64,000 nucleotides of DNA, from contig CM067344.1 of the NCBI GenBank assembly GCA_034190875.2, positions 13,870,301-13,934,300 on the forward strand, written 5' to 3'. The first letter of the stretch is position 1; each line of letters starts with the position of its first letter. Shown in pieces: positions 1-64,000 of this stretch. A program made the translations under genes and the position numbers. The DNA is from Urechis unicinctus. Taxonomy: Eukaryota > Annelida > Polychaeta > Xenopneusta > Urechidae. The notes under the pieces were generated by a model. It was not told where the DNA came from, searched no databases, and saw nothing but the letters and a program-made list of their open reading frames with translations.

Positions 1-1017
1 TACAATCAAGTGAACAGTGAAGTGGGTGTCATTATCTGATTATGTCGTCTCTGATGGTCATTGATGCAGATATCACCATGTAGGCATATAGGTATACCGA
101 GGATATGAAAGGTCGCACGCTGTCAGAGGTGACGTTTCTTTGCCTGGTGCTGGCAGAGCATTCTCCTAGGACCTAGGCTAGTATACCCGTCTGACATCTG
201 GTGCTAGTGACTCAAGTATTGTAGATATAATACCACATAAGCAAGTTACCTTGCCCCTGATGGGTATTGTCTTTTATTGTTGTTTTAGCACCACACACTT
301 GTCCTAGGTTCTGGAGCCACCTTAAATTAGAGAATCAAGTGAAAACATGAGGAATCATAAGTTACTTTGACTACCTGGTTCGACTGTTGCTTACGCATAA
401 TGTCAGCCACGCAGACAGGCCAGTCCCCAGGTTAGGGTAGGCAAGGCTTTGTGTGTGCTAAGATAAGTTTCCCTCATCTAGACCCTGTTAGACAGTGATA
501 TTGTAATAAATTGTCAAAATAAACATGATCAGATTATTGGTTTGTCCCATCGGGTTGTACTGAATGTAGGCACAGCACCTCACCCTTGGTGGACCTGTTT
601 CCGTTAATATATTATGTTGGATCATTGAACACATGCCCATGCAAACATTTGTTCGATGATCTGACACCCATCATGACCGAAAGTAAACAGTACATATGTT
701 TTCAGAACCAAAGATGTATGGTTTAGGGATTGGGGTTAAGACAGCATAATACATTACCTTCTCAAGGTTGTAGATGTTAGGACTTATGCTTTCAAATCCA
801 GAGTTGTAACATATTCAGTAATACCTACCGTCCCCAAAATAAATATTCTAAATATATGTGTAAATAATACATGAGGCAAAGGGCAGACAAATCACACCCT
901 TTCTCCCAGCACATTCCTTTCACCACATTAAACCCATATACTAACACCTACCCTCTTGACATGGTTTTAGAGCATGATTTGCTGATTATAACACTTCACT
1001 TGTGCATATGTTTCCAG
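1..1017. other. Upstream/5' region of PIGQ, no gene seen
   Basis: No open frame or RNA gene is recognisable. A pyrimidine-ended AG at 1016-1017 (tttccag) could be an intron acceptor, so 1018-1062 may be the start of the first coding exon or its 5' UTR, with the real promoter further left or outside the window. The stretch around 105-170 weakly resembles the right half of the small insertion at 47884-48062 (both contain gtttctttgcct), which would make it a diverged copy of a dispersed short element. Confidence 0.4.
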
Positions 1018-1062
1018 AGACAAGACATTTTGCATCTGTGAGACTGCAATATTGCTTGAATT

Positions 1063-4000
1063 ATGGCTGAAATCAATCATCCAGGATTGGTGACCATTTA
1101 CATCCCTCACAAACTCCTCAGTGTTGATACGTGTGGAGTCTTGCTAGGATGCAGAACGTCAGACAGGAGGCGATACTGTGTTGTTTCCATGCTGGGCCTC
1201 CCATCCAATCCCCAACATGCCATGATCAAGAACTTTGAGAAAGATATGACATCGAATACTCTGACAATCTTGGGATTTTATGAAAACAGTTCAAGTACTA
1301 CCCAGGAAAAAATGTGCATAGCTAAATGCTTGGAGTACACCCAAAGGAAACGGTTGCCATGGGTGCATCTCCATCAAACAGCAGAACTCTGGCCAGAGGT
1401 CAGTGTTTTGTCTAGTTCGGAGGAAGAGGCTATCCTTATAGTTCATGACCCCCATGTTTACCTTGACTCTGTATTCCTCTATGCCAGATCTTCAATATAC
1501 AGGCCTGACTCTGAAATACTGAAGTTCCTATCCAACACCTGGACTATCCACAAAGAACACTGTCACAAAGTATCCAGTTTTACTGCCGAGGCAGATATCA
1601 AATGGATTGATTTTTTGAAACAAAGAAAATGCATAACCAAACAGATTACATCATCTTTGTTGACTGGACTGCAGTGGCTCATTTTCTTCATTGCACAAAT
1701 GTTATATTACATTGAAAAGAAAACCAGGTAAGGAAATGGTTTTAAATTGATTCAAAATCATGCTATTAATCCTTCTATTAACCACCTCAGAGGATGTTTG
1801 GTTGTTTCACAGGAGCACCAGGGCGCTGTGGTCATCCCGTGTCATCTTGTATCAGCCTGCCTGCATCATGCAACTGCGGTACAAATACTGCAGCATTTTC
1901 ACAACCATTCCTCAAAGCGCAACGGATAAACTCAACATGGCAAAGTTAGTGTGCTAATAATTTTCTCTTTATTTAAGCAATATCCGATGAATAATTATAT
2001 GAAAATGGTATCATATAAATATGTGACCTTTTATTCATTATTTTCTGCAGGTCATAAATGAGTTGTTCTCCTGTAACTATGAATGTCCTTTAGGGAAATT
2101 CCACTCTTTGTATATTTAATGTGTGCTATCGTCTAAACGATTATTAATTCTAACATTCAGCAAATACTTGATACATCAGTGTTGTACTAGTCGTGTTGAT
2201 GCTAAGTCTGTCAGTTTTATGTCTGTTAGTGTATGTCTTCGTCTGCAGGTGGCACAACTCCCTGTGGCGACATCTTCTGGACACCTGCATGGGTGTTCTC
2301 CTCATGACGTGGTTACTGGAAAATGGTTACCCACAGCAACTGTCTCAACTCACCATCACCTGGGCTCAGGTAAATTGTCAGCTGATTGATCACTGCTGAG
2401 ATGAAAATGAAAGTGGTAGGTGCTGGTGTATTCCATTTCCGGAAGTGTTCTGTTGATTTTATGTACGGCTCTGGGTCTGGGGGCTTCCTACGTTTTAAAT
2501 GGCAGCATCAACTACAAAATTAGCCTCCAGTACTCAATCTCCTACCATTTCACCACTTATTGCAGTCAGGACGTCGGGTGCATTTTGGGAGTAACGTGAT
2601 TAGGAATCCATATGACGCTGGCTGGGTTTGATGAATAGCCAAAGCAGTAAACTTTTGTGATCTGTTAGTCAAGATTATTCAATTGTCTTAAAAAGGTAAA
2701 TATTTTATGTATTTAATGGGTTGTAGTAGGTTTGTGGTGGCCATGAAAATTACGTTTTAATGGGTAACAGGTATTGTATAGTTCTACGTGACTTTCATAT
2801 TGACAGCATAGTGGTCTGCTGACTTGTGCAAGCCCACCTTTGCTGTTTCTTTCCGGCTGGTCTCCCTGTAAGCTGTTTTACTCTGCCTAGTACAGGTGGT
2901 GGTTGGTGAGCTTCAGAAACTCTTGGACTGGCTTAAAGGAGCTCCTGCTGGTCTGAAGCTTAATGCACAACTCTCCCATTGCTTGGCTGGCTTCTTCCAA
3001 TACCACATCTATCTATGGACAGGTGACTTCAATGTTATCTCATTGGTGACTTGCTAACAATAATTTCAAAGTATGTTTTAACTTGGGTGTTTTATTCTGT
3101 GTTGTGAATATTGCAGGATATCTCCAGGTGATGCGGCCCATGTGGGACCAAGCTCTGACTGTTGTCAGTGTGTCAGGCTGCCTGGGACTCACTATGCAAC
3201 TCTCACTCATTCAAGATCTTCTCACCATGATGACACTGCATAGTTACTGCTTCTACGTATATGCAGCTCGGTGAGTATTTCAGAAACCATCCACCATACC
3301 GGAGAAGCATTTGTTATTACCTTATGTATTGAAGCATTACTTGCTATTCTCATAGCGACCTTATTAGTCAAATAATAGAACACCAAATCATGGTTATATT
3401 TTTGAAATGTCTTGATTTGTTATTGTGGAAAATTTTAAATTTAATTTCGCAATGCATGTCTTTCATCACCAGGCTTCACTCTCTTGTATTGGATTGTTAC
3501 TTTCTGTTAGCCTGTACTACCTACAAGTTCTGGCCCTCGCATCTCTGTGGCGTTTATTTCGAGGTCGTAAATGGAATCCTCTCCGGGAGCGGGTTGATTC
3601 AGTCACATACGATGTGGATCAGCTGTTCCTCGGAACTTTGCTCTTTACGATTCTGCTTTTTCTCATGCCCACAACAATACTCTACTATGGGGTTTTTGCA
3701 TTGGTGAGTGACACAGATTATGTGCCAGGCATATCAAACTTGTATTTAAGAATCAAAATAGTCATATGAGAGTGCATAAAGGAGGGATTATATTCAAAAG
3801 AAAGATTTAAGGTTTCAATTTATCATATCTTAAATGTTATATAAATAAATAATATGCTGTAGTGAAATATATTAAGAATTAGTCAATATAACAGTTTTAT
3901 GCTATCAATTTACTATGACAACTAGATAGTTTCAAATTGAATGGATCTTATATTATTGAAATGACTATGTAAAGAATATACATGCATAAAATTGTATCAA

Positions 4001-4867
4001 TTATTGTCACCACTAAGTTCATTGTGTGTTGTGACATAAGCCAGTAATTACCTGAATTTCACACGCAATATGTTATGTATGTCAGCTTCGCATTGGAGTC
4101 TTATTAGTCCAGGGCCTGCTTCAATCAGCTATTCATGTAATCAACATATCTCCAGTCTACTTTACGTACCTCCGCCTTGTCAACCCACAGGCACTCACAG
4201 GCGAGTATCATATCACCGCACAACCATACTATCTTTCTGTAGATGAAATAGAATTTGAAAATGCTTTCGTAGAAGCCACCATCATTGTATTTGTTATGTT
4301 TTCCAGTTGATGTTCTTGTGTGCCCCTACCAAGAATACACACTCAAGGTATTCCCTCTAGCATTACAGGTATGCACTATCAATATAAGTCAACATGGGCT
4401 GGTATGCACTATCAATATCCATCAAGGGGCTGGGAAATGAAACCTGTATAGGTTCCCATGTTTTTCTATATTAATACTGATTAAGTATACAGGGAACTTG
4501 CTTCCACTCAATGTACAATATATAGTACTTTATCAAATATATTCATATTGAATCATTTAAATCTTGAAAGCTGCTTCTCCCCAGATTAGTTCAGTATAGC
4601 AGAAACGATTATTCCATAAAACCACTCGGGCCGTTTTTAAATCATGATCAAATGGTGCAGTCTGGATTAAATAAAACATTGCTGTATTGATGTTGATGTG
4701 AATGAGTTTGTGTGTTTTAGAATGTTCCTGTCGGATGGAAAGAGCTGTGGGGCATAGCTAATCCGGCCACTGATAACAGGCTCGCAGAGAGTTGGATGCA
4801 GCTTGGGGGCAAACTTGTTAAAGGACAGCTTATCTACCCCTGGATTCCACCCAAAGTCAAATCCTGA
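1063..4867 (+). CDS. PIGQ: PIGQ/Gpi1: subunit Q of GPI N-acetylglucosaminyltransferase (9 exons)
   Basis: PIGQ is a multi-pass ER membrane subunit of the complex that transfers GlcNAc to phosphatidylinositol, the first step of GPI-anchor synthesis. Exons read from splice signals and frame: 1063-1727, 1813-1944, 2249-2369, 2896-3022, 3117-3270, 3511-3703, 4086-4200, 4307-4368, 4721-4867. They join in phase to 1716 nt (571 aa), close to the usual ~580 aa. Diagnostic stretches are GAPAGLKLN in exon 4, [12 protein letters not shown] across exons 5/6, [12 protein letters not shown] and [16 protein letters not shown] in exon 6, and the terminal GQLIYPW in exon 9. Exons 5-7 are strongly hydrophobic. 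Intron 7 begins GC (CAG|GCGAGT), a minor donor class; the others are GT-AG. The start is the first Met of a long open frame; a further upstream coding exon is not excluded. The gene converges on the SDR gene at 5228. Confidence 0.9.
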
Positions 4868-4884
4868 TCTGTTAAATTTCTGAA

Positions 4885-4890
4885 TTTATT
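4885..4890 (-). terminator. Candidate SDR polyadenylation signal (AATAAA on - strand)
   Basis: TTTATT on the + strand, 338 nt past the SDR stop and 18 nt from the PIGQ stop. The duplicated units keep TTTATT at the matching place (for example 18337-18342, 276 nt past its SDR stop), so the remains of PIGQ exon 9 border the 3' UTR of the SDR copies. If used, the two founder transcripts overlap tail to tail. Confidence 0.4.
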
Positions 4891-5075
4891 CCTTATTAAA
4901 ATATTTTCCTCAATGTTTTGAAACCACTCATTGGATATTACATACAGACACATAACATTTTAGAATTTGAAAGCCGTTTCCGTTCCGAATAGGGCTCCTT
5001 ATCAGTCTTCTGAATCACGGTTATTTCTTTGAGTAATGTTTCTGGATTATGAAGTGGCTCACATTAACAGACTTA

Positions 5076-5081
5076 AATAAA
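5076..5081 (+). terminator. Candidate PIGQ polyadenylation signal (AATAAA)
   Basis: AATAAA lies 209 nt after the PIGQ stop codon and before the convergent SDR gene. It is the best-placed + strand signal in the 360-bp gap. Confidence 0.4.
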
Positions 5082-5227
5082 TTAAGGATGAATATGTATA
5101 ATACAATAACGTATACAAGGAATGTTACATTATGTAAAAAAACCTATACATGTTCAAATTCTGTTATTGATAAATGTCAGACAACCACAATTTACACAAT
5201 GACCTATGTTTCAATTAACAAATGAAA

Positions 5228-6226
5228 TTATTGAGCCTTTGCACCAATTTCCTTTTTACGTAATGCCTTCTTGCGAGCGGCAAGTAGAGGGGGCATTTGC
5301 AATTTGTTTAAAAGCCACATGGGGAGAGAATCAAATAAGTAGCCCTGCAGAGCATGAGTAGCACAGCCAAAGGTACGACTCTGGACACCGACGGTTGACA
5401 TTGCAGACTTGACATATGTTGCTGCTGTTGGAACGAAGGTGCCTGGGCGCAGACGACTCATTTTGGTTGACACGAAGAAGGGGAGCACAGATTGAACTAT
5501 GATACCTTTGTTTCTGTACTCCACTTCCAAACCGCGGCTGAAAAAGTCCACAAAGGCCTTAGAGGCAGAGTAGACTGTGAGGAGTGGAGTTGGGGTGTTT
5601 GCAGAACCGGAGGCGTTGTTGATTATGACGCCACGTCTTCGACTCTCCATTTGGGGCAGTATCATGTGGGTCATCATGACAACGGAATGGCAATTTACGT
5701 TCACAATGTTCTTCAATATCTCGGAATCCACTTCACACAGGAATCCAGGGAATTCATAGGAAATACCAACATTATTCACCAAAATGCCTATTTCCAAACC
5801 TGTGATATCCTTCTTGATTTTGTCATAAATTTCGGGACCATCGGCGAAGTTGACAGCAATGCACTTGGTCTTCACTTTGGATTGGCTTTCAATTTCATCA
5901 GCAACAGTCTTAAGTTTCTCGGCGCTCCTACTGATCAGCACAATGTTGATTCCAAGCTTAGCAATTTGTTCGGCATAGGCCTTGCCGATGCCATCTGTAG
6001 CTCCCGTCACCACGGCCCATTGGCCCATCTTTGTCAGATTGGCTGACAAGCCCATGGGTCCTGCCAGGAAAAACGACTTTACGCCGTCCCATACCGAGCA
6101 TGTTAGCTTAATACCAAGGTATACGGCACAAAACAGACCAAATGTCGCGAAGCAATCGGTCCTTTCCCCAAGTTGGTCATTGATTGCAGAAACTACACCC
6201 ATCATGCCGGCAGCTTTCCTCGTCAT
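5228..6226 (-). CDS. HSD17B12-like short-chain dehydrogenase, copy 1 (founder, intact)
   Basis: Predicted NAD(P)(H)-dependent oxidoreductase of the SDR12C type (HSD17B12, HSD17B3, HSDL1). Family members reduce 3-ketoacyl-CoA in very-long-chain fatty-acid elongation or act on 17-ketosteroids, at the ER membrane. Counting from the Met pair conserved in other copies (start at 6205, 325 aa): hydrophobic anchor about residues 18-50; cofactor motif TGATDGIG 67-74; NNVG 144-147; catalytic Ser199, Tyr212 and Lys216 (YSASK) with normal 13-residue spacing; VQSVLP 238-242; lysine-rich tail RKKALRKKEIGAKAQ. The frame opens at 6226, but homology begins at 6205. It has no introns, whereas vertebrate HSD17B12 has many. 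Its 3' flank matches the flank of all later copies, and it is the only copy beside an intact PIGQ. The substrate cannot be told from sequence. Confidence 0.9.
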   Translation of the reverse strand: MTRKAAGMMGVVSAINDQLGERTDCFATFGLFCAVYLGIKLTCSVWDGVKSFFLAGPMGLSANLTKMGQWAVVTGATDGIGKAYAEQIAKLGINIVLISRSAEKLKTVADEIESQSKVKTKCIAVNFADGPEIYDKIKKDITGLEIGILVNNVGISYEFPGFLCEVDSEILKNIVNVNCHSVVMMTHMILPQMESRRRGVIINNASGSANTPTPLLTVYSASKAFVDFFSRGLEVEYRNKGIIVQSVLPFFVSTKMSRLRPGTFVPTAATYVKSAMSTVGVQSRTFGCATHALQGYLFDSLPMWLLNKLQMPPLLAARKKALRKKEIGAKAQ

Positions 6227-7144
6227 GCCACTGAGCGAAAGAATGGTGGATAAAGGTTGTCAAGCGAGGTGGTATTCCAGGACGAGTGCGTTCGGTTATC
6301 AATGACGCATTTCAGCGTTTTCGCAAAAACATACGAGAATGTTCATATAATATTTGATTTCATTAGTGTTTCGAAACTATACTTCGTACTGACAACAATT
6401 GCGCTTGGACAATTTTCTGTCAGAATGCAGTTGCCATGAAGCACAATGTGCACAGTTATACTTGTCCCTCTTGCCATTGATATACTGGATGTTCACGATA
6501 TAAATGTGAACTAGGGCGTTTATGAGGTCTGTACGTTATTAGAAGCGTACAATAACACAACCATGTGTTCAATAACATCTCTTCAATTAATAGTAGTTGG
6601 TTCATTATATATCATAGAATGACTGCGCACTTTTAATCATGGTCAATTGATTTCATCTTATTTATGTATGTCTATTGCTGTTATTCACCAAAGATACACC
6701 ATTTATGATAGTTTAATGCACGAATACGTTTGATATCAGGTTCTATGGAAATTTGTTAAACATTAACGAGCAGACAACATCATCTCTTCTGATACTTCAT
6801 AGTGAAAATGAGTTGATAGATTCTTTGTTGTTTCCCTAACTTATTGGTATTGTATACTCATATTTTTAGCAATTTGTTTGCAGCTCTTGAAAGTGTGCAT
6901 TTAACACGACATTGAACAAACACATTCGTTCAGTGAACTGTACATTTGAAATGACAAACTCTCTGGGAACATATGTGATAAGTACCTTTCCTATACCCGA
7001 ACGCACCCGATTGCGTCTTGCTTGGTCGAACGACCTCGGTATGGAATAGAATATGCCCGATGACCACTGTCATAACATGATATTGAAAAATCGTGGACAA
7101 ATGATATCATGATGTGCTAAAATTATCTGGTAATTATAATTGAC
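6227..7144. other. 5' flank of SDR copy 1
   Basis: No gene seen. The part from about 6800 to 7140 recurs at 13120-13465 and 24880-25235. Its end (contains ccgatgaccactgtcataac and cgtggacaaatgatatcatg) is a diverged relative of the conserved upstream block described at 10961. Promoter elements for the - strand SDR gene should lie just right of 6226; an AT-rich run tattatatg near 6345 is the only TATA-like sequence I noted. Confidence 0.4.
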
Positions 7145-7235
7145 TTAATTAGATCTTGTAGCCACCTCAAACAATGTCTCTGAGAAACGGTGGTGTGATC
7201 GATGTGTCCGATTCTTGCAGTTCAGTAAATAGAAC

Positions 7236-7238
<3 letters not shown>

Positions 7239-7316
<78 letters not shown>

Positions 7317-7344
7317 CGTGCGTGTGGGTGTGTGCGTGTGTGTG
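7239..7344. repeat. (GT)n microsatellite with GTGC/GGTGT interruptions
   Basis: About 38 uninterrupted GT units followed by GTGC repeats. Same position relative to block R as the tracts at 13547 and 25319. The Cys-Val or His-Thr frames through it are artefacts. Confidence 0.95.
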
Positions 7345-8560
7345 GTTCTCCCGATGTGAAGGTTTTCAGAGATGGGATGTGCCGCGAATATTGGTAATTT
7401 TTTGGCAAATTGGTATACGAATGGATTGGTATTGGAGACTGCAAAGAATAGCAACAGGTTAAATTTTGTGCAATGGCCAGGTTATCGTGCGGGTCGGACA
7501 ATTTCTTTTCAAACTATCAAGTAGATACTTTGACCGGTCAGGGGTACACATGGCCATACAAACTTCGCCTCTCAAACAATCCACGACGTTACACACTGTC
7601 GATCTGCCTTTCTGGAGCCGTGGATGGTGATATCAGATTGTCAACAATCTTCAGGGGCGAGGTAACTTGTGTTGAGTTGACAATGATGAATGTCTGCTTG
7701 TCAAGTACAAGTGGTTTTGAGCGCGATTACGAACTAGAGCAAGCACTTTTGCCCTGGATACTAAGGTTCATGTGTCGTTCAGCTTATCTGTTCATCGGCG
7801 AGTGTTATAATACTTTTCTAGCGTAAGTTCCCCCTGCCTCCCCCATTAATTATCCAAATGAATAGTCCACTTTACTAACTGTACAGCGCGTATGTTTACG
7901 CCACCTAGGTGTGGAAATGTCGTTTCAGTGCTTGTACCTGAGACTAGGTCGTGTACGGTTTCACCTAGCATCTGACTTTCATTATCGGCAAACACGGTGT
8001 GACCAATTCCAGCACTTGATAACCTACTCCATGCAAACCTCCCATAGGCGACTGGAGTTACCACTGAGGGAGGGACCAGTATGAAGTAGGGCGTTTGACC
8101 CTGATTGATTTACATGATACTGGAGGTCCGCCGAAGGTTCACTCCAGTCTCTATTTGGACATGCAACGAAAGCCACGCAGCTGTCCCACTAGATCACGTG
8201 CCAACATCATTAACTGATGAATTGCATCACTATATCATGACATAAGCTGTATTGAAGTGATATGAGAAACAAACGAATTGTGTTGCTGCCGTATTCATAC
8301 AATGGCATCAAACGAACAAGAAATATATATATCAAGTGTATTGCGAAGCATATGAAAGGATAGGGAATTTTTTGTTGTCTTTGGGAAGTGAGCAACAAGG
8401 GGAGCATATGCAGAATAGGCTGAAAATGTAACTAAATAAGATAGACTTTCCCAGCGAAACCAAACGACGGTCTAGTAGTGATGTAAGTTGGTAAACTGAC
8501 AACTTGAAAATATCTATTAAATAATAATACATACAAGGAGTTATGCTTTTGGAAACTGTC
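7345..8560. repeat. Block R, copy 1 (unrecognised repeated sequence)
   Basis: A ~1.2-kb block that recurs at 13701-15040, 25382-25965 (truncated) and 43517-44300 (partial). It contains a 117-codon + strand frame at 7473-7826 (MARLSCGSDNFFSNYQ...) and a - strand frame at 7846-8064 (GIGHTVFADNESQMLG). I recognise neither. Between copies 1 and 3 the differences in the + frame are mostly amino-acid changing, and copy 2 has a stop in it, so coding function is doubtful. It may be a fragment of a mobile element or of a gene outside the window. Confidence 0.6.
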
Positions 8561-8901
8561 AGTTTTCAAGAAAATATGTGCAGCTGGTCTTACAACCAAA
8601 CATGTCTCAATCCATATCCCATGTTAATGTTTAAGGACTGCTATGAAGATGTAAAATATCACTGCTGGTATGTAATGAAGTACGAGCCAAAAGACAGAAG
8701 CATGCCACTAGTCTGATTAACAAAAGTATGTCAAGGCAGTTGCGAAGTAATAAGTCAAATGAAAGAACACCAAATCATGATTATATTTGGACCACCATCT
8801 TGTGATCATATTCCAACATACTTTTGATTAGAGTAAATGTCTTGGATCATCAATATAACAACCATTTCGATCTCGTGTAATGCATTGTTACTGTATGTTA
8901 G

Positions 8902-8945
8902 CCTGTATTACCTGCAAGGCCTGGCCCCTTTGCATCTCTGTGGTG
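8902..8945 (+). pseudogene. PIGQ exon 6 fragment fused to SDR 3' flank
   Basis: Begins after a retained acceptor (tgtatgttag) and matches the start of PIGQ exon 6, then jumps directly to the 3' flank of SDR copy 2 (agacaaccactataaaaac), losing the rest of exon 6 through exon 9. The ~120 bp before it match intron 5 (gaacaccaaatcatg). The same deletion junction occurs at 15420 and 26259. Confidence 0.75.
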
Positions 8946-8996
8946 TCAGACAACCACTATAAAAACAATAATCAATGTTTCAACTAACAAATGATA

Positions 8997-9976
8997 TTAA
9001 TGAGCCTTTGCAGAAATTTTCTTTTCACGCAATATATTTTCACGAAGAGCAAGAAAACGTGGCATTATGCGTTTGTGAATAACCCACGAGGGAAGAGAAC
9101 CAAGCAAGTAGCCCTGCAGAGCATGAACAGCACAGCCAAAGGTACGACTCTGGACACCAACGGTTGACATTGCAGACTTGACGTATGCTGCTGCTGTTGG
9201 AACAAAGGTGCTTGGAGGCATATTATTCATTTTGGTTGACACGAAGAAGGGGAGCACAGATTGAACTATGATACCTTTGTTTCTGTACTCCACTTCCAAA
9301 CCGCGGCTGAAAAAGTCCACAAAGGCCTTAGAGGCAGAGTAGACTGTTGAGGAGAGGATGTGGAACCACAGCAGAACCGGAGGCGTTGTTGATGATGACG
9401 CCACGTCGTCGACTCTCCATTTGGGGCAGTATCATGTGGGTCATCATGACAACGGAATGGCAATTAATGTTCACAATATTCTTCAACATCTCGGAATCCA
9501 ACTTCACACAGGAATTCAGGGAATTCATAGCAAATTCCAACATTATTCACCAAAATACCTATTTCCAAACCTGTGATATCCTTCTTGATTTGGTCATAAA
9601 TTTCGGGACCATCGGCGAAGTTGACAGCAATGCACTTGGTCTTCACTTTGGATTGGCTTTCAATTTCATCAGCAACATTCTTTAGTTTCTCGGCACTCCT
9701 GCTGATCAGCACAATGTTGATTCCAAGCTTAGCAATTCGTTCGGCATAAGCCTTGCCGATGCCATCTGTAGCCCCCGTCACCACAGCCCATTGGCCCATC
9801 TTCGTCAGATTGGCCGACAAGCCCATGGGTCCTGCCAAGTAATACGTCTTTACGCCGTCCCATACCGAGCATGTAAGCTTTATACCAATGTATACTGCAC
9901 AAAACAAACCAAATGTCGCGAAGCAATCGGTCCTTTCCCCAAGTTGGTCATTGATCGCTGAAATTACTTCCATCAT
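8997..9976 (-). pseudogene. HSD17B12-like SDR, copy 2 (two frameshifts)
   Basis: Start matches the conserved MMEVISAIND. The N-terminal part is open through TGATDGIG and NNVG, then a 1-base insertion near 9490 (ccaacttcacac for ccacttcacac) breaks the frame at about residue 160. A second 1-base insertion near 9353 (gactgttgagg for gactgtgagg) lies just before the catalytic Tyr. The remaining C-terminal frame (8997-9350) is open to the normal stop. The two insertions do not restore frame. Confidence 0.85.
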
Positions 9977-10176
9977 TCCTTCTCGTGCCAGTAAGTGAAA
10001 GAAAGGTGGGCATAAGTAAGCGAGATGGTATTCTAAGTCGAGTGCGTTCAAATGTCAATGACGCATTTCAGCGCCTGCACATAAACACCCGAGAGTGTTT
10101 TTGTTAACTCAGGGGCATTTCTCTACTAGAAAAATGGTAGTGATAAGCCTCCATGGGGCCCCCCACAAAAAACGAC

Positions 10177-12202
10177 CCATATTTAGACTTTCTTTCTTGC
10201 CATTGATATACTGAATGTTACTGCTTTTCAACGCCTCCATAAAAAAACCGAGGATGTTCTTATTATATGGTATCTTTCGGTTCATTGAGCAATATTTCGT
10301 AGTGATAACACATATGCAAGTGCAGTTTTTTCTCAGAATGCAGATACAACGGAGCACATATTCCTCAGTATGCACAGATATACTTATCTCACTTACCACT
10401 GAAAAATGTTCCCGTAGGTTAATGTTTATATAGGCGTTTACAGTGTTTGTGCGTTTATTGCAAGAGAACAATAACTCTGCCCCGTGTGCAATAACATCCG
10501 TTTAAATAATAGTTGCAGGTGCAATACATGTATTACAATGTGACAGAGCACACTTAATCATTGTCAAATTAAAATAAAAAATTGGATCATTTTATAAAAA
10601 TATATATCTAACCTTGTTGCTTCCATAAGTTACACCGTTCATGGTGGTTAAATGCACGCATACGTTTTATATCATGTTTTATGGATAGTCTTAATACATT
10701 GACAAACAGATAAGCCATCATTTCTATATCTTTTGATACTTGCATAGTGAAAATGATATAATTGATTCTTTATATAATCCCAGACCTATGCTATGGGTGT
10801 TGCATACTCATATTTTGAACAGTTTGTTTGGAGTTCTAGAAAATCTACTTTTAACACGAAACTTAAGTCGGTCATCAATTTGGTTAATTCCCTATTTTGA
10901 CTGATCAAGTCTCTGGGAAAGTCAGTGACAAATCCCCAGGAAGCTGTAATATACATCAACTCACTTGATGACCTCAATATCGACCGATCTACGTGGCGAG
11001 GTATGGTAGGCGAGGTATACTTTAAGTGGAGGGATCATGTGACCACAGCGGACTCGCCGCGCGCAGTGAGTATCGACTTGCCCGTGACCGATGACAATGG
11101 TCATAACGTGATATTGAACAATCGTGGACACAAATGAAATCATGATGATATATGATCTCTCCAGCAACTCACCTTTGTATGCTTTAGATTTATATTTAGA
11201 CTTTCTTTCTTGCCATTGATATACTGAATGTTACTGCTTTTCAACGCCTCCATAAAAAAACCGAGGATGTTCTTATTATATGGTATCTTTCGGTTCATTG
11301 AGCAATATTTCGTAGTGATAACGCATGTGCAATTGCAGTTTTTTCTCAGAATGCAGATACAACGGAGCACATATTCCTCATTTTGCACAGATATACTTAT
11401 CTCACTTACCACTGAAAAATGTTCCCGAAGATTAATGTTTATATAGGCGTTTACAGTGTTTGTGCGTTTATTGCAAGAGAACAATAACTCTGCCCCGTGT
11501 GCAATAACATTCGTTTAAATAATAGTTGCAGGTGCAACACATGTATTACAATGTGACAGAGCACACTTTATCATTGTCAAATTAAAATAAAAAATTGGAT
11601 CATTTTATAAAAATATATATCTAACCTTGTTGCTTCCATAAGTTACACCGTTCATGGTGGTTAAATGCACGCATACGTTTTATATCATGTTTTATGGATA
11701 GTCTTAATACATTGACAAACAGATAAGCCATCATTTCTATATCTTTTGATACTTGCATAGTGAAAATGATATAATTGATTCTTTATATAATCCCAGACCT
11801 ATGCTATGGGTGTTGCATACTCATATTTTGAACAGTTTGTTTGGAGTTCTAGAAAATCTACTTTTAACACGAAACTTAAGTCGGTCATCAATTTGGTTAA
11901 TTCCCTATTTTGACTGATCAAGTCTCTGGGAAAGTCAATGACAAATCCCCAGGAAGCTGTAATATACATCAACTCACTTGATGACCTCAATATCGACCGA
12001 TCTACGTGGCGAGGTATGGTAGGCGAGGTATACTTTAAGTGGAGGGATCATGTGACCGCAGCGGACTCGCCATGCGCAGTGAGTATCGACTTGCCTGTGA
12101 CCGATGACAATGGTCATAACGTGATATTGAAGAATCGTGGACACAAATGAAATCATGATGATATATGATCTCTATCTAGCAACTCACCCTTCTATGCTTA
12201 GC
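10177..12202. repeat. Tandem duplication of 1013 bp (two copies)
   Basis: 10177-11189 and 11190-12202 are nearly identical; matching points 10215 and 11228 give the 1013-bp offset. The joint is at gattta|tatttagactttc near 11190. Each copy holds the far 5' flank of an SDR gene (from atactgaatgttactgctt) and the conserved upstream block, but no SDR gene, so the second copy duplicates only regulatory-side sequence. Confidence 0.9.
10961..11150. repeat. Conserved GC-richer upstream block (block U), representative copy
   Basis: A ~190-bp block starting about cttgatgacctcaatatcga and ending cgtggacacaaatg, more GC-rich than its surroundings. Copies: 10961-11150, 11974-12160, 17251-17345 and 20395-20485 (cut short), 23735-23925, 28261-28445, 31795-31985, 54232-54425, 59172-59360; a short piece is inside block R at 14688-14718. 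It reads open as a 60-70 codon + frame in several copies (RSTWRGMVGEVYFKW), but I recognise no protein. It is as well conserved as the SDR genes. A regulatory role or a captured exon are both possible. Confidence 0.65.
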
Positions 12203-12458
12203 TTTATAGAGCGCTGTCGTATGTTAAAAAGGGTGAAGTACGAGCCAAAATACAGAAGCATGCCACTGGTCTGACTAACAAAAGTATGTCAAGGCAGTTG
12301 AAAGAACACCAAATCATGATTATATTTGTACATGTTTGTTATTGTGGGCCATCATCTTGTGATCATATTTCAACATACTTTTATAAGTGTAAATGTCTTG
12401 CATCACCAAACATAACAACCTTTTGGATCTCGTGTATTGCATTGTTACTGTATGTTAG

Positions 12459-12876
12459 CCTGTATTACCTGCAAGACCTGACCCCATTGCATCTCTGTGG
12501 CGTTAATTTCGAGGTCGCAAATGGTATTCCCTTGCGGGAGACTTGTATCAAAGTATAAGTTTTCAGATGATCATATTTAAAACGTTAAAGACAAGAAAAC
12601 AATGCAATATGCAAGTATACTTGCATTTGTTAATATATTGTCAGTATAAGCCATCAATTTTTGTAAACAACTACTATCTGCTTAGAATTGAATGGTTCTT
12701 TTGTAATTGCATGCCTGTTTTAAGGATTTAATTTTTTTTAAAAAAGTCATATGGAATTGTGGTTATAGTCAGCAATTCCATGCATTTGACATGCAATATG
12801 CAATGCATGCCAGCTTTGCGTTACAGTCTTACCGGATGGAACCCACTGCAATCAGCTATTCACATAAACAACATTT
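12459..12876 (+). pseudogene. PIGQ 3' remnant (exons 6 and 7)
   Basis: Exon 6 part 12459-12541 after a retained acceptor, with the nonsense change TTA to TAA after LWR (cgttaatttcgagg where the gene has cgtttatttcgagg). Exon 7 part 12814-12876 (caatcagctattcac) is cut short. Exons 8 and 9 are missing. Confidence 0.8.
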
Positions 12877-13544
12877 GGGATTGTTTTAAAAAACCATACC
12901 CTGTAAATCTTCCCGTTAATAGCAGAATATCTTACTGCCATTTCACGTTCTAATTTCATTCGGAAAAGCGATTCCTGATTAAACGATCTTTTAAATCAAA
13001 GACTTGAAATAGGGTGAATCTTTACAACACAATGGCGTATAATAGGAATGATATATAATACAACAAAACACCTACATGTGTTCAACCATTGCCATCATTT
13101 GATGTCAGACAACACTATATAGTGAAAATGAGTAGATTGATTCTTTGTTGTTTCCCTAACTTATTGGTATTGTATACTCATATTTTTAGCAATTTGTTTG
13201 CAGCTCTTAAAAGTGTGCATTTAACACGATATTGAACAAACACATTCGTTCAGTGAACTGTACATTTGAAATGACAAACTCTCTGGGAACATATGTGATA
13301 AGTACCTTTCCTATACCCGAACGCACCCGATTGCGTCTTGCTTGGTCGAACGACCTCGGTATGGAATAGAATATGCCCGATGACAACTGTCATAACGTGA
13401 TATTGAAAAATGATATCATGTTGTGCTAAAATTCTCTGGTAATTATAGTTGACTTAGTTAGATCTTGTAGCCACCTCAAACAATGTCGCTGAGAAACGGT
13501 GGTGTGATTGATGCGTCCGATTCTTGCAGTTCAGTAAATAGAAC

Positions 13545-13700
<156 letters not shown>

Positions 13701-15040
13701 TTCTCCCGATGTGAAGGTTTGCAGGGATGGGATGTGTTGCCAATATTGGTAATTTTTTGGCAAATTGGTATACGAATGGATCGGTATTTGAGACTGCAAA
13801 GAATAGCAACAGGTTAAATTTTGTGCAATGGCCAGGTTATCGTGCGGGTCGGACAATTTCTTTTCAAACTATCAAGTAGATACTTTGGCCGGTCAAGGGT
13901 ACACAAGGCCATACAAACTTTGTCTCTCAAACAATCCACGACGTTACACACTGTCGATCTGCCTTTCTGGAGCCGTGGATGGTGATATCAGATCGTCAAC
14001 AATCTTCAGGGGCGAGGTAACTTGAGTAGAGTTGACAATGATGAATGTCTGCTTGTCAAGTACAAGTGGTTTTGAGCGCGATTACGAACTAGAGCAAGCA
14101 CTTTTGCCCTGGATACCAAGGTTGATGTGTCCTTCAGCTTATCTGTTCATCGGCGTGTGTTATAATACTTTTCTAGCGTAAGTTCCCCCTGCCTCCCCCA
14201 CTAATTATCCGACTGAATAGTCAACTTTACTAACTGTACAGCGCGTATGTTTACGCCACCTAGGTGTGGAAATGTCGTTTCAGTGCTTGTACCTGAGACT
14301 AGGTCGTGTACGGTTTCACCTAGCATCTGACTTTCATTATCGGCAAACACGGTGTGACCAATTCCAGCACTTGATAACCTGCTCCATGCAAACCTCCCAC
14401 AGGCGACTGGAGTTACCACTGAGGGAGGAACCGGTATGAAGTAGGGCGTTTGACCCTGATTGATTTACATGATGCTGGAGGTCCGCCGAAGGTTCACACC
14501 AGTCTCTATTTGGACATGCAACAAATGCCACCCAGCGGTCCCACTAGATCACGTGCCAACATCATTAACTGATGAATTGCATCACTATATCATGACATAA
14601 GCTGTATTGAAGTGATATGAGAAACAAATGAATTGTGTTGCTGCCGTATTCATACCATGGCATCAAACGAACAAGAAATATATATGATCTTGATGACCTC
14701 AATATCGACCGATCTACGTGATATCGCAGTTATATATGAGAAGCAACGCAAGCATGAGAATGTGCGCAACAAGTCTGATTTGGAGTATATATTTCAAGGG
14801 TATTGTGAGGTGTTAGAATAGATAGGCGGCAATATCTTATATTGTTATTGGCAATCAAAGAAACCGCCACCTAGCAAGGGAAGTGAGCAACAAGGGGAGT
14901 ATATGCAGAATAGGCTGAAAATGTAACTAAATAAAGATAGACTTTCCCAGCGAAACCAAACGACGGTCTAGCAGTGATGTAAGTTGGTAAACTGACAACT
15001 TGAAAATATCTATTAAATAATAATACATATAAGGAGTTAT
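13701..15040. repeat. Block R, copy 2
   Basis: The 117-codon frame seen in copies 1 and 3 ends early here at 14025 (cttgag for cttgtg). It contains an extra stretch at 14688-14880 with a piece of block U and a frame reading YEKQRKHENVRNKSDLEYIF that copy 1 lacks; copy 4 (near 44060) retains part of that extra stretch, so copy 1 has a deletion. Confidence 0.6.
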
Positions 15041-15375
15041 GCTTTTAGAAACTGTCAGTTTTCACGAAACTATGTGCAGCTGGTCTTACAACCAATCATG
15101 TCTCGATCCATATCCTAAGTTAATGTTTAAGGACTGCTATGAAGATGTATGATATCACTGCTGGTATGTAGTGAAGTACGAGCCAAAAGACAGAAGCATG
15201 CCACTAGTCTGATTAACAAAAGTATGTCAAGGCAGTTGCGAAGTAATAAGTCAAATGAAAGAACACCAAATCATGATTATATTTGGACCACCATCTTGTG
15301 ATCATATTCCAACATACTTTTGATAAGAATAACAACCTTTTCGATTTCGTGTAGTGCATTGTTACTGTATGTTAG

Positions 15376-15420
15376 CCTGTATTACCTGCAAGGCATAGCC
15401 CCTTTGCATCTCTGTGGTGT
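15376..15420 (+). pseudogene. PIGQ exon 6 fragment
   Basis: Same truncation and fusion to the SDR 3' flank as at 8902-8945. Confidence 0.7.
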
Positions 15421-15469
15421 CAGACAACCACTATAAAAAAATAATCAATGTTTCAACTAACAAATGATA

Positions 15470-16444
15470 TTAATGAGCCTTTGCACCACTTTTCTTCTCA
15501 CGCAATATCTTTTCACGAAGTGCAAGAAAATATGGCATTCTAAGTTTGTAAAAAACCCACGGGGGAAGAGATTCAACCAAGTAGCCCTGCAGAGCATGAA
15601 CAAGACAGCCAAATGTACGACTCTGGACACCGATGGTTGACAATGCAGACTTGACGTATGTTGCTGATGTTGGAACAAAGGTGCTGGGGTGCTGACGACT
15701 CAATTTGGTCGACACCATGAAGGGGAGCACTGATTGAATTATGATACCTTTGTTTCTGTACTCCACTTCCAAACCGCGGCTGAAAAAGTCCACAAAGGCC
15801 TTAGAGGCAGAGTAGACTGTGAGGAGAGGACATGGAACCACAGCAGAACCGGAGGCGTTGTTGATGATGACGCCACGTCGTCGACTCTCCATTTGGGGCA
15901 GTATCATGTGGGTCATCATGACAACGGAATGGCAATTAATGTTCACAATGTTCTTCAAAATCTCGGAATCAACTTCACACAGAAATCCAGGGAATTCATA
16001 GGCAATTCCAACATTATTCACCAAAATACCTATTTCCAAACCTGTGATATCCTTCTTGATTTGGTCATAAATTTCGGGACCATCGGCGAAGTTGACAGCA
16101 ATGCATTTGGTCTTCACTTTGGATTGGCTTTCAATTTCATCAGCAACATTCTTTAGTTTCTCGGCGCTCCTGCTGATCAGCACAATGTTGATTCCAAGCT
16201 TAGCAATTTGTTCGGCATAGGCCTTGCCGATGCCATCTGTAGCTCCCGTCACCACGGCCCATTGGCCCATCTTTGTCAGATTGGCTGACAAGCCCATGGG
16301 TCCTGCCAGAAAAAACGACTTTACGCCATCCCATACCGAGCATGTAAGCTTTATACCAATGTATGATGCACAAAACAAACCAAATGTCGCGAAGCAATGG
16401 GTCCTTTCTCCAAGTTGGTCATTGATCGCTGAAATAACTTCCAT
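15470..16444 (-). CDS. HSD17B12-like SDR, copy 3 (intact)
   Basis: 324 aa starting at the conserved MEVISAIND. Keeps the membrane segment, TGATDGIG, NNVG, and the catalytic Ser, Tyr and Lys (NNASGSAVVP, VYSASK). The C-terminal third differs from copy 1: LSRQHPSTFVPTSATYVKSA, VESLPPWVFYKLRMPYFLA and tail REKKSGAKAH. That tail is almost identical to copy 6 at 26310, while the N-terminus is closer to copy 4 (GERTHCFATFGL), so the gene looks mosaic. One small difference from other copies is ASYIGIK for AVYIGIK. Confidence 0.88.
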   Translation of the reverse strand: MEVISAINDQLGERTHCFATFGLFCASYIGIKLTCSVWDGVKSFFLAGPMGLSANLTKMGQWAVVTGATDGIGKAYAEQIAKLGINIVLISRSAEKLKNVADEIESQSKVKTKCIAVNFADGPEIYDQIKKDITGLEIGILVNNVGIAYEFPGFLCEVDSEILKNIVNINCHSVVMMTHMILPQMESRRRGVIINNASGSAVVPCPLLTVYSASKAFVDFFSRGLEVEYRNKGIIIQSVLPFMVSTKLSRQHPSTFVPTSATYVKSALSTIGVQSRTFGCLVHALQGYLVESLPPWVFYKLRMPYFLALREKILREKKSGAKAH

Positions 16445-16592
16445 CTTACCTTCTCGTGCCAGTAAGCGAAAGAATGGTGGGGAAAGGTAAGCGATATGTA
16501 TTCTAGGACGTGTGCTTTCAGATGTCCATGACGCATTTCAGCGCTTGCGCTTAAACACCCGAGAATGGGTTTTGTTACTCCGAGGGTGATTA

Positions 16593-16615
16593 GGGGGGGG
16601 GGGGGGGGGGTGGGG
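16593..16615. repeat. Poly-G tract in SDR 5' flank
   Basis: A run of 18 G, a T, then 4 G, about 150 bp beyond the SDR start. Homologous tracts of differing length: 19740-19759, 27421-27430, 30951-30965, 34498-34524 (GGT-rich), 48883-48907, 51418-51444. At the last two, SDR coding sequence ends exactly at the tract. Confidence 0.9.
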
Positions 16616-17441
16616 ATAGATATCTCTACTAGAAAAATGGTATTGATAAACCTCCATTGTGCCAAAAAAAAAACCGAACCATACTTAGACTTTCTTTTTG
16701 TTGTCATTTATATACTGAATGTTACTGCTTTTGAGCGCTTCTGTATAAAAACCCGAGGATGTTCTTAATAGTTGGTTTCTTTCGGTTCATTGAGCAATAT
16801 TTCGTAGTGATAACACATGTGCAAGGGCATTTTTTTCTTAGAATACAGATGCAACGGAGCACATATTCCTCAGTATGCACAGATATACTTGTCTCACCAC
16901 TGAAAAATGTTCCCGACGGTTAATGTTGATATAGGCGTTTACAGTGTTTGTGCGTTTATTGCAAGAGAACAATAACTCTGCCCCGTGTTCAATAACATTC
17001 GTTTTAATAATAGTTGCAGGTGCATTACGCGTATTATAATGTGACAGAGCACAATGATTCGTTGTATATTCCCAGACCTATGGGTGTTGCATTCTTATAT
17101 TTTGAACAGTTTGTTTGGATTTCTAGGAAATGTACATTTAACACGAAACTAAAGTCTATCATCAATTCGGTTAATTCCCTATTTTGTCTGATCAAGTCTC
17201 TGGGAAAGTCAGTAACAAATCCCCAGGAAGCTGTAATATACATCAACTCACTTGATGACCTCAATATCAACCGATCTACGTGGCGAGGTATGGTAGGCGA
17301 GGTATACTTTAAGTGGAGGGATCAGTGACCGCTGCGGACTCGCCACGCATTTCAACATACGTTTTATAAGTGTAAATGTCTTGCATCTCCAAACATAACA
17401 ACCTTTTCGATCTCGTGTATTGCATTGTTACTGTCTGTTAG

Positions 17442-18333
17442 CCTGTATTACCCCCAAGGCCTGGCCCCCTTGCATATCTGTGGCATTAATTTCGAGGTCG
17501 CAAATGATTTTTCCTTGCGGGAAACTTGTATCAAAGTATAAGTTTTCAGATGATCATATTTAAAACGTTGAAGACAAGAAAACAATACAATATGCTAGTA
17601 TACTTTCATTTGTTAATATATTGTCAGTATAAGCCATGAATTTATGTAAACAACTGCTATCTGCTTAGAATTTAATGGTTCTTTTGTAATTGCATGCCTG
17701 TGTTAAGCATATGATTTGAAAAAAAAAATCATTTAGAGTTGTGGGTATAGTCAGCATTTCCATGCATTTGACATGCAATATGCAATGCATGCCTGCATTG
17801 CGTAAGAGTCTTACCGGATGAGCACCCACTGCAATCAGCTATTCACATAAACAGCATTTCGCCAGCTTACTCAAACCTCATGCACTCACAGGCGAGTGTT
17901 TTATCACACCATACCCTGTCATTTTTCCAGTTAATAACAGAATAGGGGCATTCACTCCAAATATTGAGCAATCAGGGGTTGGTTAGGGCAGTATGATACA
18001 ATCAAACAAACAAAGAATAACTAAATACCCTCAATATAGATACTAGAAGGCAAAAGATTAAGAAATTGCTTCAATCTAGATGTTGTTGTGAAAAGATACA
18101 GGCCTTATTTAAATCATGATCTACTGCAAATGATTCAAAAACACACACCGCTGTATTGAAGTAAATGTGAATGAGTTTAGGTGTTTCAGAATGTTCCTGT
18201 TGGATGAGAAGTGCTGTGTGGCTTGACTTATCCGACCACTGACAACAGGCTCAGGGAGATTTGGCCACATCTTGGTGGAAAACTCGTTAAAGGACAGATC
18301 ATCTGCCCCTGAATTCAAACTGTTATATATTCT
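17442..18333 (+). pseudogene. PIGQ 3' remnant (exons 6, 7 and 9)
   Basis: Exon 6 part 17442-17522 with the shared TAA (ggcattaatttcgagg); exon 7 part 17795-17891, still ending at the cacag|gcgagt donor-like sequence; exon 9 part 18190-18333 after ggtgtttcag, with a stop where the gene has Trp (ggatga for ggatgg). Exon 8 is not recognisable. The - strand frame across exon 9 is a shadow. Confidence 0.85.
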
Positions 18334-18617
18334 GTATTTATTCCCAAATAAAATAATATGCTCCATGGTTGGAAAACGCTCACTGAACATAACTTACAGT
18401 CATATCACGTTTTGTTTTCATTCGGAACAGTGATTCCTGATTATACAATTTTTTAAATCAAAGACTTGAAATAGGGTGAATTTTTACAACACAATGGCGT
18501 ATAATAGGAATGATATATTATACAACAAAACACCTACATGTGTTCAACCATTGCCATCATTTGATGTCAGACAACCACTATAAAATCAATAATCAATGTT
18601 TCAACTAACAAATGATA

Positions 18618-19595
18618 TTAATGAGCCTTTGCAGAAATTTTCTTTTCACCCAATATATTTTCACGAAGAGCAAGCAAACGTGGCATTGTGCGTTTGTGAA
18701 TAACCCACGAGGGAAGAGAACCAAGCAAGTAGCCCTGCAGAGCATGAACAGCACAGCCAAAGGTACGACTCTGGACACCGACAGTTGACATTGCAGACTT
18801 GACGTATGTTGCTGCTGTTGGAACAAAGGTGCTGGGGGGCATATTACTCATTTTGGTTGACACGTAGAAGGGGAGCACAGATTGAACTATGATACCTTTG
18901 TTTCTGTACTCCACTTCCAAACCACGGCTGAAAAAGTCCACAAAGGCCTTAGAGGCAGAGTAGACTGTGAGGAGAGGATGTGGAACCACAGCAGAACCGG
19001 AGGCGTTGTTGATGATGACGCCACGTCGTCGACTCTCCATTTGGGGCAGTATCATGTGGGTCATCATGACAACGGAATGGCAATTAATGTTCACAATGTT
19101 CTTCAACATCTCGGAATCAAATTCACACAGGAATTCAGGGAATTCATAGAAAATTCCAACATTATTCACCAAAATACCTATTTCCAAACCTGTGATATCC
19201 TTCTTGATTTGGTCATAAATTTCGGGACCATCGGAGAAGTTGACAGCAATGCACTTGGTCTTCACTTTGGATTGGCTTTCAATTTCATCAGCAACATTCT
19301 TTAGTTTCTCGGCACTCCTGCTGATCAGCACAATGTTGATTCCAAGCTTAGCAATTTGTTCGGCATAGGCCTTGCCGATGCCATCTGTAGCTCCCGTCAC
19401 CACAGCCCATTGGCCCATCTTCGTCAGATTGGCCGACAAGCCCATGGGTCCTGCCAAGTAATACGTCTTTACGCCATCCCATACCGAGCATGTAAGCTTT
19501 ATACCAATGTATACTGCACAAAACAAACCAAATGTCGCGAAGCAATGGGTCCTTTCCCCAAGTTGGTCATTGATCGCTGAAATTACTTCCATCAT
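18618..19595 (-). CDS. HSD17B12-like SDR, copy 4 (intact)
   Basis: 325 aa from the conserved Met pair MMEVISAIND; the frame is open upstream to 19685, but that part is 5' flank shared by other copies. All SDR motifs are present: TGATDGIG, NNVG, NNASGSAVVP, VYSASK. It has KTYYLAGPMG in the linker where copies 1 and 3 have KSFFLAGPMG, and a C-terminus TKMSNMPPSTFVPTAATYV, LGSLPSWVIHKRTMPRLLA, GEKKISAKAH. It is almost identical to copy 5 (21769), which carries a late frameshift. There are no introns. Confidence 0.88.
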   Translation of the reverse strand: MMEVISAINDQLGERTHCFATFGLFCAVYIGIKLTCSVWDGVKTYYLAGPMGLSANLTKMGQWAVVTGATDGIGKAYAEQIAKLGINIVLISRSAEKLKNVADEIESQSKVKTKCIAVNFSDGPEIYDQIKKDITGLEIGILVNNVGIFYEFPEFLCEFDSEMLKNIVNINCHSVVMMTHMILPQMESRRRGVIINNASGSAVVPHPLLTVYSASKAFVDFFSRGLEVEYRNKGIIVQSVLPFYVSTKMSNMPPSTFVPTAATYVKSAMSTVGVQSRTFGCAVHALQGYLLGSLPSWVIHKRTMPRLLALRENILGEKKISAKAH

Positions 19596-20587
19596 TCCTT
19601 CTCGTGCCAGTAAGCGAAAGAAGGTGGGCAAAGGTAAGCGATATGGTATTCTAGGTCGTGTGCGTTTCAGATGTCCATGACGCATTTCAGCGCTTGCGCA
19701 TAAACACCCGAGAATGGGTTTTGTTTCCGAGGGTGATTAGGGGGGGGGGGGGGGGGGGGCATTTCTCTACTAGAAAAATGGTAGTGATAAGCCTCCATTG
19801 TGCCAAAAAAAAAACGACCATATTTAGACTTTCTTTTTGTTGCCATTGATATACTGAATGTTACTGCTTTTTGACGCTTCTCCATAAAAACCCGAGGATG
19901 TTCTTAATAGTTGGTTTCTTTCGGTTCATTGAGCAATATTTCGTAGTGATAACCACATGTGCAAGGGCATTTTTTCTTAGAATACAGATGCAACGGAGCA
20001 CATATTCCTCATTATGCACACAGATATACTTGTCTCACTTACCACTGAAAAATGTTCCCGACGGTTAATGTTGATATAGGCGTTTACAGTGTTTGTGCGT
20101 TTATTGCAAGAGAACAATAACTCTGCCCCGTGTTCAATAACATTCGTTTTAATAATAGTTGCAGGTGCATTACGCGTATTATAATGTGACAGAGCACAAT
20201 GATTCGTTGTATATTCCCAGACCTATGGGTGGTTGCATTCTTATATTTTGAACAGTTTTGTTTGATTTCTAGGAAATGTACATTTAACACGAAACTAAAG
20301 TCTATCATCAATTCGGTTAATTCCCTATTTTGTCTGATCAAGTCTCTGGGAAAGTCAGTAACAAATCCCCAGGAAGCTGTAATATACATCAACTCACTTG
20401 ATGACCTCAATATCAACCGATCTACGTGGCGAGGTATGGTAGGCGAGGTATACTTTAAGTGGAGGGATCAGTGACCGCTGCGGACTCGCCACGCATTTCA
20501 ACATACGTTTTATAAGTGTAAATGTCTTGCATCTCCAAACATAACAACCTTTTCGATCTCGTGTATTGCATTGTTACTGTCTGTTAG

Positions 20588-21483
20588 CCTGTATTACCCC
20601 AAGGCCTGGCCCCCTTGCATATCTGTGGCATTAATTTCGAAGTCGCAAATGATTTTTTCCTTGCGGGAAACTTGTATCAAAGTATAAGTTTTCAGATGAT
20701 CATATTTAAAACGTTGAAGACAAGAAAACAATACAATATGCTAGTATACTTTCATTTGTTAATATATTGTCAGTATAAGCCATGAATTTATGTAAACAAC
20801 TGCTATCTGCTTAGAATTTAATGGTTCTTTTGTAATTGCATGCCTGTGTTAAAGCATATGATTTGAAAAAAAAAAATCATTTAGAGTTGTGGGTATAGTC
20901 AGCATTTCCATGCATTTGACATGCAATATGCAATGCATGCCTGCATTGCGTAAGAGTCTTACCGGATGAGCACCCACTGCAATCAGCTATTCACATAAAC
21001 AGCATTTCGCCAGCTTACTCAAACCTCATGCACTCACAGGCGAGTGTTTTATCACACCATACCCTGTCATTTTTCCAGTATTAATAACAGAATAGGGGCA
21101 TTCACTCCAAATATTGAGCAATCAGGGGTTGGTTAGGGCAGTATGATACAATCAAACAAACAAAGAATAACTAAATACCCTCAATATAGATACTAGAAGG
21201 CAAAAGATTAAGAAATTGCTTCAATCTAGATGTTGTTGTGAAAAGATACAGGCCTTATTTAAATCATGATCTACTGCAAATGATTCAAAAACACACACCG
21301 CAGTATTGAAGTAAATGTGAATGAGTTTAGGTGTTTCAGAATGTTCCTGTTGGATGAGAAGTGCTGTGTGGCTTGACTTATCCGACCACTGACAACAGGC
21401 TCAGGGAGATTTGGCCACATCTTGGTGGAAAACTCGTTAAAGGACAGATCATCTGCCCCTGAATTCAAACTGTTATATAATTC
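20588..21483 (+). pseudogene. PIGQ 3' remnant (exons 6, 7 and 9)
   Basis: Near-identical duplicate of 17442-18333: exon 6 part 20588-20668, exon 7 part 20943-21039, exon 9 part 21340-21483. Confidence 0.85.
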
Positions 21484-21768
21484 TGTATTTATTCCCAAAT
21501 AAAATAATATGCTCCATGGTTGGAAAACGCTCACTGAACATAACTTACAGTCATATCACGTTTTGTTTTCATTCGGAACAGTGATTCCTGATTATACAAT
21601 TTTTTAAATCAAAGACTTGAAATAGGGTGAATTTTTACAACACAATGGCGTATAATAGGAATGATATATTATACAACAAAACACCTACATGTGTTCAACC
21701 ATTGCCATCATTTGATGTCAGACAACCACTATAAAATCAATAATCAATGTTTCAACTAACAAATGATA

Positions 21769-22747
21769 TTAATGAGCCTTTGCAGAAATTTTCTTTTCAC
21801 CCAATATATTTTCACGAAGAGCAAGCAAACGTGGCATTGTGCGTTTGTGAATAACCCCACGAGGGAAGAGAACCAAGCAAGTAGCCCTGCAGAGCATGAA
21901 CAGCACAGCCAAAGGTACGACTCTGGACACCGACAGTTGACATTGCAGACTTGACGTATGTTGCTGCTGTTGGAACAAAGGTGCTGGGGGGCATATTACT
22001 CATTTTGGTTGACACGTAGAAGGGGAGCACAGATTGAACTATGATACCTTTGTTTCTGTACTCCACTTCCAAACCACGGCTGAAAAAGTCCACAAAGGCC
22101 TTAGAGGCAGAGTAGACTGTGAGGAGAGGATGTGGAACCACAGCAGAACCGGAGGCGTTGTTGATGATGACGCCACGTCGTCGACTCTCCATTTGGGGCA
22201 GTATCATGTGGGTCATCATGACAACGGAATGGCAATTAATGTTCACAATGTTCTTCAACATCTCGGAATCCAATTCACACAGGAATTCAGGGAATTCATA
22301 GAAAATTCCAACATTATTCACCAAAATACCTATTTCCAAACCTGTGATATCCTTCTTGATTTGGTCATAAATTTCGGGACCATCGGAGAAGTTGACAGCA
22401 ATGCACTTGGTCTTCACTTTGGATTGGCTTTCAATTTCATCAGCAACATTCTTTAGTTTCTCGGCACTCCTGCTGATCAGCACAATGTTGATTCCAAGCT
22501 TAGCAATTTGTTCGGCATAGGCCTTGCCGATGCCATCTGTAGCTCCCGTCACCACAGCCCATTGACCCATCTTCGTCACATTGGCCGACAAGCCCATGGG
22601 TCCTGCCAAGTAATACGTCTTTACGCCATCCCATACCGAGCATGTAAGCTTTATACCAATGTATACTGCACAAAACAAACCAAATGTCGCGAAGCAATCG
22701 GTCCTTTCCCCAAGTTGGTCATTGATCGCTGAAATTACTTCCATCAT
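21769..22747 (-). pseudogene. HSD17B12-like SDR, copy 5 (late frameshift, core intact)
   Basis: Open from MMEVISAIND (22747) through the whole SDR core, including Ser, Tyr and Lys. One extra C in a run at 21855-21858 (ataaccccacg for ataacccacg) shifts frame near residue 295, so the protein ends at 21812 with about 15 foreign residues (311 aa) in place of the normal lysine-rich tail. The original tail remains readable in the next frame down to 21769. It could still make a truncated enzyme, or the extra C could be an assembly error. Confidence 0.75.
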
Positions 22748-22969
22748 TCCTTCTCGTGCCAGTAAGTGAAAGAAAGGTGGGCATAAGTAAGCGAGATGGT
22801 ATTCTAGGTCGAGTGCGTTCAAATGTCAATGACGCATTTCAGCGCCTGCACATAAACACCCGAGAGTGTTTTTGTTAACTCAGGGGCATTTCTCTACTAG
22901 AAAAATGGTAGCGATAAGCCTCCATGGGGCCCCCAAAAAAAACGACCCATATTTAGACTTTCTTTCTTG

Positions 22970-24880
22970 CCATTGATATACTGAATGTTACTGCTTTTCA
23001 ACGCCTCCATAACAAAACCGAGGATGTTCTTATTATATGGTATCTTTCGGTTCATTGAGCAATATTTCGTAGTGATACCACATGTGCAAGTGCAGTTTTT
23101 TCTCAGAATGCAGATACAACGGAGCACATGTTCCTCATTTTGCACAGATATACTTATCTCACTTACCACTGAAAAATGTTCCCGAAGATTAATGTTTATT
23201 TAGGCGTTTACAGTGTTTGTGCGTTTATTGCAAGAGAACAATAACTCTGCCCCGTGTGCAATAACATTCGTTTTAATAATAGTTGCAGGTGCAATACATG
23301 TATTACAATGTGACAGAGCACACTTAATCATTGTCAAATTAAAATAAAAAATTGGATCATTTTATAAAAATATATATCTAACCTTGTTGCTTCCATAAGT
23401 TACACCGTTCATGGTGGTTTAAATGCACGCATACGTTTTATATCATGTTTTTATGGATAGTTTTAATACATTGACAAACAGATAAGCCATCATTTCTATA
23501 TCTTTTGATACTTGCATAGTGAAAATGATATAATTGATTCTTTATATAATCCCAGACCTATGCTATGGGTGTTGCATATTCATATTTTGAACAGTTTGTT
23601 TGGAGTTCTAGAAAATCTACTTTTAACACGAAACTTAAGTCGGTCATCAATTTGGTTAATTCCCTATTTTGACTGATCAAGTCTCTGGGAAAGTCAGTGA
23701 CAAATCCCCAGGAAGCTGTAATATACATCAACTCACTTGATGACCTCAATATCGACCGATCTACGTGGCGAGGTATGGTAGGCGAGGTATACTTTAAGTG
23801 GAGGGATCATGTGACCACAGCGGACTCGCCGCGCGCAGTGAGTATCGACTTGCCCTGTGACCGATGACAATGGTCATAACGTGATATTGAACAATCGTGG
23901 ACACAAATGAAATCATGATGATATATGATCTCTATCTAGCAACTCACCCTTCTATGCTTAGCTTTATAGAGCGCTGTCGAGTGTTAAAAAGGGTGAAGTA
24001 CGAGTCAAAAGACAGAAGCATACCACTGGTCTGACTAACAAAGGTATGTCAAGGCAGTTGAAAGAACACCAAATCATGATTATATTTGTACATGTTCGTT
24101 ATTGTGGGCCATCATCTTGTGATCATATTTCAACATACTTTTATAAGTGTAAATGTCTTGCATCACCAAACATAACAACCTTTTGGATCTCGTGTATTGC
24201 ATTGTTACTGTATGTTAGCCTGTATTACCTGCAAGACCTGACCCCATTGCATCTCTGTGGCGTTAATTTCGAGGTCGCAAATGGTATTCCCTTGCGGGAG
24301 ACTTGTATCAAAGTATAAGTTTTCAGATGATCATATTTAAAACGTTAAAGACAAGAAAACAATGCAATATGCAAGTATACTTGCATTTGTTAATATATTG
24401 TCAGTATAAGCCATCAATTTTTGTAAACAACTACTATCTGCTTAGAATTGAATGGTTCTTTTGTAATTGCATGCCTGTTTTAAGGATTTAATTTTTTTTT
24501 AAAAAGTCATATGGAATTGTGGTTATATTTAGCAATTCCATGCATTTGACATGCAATATGCAAAGCATGCCAGCTTTGCGTTAGAGTCTTACCGGATGGA
24601 ACCCACTGCAATCAGCTATTCACATAAACAACATTTGGGATTGTTTCATAAAACCATACCCTGTAAATCTTCTCGTTAATAGCAGAATATCTTACAGCCA
24701 TTTCACGTTCTAATTTCATTCGGAAAAGCGATTCCTGATTAAACAATCTTTTAAATCAAAGATTTGAAGTAGGGTGAATCTTTACAACACAATGGCATAT
24801 AATAGGAATGATATATAATACAACAAAACACCTACATGTGTTCAACCATTGCCATCATTTGATGTCAGACAACACTTTAT
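22970..24880. repeat. Copy of 11200-13110 (5' flank, block U, PIGQ remnant)
   Basis: Offset about 11760 bp (12286/24046). It contains the SDR 5' flank, block U at 23735-23925 and PIGQ exon 6/7 remnants, then runs into a third copy of the founder-type flank with (GT)n and block R. There is no SDR gene inside. Confidence 0.8.
24219..24640 (+). pseudogene. PIGQ 3' remnant (exons 6 and 7)
   Basis: Duplicate of 12459-12876 with the same TAA in exon 6 (24219-24301) and the same shortened exon 7 (24574-24636). Confidence 0.8.
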
Positions 24881-25318
24881 AGTGAAAATGAGTTGATTGA
24901 TTCTTTGTTGTTTCCCTAACTTATTGATATTGTATACTCATATTTTTAGCAATTTGTTTGCAGCTCTTAAAAGTGTGCATTTAACACGATATTGAACAAA
25001 CACATTCGTTCAGTGAACTGTACATTTGAAATGACAAACTCTCTGGGAACATATGTGATAAGTACCTTTCCTATACCCGAACGCACCCGATTACGTCTTG
25101 CTTGGTCGAACGACCTCGGTATGGAATAGAATATGCCCGATGACCACTGTCATAACGTGATATTGAAAAATCGTGGACAAATGATATCATGATGTGCTAA
25201 AATTCTCTGGTAATTATAATTGACTTAGTTAGATATTGTAGCCACCTCAAACAATGTCGCTGAGAAACGGTGGTGTGATTGATGCGTCCGATTCTTGCAG
25301 TTCGGTAAATAGAACCCG

Positions 25319-25381
25319 TGTGTTTGTGCGTGTGTGTGTGCGTGCGTGCGTGCTTGCGTGTGTGGGTGTGTGCGTGTGTGG
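25319..25381. repeat. (GT)n microsatellite, degenerate
   Basis: Short interrupted GT/GTGC tract, homologous to those at 7239 and 13547 but contracted. A nearby ~20-bp stretch (ggcaaattggtatacgaatg) present in the other two is deleted here. Confidence 0.9.
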
Positions 25382-25965
25382 TTCTCCCGATGTGAAGGTT
25401 TGCAGGGATGGGATGTGCTGCCAATATTGGTAATTTTTTGATCGGTATTTGAGACTGCAAAGAATAGCAACAGGTTAAATTTTGTGCAATGGCCAGGTTA
25501 TCGTGCGGGTCGGACAATTTCTTTTCAAACTATCAAGTAGATACTTTGGCCGGTCAAGGGTACACATGGCCATACAAACTTCGCCTCTCAAACAATCCGC
25601 GACGTTACACACTGTCGATCTGCCTTTCTGGAGCCGTGGATGGTGATATCAGATCGTCAACAATCTTCAAGGGCGAGGTAACTTGTGTTGAGTTGACAAT
25701 GATGAATGTCTGCTTGTCAAGTACAAGTGGTTTTGAGCGCGATTACGAACTAGAGCAAGCACTTTTGCCCTGGATACCAAGGTTGATGTGTCCTTCAGCT
25801 TATCTGTTCATCGGTGTGTGTTATAATACTTTTCTAGCATAAGTTCCCCCTGCCTCCCCCATTAATTATCCGACTGAATTGTCCACTTTACTAACTGTAC
25901 AGCGCGGATGTTTACGCCACCTAGGTGTGGAAATGTCGTTTCAGTGCTTGTACCTGAGACTAGGT
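25382..25965. repeat. Block R, copy 3 (truncated on the right)
   Basis: Carries an open 117-codon frame at 25489-25842, then ends at gagactaggt and jumps to ttaaggactgctatgaag, deleting about 670 bp relative to copy 1. Confidence 0.65.
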
Positions 25966-26214
25966 TTAAGGACTGCTATGAAGATGTATGATATCACTGC
26001 TGGTATGTAGTGAAGTACGAGCCAAAAGACAGAAGCATGCAACGAGTCTGATTAACAAAAGTATGTCAAGGCAGTTGCGAAGTAATTAGTCAAATGAAAG
26101 AACACCAAATCATGATTATATTTGGACCACCATCTTGTGATCATATTCCAACATACTTTTGATAAGTATAACAACCTATTCGATTTCGTGTAGTGCATTG
26201 TTACTGTATGTTAT

Positions 26215-26259
26215 CCAGTATTACCTGCAAGGCCTAGCCCCTTTGTATCTCTGTGGTGT
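26215..26259 (+). pseudogene. PIGQ exon 6 fragment
   Basis: Same fragment as at 8902 and 15376; the acceptor AG has become ATC (ttatcc). Confidence 0.65.
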
Positions 26260-26309
26260 CAGGCAACCACTATAAAAACAATAATCAATGTTTCAACTAA
26301 CAAATGATA

Positions 26310-27284
26310 TTAATGAGCCTTTGCACCACTTTTCTTCTCGCGCAATATCTTTTCACGAAGTGCAAGAAAATATGGCATTCTAAGTTTGTAAAAAACCCAT
26401 GGGGGAAGAGATTCAACCAAGTATCCCTGCAGAGCATGAACAAGACAGCCAAATGTACGACTCTGGACACCGATGGTTGACAATGCAGACTTGACGTATG
26501 TTGCTGATGTTGGAACAAAGGTGCTGGGGTGCTGACGACTCAATTTGGTCGACACCATGAAGGGGAGCACTGATTGAATTATGATACCTTTGTTTCTGTA
26601 CTCCACTTCCAAACCACGGCTGAAAAAGTCCACAAAGGCCTTAGAGGCAGAGTAGACTGTGAGGAGAGGACATGGAACCACAGCAGAACCGGAGGCGTTG
26701 TTGATGATGACGCCACGTCGTCGACTCTCCATTTGGGGCAGTATCATGTGGGTCATCATGACAACGGAATGGCAATTAATGTTCACAATGTTCTTCAAAA
26801 TCTCGGAATCAACTTCACACAGAAATCCAGGGAATTCATAGGCAATTCCAACATTATTCACCAAAATACCTATTTCCAAACCTGTGATATCCTTCTTGAT
26901 TTGGTCATAAATATCGGGACCATCGGCGAAGTTGACAGCAATGCATTTGGTCTTCACTTTGGATTGGCTTTCAATTTCATCAGCAACATTCTTTAGTTTC
27001 TCGGCGCTCCTACTGATCAGCACAATGTTGATTCCAAGCTTAGCAATTTGTTCGGCATAAGCTTTGCCGATGCCATCCGTAGCTCCCGTCACCACGGCCC
27101 ATTGGCCCATCTTCGTCAGATTGGCTGACAAGCCCATGGGTCCTGCCAGGTAATACGTCTTTACGCCGTCCCATACCGAGGATGTAAGCTTTATACCAAT
27201 GTATACCGCACAAAACAGACCAACTGTTGCGAAGCAATCGGTCCCTTCCCCAAGTTGGTAATTGATTGCAGATAACACTCCCAT
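26310..27284 (-). CDS. HSD17B12-like SDR, copy 6 (intact)
   Basis: 324 aa from MGVLSAINYQ; upstream in-frame sequence to 27368 is flank. The N-terminus has its own variants (NYQLGEGTDCFATVGLF, KLTSSVWDGVKTYYLAG) shared with the broken copy 7, while the C-terminal half is essentially copy 3 (LSRQHPSTFVPTSATYV, VFYKLRMPYFLA). Its middle section shares ADGPDIYDQI with copy 7. TGATDGIG, NNVG, Ser, Tyr and Lys are all kept. This is a clear recombinant between array members. Confidence 0.88.
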   Translation of the reverse strand: MGVLSAINYQLGEGTDCFATVGLFCAVYIGIKLTSSVWDGVKTYYLAGPMGLSANLTKMGQWAVVTGATDGIGKAYAEQIAKLGINIVLISRSAEKLKNVADEIESQSKVKTKCIAVNFADGPDIYDQIKKDITGLEIGILVNNVGIAYEFPGFLCEVDSEILKNIVNINCHSVVMMTHMILPQMESRRRGVIINNASGSAVVPCPLLTVYSASKAFVDFFSRGLEVEYRNKGIIIQSVLPFMVSTKLSRQHPSTFVPTSATYVKSALSTIGVQSRTFGCLVHALQGYLVESLPPWVFYKLRMPYFLALREKILREKKSGAKAH

Positions 27285-28740
27285 CTTTCCTTCTCGTGCC
27301 AGTAAGCGAAAGAATGGTGGGGAAAGGTAAGCGATGTGTATTCTAGGACGGGTGCTTTCAGATGTCAATGACGCATTTCAGCGCCTGCGCATAAACACAC
27401 GAGAATGAGTTTTTTTACTCGGGGGGGGGGTTCTCTCCTTGAAAAATGGTAGTTATAAACTTTCATGGGCCATAAAAGAACGACCCATATTAAGACTTTC
27501 TTTATTGCCATTGATGTAATGAAAGTTACCGCATTTCAGAGCCTACGTATATAAACCCGAGAATGTTTTTAATATTTAGCTTCTTTGTTCATTTCGTAGA
27601 GATAACACATATGCGAGGGCAGTTTTTTCTCCGAATACAGATGCAACGGAGCACATATTCCTCAGTATGCACAGATATACTTGTCTCACTTACCACTGAA
27701 AAATGTTCCCGAAGATTAATGTTGACATAAGCGTTTACGGTGGTTGTGCGTTTATTGCAAAAGAACAATAACTCTCGTTTTAATAACAGTTGCAGGTACA
27801 TGACATACGTGACAATGTGACAGAGCACATTGAATCATCATAAAATTAAAAAACAAAAATTGGATCATTCTATATAAATATGTATAACCCTGTTGTTTAC
27901 AAAAGTTACACCGTTTATGGTGGTTAAATGCGAGCATACGTTTTATATCATGTTGTATGGATAGTGTTAATATACTAACAAACAGATATGTCATCATTTC
28001 TATATATTTTGATATTTCTAAAATGAAATGAGATCATTTAATATTTCTTTTTTCCTAGACTTATGGACGTTGCATAATCATATTATGAACAGCTTGTTTG
28101 GAGTTCTAGGAAATGTACATTTAACACGACACTAAAGACGATCATCAATTTGGTTAATTCTCTTATTTGACTGACCAAGTCTCTGGGAAAGTCAGTGACA
28201 AATCCCCTGGAATCCATCATATACACAACGCACATGAATGCGTGTCTTTATTTTTGTCGTATGACCTCAATATCGACCGATCTACGTAGCGAGGTATGGT
28301 AGGCGAGGTATACTTTAAGTGGAGGGATCATGTGACCGCAGCGGACTCGCCCCGCAGAGTGAGTATCGACTTGCCCGTGACCGATGACAATGGTCATAAC
28401 GTGATATTGAACAATCGTGGACACAAATCATGATGATATATGATCTCTCCAGCAACTCACCTTTGTATGCTTTAGATTTATAGAGCGATGTCTTATGTTG
28501 AAAAGGTAGAAGTACGATCCAAAAGACAGTAGCATGCAACTAGTCTAACAAAAGTATGTCAAGGCAGTTGCGAAGTAATAAGTCAAATGAAAGAACACCA
28601 AATCATGAATTTATTTGTACATGCTCTTTATTGTGGACCACCATCTTGTGATCATATTTCAACATACTTTTTATAAGTTTTGTATCACCAAACATAACAA
28701 CCTTTTCGATCTCGTGTATTGCATTGTCACTGTCTGTTAG

Positions 28741-29558
28741 CCTGTATTACCTGCAAGGCCTGGCCCCTTTACATCTCTGTGGCGTTAATTTCGAGGTCGC
28801 AAAGGAAATCCTCTGCGGGAAATTTGTATCAAAGTATAAGTTTTCAGATGATCATATTTAAAACATTATAGACAAGAAAACAATACAAGATGTTAGTACA
28901 CTTACATTTTGTCATTATATTGTCAGGATAAGCCATCAATTTATACAAACAACTAATGTCTGTTTAGAATTTAATGGTTCTTTTGTAATTGCATGCCTTT
29001 TTTAAGCATTTGACATGCAATATGCAATGCATGCCAGCTTTGAGAAATTCACATAAACAGCATTTCGCCAGCCTACACAAACCCCATGCACTCACAGGCG
29101 ATTGTTTTATCACACCATTCCTTGTAATTCTTCCCGTTGATAGCAGAATACGGGTATTCACTGCAAATATTGAGCAATCATGGGTTGGTAGGGGCAGTAT
29201 GATACAAACAATCAAACAAACAAAGAAGAACTAAATAACCTCAATATAGATACTAGAAGGCAAAAGATCAGGACATTTTTTCAATCTTGATGTCGTTGTG
29301 AAAAGATACAGGCCTTATTTAAATCATGATCTACAGAAAATGATACAGTCTGGATTCAAATACACACACTATTGTATTGAAGTAAAAGTGAATGAGTTTA
29401 GGTGTTTCAGAATGCTCCTGTTGGATGAGAAGTGCTGTGGGGCTTGACTTATCCGACCACTGACAACAGGCTCAGGGAGATTTGCCCACAATTTGGTGGA
29501 AAACTCGTTAAAGAACGGATCCTCTGCCCCTGAATTCAAACTCTCATATATTCTGTAT
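28741..29558 (+). pseudogene. PIGQ 3' remnant (exons 6, 7 and 9)
   Basis: Exon 6 part 28741-28822 with the shared TAA; exon 7 part 29037-29098 with an internal deletion; exon 9 part 29411-29558 with ggatga. The exon 8 region is unrecognisable. Confidence 0.8.
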
Positions 29559-29838
29559 TTATTCATAAAGACAATAATATGCTCCATTGTTGGAAACCGC
29601 TCACTGAACATATCTTACTGCCATATCACGTTTCGTTTCCATTCGGAAAATCGATTCTTGATTAAACGATCTTTTAAATCAAAGACTTGAAATAGGGTGA
29701 ATCTTAAAAAAACAATGGCGTATAATAGAAATGATATATTATACAACCAAACACCTACATGTGTTCAACCATTGCCATCATTTGGTGTCAGACAACCACT
29801 ATAAAAACAATAATCAATGTTTCAACTAACAAATGATA

Positions 29839-30813
29839 TTAATGGGCCTTTGCAGAAATTTTCTTTTCACCCAATATTTTTTCACGAACAGCAAGAAAAC
29901 GTGGCATTCTTAGATTGTGAATAACCCAAGGGGGGAGAAAACCATGCAAGTTTCCCTGCAGAGCATGAGCAGCACAACCAAAGGTACAACTCTGGACACC
30001 GACGGTTGACATTGCAGACTTGACGTATGCTGCTGCTGTTGGAACAAAGGTGCTGGGGGGCATATTACTCATTTTGGTTGAAACGCAGAAGGGGAGCACT
30101 GATTGAACTATGATCCCTTTGTTTCTGTACTCCACTTCCAAACCACGGCTGAAAAAGTCCACAAAGGCCTTAGAGGCAGAGTAGACTGTGAGGAGAGGAC
30201 ATGGGACCACTGCAGAACCGGAGGCGTTGTTGATGATGACGCCACGTCGTCGACTCTCCATTTGGGGCAGTATCATGTGGGTCATCATGACAACGGAATG
30301 GCAATTAATGTTCACAATGTTCTTCAAAATCTCGGAATCAACTTCACACAGAAATCCAGGGAATTCATAGGCAATTCCAACATTATTCACCAAAATACCT
30401 ATTTCCAAACCTGTGATATCCTTCTTGATTTGGTCATAAATATCGGGACCATCGGCGAAGTTGACAGCAATGCATTTGGTCTTCACTTTGGATTGGCTTT
30501 CAATTTCATCAGCAACATTCTTTAGTTTCTCGGCGCTCCTACTGATCAGCACAATGTTGATTCCAAGCTTAGCAATTTGTTTCGGCATAAGCTTTGCCGA
30601 TGCCATCCGTAGCTCCCGTCACCACGGCCCATTGGCCCATCTTCGTCAGATTGGTGACAAGCCCATGGGTCCTGCCAGGTAATACGTCTTTTACGCCGTC
30701 CCATACCGAGGATGTAAGCTTTATACCAATGTATACCGCACAAAACAGACCAAATGTTGCGAAGCAATCGTCCCTTCCCCAAGTTGGTAATTGATTGCAG
30801 ATAACACTCCCAT
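29839..30813 (-). pseudogene. HSD17B12-like SDR, copy 7 (several N-terminal indels)
   Basis: From [10 protein letters not shown] onward the frame is intact to the stop, with NNVG, Ser, Tyr and Lys. The N-terminal ~80 codons carry at least four 1-base indels: extra T near 30582 (ttgtttcgg), missing C near 30654 (attggtgac), extra T near 30688 (gtcttttacg) and missing G near 30770 (aatcgtccc). These destroy the anchor and cofactor motif frames. C-terminal variants QSCTFGCAAHALQGNLHGF are shared only with copy 8. Confidence 0.85.
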
Positions 30814-32283
30814 CTTTCCTTCTCGTGCCAGTAAGCGAAAGAATGGTGGGGGAAAGGTAAGCGATGTGTATTCTAGGACGGGTGCTTTCAGATGTCAATG
30901 ACGCATTTCAGCGCCTGCGCATAAACACACGAGAATGAGTTTTTTTACTCGGGGGGGGGGGGGGGTTCTCTCCTGAAAAATGGTAGTTATAAACTTTCAT
31001 GGGCCATAAAAGAACGACCCATATTAAGACTTTCTTTATTGCCATTGATGTAATGAAAGTTACCGCATTTCAGAGCCTACGTATATAAACCCGAGAATGT
31101 TTTTAATATTTAGCTTCTTTGTTCATTTCGTAGAGATAACACATATGCGAGGGCAGTTTTTTCTCCGAATACAGATGCAACGGAGCACATATTCCTCAGT
31201 ATGCACAGATATACTTGTCTCACTTACCACTGAAAAATGTTCCCGAAGATTAATGTTGACATAAGCGTTTACGGTGGTTGTGCTTTTATTGCAAAAGAAC
31301 AATAACTCTCGTTTTAATAACAGTTGCAGGTACATGACATACGTGACAATGTGACAGAGCACATTGAATCATCATAAAATTAAAAAACAAAAATTGGATC
31401 ATTCTATATAAATATGTATAACCCTGTTGTTTACAAAAGTTACACCGTTTATGGTGGTTAAATGCGAGCATACGTTTTATATCATGTTGTATGGATAGTG
31501 TTAATACACTAACAAACAGATATGTCATCATTTCTATATATTTTGATATTTCTATAATGAAATGAGATCATTTATTATTTCTTTTTTCCTAGACTTATGG
31601 ACGTTGCATACTCATATTATGAACAGCTTGTTTGGAGTTCTAGGAAATGTACATTTAACACGACACTAAAGACGATCATCAATTTGGTTAATTCTCTTAT
31701 TTGACTGACCAAGTCTCTGGGAAAGTCAGTGACAAATCCCCTGGAATCCATCATATACACAATGCATTTGAATGCGTTTCTTTATTTTTGTCGGATGACC
31801 TCAATATCGACCGATCTGCGTGGCGAGGTATGGTAGGCGAGGTATACTTTAAGTGGAGGGATCATGTGACCGCAGCGGACTCGCCACGCGCAGTGAGTAT
31901 CGACTTGCCTGTGACCGATGACAATGGTCATAACGTGATATTGAACAATCGTGGACACAAATGAAATCATGATGATATATGATCTCTCCAGCAACTCACC
32001 TTTGTATGCTTTAGATTTATAGAGCGATGGCTTATGTTGAAAAGGTAGAAGTACGAGCCAAAAGACAGTAGCATGCAACTAGTCTGACTAACAAAAGTAT
32101 GTCAAGGCAGTTGCGAAGTAATAAGTCAAATGAAAGAACACCAAATCATGAATTTATTTGTACATGCTCGTTATTGTGGACCACCATCTTGTGATCATAT
32201 TTCAACATACTTTTTATAAGTTTTGTATCACCAAACATAACAACCTTTTCGATCTCGTGTATTGCATTGTCACTGTCTGTTAG

Positions 32284-33121
32284 CCTGTATTACCTGCAAG
32301 GCCTGGCCCCTTTACATCTCTGTGGCGTTAATTTCGAGGTCGCAAAGGAAATCCTCTGCGGGAAATTTGTATCAAAGTATAAGTTTTCAGATGATCATAT
32401 TTAAAACATTATAGACAAGAAAACAATACAAGATGTTAGTACACTTACATTTTGTCATTATATTGTCAGGATAAGCCATCAATTTATACAAACAACTAAT
32501 GTCTGTTTAGAATTGAATGGTTCTTTTGTAATTGCATGCCTTTTTTAAGCATTTGACATGCAATATGCAATGCATGCCAGCTTTGAGATAGAATCTTACA
32601 TGATGAGGAAATTCACATAAACAACATTTCGCCAGCCTACACAAACCCCATGCACTCACAGGCGATTGTTTTATCACACCATTCCTTGTAATTCTTCCCG
32701 TTGATAGCAGAATACGGGTATTCACTGCAAATATTGAGCAATCATGGGTTGGTAGGGGCAGTATGATACAAACAATCAAACAAACAAAGAAGAACTAAAT
32801 AACCTCAATATAGATACTAGAAGGCAAAAGATCAGGACATTTTTTCAATCTTGATGTCGTTGTGAAAAGATACAGGCCTTATTTAAATCATGATCTACAG
32901 AAAATGATACAGTCTGGATTCAAATACACACACTATTGTATTGAAGTAAAAGTGAATGAGTTTAGGTGTTTCAGAATGCTCCTGTTGGATGAGAAGTGCT
33001 GTGGGGCTTGACTTATCCGACCACTGACAACAGGCTCAGGGAGATTTGCCCACAACTTGGTGGAAAACTCGTTAAAGAACGGATCCTCTGCCCCTGAATT
33101 CAAACTCTCATATATTCTGTA
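32284..33121 (+). pseudogene. PIGQ 3' remnant (exons 6, 7 and 9)
   Basis: Duplicate of 28741-29558; exon 7 (32578-32661) is slightly longer here, so the deletion in the other copy came after duplication. Exon 9 part is 32975-33121. Confidence 0.8.
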
Positions 33122-33402
33122 TTTATTCATAAAGACAATAATATGCTCCATTGTTGGAAACCGCTCACTGAACATATCTCACTGCCATATCACGTTTCGT
33201 TTCCATTCGGAAAAGCGATTCCTGATTAAACGATCTTTTAAATCAAAGACTTGAAATAGGGTGAATCTTAAAAAAACAATGGCGTATAATAGAAATGATA
33301 TATTATAAGACCAAACACCTACATGTGTTCAACCATTGCCATCATTTGGTGTCAGACAACCACTATAAAAACAATAATCAATGTTTCAACTAACAAATGA
33401 TA

Positions 33403-34378
33403 TTAATGGGCCTTTGCAGAAATTTTCTTTTCACGCAATATTTTTTCACGAACAGCAAGAAAACGTGGCATTCTTAGATTGTGAATAACCCAAGGGGGGA
33501 GAAAACCATGCAAGTTTCCCTGCAGAGCATGAGCAGCACAACCAAAGGTACAACTCTGGACACCGACGGTTGACATTGCAGACTTGACGTATGCTGCTGC
33601 TGTTGGAACAAAGGTGCTGGGGGGCATATTACTCATTTTGGTTGAAACGCAGAAGGGGAGCACTGATTGAACTATGATCCCTTTGTTTCTGTACTCCACT
33701 TCCAAACCGCGGCTGAAAAAGTCCACAAAAGGCCTTAGAGGCAGAGTAGACTGTGAGGAGAGGACATGGGAGGACTGCAGCACCGGAGGCGTTGTTGATG
33801 ATGACGCCACGTCGTCGACTCTCCATTTGGGGCAGTATCATGTGGGTCATCATGACAACGGAATGGCAATTAATGTTCACAATGTTCTTCAATATCTCGG
33901 AATCCAATTCACACAGGAATTCTGGGAATTCATAGCATATTCCAACATTATTCACCAAAATACCTATTTCCAAACCTGTGATATCCTTCTTGATTTGGTC
34001 ATAAATTTCGGGACCATCGGCGAAGTTGACAGCAATGCACTTGGTCTTCACTTTGGATTGGCTTTCAATTTCATCAGCAACATTCTTTAGTTTCTCGATG
34101 CTCCTGCTGATCAGCACAATGTTGATTCCAAGCTTAGCAATTTGTTCGGCATAAGCCTTGCCGATGCCATCCGTAGCTCCCGTCACCACGGCCCATTGGC
34201 CCATCTTCGTCAGATTGACCGACAAGCCCATGGGTCCTGCCAGGAAAAACGACTTTACGCCGTCCCATACCAAGCATGTAAGCTTTATACCAATGTATAC
34301 TGCACAAAACAAACCAAATGTCGCGAAGCAATCGGTCCTTTCCCCAAGTTGGTCATTGATCGCTGAAATTACTTCCAT
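33403..34378 (-). pseudogene. HSD17B12-like SDR, copy 8 (single frameshift)
   Basis: N-terminal half open from MEVISAIND (34378) with TGATDGIG, NNVG, NNASGAAVLP and VYSASK. One extra A in a run at 33727-33730 (cacaaaaggcc for cacaaaggcc) shifts frame two codons after the catalytic Lys. The remaining C-terminal frame is open to the normal stop and nearly identical to copy 7, whereas the N-terminus matches copies 3-5. A homopolymer sequencing error could explain the break. Confidence 0.82.
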
Positions 34379-34440
34379 CTTTCCATCTTTGCTGGGCAAA
34401 GGTAAGCGAGGTGGTTTTCTAGGACGAGTGCGTTCAGATG

Positions 34441-35006
34441 TCCATGACGCATTTCAGCGCCTGCGCATAAACACCCGAGAATGGGTTTTGTTACTACGGG
34501 GTGGTGGTGGTGGTGGGGGGTGGGTATTTCTCTACTAGAAAAATGGTAGTGATAAGCCTCCATGGCCCAAAAAAATACCGACCCATACATAGATTTTCTT
34601 TCTTGCCATAGATATACTGAATGTTACCGCTTCTCAGGCCTCTGTATAAAAACCCGAGGATGTTCTTAATATTTGGTATCTTTCGGTTCATTGAGCAATA
34701 TTTCGTAGTGATAACACATGTGCAAGTGCAGTTTTTTCTCAGAATGCAGATACAACGGAGCACATATTCCTCAGTATGCACAGATATACTTATCTCACTT
34801 ACCATTGAAAAATGTTCCCGAAGATTAATGTTTATTTAGGCGTTTACAGTGTTTGTGCGTTTATTGCAAGAGAACAATAACTCTGCCCCGTGTGCAATAA
34901 CATCCGTTTTAATAATAGTTGCAGGTGCAATACGCGTATTATAATGTGACAGATGATCATATTTCAAACATTAAAGACAAGAAAACAATACAAGACAGCC
35001 AAAGGT
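34441..35006. other. SDR 5' flank up to the retrotransposon edge
   Basis: Shared 5' flank (GGT-rich tract, atactgaatgttaccgctt, tttattgcaagagaacaataac) to about 34952, then an abrupt switch to sequence from the PIGQ intron 6 remnant (gatgatcatatttcaaac) and a few bases resembling SDR coding sequence (gccaaaggt) before the element begins. This indicates rearrangement at the insertion site. Confidence 0.55.
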
Positions 35007-35842
35007 ATGCAACCCAACATTCAAACTGACGATATAATAATACAAAAAGAAGTTAATTAAACGAACTGAATCTAACTCTAAGGCCCGGAAGAGGGGCGCG
35101 AAATAGCGGGATTAGTTTTGATAGTCGCAAACCTTAGTAGCTATGCTCTGTGGATCACGATTAAGGATCCATACGTCTGCATTAACTATACAACAATGAT
35201 AACATGCGACAACAATAAAACTCACGATCATATTGTTCTCTGTACAAAGCGTCTATGCTCTTCAAAATCAAGACCACGAGTGACTAGCAGACGCTCAAAC
35301 GTTTTCAAACTGCCCTATTTTCGACGCGACCCAATGTAAACAAAAACTAAAATGACTACACATAGCAAACCAAATAACATAGGTGAACAGCAATAATTTA
35401 GATGAAGATTGGGCAGTATAAGCGAAATGCCACCATTGAAATAAACATTAACAATTTACAAGAACATATAAGAATAATAGCCAGGTATGTAAACAGATGG
35501 CTCTACTTGATTGATGCGCCGAGTTACAGCAAGCCAGGTGTGATCTGGGTCAACTTATCAACTCTAGCAACAATCAATGCGCCATCTTATGTAACCCAAT
35601 GTTTACATTTAGGAATATGGAAATAGAGCTATATTCCAAAGCAAGCATTCTAAGTTACATAGGGGTACATGGTAGCAAGCTCATAAACACAGCAAAATTT
35701 AGAATAGAACACACTTATATCCATCAAGGACGACAGAACAATCCGGGACTACACCGCAATGCGGAGGCAGTCTACGAAATTTGCTACGCGACTCGAACCA
35801 GTTGACAGTACCACTGGAGGGGCAACTCGACTCGGGTGTGCA
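35007..35842 (-). repeat. 3' LTR portion of the gypsy element
   Basis: The likely LTR start (TGCACACCC on the - strand) at 35842 follows a polypurine run (AAAAAGGGGG on the - strand, near 35850). The last part, 35124-35007, repeats the outer end of the 5' LTR. The U5 side, which in the other LTR continues to CGTTACA, is missing here. Confidence 0.5.
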
Positions 35843-35969
35843 AGCCCCCTTTTTCACAATACCCCCTCCCTAACAAAAACAAATGTTTCTCCTCAAACGG
35901 TGATTTCATAGTGACAAAATACAAAGAGTGACACAAACATGTATGCAGTACAAACACAGTTTAGATAGA

Positions 35970-37900
35970 CTATGAAGAATCTATATAGTTGCACTGGGTA
36001 GAAACTGCTTTAGCTGCTACCTCTTGGGAAGGTGGTACCCAAGTCGATGTAAGCGAATAAAGGGTTCCGTCTGGTAAAAGTGCGGTTTCCTTCATCACAA
36101 CTACATCTGACTTTGAGTACTCATCCTCCCTGTACCCTATGGCTTTCCTACGCACATCCCTCAGAATAGCTCCAGCCCTTCCCTTTTGGGAAAGGCAGGG
36201 CGCATTCCGAAATAAAGTGCGCGGGTCAACCATCATACCTGCAGGGGTATCAGAGTGGGGAAACTGTTGGCTGGCTGTGGGGTGGACTTGGTTGCTTTGG
36301 CTCGATATTCTTCCAGGGATATTCTCCGCTTTAGGATGGGCACACACTGGTTGGAGGGGAAGGCCACTGTCTCCATCGGCACGGTCCTGGTCGGTTCCAC
36401 ACTGCAAGTGATCCCGTCTTTCTTGACCTTTCTGCTCGGCCAGGCAGCTTCCAATTCTTCTTTGTACTGTCTAAACTTCGTCGGAAGACAACGTGTACTC
36501 TCGAGGGGAAGGGGGCGGATAACCCTACGTGACCTGGTCCCAGAATTTCTTCCCTTGTTGGAGAGATAACCTCGTCCGCAGAAAAGGAAACATCACTCAA
36601 TGGCCCCATTGATGGATTATCCTCCATAACACACACCTCAGGGGTAGAACTAGTATCATCAGGCCATACACACGGAACAAACCCTTCACCAACATCCCTG
36701 TGTATTTCTTCCTCTTGGTGGTTGTACAAATTCAAATCGTCCACATGCACAGCCCTAGCCTTTGAGCCATCTATTTGCCCAACAAGATAGATGACATCAC
36801 ACAGACGCTTGATGACTTTTAAAGGTCCAATGTAAGGCGTACCCAGCTTGTTGCCAACGAAAATAGGATGGTAAAATCGTAGTACTGAGTCACCCTCCTT
36901 AAACAACCGGTATTTTGATCTGAAGTCGCAATACCTCTTTTGTCGTTCTGCCGAGCGCCACAGGGAATCCCTAACAGATGCAAAACTCTCCTGCAATGCC
37001 TCCTTCATCCACTCAACCTATAAGATAGGACAGTACTGTTGAGTACCAGACTCTAGGGAGGGAAACATCAGATCAATGGAGAGAGTAACTTCTCCCCCCA
37101 GCATTATCGGGTTAGGGGAACAACCTGTGCTTTCCTGTATGGTGGATCTATATGCACAAGTGGCATATTGCAGGTGATCATCCCAGTCACGGGGCTGGTC
37201 AGCGCACAGTTTGGACAGCATTGATATCAAGATTCAATTGAACCGTTCAACTTGCCCGTCACTCTGTGGGTGATAAGGTGTTGTCTTGGTTTGATATATC
37301 TCAAGGATACGACACACACCTTTCATTAGGTCAATTTAAAACTCCGCACCTTGGTCAGAATGAAGGACTTTGGGAAGTCCCAGTCTGAGGAACACCTCAG
37401 TAACCAAACAGTCTGCTACTGTAAGGGTTCTATGGTCTGCTAAAGCAAAGGCCTCAGTCCATTTACTTAAGTAGTCAGGAACTACCAGGATACATGAGTT
37501 CCCATTGGCTGTGGTTACTGGCATTGAGAGAATGTCGATAGCAATCCTCTCCATTGGAGCCCCTACCAGCCGTTGTCTGAGTTTGGAATGTTTAGGCCCC
37601 TACCTAGGATTCCGGTCCTGACATGTATCACACTGCCTACACCAACGCTCCACGTCTTGCCTCATCCCGGGCCACCAAAACGGCGTCTATTTTTGTGAAC
37701 TGTCTTAGTAGACCACAGTATATTTCGAAATATTCTTGTCCTTAAAGAATGAGGTGCAATCAAACAAAGTTTCTCTATTGCATGACCAGGCAGGGACACA
37801 TTCTTGTAGAACAACCCATTGTGGCATTCGAGCTGTTCCCAATGGGTCCACAACACTGTTGACTCGGCCTGGATTTCCTTCCACTCGGGGCGGCTACCTC
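35970..37900 (-). pseudogene. Gypsy integrase and C-terminal pol region (broken)
   Basis: On the - strand the zinc-finger end WCRQCDTCQ (near 37640) is followed by the catalytic core (MERIAIDIL, VVPDYLSKW, LHSDQGAEF at 37336-37554), a continuation with WDDHLQYATCAYRS (37018-37230) and a C-terminal domain (36331-37008) with RFYHPIFVGNKLGTPYIGP. A further proline/serine-rich tail runs to about 35985. Frames change at 37020, 37240 and 37330. Confidence 0.8.
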
Positions 37901-38199
37901 TGGCTGACCACTGCAGCACTGAGGAAATACTGGACGTTTTGCAGTTGCAGCAGCTCTTCCACAGAAGCAGTTTCAATGAGCACATCAGAGTAATCAGATA
38001 CATCAAACAGAGGTGGACCATTTGCCACAGCGGCAATTGTCAACAGGGGCAACAACTGGGCAAGCCGCAGCAATAGGCGCCACCATGGGATCTGCACCAT
38101 TGTCAGAAATATCTGCAGCAAGAGTGGGAGCCAGTGGTTTGGTCATTCTGACATGATGATTGATACCACCTCTCTCCGTTTCCAGCTCCTTCCTTGTTG

Positions 38200-40345
38200 A
38201 GCAATGGCGACATGGATGGCAAGGCCTGCGGGAGAGCTAGTCGGCATTTATATGTATGCAGCCAGCCCTGAATTCAATGACATGGTCATATGTCTGGATG
38301 GTTTCAATCCACCTCGCCATTTGTCCCTCAGGCTGCTTAAAATTGATAAGCCACTGCAATGCTCCAATGGTCTATGCGGACAAGTGTTTTGGCACCATAC
38401 AAACAGTGATGAAAATGTTTGGGTGAGTCTATAACAGCCAGAGGCTCCCTCGGGTAACACAGTACCTCCTTTCTACATTAGAGAGTGTCCTACTGAAGTA
38501 GGCGATAACCCTTTCCTGACCGTCCTGGACTTGTGAAAGAACTGCCCCTATGCCTGTACTACTGGTATCAGTGTCCAACACGTATGGGGTCATATCACGG
38601 GGATAGGCCAGGATTGGGACAGAGGTAAAGGCTGATTTTAGTGTGGCAAATGCAGTTTTGCAGTCCTCTGTTCACTCAAATTTGTGGCTTTGCAACAGTG
38701 GAGAACGATCGTATGAAGCTTCGATAGTAGGAACAGAACCCTACAAAGCTTTGTACTTCCTTCACATTATCGAGGCGTGGCCATCTTTCCATCGCCCCAA
38801 CTTTCTTTGCATCTGTATTAATTCCATTTTCTGAAACAACATGTCCTAAGAAAGTAACCTCTCTACTCAAGGGTTGCGGGTCAGTTCGCCCCAGGACAGT
38901 TCGCCCCCGGGACAGTTCACCCCCGCAGGGACGATACGCCCCGGGGTCCATTCGTGATACGCCCCCGCAATGATATGCCCTCGTTTTACAGAAAGGAATA
39001 TACTGAATGCTACATATTTCATTTAATAAAGTAACAGCATTAATGAATTTATATCTCTTGATATAAAATAAATTTAAAGCATAATGTCTACCCTCCAGAG
39101 AAACCATACCTGTAAGAGCGCCATGATAGCCAGCTGGTGCAGTGACGCAAAGAGCAAGTGCCTCTTGTCATCCACGCGGACATCTTTGAGAAAAAAATCG
39201 GTGGGGACATGCTCTTCTGCAAGAACACATACAGTATTAGTGAACATAATTTGAGCCAACTGCCTATTCTATCAGGCATCACTGACAATCACTGTGTACA
39301 CTTAGTATTATACACTGTATTACTTAACATTCACTGCTCCTGGTACATAGTCATCTAACAACTTGTACCTCGAACATGACATCCTTAGGATCCTTAGGGC
39401 GTGTGGTCTGTGGGTGTGGTTTGCCATCCTCTTGATGTTGGCAGGATTGGGTAGTTCATGTGCATTTTTGGGCAGACGCAGGAGAACTTCATCCACTAGG
39501 GCAATTACTGTTCGGAATGGTTGCGAGGATGCCTTGTCTTTGACATGGGCACTCAGGGTGGTCTTGACCTATATTCCTGGGTCAGCGGAATGGATGTGGT
39601 CACAAACTCCCTTGACACTCGCTTCCCGATCACAACTCACCACGTGTCACGTTGCAATGTGCTTTGTAAAGAGTCCGAGTTGTACTGAGTTATGTTACTC
39701 TATTCGTGTATTCTTGTCATGTATGTTTTATTAATGTTGAATAAAGAGCGCAAGTTGTATTGAGTTATATATGCATGTGTGCGTTTTAAGTTAATATCCC
39801 TCTATTTACTTCGTATTCGTGTTTTATTTCACACCGGGGCATATCGTCACGGCAAGGGCGAACTAACCCAGGGGCGAACAGTCCTGGGGCGAACTGACCC
39901 GATACCTTCCTCAAAAACTGGCATTTATGGGGTGCCCCTTTCAAACCAGCTTTCCCAATCCTTTTCAACACCTCCCCTAACCTCTCCAGGTGAGTTTCAA
40001 TCGAGTCACAAATTACAATGATGTCATCCAGATATACAAGGCATGTTTTCCACTGCAAGCCAGTCAAGATGTGCTCCATCAGCTGAACGAACGAAGCAGG
40101 CGCATTCGATAACCCAAACGGCATAACCTTAAACTGGAAGAGACCAGAACCAGTACAAAATTCAGTTTTATCCTTACCTCCACCTCCCAATAGCAACTTG
40201 CCAGATCAAATGTGGAAAACCGCTTCACCCCTCGCAAAGCATCCAACGAGTAATCAGTTCTAGGCAAAGGGTACGACCTCGTTCAGTTGACGATAATTAA
40301 CACAGAAACGTGTAGACCCATCTTTCTTTTTAGCAAGCACCACTG
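38200..40345 (-). pseudogene. Gypsy reverse transcriptase and RNase H (split and broken)
   Basis: RT motifs on the - strand: TFDLASCYWEV (near 40210), MPFGLSNAPASF, CLVYLDDIIV (near 40030), then the insertion at 38878-39900, then EVTFLGHVVSENGI (near 38850) and GFCSYYRSFI. RNase H-like sequence follows at 38200-38680 with stops. The catalytic YLDD box is intact, but the reading frame is not. Confidence 0.82.
38878..39900 (-). mobile_element. Nested Mutator-like (MULE) DNA transposon, 1 kb, decayed
   Basis: Bounded by ~30-bp inverted repeats: GGGTCAGTTCGCCCCAGGAC at 38878 and its complement ending at 39900, each with internal copies of AGTTCGCCCC. The - strand holds fragments resembling the region before the catalytic domain of MULE transposases with FLYWCH-like fingers: CDHIHSADPG, RTVIALVDEVLLRLPK (39430-39600) and DDKRHLLFASLHQLA (39110-39200). 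The catalytic domain is absent, so this is an internally deleted copy. The flanks show a degenerate 9-bp match (tctactcaa / cttcctcaa), the size expected for MULEs. Confidence 0.6.
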
Positions 40346-40387
40346 GAGAAGCCCATGGACTAGTAGACGGCTTGACTATCCACAGAC

Positions 40388-41072
40388 CTAACAGCCTCTT
40401 GACTTCTTGTATCTCCACATCTCTCCTTGCCAGGGGTTGTCAGCCAAAACGCAGGACGAGATTCTACACACCGGCTCACAAGTGGCAGTGAATGTCTTTT
40501 TGTAGACCTTTAGGGGCTGGTTGGTGATGTTAACCACCCTTAAAGGAGCAACCGGACAAATCATCTCACAACCAGGAGGGACTGTAACAGTCTCGCTCAG
40601 AGCAACCTTGCAAATTAATGGAAGTTGGCTTTCTCTTTTGAGAAAAAGGAGTCTGCCACCTAATGAAAGCGAGGACATGACTGCATCAAGAACACACGCA
40701 TGTTGACTGAGGAAATCCAGCCCTAATATTACTGGAGCCTCAATATCAGCAACAATCATTTGTTGCACCAATTCTATATCGTCACCGAGATCCAAAGAGA
40801 CGATTGTCTTTCCCAAGGGCTCAACAAGGCCGCCATCTGTCATCCTAAGCATACATCAGCAGGGGACAAAGTAGTGGTATTTCCTCCTGTAGACTTAAAA
40901 CGGGACGGATGGATGACGGACATGGATGAACCGGAATCCACAAGACAATCGACCTATCTACCCCCACACTAGCAACCAAATACAGGCTTTCAACCTTTGT
41001 CGTTTGAGGTCCAGGATTCACATCCACTAGGATCCGGACCGAGACCCCAGCTGGGATCCATTTCCCGAGCAT
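40388..41072 (-). pseudogene. Gypsy protease region (broken)
   Basis: Two overlapping - strand frames: 41072-40845 and 40852-40388, the latter with APVILGLDFLSQHACVLD, typical of retropepsin C-terminal ILGxDFL. The expected catalytic Asp-Ser/Thr-Gly lies near 40940, where the frame is disrupted. Confidence 0.7.
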
Positions 41073-42850
41073 TGTCCAGACTTTGACCTCAATTGATCAG
41101 TCTTCAGTTTCAGACAAGAGGAACTCCAATGGCCTTCCTTCCCACAGTAGTGGCACTTGCCCTTACCTCTAACCTGTTGCACATTGGATTGGGCTGGCAA
41201 CAACTGGGTGAGTTGCCCTACAAGCTTATCAAGGGTATTTTCTGATACCTTTGGGTGGTTCTCCATAGCTCCCACAGGAGCGCTTTGACTTATTGCCCCA
41301 GAAGCTACAACTCCTCGCCTCTGTCTACCAACCTGGAACGCCCCGTACACTAATGCTGTTAACACAGCATCGTCGCGACACTTAGGCTGGTATACAGCCC
41401 ATTCAAGTTGAACGTCATGCAGTCTGTCAACAAAACTGTCCAGGGATAAGCGTTCGCCTATGTCAAGGGACACAGCTGGGTAAGCTTTCCTCACCAAGCG
41501 TTTGACATCATGTGCCAATTCAGTTAGGGGCTCATGGCGCCTACCAACACGAGCTTTAAGCTGTGCCCGGAAAACCTCTGATTGGTTGTCAGGTTCAAAC
41601 CTGGTCGCCAGGGCAGCGACTAACCTACCAAAGTCTCTTCTCTGTTTCCTTGAGCCTGCCCTCTTAGACTAGTGGCCAGCTCTAAGACTCTGGTGGTTGC
41701 ATCGTAGTGGTTCAGATCAGCCACCATCTCAAACTGCACCAGATAGTCTTTCCAACTTTATTTGCCATCATAGGTGGCAGGTGTTTTAGGCTTCCTGTGG
41801 GTGGTGGAGGGGTGAAATGGACCTCACTCTACAATCTGGCCCTTGCTGAGTAGGGCGGTTGAGAAGACAATCAGCTGTTTTACCTCTGATAGGGGACGGC
41901 CTGGCAAGTTGTATCAAATCATCAACAGCTGAAGTGAAGGCCCTGCCCTGTGGAGACGGGGACTACCAGCCCACTTGCTTGCGAGTCTTAACAGGTACAT
42001 TGGTACTGTCCATCAAAAGAAATTCACTTTTCCCTGGCCTGGGACCAATTACTGGGTTAGCAGACTAAACATGAGATCCCCAAAAATCCCCGGGTTGGAC
42101 AACCCGACTACCATGGAATGGACTGGGGATGCGACGGTAGTCGCCGTGAGGGCGAAATTCTTCAGGAACATTGACACCGGTATAGTACTCAGAGCCTCTC
42201 ACATCTTCTGGTCTTCTCTTGTGGTGCCGTAGGTTGTAATCCTTCCATGGAGTACACTCTGCTCTACCGTTCACACTAGAGGCAGGATACAGACAGGAGA
42301 CAGAATAGGGATCTACATGATTTCCCACAACACCACCAGACATAGACCAGGGTGCAAAGCCAGGAGTGGGCCTGTCAGGATGTAATTGGGAAGCAGAATA
42401 AGAAAAAACATGATCTCCAGTTAGACCACTATAAGGACCAGTAGATACAGGCCGGGGTGAAAAGACAGAAGTGGGCCTGCCAGGTTGTTGACGGGAAGCA
42501 TAATAAGGATCAACATGATCCCCTGCAAGACCACTATAAGGAACAGTAGGCACAGACCAGGGTGCAAGGACAGGAGTGGTTCTCCCACCAGCAGAGCGAA
42601 CTCCTGTGGACATAACTGGCCGGAAGCCACTCGAAACCTTGACAGCAGTGTTTGTAGAACAAGGAATGGATGGCCTGACACTTGTATTGGTTGGAGAAGA
42701 CGGCCTTGCCAGAAGGGTTGATACAGGAATATGCATACCATTGTACCTGGCACCCTGGAGCTGCTGCGAATACAAGTATGAGTCTTCCGACGGATGATGA
42801 CTCGGCTGCCCACGCAGTTTGAGGACAACCTTATTGTCTGACCTTTTCAA
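41027..42850 (-). pseudogene. Gypsy gag (broken)
   Basis: The N-terminal frame 42850-42065 is rich in Pro, Ser and Tyr with three imperfect repeats (YSGLTGDHV-like). A broken middle region (41830-41530) resembles the retrotransposon gag domain (SWKDYLVQFEMVADLN, then RFEPDN). A C-terminal frame, 41518-41027, carries a CCHC zinc knuckle, CHYCGKEGHWSSSC. Confidence 0.78.
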
Positions 42851-42869
42851 AATGCAAGGTTGATAGTTT

Positions 42870-43100
42870 GAAATTAACCCTTTATGGTGGATGATTTTAG
42901 GAATAATTACTATTAACCTTTTAGGATGGAAGATTCTAGGAAGATTAAAAAGTTAACTGTTTAAGATTAACATTTTAGGATGATAGATTTTAGGAAAATT
43001 AAACAGTTAACTGTTCACTATTAACCTTTTAGAATGGAAGATTCTAAAACTATTTGAAAGTTAACTGGTAACGTTAAGATTCAAGAATTATTTTTAAAAA
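42870..43100. repeat. Degenerate tandem repeat in the gypsy leader
   Basis: Imperfect copies of a ~50-60 bp unit with attaaccttttaggatgga and agattctagga between the 5' LTR and gag. Confidence 0.6.
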
Positions 43101-43176
43101 ATCAACCTTTAAAGAGAGAAACAAACTGAGGGTATGAAAGAGAGAGAGAAAAAATCATATATGTATGGCCTAAACT

Positions 43177-43514
43177 GTAACGCCCCAGGTGGTAACCCAA
43201 CATCCTGGGCGTTGCTGAGTTTGGCAGCAACTTCTATACAGCTGGAAGGAAACAACGAGGATGGGTGGGCAACTAAAAGTATCTTATTTATTGTCTAAAG
43301 ACAGTCATGGATCAACATTTATACATATAATTATAACGAACAATTACAAATATGTCAAGTGGTGCGAAAATCCCGGTGTCTATGCTCCGTGGATCACGAT
43401 CAACATGCAACCCAACATTCAAACTGACGATATAATAATACAAAAAGAACTTAATTAAACGAACTGAGTCTAAGGCCCGGAGGAGGGCGCGAAATAGCGG
43501 GATTAGTTTCGATA
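43177..43514 (-). repeat. 5' LTR portion of the gypsy element
   Basis: The outer part, 43514-43405, repeats 35124-35007; the inner edge ends CGTTACA on the - strand (TGTAACG on +) at 43177, fitting the usual CA end. The U3 side is missing. I could not match a primer-binding site next to it. Confidence 0.5.
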
Positions 43515-43516
43515 AT

Positions 43517-44300
43517 ATAGTTGTCAAGTATAAGTGGTTTTGAGCGCGATTACGAACTAGAGCAAGCACTTTTGCCCTGCATAATAAGCTTATCTGCTTT
43601 TCGGCGTGTGTTATAATACTTTTCTAGCGTTTCAGTGCTTGTACCTGAGACTAGGTCGTGAACGGTTTCACCTAGCATCTGACTTTCATCATCGGCAAAC
43701 ACGGTGTGACCAATTCCAGCACCTGATAACCTACTCCATACATACCTCCCACAGGCGACTGGAGTTACCACTGAGGGAGGAACCAGTATGAAGTAGGGCG
43801 TTTGACCCTGGTTGATTTAAATAATACTGGAGGTCCGCCGAAGGTTCACTTCTGTCTCTATTCGGACATGCAACACGCAGCGGACCCACTAGATCACGAG
43901 CCAACATCATTAACTGATGAATTGCATCACTATATCAAGCTGTATTGAAGTGATATGAGAAACAAACGAATAGTGTTGCTGCCGTATTCATACCAGGGCA
44001 TAAAACGAACAAGACGTATATATCAAGTGTATTGCAAAGTATATGAAAGGATATGGAGTGTTGTGAGGTGTTACAATAGATAGGCGGCAATATCCTATAT
44101 TGTTATTGGCAATCAAAGGAAGCGCCACCTAGCAGGGGAAGTGAGCAACAGGGGGAGCGTATGCAGAATAGGCTGAAAATGTAACTAAATAAGATAGATT
44201 CCCCCTTGAAAATGTCCATAAGACAATAATAACCATAAGGAGTTATGATTTTGGAAACTGTCAGTTTTCACGAAACTATGTGCAGCCTGTCTTACAACCA
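43517..44300. repeat. Block R, copy 4 (partial, rearranged)
   Basis: Starts within the 117-codon frame (gttgtcaagtataagtgg), has an internal deletion and continues through the GIGHTVFADDESQMLGE segment on the - strand. It ends near cagttttcacgaaactatg, then 44325-44420 is shared 5' intronic sequence. Confidence 0.6.
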
Positions 44301-44433
44301 ATTCATATGCGAATTTAATGTTTAAGGACTGCTATGAAGATGCATAATATTACTGCTGGTATGTAGTGAAGTACGAGCCAAGAGACAGAAGCATGCAACT
44401 AGTCTGACTAACAAAAGTATGTCAAGGCAGTTA

Positions 44434-44492
44434 CGAATTCACATAAACAGCATTTCGCCAGTCTACTCAAACCTCATGCACTCACAGGCGAG
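44434..44492 (+). pseudogene. PIGQ exon 7 fragment
   Basis: Only the 3' part of exon 7 (cacataaacagcatttcgccag to cactcacag|gcgagtg) remains. Following sequence to 44709 matches the inter-exon region of other remnants, then the P-like element starts at ttatttaaa|gtgcc. Confidence 0.65.
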
Positions 44493-45009
44493 TGTTTTAT
44501 CACACCATTCTCTGTAATTCTTCCCGATTATTGCAGAATATGGGTATTCACTGCATATATTGAGCAATCACAGGTTGGTGGGGGCAGTATGATACAAACA
44601 ATCAAATAAACAAAGAAGAACTAAATACCCTCAATATAGATACCGGAAGGCAAACGATGAGGAAATTGTTTCAATCTGTCGTTGTGAAAAGATACAGGCC
44701 TTATTTAAAGTGCCTATCGCACGGTTATAGGTACTTCGCTGATATCAATTCATAATGTGATCAATAAACTCAAACCGGTCCAATAACCGTCGCATCTGAT
44801 CAGTTATGGCCAAAATTTGATAAAATGTCAGTTCAAATTAGCGCGCTCGACAAAACGCTGCGGCAGCCATTATCTAGGTCAGACCAGGCGTGACGTCAAT
44901 CAAGTAAGCCCGTTCTCAGAGACTCAGGGAGTTCCCCCGTTGTTTACATTGTCGGAGTTCGTCTCTCGTTGTTTTGATCGTTTTCAGCCATCTTGTGACC
45001 AACTGAAAA

Positions 45010-45300
45010 CGTTAATCGTGTTGGGGGCAGCTCGCGTGCCAGACGGACGGCGTGAGCTTGTTCAAGAGTCCTGGTAAGGACGATTTGAAAAAAAACAATG
45101 GACTGGCTAGGTACTACGATCGCGAGACAAATGGCCAGCCCCGGGCAAGTACTCGTTTGTGTGCTCGGTTCATTTCACCGAGGAATGTTTTGAGCAGGCA
45201 CAGAAACTTAGAGAAGAGCTTGATTGAATACCATGGTGTAAGCGGGTTTTGAAGCAAGATGTTGTGCCTACTCTTTTTGCGAAGGCCTCTGCTGTCAAGC
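45010..45300 (+). pseudogene. THAP zinc-finger region of P-like transposase (broken)
   Basis: Pieces in two frames: LFKSPGKDDLKK (from 45058), then KWPAPGKYSFVCSVHF, followed by TEECFEQAQKLREELD and QDVVPTLFAKASA. C-x2-H in VCSVHF and the downstream VPTLF match the end of a THAP domain, the DNA-binding module of P elements. Confidence 0.7.
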
Positions 45301-45455
45301 AAGCTAGAAAGGATGGTGAGGCAAGTGAACCCTTCCCACGCCAGAAAGAGAAAAGCAGAGGTTTACATCCACAGCTTGAAGGGATGCAATTCCATTGACC
45401 AAGTAATTAATTTGTTCTGGCCTTATTTTACAAAAAATTGAAAAACTTGGAATCT

Positions 45456-45569
<114 letters not shown>

Positions 45570-45669
45570 GCGGGTAGGTATTTATACTACAAGTAGAAAT
45601 AATACTCAAATACACTTAAAACATCTAGTATTTCAGTTATAACAATGTTATTAAAATCCCAGAAGAAGC

Positions 45670-46200
45670 CAAAAACACCGCCGCGTTTTGTAAGCAGATG
45701 GACCAGCTGTTCAACACATTCGACAGCAGCTCTCTGACAAGTCCAGCCCTTATGCGTCATGGTTTTTTCGCAACGTCTGGACATGTGGAATTCCTGAAGA
45801 GCAGTCTGGAGTGGATAAAAAGCATCAAAACCAAAGGCATGACATACAAATCTTAAACACTCCAAAGATTATATATTCAATATTAATTTATTTATATGTA
45901 CAGAATGATAAGTACTTTAGTAATATTATTTAATACTTTATTCATTAATATTTCAGGATCCCGCACACCGGCTTGTTTCCGTGGATGGCAGATCGCCATA
46001 GAATCACTGCTGCAGATTTGGGATAAACTCCACTACACCCACGACGTGAAGTTCTTGCTGACAAACCGGTTCAACCAAGATTGCTTGGAGAACATGTTTA
46101 CGATCATCAGGTCCAAAGGAGCACAGTGTGACAATCCAGATTCCCGGGAGTTCAGAGCAGCTTTGAGACTGGTATTGATATTATCACAAACATCTGATTT
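45670..46200 (+). pseudogene. Central region of P-like transposase (broken)
   Basis: FCKQMDQLFNTFDSSSLTSPA (45690-45760) and EFLKSSLEWIKSIKTKGM, then a spacer, then ACFRGWQIAIESLLQIWDK and NRFNQDCLENMFTIIRSKG (45960-46180). The NQDxLENxFxxIRxxG stretch is a strong P-element/THAP9 signature. Confidence 0.78.
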
Positions 46201-46299
46201 GTAAGATGGTCAGATGTATTTATGACCCTCATTGTTCATCAGTAAACTTTATTTGTGTACTTTCATAAATGCTATTTCAGTACTTATCGTTGTTTTTAG

Positions 46300-46952
46300 G
46301 TTATGGTGGATGGTGTCATGGCACCAATAAGCAACTCCAACTGCCAAGAAGATGTCGGCAGCACCCAGACCTGTGGCACCTCCCTTGGAGCCAGTGGTAT
46401 CTCACCAGGAGGCGCTCCTGAACCAGCTACATTGCTGGTTATATTGTCAAAAAGCTAAAAGGTCACATGTGCTCGGCTTGTTCTAATAAGTTGTCAACTG
46501 ACATAGATCATAATGAACCATCACATGAATTCCTCGTTAAGAAAAACTATGAGTCTGCCAAGACTGATCTGTGTGCCCCTTCCACTTGTTTACTGGATGT
46601 GTTAACACGGATGGAACATGAATACAGAAATGTTATAGAGGTGTCTGTGTCAAAGAAAGGTGTAATGAATACAATCATCAGTAGTGTTGCCAAAAATGTA
46701 GATTTCTCTCCCATAGTGTGTGATCAGTGTCATGTTGAAAAGACGGTACTGCACCTTATGCTTACTATTCGCATCCATCATACATTGAGGGAAAATGATA
46801 ACAGACGTTTAAAACAAGCTGGTAATAGGCAGAATCGGAAAGCCCTGAAGTTTGATCATTTGCTTATCTTTTTAGATCAGTTTACATGTTGTTTGTGCAA
46901 CAAGTGCTCATTGTGTCAAAATATTCTTAATGTGGTTTTGAATACTATGTAG
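46300..46952 (+). pseudogene. C-terminal region of P-like transposase (partly open)
   Basis: Begins VMVDGVMAPISNSNCQEDVG, shifts frame near 46420 and continues YIAGYIVKKLKGHMCSAC into an open stretch at 46467-46952 with paired Cys (CSAC, CDQC, CCLCNKCSLC) and DLCAPSTCLLDVLTRMEHEY. The long Cys-rich C-terminus is still open to its stop. Confidence 0.72.
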
Positions 46953-47028
46953 CATTCATTGTAAATAGTCAGCCTTGTAGTTTGTACCTTAACATGATTA
47001 TGTACCATTTTTTCTGGGTAACCATTTA

Positions 47029-48240
47029 CACCTGTCTGTGTTTAAAATGGCAATGGAAATGTGTTATGGCATTTATTAACTTCAATCAAGTGTGTTGGTG
47101 AAAGGATTTAATAGAGCAACTTTGTTTTGTCATCTGTGTGATTTATCACGATATTGTATAGTGTGTGGGTCCACTATACACTATCAAAAACATATTGGAA
47201 TATGTTGATCTCCAGGTCAGTGATTTGAGGCACTGTCAGTGGGCCCTAATGCATGCAAAATGGGACTGTCAGACCGAAGTTAGTCCGACTGTCTGGCAAG
47301 CACCATTGTCACTGACTCTCAGTTCGCTTGATAATCGGGAAAAAATGCCAGCAAAAATAAAATCAAATGTTCTTGAGAAAGAGATTTTAACCATTTTGTT
47401 TGATTTATCTATTTGACATGTTCAATTCACTTTAATTTGAGCTATTAGAGAAAACGAGGGAAAAATTATGTAGCAGGATCAACACCTGTCTGTGTTAATA
47501 ATGGCAATGGAAATGTGTTCTAGCATTTATTAACTACCATCAAGTGTGTTGGTGAAAGGATTTGATAGAGCAACTTTGTTTTGTCATTTGTGTGATTTAT
47601 CACGATATTGTATAGTGTGTGGGTCCACTATGCACTATCAAAAACATATTGGAATATGTTGATCTCCAGGTCAGTGATTTGAGGCACTGTCAGTGGGCCC
47701 TAATACATGCAAAATCGGACTGTCAGACCAAAGTTAGTCCGACTGTCTGGCAAGCACCACTGCCACTGACTGTCAGTTCGCTTGATAATCGGGGGAAAAT
47801 GCCAACAAAAACTGTCAGTGGGCCCTAATAATGCATGCAAAAAGGGACTGTCAGACTGTCTGGCAAGCACCGCTGTCACTGACTTGGCTCCGGTCGAACG
47901 GTAATATAAATATATACTCAGACGTCTTGTAGGGCTATAATAGGCAAGGCACTCGCCCCTGGTGTTTTGATGTTCTGATTTCATCTACAGTGCCGATGTA
48001 TGAGATCGAAAGTAGTAAATAGCGCGGCGCTTTCAGAGGCGGAGTTTCTTTGCCTAGGGCTATCACTGACTGTCAGTTCGTTTGATAATCGGGAAAAAAT
48101 GCCAACAAAAATAAAATCAAATGTTCTTGAGAAAGAGATTTTAACTATTTTGTTTGATTCATTAATTTGACATGTTCAATTCACGTTGATTTGAGCTATT
48201 TGAGAAAAGGGGGGAAAAAATCTGTAGCAGGATCAACGAC
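47029..48240. repeat. 454-bp tandem repeats at the 3' end of the P-like element
   Basis: Two full units (about 47029-47482 and 47483-47810 on, offset 454 bp at 47165/47619), then a third partial unit at 47811-48240 interrupted by the insertion at 47884. Units contain short inner repeats of cactgtcagtgggccctaa and gactgtctggcaagcacc. Confidence 0.85.
47884..48062. mobile_element. 179-bp insertion with 8-bp target-site duplication
   Basis: Flanked by TCACTGAC at 47876-47883 and 48063-48070; uninterrupted units have the site once. It is too short to code. Clear terminal inverted repeats are not visible. An 8-bp duplication fits hAT-type non-autonomous elements or a SINE. The right half weakly resembles 105-170. 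Confidence 0.65.
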
Positions 48241-48484
48241 CGTCGTCGGCAATTGTTTTAGTCATGGAAACTCACCGTTCGGCGGCACCACCGTATGTGT
48301 GTCACGGCTAGAGGCCCCAAATGACAAGAGTCGGATATCTAGAAGTATCTTAGATATTAGGTTATATGCGACTTGATTCCTGTTATTCTTCAGAGTATGG
48401 CCAATGCCTGATGGCTGAGTTCGTGCTGGTTTGCCCAAGACGCAAGCACCACCTCTTATGCGTGCAAATGCGGTGAGACCAGCA
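48241..48484. other. Unrecognised sequence between P-like element and SDR fragment
   Basis: No frame or repeat match recognised. It may be the right end of the P-like element or another insertion; it joins abruptly to SDR coding sequence at 48485. Confidence 0.4.
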
Positions 48485-48882
48485 CCATTTGGGGCAGTAT
48501 CATGTGGGTCATCATGACAACGGAATGGCAATTAATGTTCACAATGTTCTTCAACATCTCGGAATCCAATTCTCACAGGAATCCAGGGAATTCATAGCAA
48601 ATTCCAACATTATTCACCAAAATACCTATTTCCAAACCTGTGATAACCTTCTTGATTTGGTCATAAATTTCGGGACCATCGGCGAAGTTGACAGCAATAC
48701 ACTTGGTCTTCACTTTGGATTGACTTTCAATTTCATCAGCAACATTCTTTAGTTTCTCGGCGCTCCTGCTGATCAGCACAATGTTGATTCCAAGCTTAGC
48801 AATTTGTTCGGCATAAACCTTGCCAATGCCATCCATAGCTCCCGTCACCACGGCCCATTGGCCCATCTTCGTCAGATTGGCT
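48485..48882 (-). pseudogene. HSD17B12-like SDR, copy 9 (internal fragment)
   Basis: Covers roughly residues 56-188: from [14 protein letters not shown] through NNVGICYEFPGFL to LPQMESR-like sequence. Both ends are lost: the N-terminal side ends exactly at the G-tract 48883-48907, the C-terminal side at 48485. Variants include [13 protein letters not shown]. The catalytic Ser, Tyr and Lys are absent. Confidence 0.85.
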
Positions 48883-48907
48883 GGGGGGTGGGGTGGGGGG
48901 GGGGGGG
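48883..48907. repeat. G-tract at SDR truncation point (first)
   Basis: Run of G with two T interruptions, directly abutting SDR codons (ttggct|ggggg). Confidence 0.9.
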
Positions 48908-49098
48908 TTCTCTCCCCCAAAAAATGGTAGGGATTAACCTCCATTGAGCCAATTATGATTATACTTGTACATGATCGTTATTGTGGACCACCATCTTGTG
49001 ATCATATTTCAACATACTTTTGATAAGTGCTAATGTCTTGCATCACCAAACATAACAACCTTTTCGATATCGTGTATTGCTTTGTTACTGTATGTTAG

Positions 49099-50310
49099 CC
49101 TGTATAACCTGCAAGGCCCGGCCCTTTGCATCTCTGTGGCGTTAATTGCGAGATCGCAAATGAAATCCTCTTCGGGAAACTTGTAACAAAGTATAAGATG
49201 ATGATCATATTTAAAAGATTATTTGAAAAGAAAACAATTCAAGATGCTAGTATACTTACATTTTGTCAATATATTGCCAGGATAAGCCCATCAATCTATC
49301 TAAACAACTACTCTCTGTTTAGAATTGAATGGTTCTTTTGTAATTGGATGCCTGTGTAAAGCATTTAATTTGAAAAAAAATACTTATATTGTTGTGATTA
49401 GAGCCAGCAATTTCATGCATTTGACATGCAATATGCAATGCATACGTGCTTTGTGTTAGAGTCATACCTGTTGAGGGCCCACTGCAATCAGCTATTCACA
49501 TAAATAACATTTCGCCAGGCTACGTTAAGTATACCTTTGCCTCCTCAAACCACAGGCACCCAAACGTGAGTTTTATATCACACCATACCCTATCATTCAT
49601 CCAGTTTAAAGCAGAAATGAATTCTTGAATCATTTGATGAGGCCATCATAATCATACTAGTTCTCTTATTCAGTTTATGTTCCACTGTGACTCTTCTTAA
49701 AAAAAAAACACATTCAATATGCTTCCTTGAGCCTTCGAGGTACGGGTATTCACTGCAAATATTGAGCAATCAGGGGTTGGATTCAGGTGAAGATTTTTCA
49801 TATTGGTAAACGTAAGTTCCGGTAATTTTCTTCCATACCGTCCACATAATATGGTATTGTGCAAAAGAAAAAAAGAACTCTTGACAGCTTCTACTTGACG
49901 TTTCGATGATGTCGCATTAGTATATTACAGGTTTATTTAACCTAGTAAAGCAGCATGATACAAACAATCAAAGAAACAAAGAAAAACTAAATACTCTCAA
50001 TATAGATACTAGAAGGCAAAAGATAAGAAAATTGTTTCAATCTACATGTTGTTGTGAAACGATACAGGCCTTATTTAAATCATGATCAACAGCAAACGAT
50101 GTAGTCTGGATTCAAAAAACACACACCACTGTATTGAAGTAAATGTGAATGAGTATAGGTGTTTCAGAATGTTCCTGTTGGATGAGAAGTGCTGTGGGGC
50201 TTGACTTATCCGAACACTGACAGCAGACCCAGGGGGGATTTGGTCACAACTTGGTGGAAAACTCGTTAAAGGACCGATCATCTGCCCTGAGTTCAAACTG
50301 TCAAATATTC
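49099..50310 (+). pseudogene. PIGQ 3' remnant (exons 6, 7 and 9)
   Basis: Exon 6 part 49099-49180 (gttaattgcgag, TAA retained); exon 7 part 49449-49566, less deleted than elsewhere and still showing acgttaagtatacc for acgtacctccgcc; exon 9 part 50168-50310. An extra stretch at about 49790-49950 is not in most other copies. Confidence 0.8.
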
Positions 50311-50596
50311 TGCATTTATTCCTAAATAAAAATATTATGCTCCATGGTTGGAAAACGCTCAATGAACATAACTTACAGTCATATCACGTTTTGTTTTCAT
50401 TCGGAACAGCGATTCCTGATTAAACAAACTTTTAAATCAAAGACTTGAAATAGGGTGAATCCTTACAACACATTGGCGTACAATAGTAATGATATAATAT
50501 ACAACATAAAACCTACACGTGTTCAACCATTGACATCATTTGGTGTCCGACAACCACTATAAAAACAATAATCAATGTTTCAACTAACAAATGATA

Positions 50597-51417
50597 TTAA
50601 TGAGCCTTTGCACCAATTTTCTTTTCGCGCAATATATTTTCGCGATGAGCAAGAAAACACAGCATTCTAAGTTTTCGAATAACACACGAGGGAAGAAGAG
50701 ATTCACACAAGCCTTTCCAGCAGAGCATGAACAGCACAGCCAAAGGTACGACTCTGGACACCGACGGTTGACATTGCAGACTTGACGTATGTTGTTGCTG
50801 TTGGAACAAAGGTGCTGGGGGGCATATTAGTCATTTTGGTTGACACGTAGAAGGGGAGCACGGATTGAACTAAGATCCCTTTATTTTTGTACTCCACTTC
50901 CAAACCGCGGCTGAAAAAGTCCACAAAGGCCTTAGAGGCAGAGTAGACTGTGAGGAGAGCACATGGGTCGATTGCAGCACAGGAGGCGTTGTTGATGATG
51001 ACCCCACGTCGTCGACTCTCCATTTGGGGCAGTATCATGTGGGTCATCATGACAACGGAATGGCAATTAATGTTCACAATGTTCTTCAACATCTCGGAAT
51101 CCAATTCACACAGGAATCCAGGGAATTCATAGCAAATTCCAACATTATTCACCAAAATACCTATTTCCAAACCTGAGATAACCTTCTTGATTTGGTCATA
51201 AATTTCGGGACCATCGGCGAAGTTTGACAGCAATACACTTGGTCTTCACTTTGGATTGACTTTCAATTTCATCAGCAACATTCTTTAGTTCTTGGCGCTC
51301 CTGCTGATCAGCACAATGTTGATTCCAAGCTTAGCAATTTGTTCGGCATAAACCTTGCCAATGCCATCCATAGCTCCCGTCACCACGGCCCATTGGCCCA
51401 TCTTCGTCAGATTGGCT
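50597..51417 (-). pseudogene. HSD17B12-like SDR, copy 10 (truncated and frameshifted)
   Basis: Lacks about the first 55 codons, ending at the G-tract 51418-51444. Frameshifts: near 51288 (agttcttggcg), near 51223 (extra T, gaagtttgac) and near 50710 (acacaagcctttcc for acacaagtagacc). Between them, NNVG, NNASCAAIDP and VYSASK remain in frame. Confidence 0.85.
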
Positions 51418-51444
51418 GGGGGGGGGTGGGGTGGGGGGGGGGGG
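51418..51444. repeat. G-tract at SDR truncation point (second)
   Basis: Same junction as at 48883, slightly different length; shows that the truncated SDR plus G-tract was duplicated as a unit. Confidence 0.9.
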
Positions 51445-51635
51445 TTCTCTCCCCCAAAAAATGGTAGGGATTAACCTCCATTGAGCCAATTATGATTATA
51501 CTTGTACATGATCGTTATTGTGGACCACCATCTTGTGATCATATTTCAACATACTTTTGATAAGTGCTAATGTCTTGCATCACCAAACATAACAACCTTT
51601 TCGATATCGTGTATTGCTTTGTTACTGTATGTTAG

Positions 51636-52845
51636 CCTGTATAACCTGCAAGGCCCGGCCCTTTGCATCTCTGTGGCGTTAATTGCGAGATCGCAAATGA
51701 AATCCTCTTCGGGAAACTTGTAACAAAGTATAAGATGATGATCATATTTAAAAGATTATTTGAAAAGAAAACAATTCAAGATGCTAGTATACTTACATTT
51801 TGTCAATATATTGCCAGGATAAGCCCATCAATCTATCTAAACAACTACTCTCTGTTTAGAATTGAATGGTTCTTTTGTAATTGGATGCCTGTGTAAAGCA
51901 TTTAATTTGAAAAAAAATACTTATATTGTTGTGATTAGAGCCAGCAATTTCATGCATTTGACATGCAATATGCAATGCATACGTGCTTTGTGTTAGAGTC
52001 ATACCTGTTGAGGGCCCACTGCAATCAGCTATTCACATAAATAACATTTCGCCAGGCTACGTTAAGTATACCTTTGCCTCCTCAAACCACAGGCACCCAA
52101 ACGTGAGTTTTATATCACACCATACCCTATCATTCATCCAGTTTAAAGCAGAAATGAATTCTTGAATCATTTGATGAGGCCATCATAATCATACTAGTTC
52201 TCTTATTCAGTTTATGTTCCACTGTGACTCTTCTTAAAAAACACATTCAATATGCTTCCTTGAGCCTTCGAGGTACGGGTATTCACTGCAAATATTGAGC
52301 AATCAGGGGTTGGATTCAGGTGAAGATTTTTCATATTGGTAAACGTAAGTTCCGGTAATTTTCTTCCATACCGTCCACATAATATGGTATTGTGCAAAAG
52401 AAAAAAAGAACTCTTGACAGCTTCTACTTGACGTTTCGATGATGTCGCATTAGTATATTACAGGTTTATTTAACCTAGTAAAGCAGCATGATACAAACAA
52501 TCAAAGAAACAAAGAAAAACTAAATACTCTCAATATAGATACTAGAAGGCAAAAGATAAGAAAATTGTTTCAATCTACATGTTGTTGTGAAACGATACAG
52601 GCCTTATTTAAATCATGATCAACAGCAAACGATGTAGTCTGGATTCAAAAAACACACACCACTGTATTGAAGTAAATGTGAATGAGTATAGGTGTTTCAG
52701 AATGTTCCTGTTGGATGAGAAGTGCTGTGGGGCTTGACTTATCCGAACACTGACAGCAGACCCAGGGGGATTTGGTCACAACTTGGTGGAAAACTCGTTA
52801 AAGGACCGATCATCTGCCCCTGAGTTCAAACTGTCAAATATTCTG
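51636..52845 (+). pseudogene. PIGQ 3' remnant (exons 6, 7 and 9)
   Basis: Duplicate of 49099-50310: exon 6 part 51636-51717, exon 7 part 51986-52103, exon 9 part 52701-52845. Confidence 0.8.
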
Positions 52846-53128
52846 CATTTATTCCTAAATAAAATATTATGCTCCATGGTTGGAAAACGCTCAATGAACA
52901 TAACTTACAGTCATATCACGTTTTGTTTTCATTCGGAACAGCGATTCCTGATTAAACAAACTTTTAAATCAAAGACTTGAAATAGGGTGAATCCTTACAA
53001 CACATTGGCGTACAATAGTAATGATATAATATACAACATAAAACCTACACGTGTTCAACCATTGACATCATTTGGTGTCCGACAACCACTATAAAAACAA
53101 TAATCAATGTTTCAACTAACAAATGATA

Positions 53129-54106
53129 TTAATGAGCCTTTGCACCAATTTTCTTTTCGCGCAATATATTTTCGCGATGAGCAAGAAAACACAGCATTCT
53201 AAGTTTTCGAATAACACACGAGGGAAGAAGAGATTCACACAAGTAGACCAGCAGAGCATGAACAGCACAGCCAAAGGTACGACTCTGGACACCGACGGTT
53301 GACATTGCAGACTTGACGTATGTTGTTGCTGTTGGAACAAAGGTGCTGGGGGGCATATTAGTCATTTTGGTTGACACGTAGAAGGGGAGCACGGATTGAA
53401 CTAAGATCCCTTTATTTTTGTACTCCACTTCCAAACCGCGGCTGAAAAAGTCCACAAAGGCCTTAGAGGCAGAGTAGACTGTGAGGAGAGCACATGGGTC
53501 GATTGCAGCACAGGAGGCGTTGTTGATGATGACCCCACGTCGTCGACTCTCCATTTGGGGCAGTATCATGTGGGTCATCATGACAACGGAATGGCAATTA
53601 ATGTTCACAATGTTCTTCAATATCTCGGAATCCAATTCACACAGGAATTCAGGGAATTCATAGCAAATTCCAACATTATTCACCAAAATACCTATTTCCA
53701 AACCTGAGATATCCTTCTTGATTTTGTCATAAATTTCGGGACCATCGGCGAAGTTGACAGCAATACACTTGGTCTTCACTTTGGATTGGCTTTCAATTTC
53801 ATCAGCAACATTCTTTAGTTTCTTGGTGCTCCTACTGATCAGCACAATGTTGATTCCAAGCTTAGCAATTTGTTCGGCATAAGCCTTGCCGATGCCATCC
53901 GTAGCTCCCGTCACCACGGCCCATTGACCCATCTTCGTCAGATTGGCCGACAAACCCATGGGTCCTGCCAGGAAAAACGTCTTTACGCCGTCCCATACCG
54001 AGCATGCAAGCTTAATACCAATGTAAAGTGCACAAAACAGACCGAATGTTGCGAAGCAATCGGTCCTTTCCCCAAGTTGGTCATTGATCACAGAAAGTAC
54101 TCCCAT
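53129..54106 (-). CDS. HSD17B12-like SDR, copy 11 (intact)
   Basis: 325 aa from MGVLSVINDQ; in-frame upstream sequence to 54199 is flank. It keeps TGATDGIG, NNVG, catalytic Ser in NNASCAAIDPCALL, and VYSASK. It differs from the left-hand copies by STKKLKN for SAEKLKN, YKNKGILVQSVLP, TFVPTATTYV, and CESLLPSCVIRKLRMLCFLA with tail REKKIGAKAH. The N-terminal part (KLACSVWDGVKTFFLAG) is identical to copy 12, the C-terminal half to copy 10. It is the only intact gene in the 2.5-kb duplicated pair. Confidence 0.88.
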   Translation of the reverse strand: MGVLSVINDQLGERTDCFATFGLFCALYIGIKLACSVWDGVKTFFLAGPMGLSANLTKMGQWAVVTGATDGIGKAYAEQIAKLGINIVLISRSTKKLKNVADEIESQSKVKTKCIAVNFADGPEIYDKIKKDISGLEIGILVNNVGICYEFPEFLCELDSEILKNIVNINCHSVVMMTHMILPQMESRRRGVIINNASCAAIDPCALLTVYSASKAFVDFFSRGLEVEYKNKGILVQSVLPFYVSTKMTNMPPSTFVPTATTYVKSAMSTVGVQSRTFGCAVHALLVYLCESLLPSCVIRKLRMLCFLAHRENILREKKIGAKAH

Positions 54107-54734
54107 CTTTCCTTCTCGTGCCAGTAATCGAAAGAATGGTGGGCAAAGGTAAGCGAGGTGGTATTTGAATGACCAAGTCTCTGGGAAAGTCAGTGACAAA
54201 TCCCCAGGAAGCTGTAATATACATCAACTCACTTGATGACCTCAATATCGACCGATCTACGCGGCGAGGTATGGTAGGCGAGGTATACTTTAAGTGGAGG
54301 GATCATGTGACCGCAGCGGACTCGCCGCGCGCAGTGAGTATCGACTTGCCTGTGACCGATGACAATGGTCATAACGTGATATTGAACAATCGTGGACACA
54401 AATGAAATCATGATGATATATGATCTCTATCTAGCAACTCACCCTTCTATGCTTAGCTTTATAGAGCGATGTCTTATGTTAAAAAGGGTGAAGTACGAGC
54501 CAAAAGACAGTAGCATGCAACTAGTCTGACTAACAAAAGTATGTCAAGGCAGTTGCGAAGTAATTAGTCAAATGAAAGAACATCAAATTCATGATTATAT
54601 TTGTACATGTTCCTTATTGTGGACCACCATCTTGTGATTATATTTCAACATACTTTTTATCAGTGTATATGTCTTGTGTAACCAAACATAACAACCTTTT
54701 CGATCTCGTGTATTGCATTGTTACTGTGTGTTAG

Positions 54735-54810
54735 CCTGTATAACCTGCAAGGCCTGACCCCTTTGCATCTCTGTGGCGTTAATTTCAAGGTCGCAAATCA
54801 AATCCTCTGC
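54735..54810 (+). pseudogene. PIGQ exon 6 fragment
   Basis: Exon 6 start with the shared TAA; breaks at aatcctctgc and jumps to tccagcaactcacccttg. A second exon 6 copy follows at 56305 in the same unit. Confidence 0.7.
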
Positions 54811-54879
54811 TCCAGCAACTCACCCTTGTAGGCTTTAGCTGTAAAGAGCGCTGTTTAATGTTGAAAAGGGAGATTTGCA

Positions 54880-55971
54880 TAGATCGTTGGTATGTAATGT
54901 GTTCGATTTACATCTTAAAACAACTATTGAGTTTCTTATCCTACTTCCTGCCAACACCTCCCCGTCTCCCAACGCACTCTCCCCATGTACGCATATGCTT
55001 GTAATTGTTATATCTGAACAAGTAGAAAGAGAAGTCAGGGTGATTAGTGTCTGAATTTATAGCGCAAAGTCATTTATTTCATGTAGGTGTATCAGTGTGT
55101 CACTTGCAGGGTTATTCAGTATGTCAATAGTTCCATTTATTTACTTGTTATAGATGGGTTTTGTCAATATGGTTTGGTCTAGATACAGGCCGGATTTATA
55201 TCTAAGTTGAGCCCCACCACTCCGGGAACTGGATTAACTGGTTATCACTTGTTGTAATATGTTGGTGGTAGTGAATACTATATATATTCAATGATTGTTC
55301 GGTTTTGGTCGAACCAGGTAAATTAATTGATAATCACCTGCATCAGCCAATGGTCTGCACCGGCTTATCTGTAGGGTCACTGACTTATTATCTTCAGAAT
55401 CCTGAATTATATTTCAAAGAAAGGCATACATTACGCAGAAACCCACAAGACTTAAATGATCCCAGGTACAGTGCACAACAAAATAAACTATTAATTACAA
55501 TTTACACAGCGTAGATGAGTTTCGACCAACAAATATAATAATCTGAATCAGACCAATTTCCTTTTTTGTGTGGTATCGTGATAAAGGGTACAAACCGATG
55601 ATATTAGCACAGACGTAGGGATCCCCGAAATTCCCTCAATTGTTTCTCCATTTCAACAACTTTAAAAGACTTTTCCGATCCTATTAGGCCCTTAAGATAG
55701 TTGGCTAACAACAACACATTAAAAAATTATAATTTATAATGTTAGCATAATGTGTCATTCAAGACGAACGACTGCTATTTTATTTTTATAATTAATGTGC
55801 ACCTTAAACTAGTTGATATGCCTACACATAGCTACAAGGTGTGCGTCGTGCTCGTTCAGCCCCTGCGAGAGCCGACAATGAAGCTGACATATTTAATCAC
55901 TGATCTGTCCGCATTACATGCTGATGGATTACTTCATGACCCGAATACGTTCAGATGCTGTTAGTAACTAT
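54880..55971. other. Unrecognised 1.1-kb stretch (copy 1)
   Basis: Found only in the last two units (again at 59812-60920). It contains a 69-codon + frame at 55305-55514, without recognisable domains and shifted by a 2-base change in the other copy, so it is probably not coding. It sits between two PIGQ exon 6 fragments, together with the minisatellite, suggesting an inserted element of unknown type. Confidence 0.4.
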
Positions 55972-56259
55972 CTTTTTTTGATCCCTTACTATCTACGTGA
56001 TAATTTCCAAACTTGGACCCTTTAATATCTAGTTGCTTACTGTATGGCTCGAATCCCTCAACATCTAGTCGCTTACTGGTTCAACTCAGATACCTGAATA
56101 TCTAGTCCCTTGCTGCATGGATCGGATCCATTAACAGCTGAGATGATACCTACTTGGCTCGGATCCCTTATCAACTAGATGATAACTGCCTTGCTAGGAT
56201 CCCTTAACAACAAGATGATAACTACCTGGCTCGGATCCCTTAACAGCCAGGTGATATCT
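55972..56259. repeat. Degenerate minisatellite, ~36-bp unit
   Basis: About seven diverged units with core ctcggatcccttaacagc and gatgataact. Related to the clean array at 63712 and duplicated at 60922-61208. Confidence 0.75.
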
Positions 56260-56304
56260 AACAACCTTTTCGATATCGTGTATTGAATTGTTACTGTACG
56301 TTAG

Positions 56305-57800
56305 CCTGTATAACCTGCAAGGCCTGGTCCCTTTGCATTTCTGTGGCGTTAATTTTGAGGTCGCAAATCAAATCCTCTGCGGGAAACTTGTAACAAAGTA
56401 TAAGTTGATGATCATATTTAAAAGATTAAAGACCAGAAAACAAAACAAGATGCTAGTGTAGCGTGCGAGTGGTATGGTTCAAATAGCGAAATGGGATCGT
56501 TATCAGACTTTCCGTTAGCTTAACTAGTTCTGATTCAGCCACAACTATTAGCGATAATACGAGACAGTCTGTGCCGTTTTTGAGGTCCCGCTTTCCAGGA
56601 CATCCAGGCAAAACCCCGACTGACTCGAATACCCGCAATATTGTTCCACTTAATGGAGCTCACCAATGAAACTTCAAGAAGGCTTTCGTGACAGAACTAC
56701 AAGTCTTTATTTCAACTACGAAAATGCAATCTGCTCGCTGCGAAGATGCCACAGCTTATATAAACAAGGTCACGTGACCACGCGGTTATCATGTGAAATG
56801 TTAAACATCATAATAAATGCATAGACATTAAAATACTATACAAGTTATACATTATATACAAGCACAAGAAACATCAATATACACAGGAAACATCAATATA
56901 CCCACACAGGAAACATCAATACAAAAGTACATTAAGACACAAGTGCAACCAATGAACCAAATATCTCACCCATCATTTACTGCGCGACTCAGACCCCCTA
57001 CCTAGAGCGGGAAGCAGTTAGGCGCGAAAACCTGCATCTGGCACGCTAGTATACTTACATTTTGTCAATATATTGTCAGTATAAGCCATCAATTTATACA
57101 AACAACTAATGTCTGCTTAGAATTCAATGGTTCTTTTGTAATTGCATGCCTGTTTTAAGGATTTAATTTTAAAAAAAAGTCATATGGAATTGTGGTTATA
57201 GTCAGCAATTCCATGCATTTGACATGCAATATGCAATGCATGCCAGCTTTGCGTTAGAGTCTTTCAGGATGAGGACCCACTGCAATCAGCTATTCACATA
57301 AACAGCATTTCTCCAGCCTACACAAACCACAGGCACTCACAGGCGAGTGTTTTAAAACACAATACCCTGTCATTCTTCCCGTTGATAGCATAATACGGGT
57401 ATTCACTCCAAATATTGAGCAATCATGGGTTGGTAGGGGCAGTATGATACAAACAATCAAACAAACAAAGACGAACTAAATAACCTCAATTTAGATAGTA
57501 GAAGGCAAAAGATGAGGACATTTTTTCAATCTTGATGTCGTTGTGAAAAAATACAGGCCTTATTTAAATCATGATCTACTGCAAATGATACAGTCTGGAT
57601 TCAAATACACACACCGCTGTATTGAAGTAAATGAGAATGAGTATAGGTGTTTCAGAATGTTCTTGTTGGACGAGAAGTGCTGTGGGGCTTGACTTATCCG
57701 ACCACTGACAGCAGGCTCAGGGGGATTTGGCCACAACTTGATGGAAAACTCGTAAAAGGACAGATCATCTGCCCCTGAGTTCAAACTGTCAAATATCTGT
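56305..57800 (+). pseudogene. PIGQ 3' remnant (exons 6, 7, 9) interrupted by a solo LTR
   Basis: Exon 6 part 56305-56384 with TAA, exon 7 part 57247-57342, exon 9 part 57655-57800. In exon 9 the usual ggatga reads ggacga, unlike other copies. The solo LTR sits in the intron 6 remnant. Confidence 0.8.
56457..57044 (-). mobile_element. Solo LTR, ~588 bp
   Basis: Flanked by GCTAG at 56452-56456 and 57045-57049, inserted into gatgctag|tatacttac, which is uninterrupted in other units. On the - strand it has a TATA box (TTATATAAGC near 56760), a polyadenylation signal (AATAAAGAC near 56700), and ends CGCTACA. Short repeats of caggaaacatcaatat lie at 56865-56935. There is no internal coding region. 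Confidence 0.78.
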
Positions 57801-58087
57801 ATTATTTATTCCTAAATAAAATATTATCATGCTCCATGGTGGAAACCGCTCAATGAACATAACTTACAGTCATATCACGTTTTGTTTTCATTCGGAAAAT
57901 CGATTCCTGATTAAACGATCTTTTAAATCAAAGACTTGAAATAGGGTGAATCTTTACAACACAATGGCGTATAATAGGAATGATATATTATACAACAAAA
58001 CACCTACACGTGTTCAACCATTGCCATCATTTGGTGTCCGACAACCACTATAAAAACAATAATCAATGTTTCAACTAACAAATGATA

Positions 58088-59047
58088 TTAATGAGCCTTG
58101 GCAACAATATTCTTTTCACGACGAGCAAGAAAACCTGGCATTCTTTGTTTGTGAATAACCCACGGGGGAAGAGAACCATGCAAGTAGCCTTTCAAGCCAT
58201 GAACAGCACAGCCAAAGGTACGACTCTGGACACCGATGGTTGACATTGCAGACTTGACGTATGTTGCTGCTGTTGGAACAAAGATGCTGGGGGGCATATT
58301 ACTCATTTTGGTTGACACGTAGAAGGGGAGCAGAGATTGAACTATGATCCCTTTGCTTCTGTACTCCACTTCCAAACCGCGGCTGAAAAAGTCCACAAAG
58401 GCCTTAGAGGCAGAGTAGACTGTGAGGAGAGCACATGGGACGATTGCAACACCGGATGCGTTGTTGATGATGACGCCACGTCGTCGACTCTCCATTTGGG
58501 GCAGTATCATGTGGGTCATCATGACAACGGAATGGCAATTCACGTTTACAATGTTCTTCAACATCTCGGAATCCACTTCACACAGGAATCCAGGGAATTC
58601 ATAGGAAAAACCAACATTATTCACCAAAATACCTATTTCCAAACCTGAGATATCCTTCTTGATTTTGTCAAAAATTTCGGGACCATCGGTAAAGTCAACA
58701 GCAATGCACTTGGTCTTCACTTTGGATTGGCTTTCAATTTCATCAGCAACATTCTTTAGTTTCTCGGCGCTCCTGCTGATCAGCACAATGTTGATTCCAA
58801 GATTAGCAATTTGTTCGGCATAAGCCTTGCCGATGCCATCCGTAGCTCCCGTCACCACGGCCCATTGACCCATCTTCGTCAGATTGGCCGACAAACCCAT
58901 GGGTCCTGCCAGGAAAAACGTCTTTACGCCGTCCCATACCGAGCATGCAAGCTTAATACCAATGTAAAGTGCACAAAACAGACCGAATGTTGCGAAGCAA
59001 TCGGTCCTTTCCCCAAGTTGGTCATTGATCACAGAAAGTACTCCCAT
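58088..59047 (-). CDS. HSD17B12-like SDR, copy 12 (intact, short tail)
   Basis: 319 aa from MGVLSVINDQ, six residues shorter than copy 11 because the tail is ARREKNIVAKAH. The motifs TGATDGIG, NNVG, Ser in NNASGVAIVPCALL, and VYSASK are present. Its middle part (VDFTDGPEIFDKIKK, NNVGFSYEFPGF) and C-terminus (SNMPPSIFVPTAATYV, HGSLPPWVIHKQRMPGFLA) are distinct from copy 11, although the first ~80 residues and the 5' flank are the same. Anchor and start are as in other copies. Confidence 0.88.
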   Translation of the reverse strand: MGVLSVINDQLGERTDCFATFGLFCALYIGIKLACSVWDGVKTFFLAGPMGLSANLTKMGQWAVVTGATDGIGKAYAEQIANLGINIVLISRSAEKLKNVADEIESQSKVKTKCIAVDFTDGPEIFDKIKKDISGLEIGILVNNVGFSYEFPGFLCEVDSEMLKNIVNVNCHSVVMMTHMILPQMESRRRGVIINNASGVAIVPCALLTVYSASKAFVDFFSRGLEVEYRSKGIIVQSLLPFYVSTKMSNMPPSIFVPTAATYVKSAMSTIGVQSRTFGCAVHGLKGYLHGSLPPWVIHKQRMPGFLARREKNIVAKAH

Positions 59048-59674
59048 CTTTCCTTCTCGTGCCAGTAATCGAAAGAATGGTGGGCAAAGGTAAGCGAGGT
59101 GGTATTTGAATGACCAAGTCTCTGGGAAAGTCAGTGACAAATCCCCTGGAAACTATCATATAAATCAACTCACTTGATGACCTCAATATCGACCGATCTA
59201 CGTGGCGAGGTATGGTAGGCGATGTATACTTTAAGTGGAGGGATCATGTGACCACAGCGGACTCGCCGCGCGCAGTGAGTATCTACTTGCCTGTGACCGA
59301 TGACAATGGTCATAACGTGATATTGAAAAATCGTGGACACAAATGAAATCATGATGATATATGATCTCTCCAGCAACTCACCCTTGTATACTTTAGCGTT
59401 ATAGAGCGATGTCTTATGATGAAAAGGGAGAAGTACCAGCCAAAAGACAGAAGCATGCAACTAGTCTGACTACCAAAAGAATGTCAAGGCAGTTGCGAAG
59501 TAATTAGTCAAATGAAAGAACATCAAATTCATGATTATATTTGTACATGTTCGTTATTGTGGACCACCATCTTGTGATTATATTTCAACATACTTTTTAT
59601 AAGTGTAAATGTCTTGTGTAACCAAACATAACAACCTCTTCGATCTCGTGTATTGCATTGTTACTGTATGTTAG

Positions 59675-59750
59675 CCTGTATTACCTGCAAGGCCTGACCC
59701 CTTTGCATCTCTGTGGCGTTAATTTCAAGGTCGCAAATCAAATCCTCTGC
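59675..59750 (+). pseudogene. PIGQ exon 6 fragment
   Basis: Duplicate of 54735-54810. Confidence 0.7.
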
Positions 59751-59811
59751 TCCAGCAACTCACCCTTGTAGGCTTTAGCTGTTAAGAGCGCTGTTTAATG
59801 TTGAAAAGGGA

Positions 59812-60920
59812 GATTTGCATAGATCGTTGGTATGTAATGTGTTCGATTTACATCTTAAAACAACTGGACTATTGAGTTTCTTATCCTACTTCCTGCCAAC
59901 ACCTCCCCATCTCCCAACGCACTCTCCCCATGTACGCATATGCTTGTAATTGTTATATCTGAACAAGTAGAAAGAGAAGTCAGGGTGATTAGTGTCTGAA
60001 TTTATAGCGCAAAGTCATTTATTTCATGTAGGTGTATCAGTGTGTCACTTGCAGGGTTATTCAGTATGTCAATAGTTCCATTATTTACTTGTTATAGATG
60101 GGTTTTGTCAATATGGTTTGGTCTAGATACAGGCCGGATTTATATCTAAGTTGAGCCCCACCACTCCGGGAACTGGATTAACTGGTTACCACTTGTTGTA
60201 ATATGTTGGTGGTAGTGAATACTATATATATTCAATGATTGTTCGGTTTTGGTCGAACCAGGTAAATTAATTGATAATCACCTGCATCAGCCAATGGTCT
60301 CTGCACCGGCTTATCTGTAGGGTCACTGACTTATTATCTTCAGAATCCTGAATTATATTTCAAAGAAAGGCATACATTACGCAGAAACCCACAAGACTTA
60401 AATGATCCCAGGTACAGTGCACAACAAAATAAACTATTAATTACAATTTACACAGCGTAGATGAGTTTCGACCAACAAATATAATAATCTGAATCAGACC
60501 AATTTCCTTTTTTTGTGTGGTATCGTGATAAAGGGTACAAACCGATGATATTAGCACAGACGTAGGGATCCCCGAAATTCCCTCAATTGTTTCTCCATTT
60601 CAACAACTTTAAAAGACTTTTCCGATCCTATTAGGCCCTTAAGATAGTTGGCTAACAACAACACATTAAAAAATTATAATTTATAATGTTAGCATAATGT
60701 GTCATTCAAGACGAACGACTGCTATTTTATTTTTATAATTGAATGTGCACCTTAAACTAGTTGATATGCCTACACATAGCTACAAGGTGTGTGTCGTGCT
60801 CGTTCAGCCCCTGCGAGAGCCGACAATGAAGCTGACATATTTAATCACTGATCTGTCCGCATTGCATGCTGATGGATTACTTCATGACCCGAATACGTTC
60901 AGATGCTGTTAGTAACTATC
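59812..60920. other. Unrecognised 1.1-kb stretch (copy 2)
   Basis: Duplicate of 54880-55971 with few differences, for example an extra ct in ggtctctgcacc that shifts the short frame. No gene is supported. Confidence 0.4.
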
Positions 60921-60921
60921 T

Positions 60922-61208
60922 TTTTTTGATCCCTTACTATCTACGTGATAATTTCCAAACTTGGACCCTTTAATATCTAGTTGCTTACTGTATGGCTCGA
61001 ATCCCTCAACATCTAGTCGCTTACTGGTTCAACTCAGATACTTGAATATCTAGTCCCTTGCTGCATGGATCGGATCCATTAACAGCTGAGATGATACCTA
61101 CTTGGCTCGGATCCCTTATCAACTAGATGATAACTGCCTTGCTAGGATCCCTTAACAACAAGATGATAACTACCTGTCTCGGATCCCTTAACAGCCAGGT
61201 GATATCTA
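60922..61208. repeat. Degenerate minisatellite, ~36-bp unit (copy 2)
   Basis: Duplicate of 55972-56259, nearly identical. Confidence 0.75.
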
Positions 61209-61252
61209 ACAACCTTTTCGATATCGTGTATTGAATTGTTACTGTACGTTAG

Positions 61253-62750
61253 CCTGTATAACCTGCAAGGCCTGGTCCCTTTGCATCTCTGTGGCGTTAA
61301 TTTTGAGGTCGCAAATCAAATCCTCTGCGGGAAACTTGTAACAAAGTATAAGTTGATGATCATATTTAAAAGATTAAAGACCAGAAAACAAAACAAGATG
61401 CTAGTGTAGCGTGCGAGTGGTATGGTTCAAATAGCGAAATGGGATCGTTATCAGACTTTCCGTTAGCTTAACTAGTTCTGATTCAGCCACAACTATTAGC
61501 GATAATACGAGACAGTCTGTGCCGTTTTTGAGGTCCCGCTTTCCAGGACATCCAGGCAAACCCCGACTGACTCGAATACCCGCAATATTGTTCCACTTAA
61601 TGGAGCTCACCAATGAAACTTCAAGAAGGCTTTCGTGACAGAACTACAAGTCTTTATTTCAACTACGAAAATGCAATCTGCTCGCTGCGAAGATGCCACA
61701 GCTTATATAAACAAGGTCACGTGACCACGCGGTTATCATGTGAAATGTTAAACATCATAATAAATGCATAGACATTAAAATACTATACAAGTTATACATT
61801 ATATACAAGCACAAGAAACATCAATATACACAGGAAACATCAATATACCCACACAGGAAACATCAATACAAAAGTACATTAAGACACAAGTGCAACCAAT
61901 GAACCAAATATCTCTCCCATCATTTACTGCGCGACTCAGACCCCCTACCTAGAGCGGGAAGCAGTTAGGCGCGAAAACCTGCATCTGGCACGCTAGTATA
62001 CTTACATTTTGTCAATATATTGTCAGTATAAGCCATCAATTTATACAAACAACTAATGTCTGCTTAGAATTCAATGGTTCTTGTGTAATTGCATGCCTGT
62101 TTTAAGGATTTAATTTTAAAAAAAAGTCATATGGAATTGTGGTTATAGTCAGCAATTCCATGCATTTGACATGCAATATGCAATGCATGCCAGCTTTGCG
62201 TTAGAGTCTTTCAGGATGAGGACCCACTGCAATCAGCTATTCACATAAACAGCATTTCTCCAGCCTACACAAACCACAGGCACTCACAGGCGAGTGTTTT
62301 AAAAACACAATACCCTGTCATTCTTCCCGTTGATAGCATAATACGGGTATTCACTCCAAATATTGAGCAATCATGGGTTGGTAGGGGCAGTATGATACAA
62401 ACAATCAAACAAACAAAGACGAACTAAATAACCTCAATTTAGATACTAGAAGGCAAAAGATGAGGACATTTTTTCAATCTTGATGTCGTTGTGAAAAGAT
62501 ACAGGCCTTATTTAAATCATGATCTACTGCAAATGATACAGTCTGGATTCAAATACACACACCGCTGTATTGAAGTAAATGAGAATGAGTATAGGTGTTT
62601 CAGAATGTTCTTGTTGGACGAGAAGTGCTGTGGGGCTTGACTTATCCGACCACTGACAGCAGGCTCAGGGGGATTTGGCCACAACTTGATGGAAAACTCG
62701 TAAAAGGACAGATCATCTGCCCCTGAGTTCAAACTGTCAAATATTCTGTA
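61253..62750 (+). pseudogene. PIGQ 3' remnant (exons 6, 7, 9) interrupted by a solo LTR
   Basis: Duplicate of 56305-57800: exon 6 part 61253-61332, exon 7 part 62194-62290, exon 9 part 62604-62750. Confidence 0.8.
61405..61991 (-). mobile_element. Solo LTR (copy 2, carried by duplication)
   Basis: Same LTR, same insertion site and same flanking GCTAG as at 56457, with only a few differences. It was copied with the unit and did not insert independently. Confidence 0.78.
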
Positions 62751-63033
62751 TTTATTCCTAAATAAAATATTATCATGCTCCATGGTGGAAACCGCTCAAT
62801 GAACATAACTTACAGTCATATCACGTTTTGTTTTCATTCGGAAAATCGATTCCTGATTAAACGATCTTTTAAATCAAAGACTTGAAATAGGGTGAATCTT
62901 TACAACACAATGGCGTATAATAGGAATGATATATTATACAACAAAACACCTACACGTGTTCAACCATTGCCATCATTTGGTGTCCGACAACCACTATAAA
63001 AACAATAATCAATGTTTCAACTAACAAATGATA

Positions 63034-63711
63034 TTAATGAGCCTTGGCAACAATATTCTTTTCACGACGAGCAAGAAAACCTGGCATTCTTTGTTTGTGA
63101 ATAACCCACGGGGGAAGAGAACCATGCAAGTAGCCTTTCAAGCCATGAACAGCACAGCCAAAGGTACGACTCTGGACACCGATGGTTGACATTGCAGACT
63201 TGACGTATGTTGCTGCTGTTGGAACAAAGATGCTGGGGGGCATATTACTCATTTTGGTTGACACGTAGAAGGGGAGCAGAGATTGAACTATGATCCCTTT
63301 GCTTCTGTACTCCACTTCCAAACCGCGGCTGAAAAAGTCCACAAAGGCCTTAGAGGCAGAGTAGACTGTGAGGAGAGCACATGGGACGATTGCAACACCG
63401 GATGCGTTGTTGATGATGACGCCACGTCGTCGACTCTCCATTTGGGGCAGTATCATGTGGGTCATCATGACAACGGAATGGCAATTCACGTTTACAATGT
63501 TCTTCAACATCTCGGAATCCACTTCACACAGGAATCCAGGGAATTCATAGGAAAAACCAACATTATTCACCAAAATACCTATTTCCAAACCTGAGATATC
63601 CTTCTTGATTTTGTCAAAAATTTCGGGACCATCGGTAAAGTCAACAGCAATGCACTTGGTCTTCACTTTGGATTGGCTTTCAATTTCATCAGCAACATTC
63701 TTTAGTTTCTC
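63034..63711 (-). pseudogene. HSD17B12-like SDR, copy 13 (5' truncated by minisatellite)
   Basis: The C-terminal two thirds are identical in protein to copy 12, including NNVG, Ser, Tyr and Lys. Coding sequence stops at 63711 within the EKLKNVADE region, where the minisatellite begins, removing about the first 100 residues with the membrane anchor and TGATDGIG. It cannot bind cofactor in the normal way. Confidence 0.88.
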
Positions 63712-63870
63712 AGATAACTGCCTGTCTCGGATCCCTTAGCAGCTAGATGATCACCGCCTGTCTCGGATCCCGTAGCAGCTAGATGATCACTGCCTGTCTC
63801 GGATCCCTTAGCAGCTAGATGATCACCGCCTGTCTCGGATCCCGTAGCAGCTAGATGATCACTGCCTGTC
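63712..63870. repeat. 36-bp minisatellite, about 4.4 units
   Basis: Units alternate between two types (gatcaccgcctgtctcgg and gatcactgcctgtctcgg; cccgtagcag and cccttagcag), so the higher-order period is 72 bp. The unit length is a multiple of 3 and reads on the - strand as SDHLAATGSETG / GDHLAAKGSETG within a 71-codon frame, which is probably incidental. Confidence 0.92.
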
Positions 63871-64000
63871 GAATGTTCACTTTGTGCCCATTTCGCGTTC
63901 TCTTCCGTATGAAACATCAGAGGAGTAGTTTTTACCTGCCGAACAAAAGAACAGTGATGTTTGCATCATGTCAAAGCATTTATTATGGATTACCTTTAGT
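63871..64000. other. Right end of window, nothing recognised
   Basis: No match to the array, to known elements or to a gene was seen in these 130 bp. Confidence 0.5.

Follow-up and report, generated by a model that had tools for sequence, protein, structure and literature searches.

A truncated PIGQ tail carried along in a tandem array of SDR genes in Urechis unicinctus

The window analyzed here, 64,000 nucleotides of Urechis unicinctus (contig CM067344.1, positions 13,870,301 to 13,934,300), holds a PIGQ gene and, downstream of it, many pieces of PIGQ exons interspersed with SDR genes. This arrangement raises the question of whether the PIGQ tail was already dead when it was multiplied with its neighbor, what killed it, and whether its decay can serve as a clock for the linked SDR genes. 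A sequence-only reading had answered that a TAA codon common to the copies marks a pseudogene older than the amplification, and that the exons decay while the SDR frames stay open.

The source genes and the break in intron 5

The locus begins with two intact genes and the zone in which the duplicated block starts:

1063..4867, + strand: working PIGQ gene, source of the copies (start placed from the open frame)
3511-3703, 4086-4200 and 4721-4867, + strand: exons 6, 7 and 9 of the source PIGQ gene
3271..3355, + strand: zone within PIGQ intron 5 where the left break of the duplicated block falls (BLAST similarity to the copies starts at 3355)
5228..6202, - strand: first SDR gene, 324 aa, without introns and convergent to PIGQ (PF00106, 5.4e-43; open frame with ATG and TAA)

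The PIGQ gene is the only Gpi1 locus that we found in the genome; its exon 6 matches Gpi1 (PF05024) and its reading frame runs on through exons 5-7. Positions 1000-3354, which hold exons 1-5, gave no BLAST match elsewhere in the window, and exons 1, 3, 4 and 5 searched separately again gave none. Weaker alignments extend the similarity to 3275, close to the start of that query. As described in PMC3449122, a partial gene duplicate is a truncated copy of the ancestor, produced when a duplication at the DNA level breaks within the gene. The PIGQ copies resemble this class, as they lack part of the ancestral gene and are truncated by a break inside it, in intron 5; they differ from it in that the PIGQ piece is a passenger of the neighboring SDR gene and was multiplied along with it. 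Because the copied block appears to have begun in intron 5 and left out exons 1-5, the PIGQ tail would have been dead on arrival. The cause of its death is simpler than a stop mutation: it is truncation in intron 5.

The first SDR gene has the characters of a classical SDR, whose motifs are TGxxxGIG and YxxxK: it carries an adh_short domain (PF00106), and TGATDGIG and YSASK are invariant in six aligned open copies. It may belong near the 17beta-HSD12 / very-long-chain 3-oxoacyl-CoA reductase subfamily, which it resembles. Against PDB and NCBIfam the SDR proteins matched SDRs in general, and the 25 NCBIfam families listed for each of them all scored below cut-off. An AlphaFold2 model built on the alignment of the six open copies had a mean pLDDT of 41.6, which is too low for placing the variable C-terminal region. 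The C3 SDR is one open frame. Its closest relatives, on C8, C10 and C17, are interrupted: their sequence falls into exon-sized pieces that part near residue 62 (C8, C10) and near residue 214 (C8, C10, C17). A distant relative on C5 (29% identity) is also a single frame, so not all relatives are split. The SDR is intronless where its closest relatives are split, as a retrogene would be, and it probably arose by retroposition.

Fifteen truncated units and their lesions

We found 15 exon-6 starts and eight exon-9 copies beside the working gene, which bears out the earlier count of at least 15 and eight, the source gene not included. Exon-only queries (E up to 1e-4) matched the + strand alone, exon 7 left traces at nine places, and neither reversed exons nor 100 shuffles gave any match. 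The exon-6 remnants are:

8871..8946, +: short class, with intron-5 tail, joined to SDR 3' flank
12428..12540, +: unit without SDR
15347..15420, +: short class
17411..17506, +: exon-6 remnant
20557..20651, +: exon-6 remnant
24188..24300, +: unit without SDR
26186..26259, +: short class, acceptor AG lost
28710..28820, +: exon-6 remnant
32253..32363, +: exon-6 remnant
49070..49177, +: exon-6 remnant
51607..51714, +: exon-6 remnant
54704..54808, +: unit without SDR
56276..56384, +: exon-6 remnant
59638..59748, +: unit without SDR
61224..61332, +: exon-6 remnant

The exon-9 remnants are:

18190..18316, +: exon-9 remnant
21340..21466, +: exon-9 remnant
29411..29537, +: exon-9 remnant
32975..33101, +: exon-9 remnant
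50168..50287, +: exon-9 remnant
52701..52822, +: exon-9 remnant
57656..57777, +: exon-9 remnant
62604..62725, +: exon-9 remnant

Gene and copies are separated by fixed differences at nine of 107 columns in exon 6 including its acceptor tail (15 copies), and at 24 of 130 columns in exon 9 (eight copies). The splice acceptor, described as retained, still reads AG in 14 of 15 remnants, and AT in the one at 26186. The T-to-A change that turns TTA into TAA is present, as had been noted, in all 12 exon-6 copies long enough to include the site (those at 8871, 15347 and 26186 stop short of it), but in none of the 12 is the resulting TAA in frame with the acceptor, because a shared insertion precedes it by about 20 bp. 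This insertion adds two bases in 13 of the 15 copies; the twin pair 49070/51607 has one extra base only, probably the same insertion followed by a later loss, and the copy at 20557 has lost one further base. Exon 9 does carry in-frame stops: TGG became TGA at codon 6 in six of eight copies (CGA in the pair 57656/62604), and near the end of the exon in all eight (in 50168 after a compensated shift). These lesions, common to the copies that reach them, support the view that the tail was dead before the present copies diverged.

Twelve duplicate SDR pieces accompany the remnants:

9001..9979, -: two +1 frameshifts
15470..16444, -: open
18618..19592, -: open
21773..22750, -: +1 shift, altered only near the C-terminus
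26310..27284, -: open
29843..30840, -: four single-base indels; 5' part like the 26310 copy, 3' part like the 33407 copy
33407..34379, -: +1 frameshift
48485..48883, -: fragment with a stop
50601..51418, -: 5' truncated and frameshifted
53129..54106, -: open
58088..59047, -: open
63034..63711, -: cut off at the array end, open over its extent

Full open frames are found in only five of these pieces, the other seven being frameshifted, truncated or fragments, and four of the 15 units (12428, 24188, 54704 and 59638) lack SDR altogether. The idea that the linked SDR frames stay open is not borne out by these counts. The 20 kb beyond the last copy show no similarity to the window, and among the matches scored in the genome search the copies are limited to this locus.

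PIGQ remnants and SDR sit in common head-to-tail units, all in one orientation, and the adjacent 3' part of SDR agrees with the trees of the PIGQ tags; both observations support co-amplification of the two. Repeat pairs are 95-99% identical, which shows recent rounds of duplication; near-identical pairs are 48485-51416 with 51020-53947 (98.8%) and 52483-58765 with 57439-63711 (97.0%).

Rates, exchange among units and the clock

Pooled over four lineages, K was 0.147 for exon 6, 0.080 for exon 9, 0.076 for the intron-8 tail and 0.090 for the SDR 3' flank, and SDR over the same lineages gave dS of 0.124 and dN of 0.059. The remnants diverge at about the same pace as intron and flank sequence and as synonymous sites of SDR. 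SDR evolves more slowly at the protein level as a whole: the five open array copies show an omega of 0.54 (p 0.00019 against 1) and the five broken copies a similar value (0.52). Codons 241-323, the last 83, do not share this slowing and have a value of 1.03. Synonymous divergence varies along the gene, lowest in the middle (0.05) and highest at the ends (0.24-0.26), so that SDR dS is not a uniform clock. Gaps in SDR of the eight exon-9 units (11 events in 969 bp, nine affecting a single base) are only somewhat less frequent than those of the tag segments (11 in about 650 bp).

The exon-6 and exon-9 tag trees were mutually accepted. In AU tests run with 5000 replicates, where the program advises 10000, data from SDR nt 601-969 accepted both (AU 0.32); exon-6 data rejected the nt 601-969 tree (AU 0.012), and the reverse test did not reject. 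SDR nt 277-600 conflicts with the tag trees: every test on the tag data rejected its tree, and KH and SH tests on its own data did not reject the tag trees (p 0.057). Matrix correlation was modest for the SDR 3' third against the PIGQ tag (rho 0.43, p 0.03), was not significant for the other SDR segments and had a rho of 0.17 between exons 6 and 9; our conclusions on linkage rest on the trees rather than on these correlations. The units are mosaics, in which the 3' part of SDR tracks the PIGQ tag and nt 277-600 does not.

The SDR copy at 29843 matches the 26310 copy over nt 157-595 and the 33407 copy over nt 685-938 (permutation p 0.0005 each, uncorrected for 55 pairs). Signals for pairs with the copy at 50601 were artefacts, its missing 5' end having been scored as matching, and were dropped. 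For the parent SDR, a long run matching the 15470 copy spans nt 132-242 (p 0.002, uncorrected). Fourfold sites were counted in ten copies. A single pair was tested, and here parent against 33407 gave 9/29 at the ends and 14/102 in the middle (Fisher p 0.05), which is only suggestive of conversion involving the array core and the parent SDR.

Remnant K lies near SDR dS, and the proposed internal clock holds in this sense on average. It fails unit by unit, and whole units cannot be dated by it, because exchange inside SDR has brought together stretches with separate histories.

The exchange between units seen in the 29843 mosaic and in nt 277-600 also bears on the strongest alternative, that the point lesions arose after amplification had started and that gene conversion (concerted evolution) then carried them into every unit. 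We consider this unlikely, since the exon-6 and exon-9 tags are compatible with a single tree in which a long branch leads to the parent, and the arrival of several lesions in every copy would require near-total turnover. Even then truncation would have killed the tail, and this alternative is compatible with most of our explanation. It is highly improbable that the TAA itself was the killing lesion, for all its presence in every copy reaching the site, given that exons 1-5 are absent from the copies and that it lies behind a frame-shifting insertion. Retention of the remnants for a function, for example as splice-acceptor or antisense sequence next to SDR 3' ends, would suit the persistence of the acceptor AG and is almost certainly wrong: their divergence is close to that of intron and flank sequence, and in three units most of the remnant has been deleted.

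A probable history and its meaning

We favor, with a probability of about 0.85 for the whole, a tandem duplication with a break in intron 5 followed by amplification of the truncated unit and exchange within SDR. The order of events, reconstructed from one genome, would be as follows. An intronless SDR, probably a retrogene, lay behind PIGQ in tail-to-tail orientation. Next, a tandem duplication would have copied the 3' part of PIGQ, SDR and flank, leaving the first gene whole and the new PIGQ piece nonfunctional. The truncated unit would have collected lesions before multiplying, presumably by unequal crossing-over, to 15 units, some of which would share later deletions. Crossovers or conversion within SDR would then have swapped parts among units. 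The PIGQ pieces probably drift neutrally, the SDR core appears to be under purifying selection with a C-terminal quarter showing no measurable constraint, and units may be gained and lost over time.

Tandem arrays may evolve by birth and death with unequal crossing-over. The present one has the head-to-tail units, closely similar repeat pairs, open and broken members and mosaics of such an array and does not differ from it in principle; its PIGQ passenger exons add a neutral yardstick in many units. A literature search by title found no PIGQ-SDR array, and this one is an ordinary, well-preserved kind of tandem duplication.

Passenger exons provide a useful built-in neutral yardstick for a gene cluster. 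By this yardstick, the average rate of change at SDR synonymous sites is about neutral, and no measurable restraint on protein change is seen over the last 83 codons. The yardstick comes with a warning: it dates only the stretch still joined to it, since exchange inside SDR has severed the link. Tentatively, and with more doubt than confidence, the array may represent a fast-turnover SDR retrogene family whose C-terminal quarter, possibly substrate-related, is being diversified by selection for new specificity and whose core is retained and reshuffled by conversion. If so, the neutral PIGQ passengers would let the diversification of the SDR C-terminus be measured within one locus.

The PIGQ-SDR locus and its truncated units

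The left end of the window, on contig C3 of a 1.19-Gb genome, carries the working PIGQ gene (1063..4867, + strand), the sole Gpi1-family place found in a genome search. Behind it, tail to tail, stands an intronless SDR gene of 324 residues (5228..6202, - strand). Its nearest relatives, on C8, C10 and C17, lie in separate exon-sized pieces (breaks near residue 62 on C8 and C10, and near residue 214 on all three), so this gene would most simply have arisen as a retrocopy. On C5, a distant relative (29% identity) has a single frame. C8 also bears a second SDR cluster (L035, L036) of split genes in tandem, with exons recurring at 5.16-kb spacing in L035.

Fifteen truncated units, named here by the start of their exon-6 remnant, extend from 8.87 kb to 63.7 kb, each combining the end of PIGQ intron 5 with the first part of exon 6. 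Exon 9 is present in eight and exon-7 traces occur at nine places; exon 8 used as a query matched only itself, yet one alignment from 51927 extends into its start. The 3' part of PIGQ gave at least 27 matches in the genome (such counts are lower bounds), and all those listed lie inside the window. Neither the 10 kb to the left of the window nor the 20 kb to its right showed similarity to it at E up to 1e-6. Queries with exons only (E up to 1e-4) matched, beside PIGQ itself, 13 places for exon 6, six for exon 7 and eight for exon 9, always on the + strand. As a check on chance, neither the reversed exons nor 100 shuffles produced a match at this threshold. Mobile-element remains lie between parts of the array:

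36331-41668, - strand: retroelement remains in a GC-richer stretch
39786-40205, - strand: reverse transcriptase (PF00078) within these remains
45887-46204: transposase-like RNase H C-terminal domain (PF21789)

Death of the PIGQ tail

The sequence-only reading took a shared TTA to TAA change after LWR to show that the PIGQ tail was already a pseudogene before amplification. The T-to-A change is indeed present in all 12 exon-6 copies long enough to show the position (the other three are deleted before it). However, in all 12 this TAA falls outside the acceptor frame because of extra bases before that position, two in 13 of the 15 copies and a single one in the twins 49070 and 51607. The duplication left out exons 1-5 (1000 to 3354 has no match elsewhere in the window), and this truncation killed the copied tail at the outset, whatever the effect of the TAA. 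In the exon-9 remnants, an in-frame stop at codon 6 is found in six of eight and a second near the end in all eight. Alignments judged by eye depart from parental exon 6 at about the same place in 10 of the 12 longer copies, and a few bases earlier, at a different junction, in 54704 and 59638. In 11 of the 15 copies, intron-5 similarity 5' of exon 6 exceeds every one of 200 shuffles, only barely in 20557 (whose best match lies well upstream) and 51607; it does not in 17411, 49070, 56276 and 61224.

Substitution rates and SDR frames

Over four lineages, K was 0.147 for exon 6, 0.080 for exon 9, 0.076 for the intron-8 tail and 0.090 for the SDR 3' flank; over the same lineages SDR gave a dS of 0.124 and a dN of 0.059. 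Given these values, the remnant exons change at roughly the pace of non-coding sequence and of SDR synonymous sites, although SDR dS is uneven along the gene (0.05 to 0.26 in 30-codon windows). Linked SDR frames were also said to stay open while the exons decay, which holds in five of the 15 units: seven of the 12 duplicate SDR pieces are not open at full length, and four units lack SDR.

Open full-length duplicate SDR copies, coding ends:
15473
18621
26313
53132
58091

All six open copies, parent included, keep TGATDGIG and YSASK. A codon model, which ignores recombination, gave an omega of 0.54 for the five open array copies (P = 0.00019 against 1), while codons 1-180 alone gave 0.36 and codons 241-323 gave 1.03; the latter stretch gave 0.80-0.89 in three other sets, none different from 1. 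The five of seven broken pieces that were entered showed an omega of 0.52, the same as the open ones, and therefore probably broke recently.

Exchange between units and timing

Several SDR copies are mosaic: in 29843 the 5' part resembles 26314 and the 3' part 33407, and in 50601 the 5' part resembles 48485 and the 3' part 53133. Copies 53133 and 58092 show zero differences across their first 240 aligned nt. In segment trees of eight units and the parent, the two PIGQ tags (exon 6; intron 8-exon 9-flank) accept each other's tree. SDR nt 601-969 accepts both tag trees (AU 0.32), its own tree being rejected by exon-6 data (AU 0.012) and not by the other tag (0.13). SDR nt 277-600 rejects both (AU 0.033 and 0.0016; KH and SH 0.057), and its tree is rejected by both tag sets (AU 0.0008 and 0.0002). 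The parent flank 6799-8330 is 93% like 13119-14685, and 6326-6909 only ~67% like several other units, an unevenness that is a further sign of later exchange.

The parent unit shares its flank with two inner units at 91-93% (6799-8330, 13119-14685 and 24874-25965), although the adjoining sequence is far more diverged. Some stretches of this flank also have matches scattered over the genome. It contains long TG/AC runs (7236-7345 and about 13500-13800), possibly prone to recombination. One unit contains a 1.0-kb direct tandem repeat (10179-11194 and 11192-12208; 97.7%).

In non-SDR segments, parent-to-copy divergence is 0.297-0.331 (eight units), against 0.065-0.114 between copies of different lineages. 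If rates were equal, over half of the interval since the first duplication would have gone by before the present copies diverged. This divergence dates the last common ancestor of the copies, not necessarily the amplification, because conversion would shorten their apparent age.

The co-amplified dead tail is thus real and was mostly well read from the sequence, with three corrections: death by truncation, a TAA out of frame, and the state of SDR, most copies of which are broken, missing or recombined. Partial gene duplicates are a known kind, and this tail is a good example of one carried along in a birth-and-death array.
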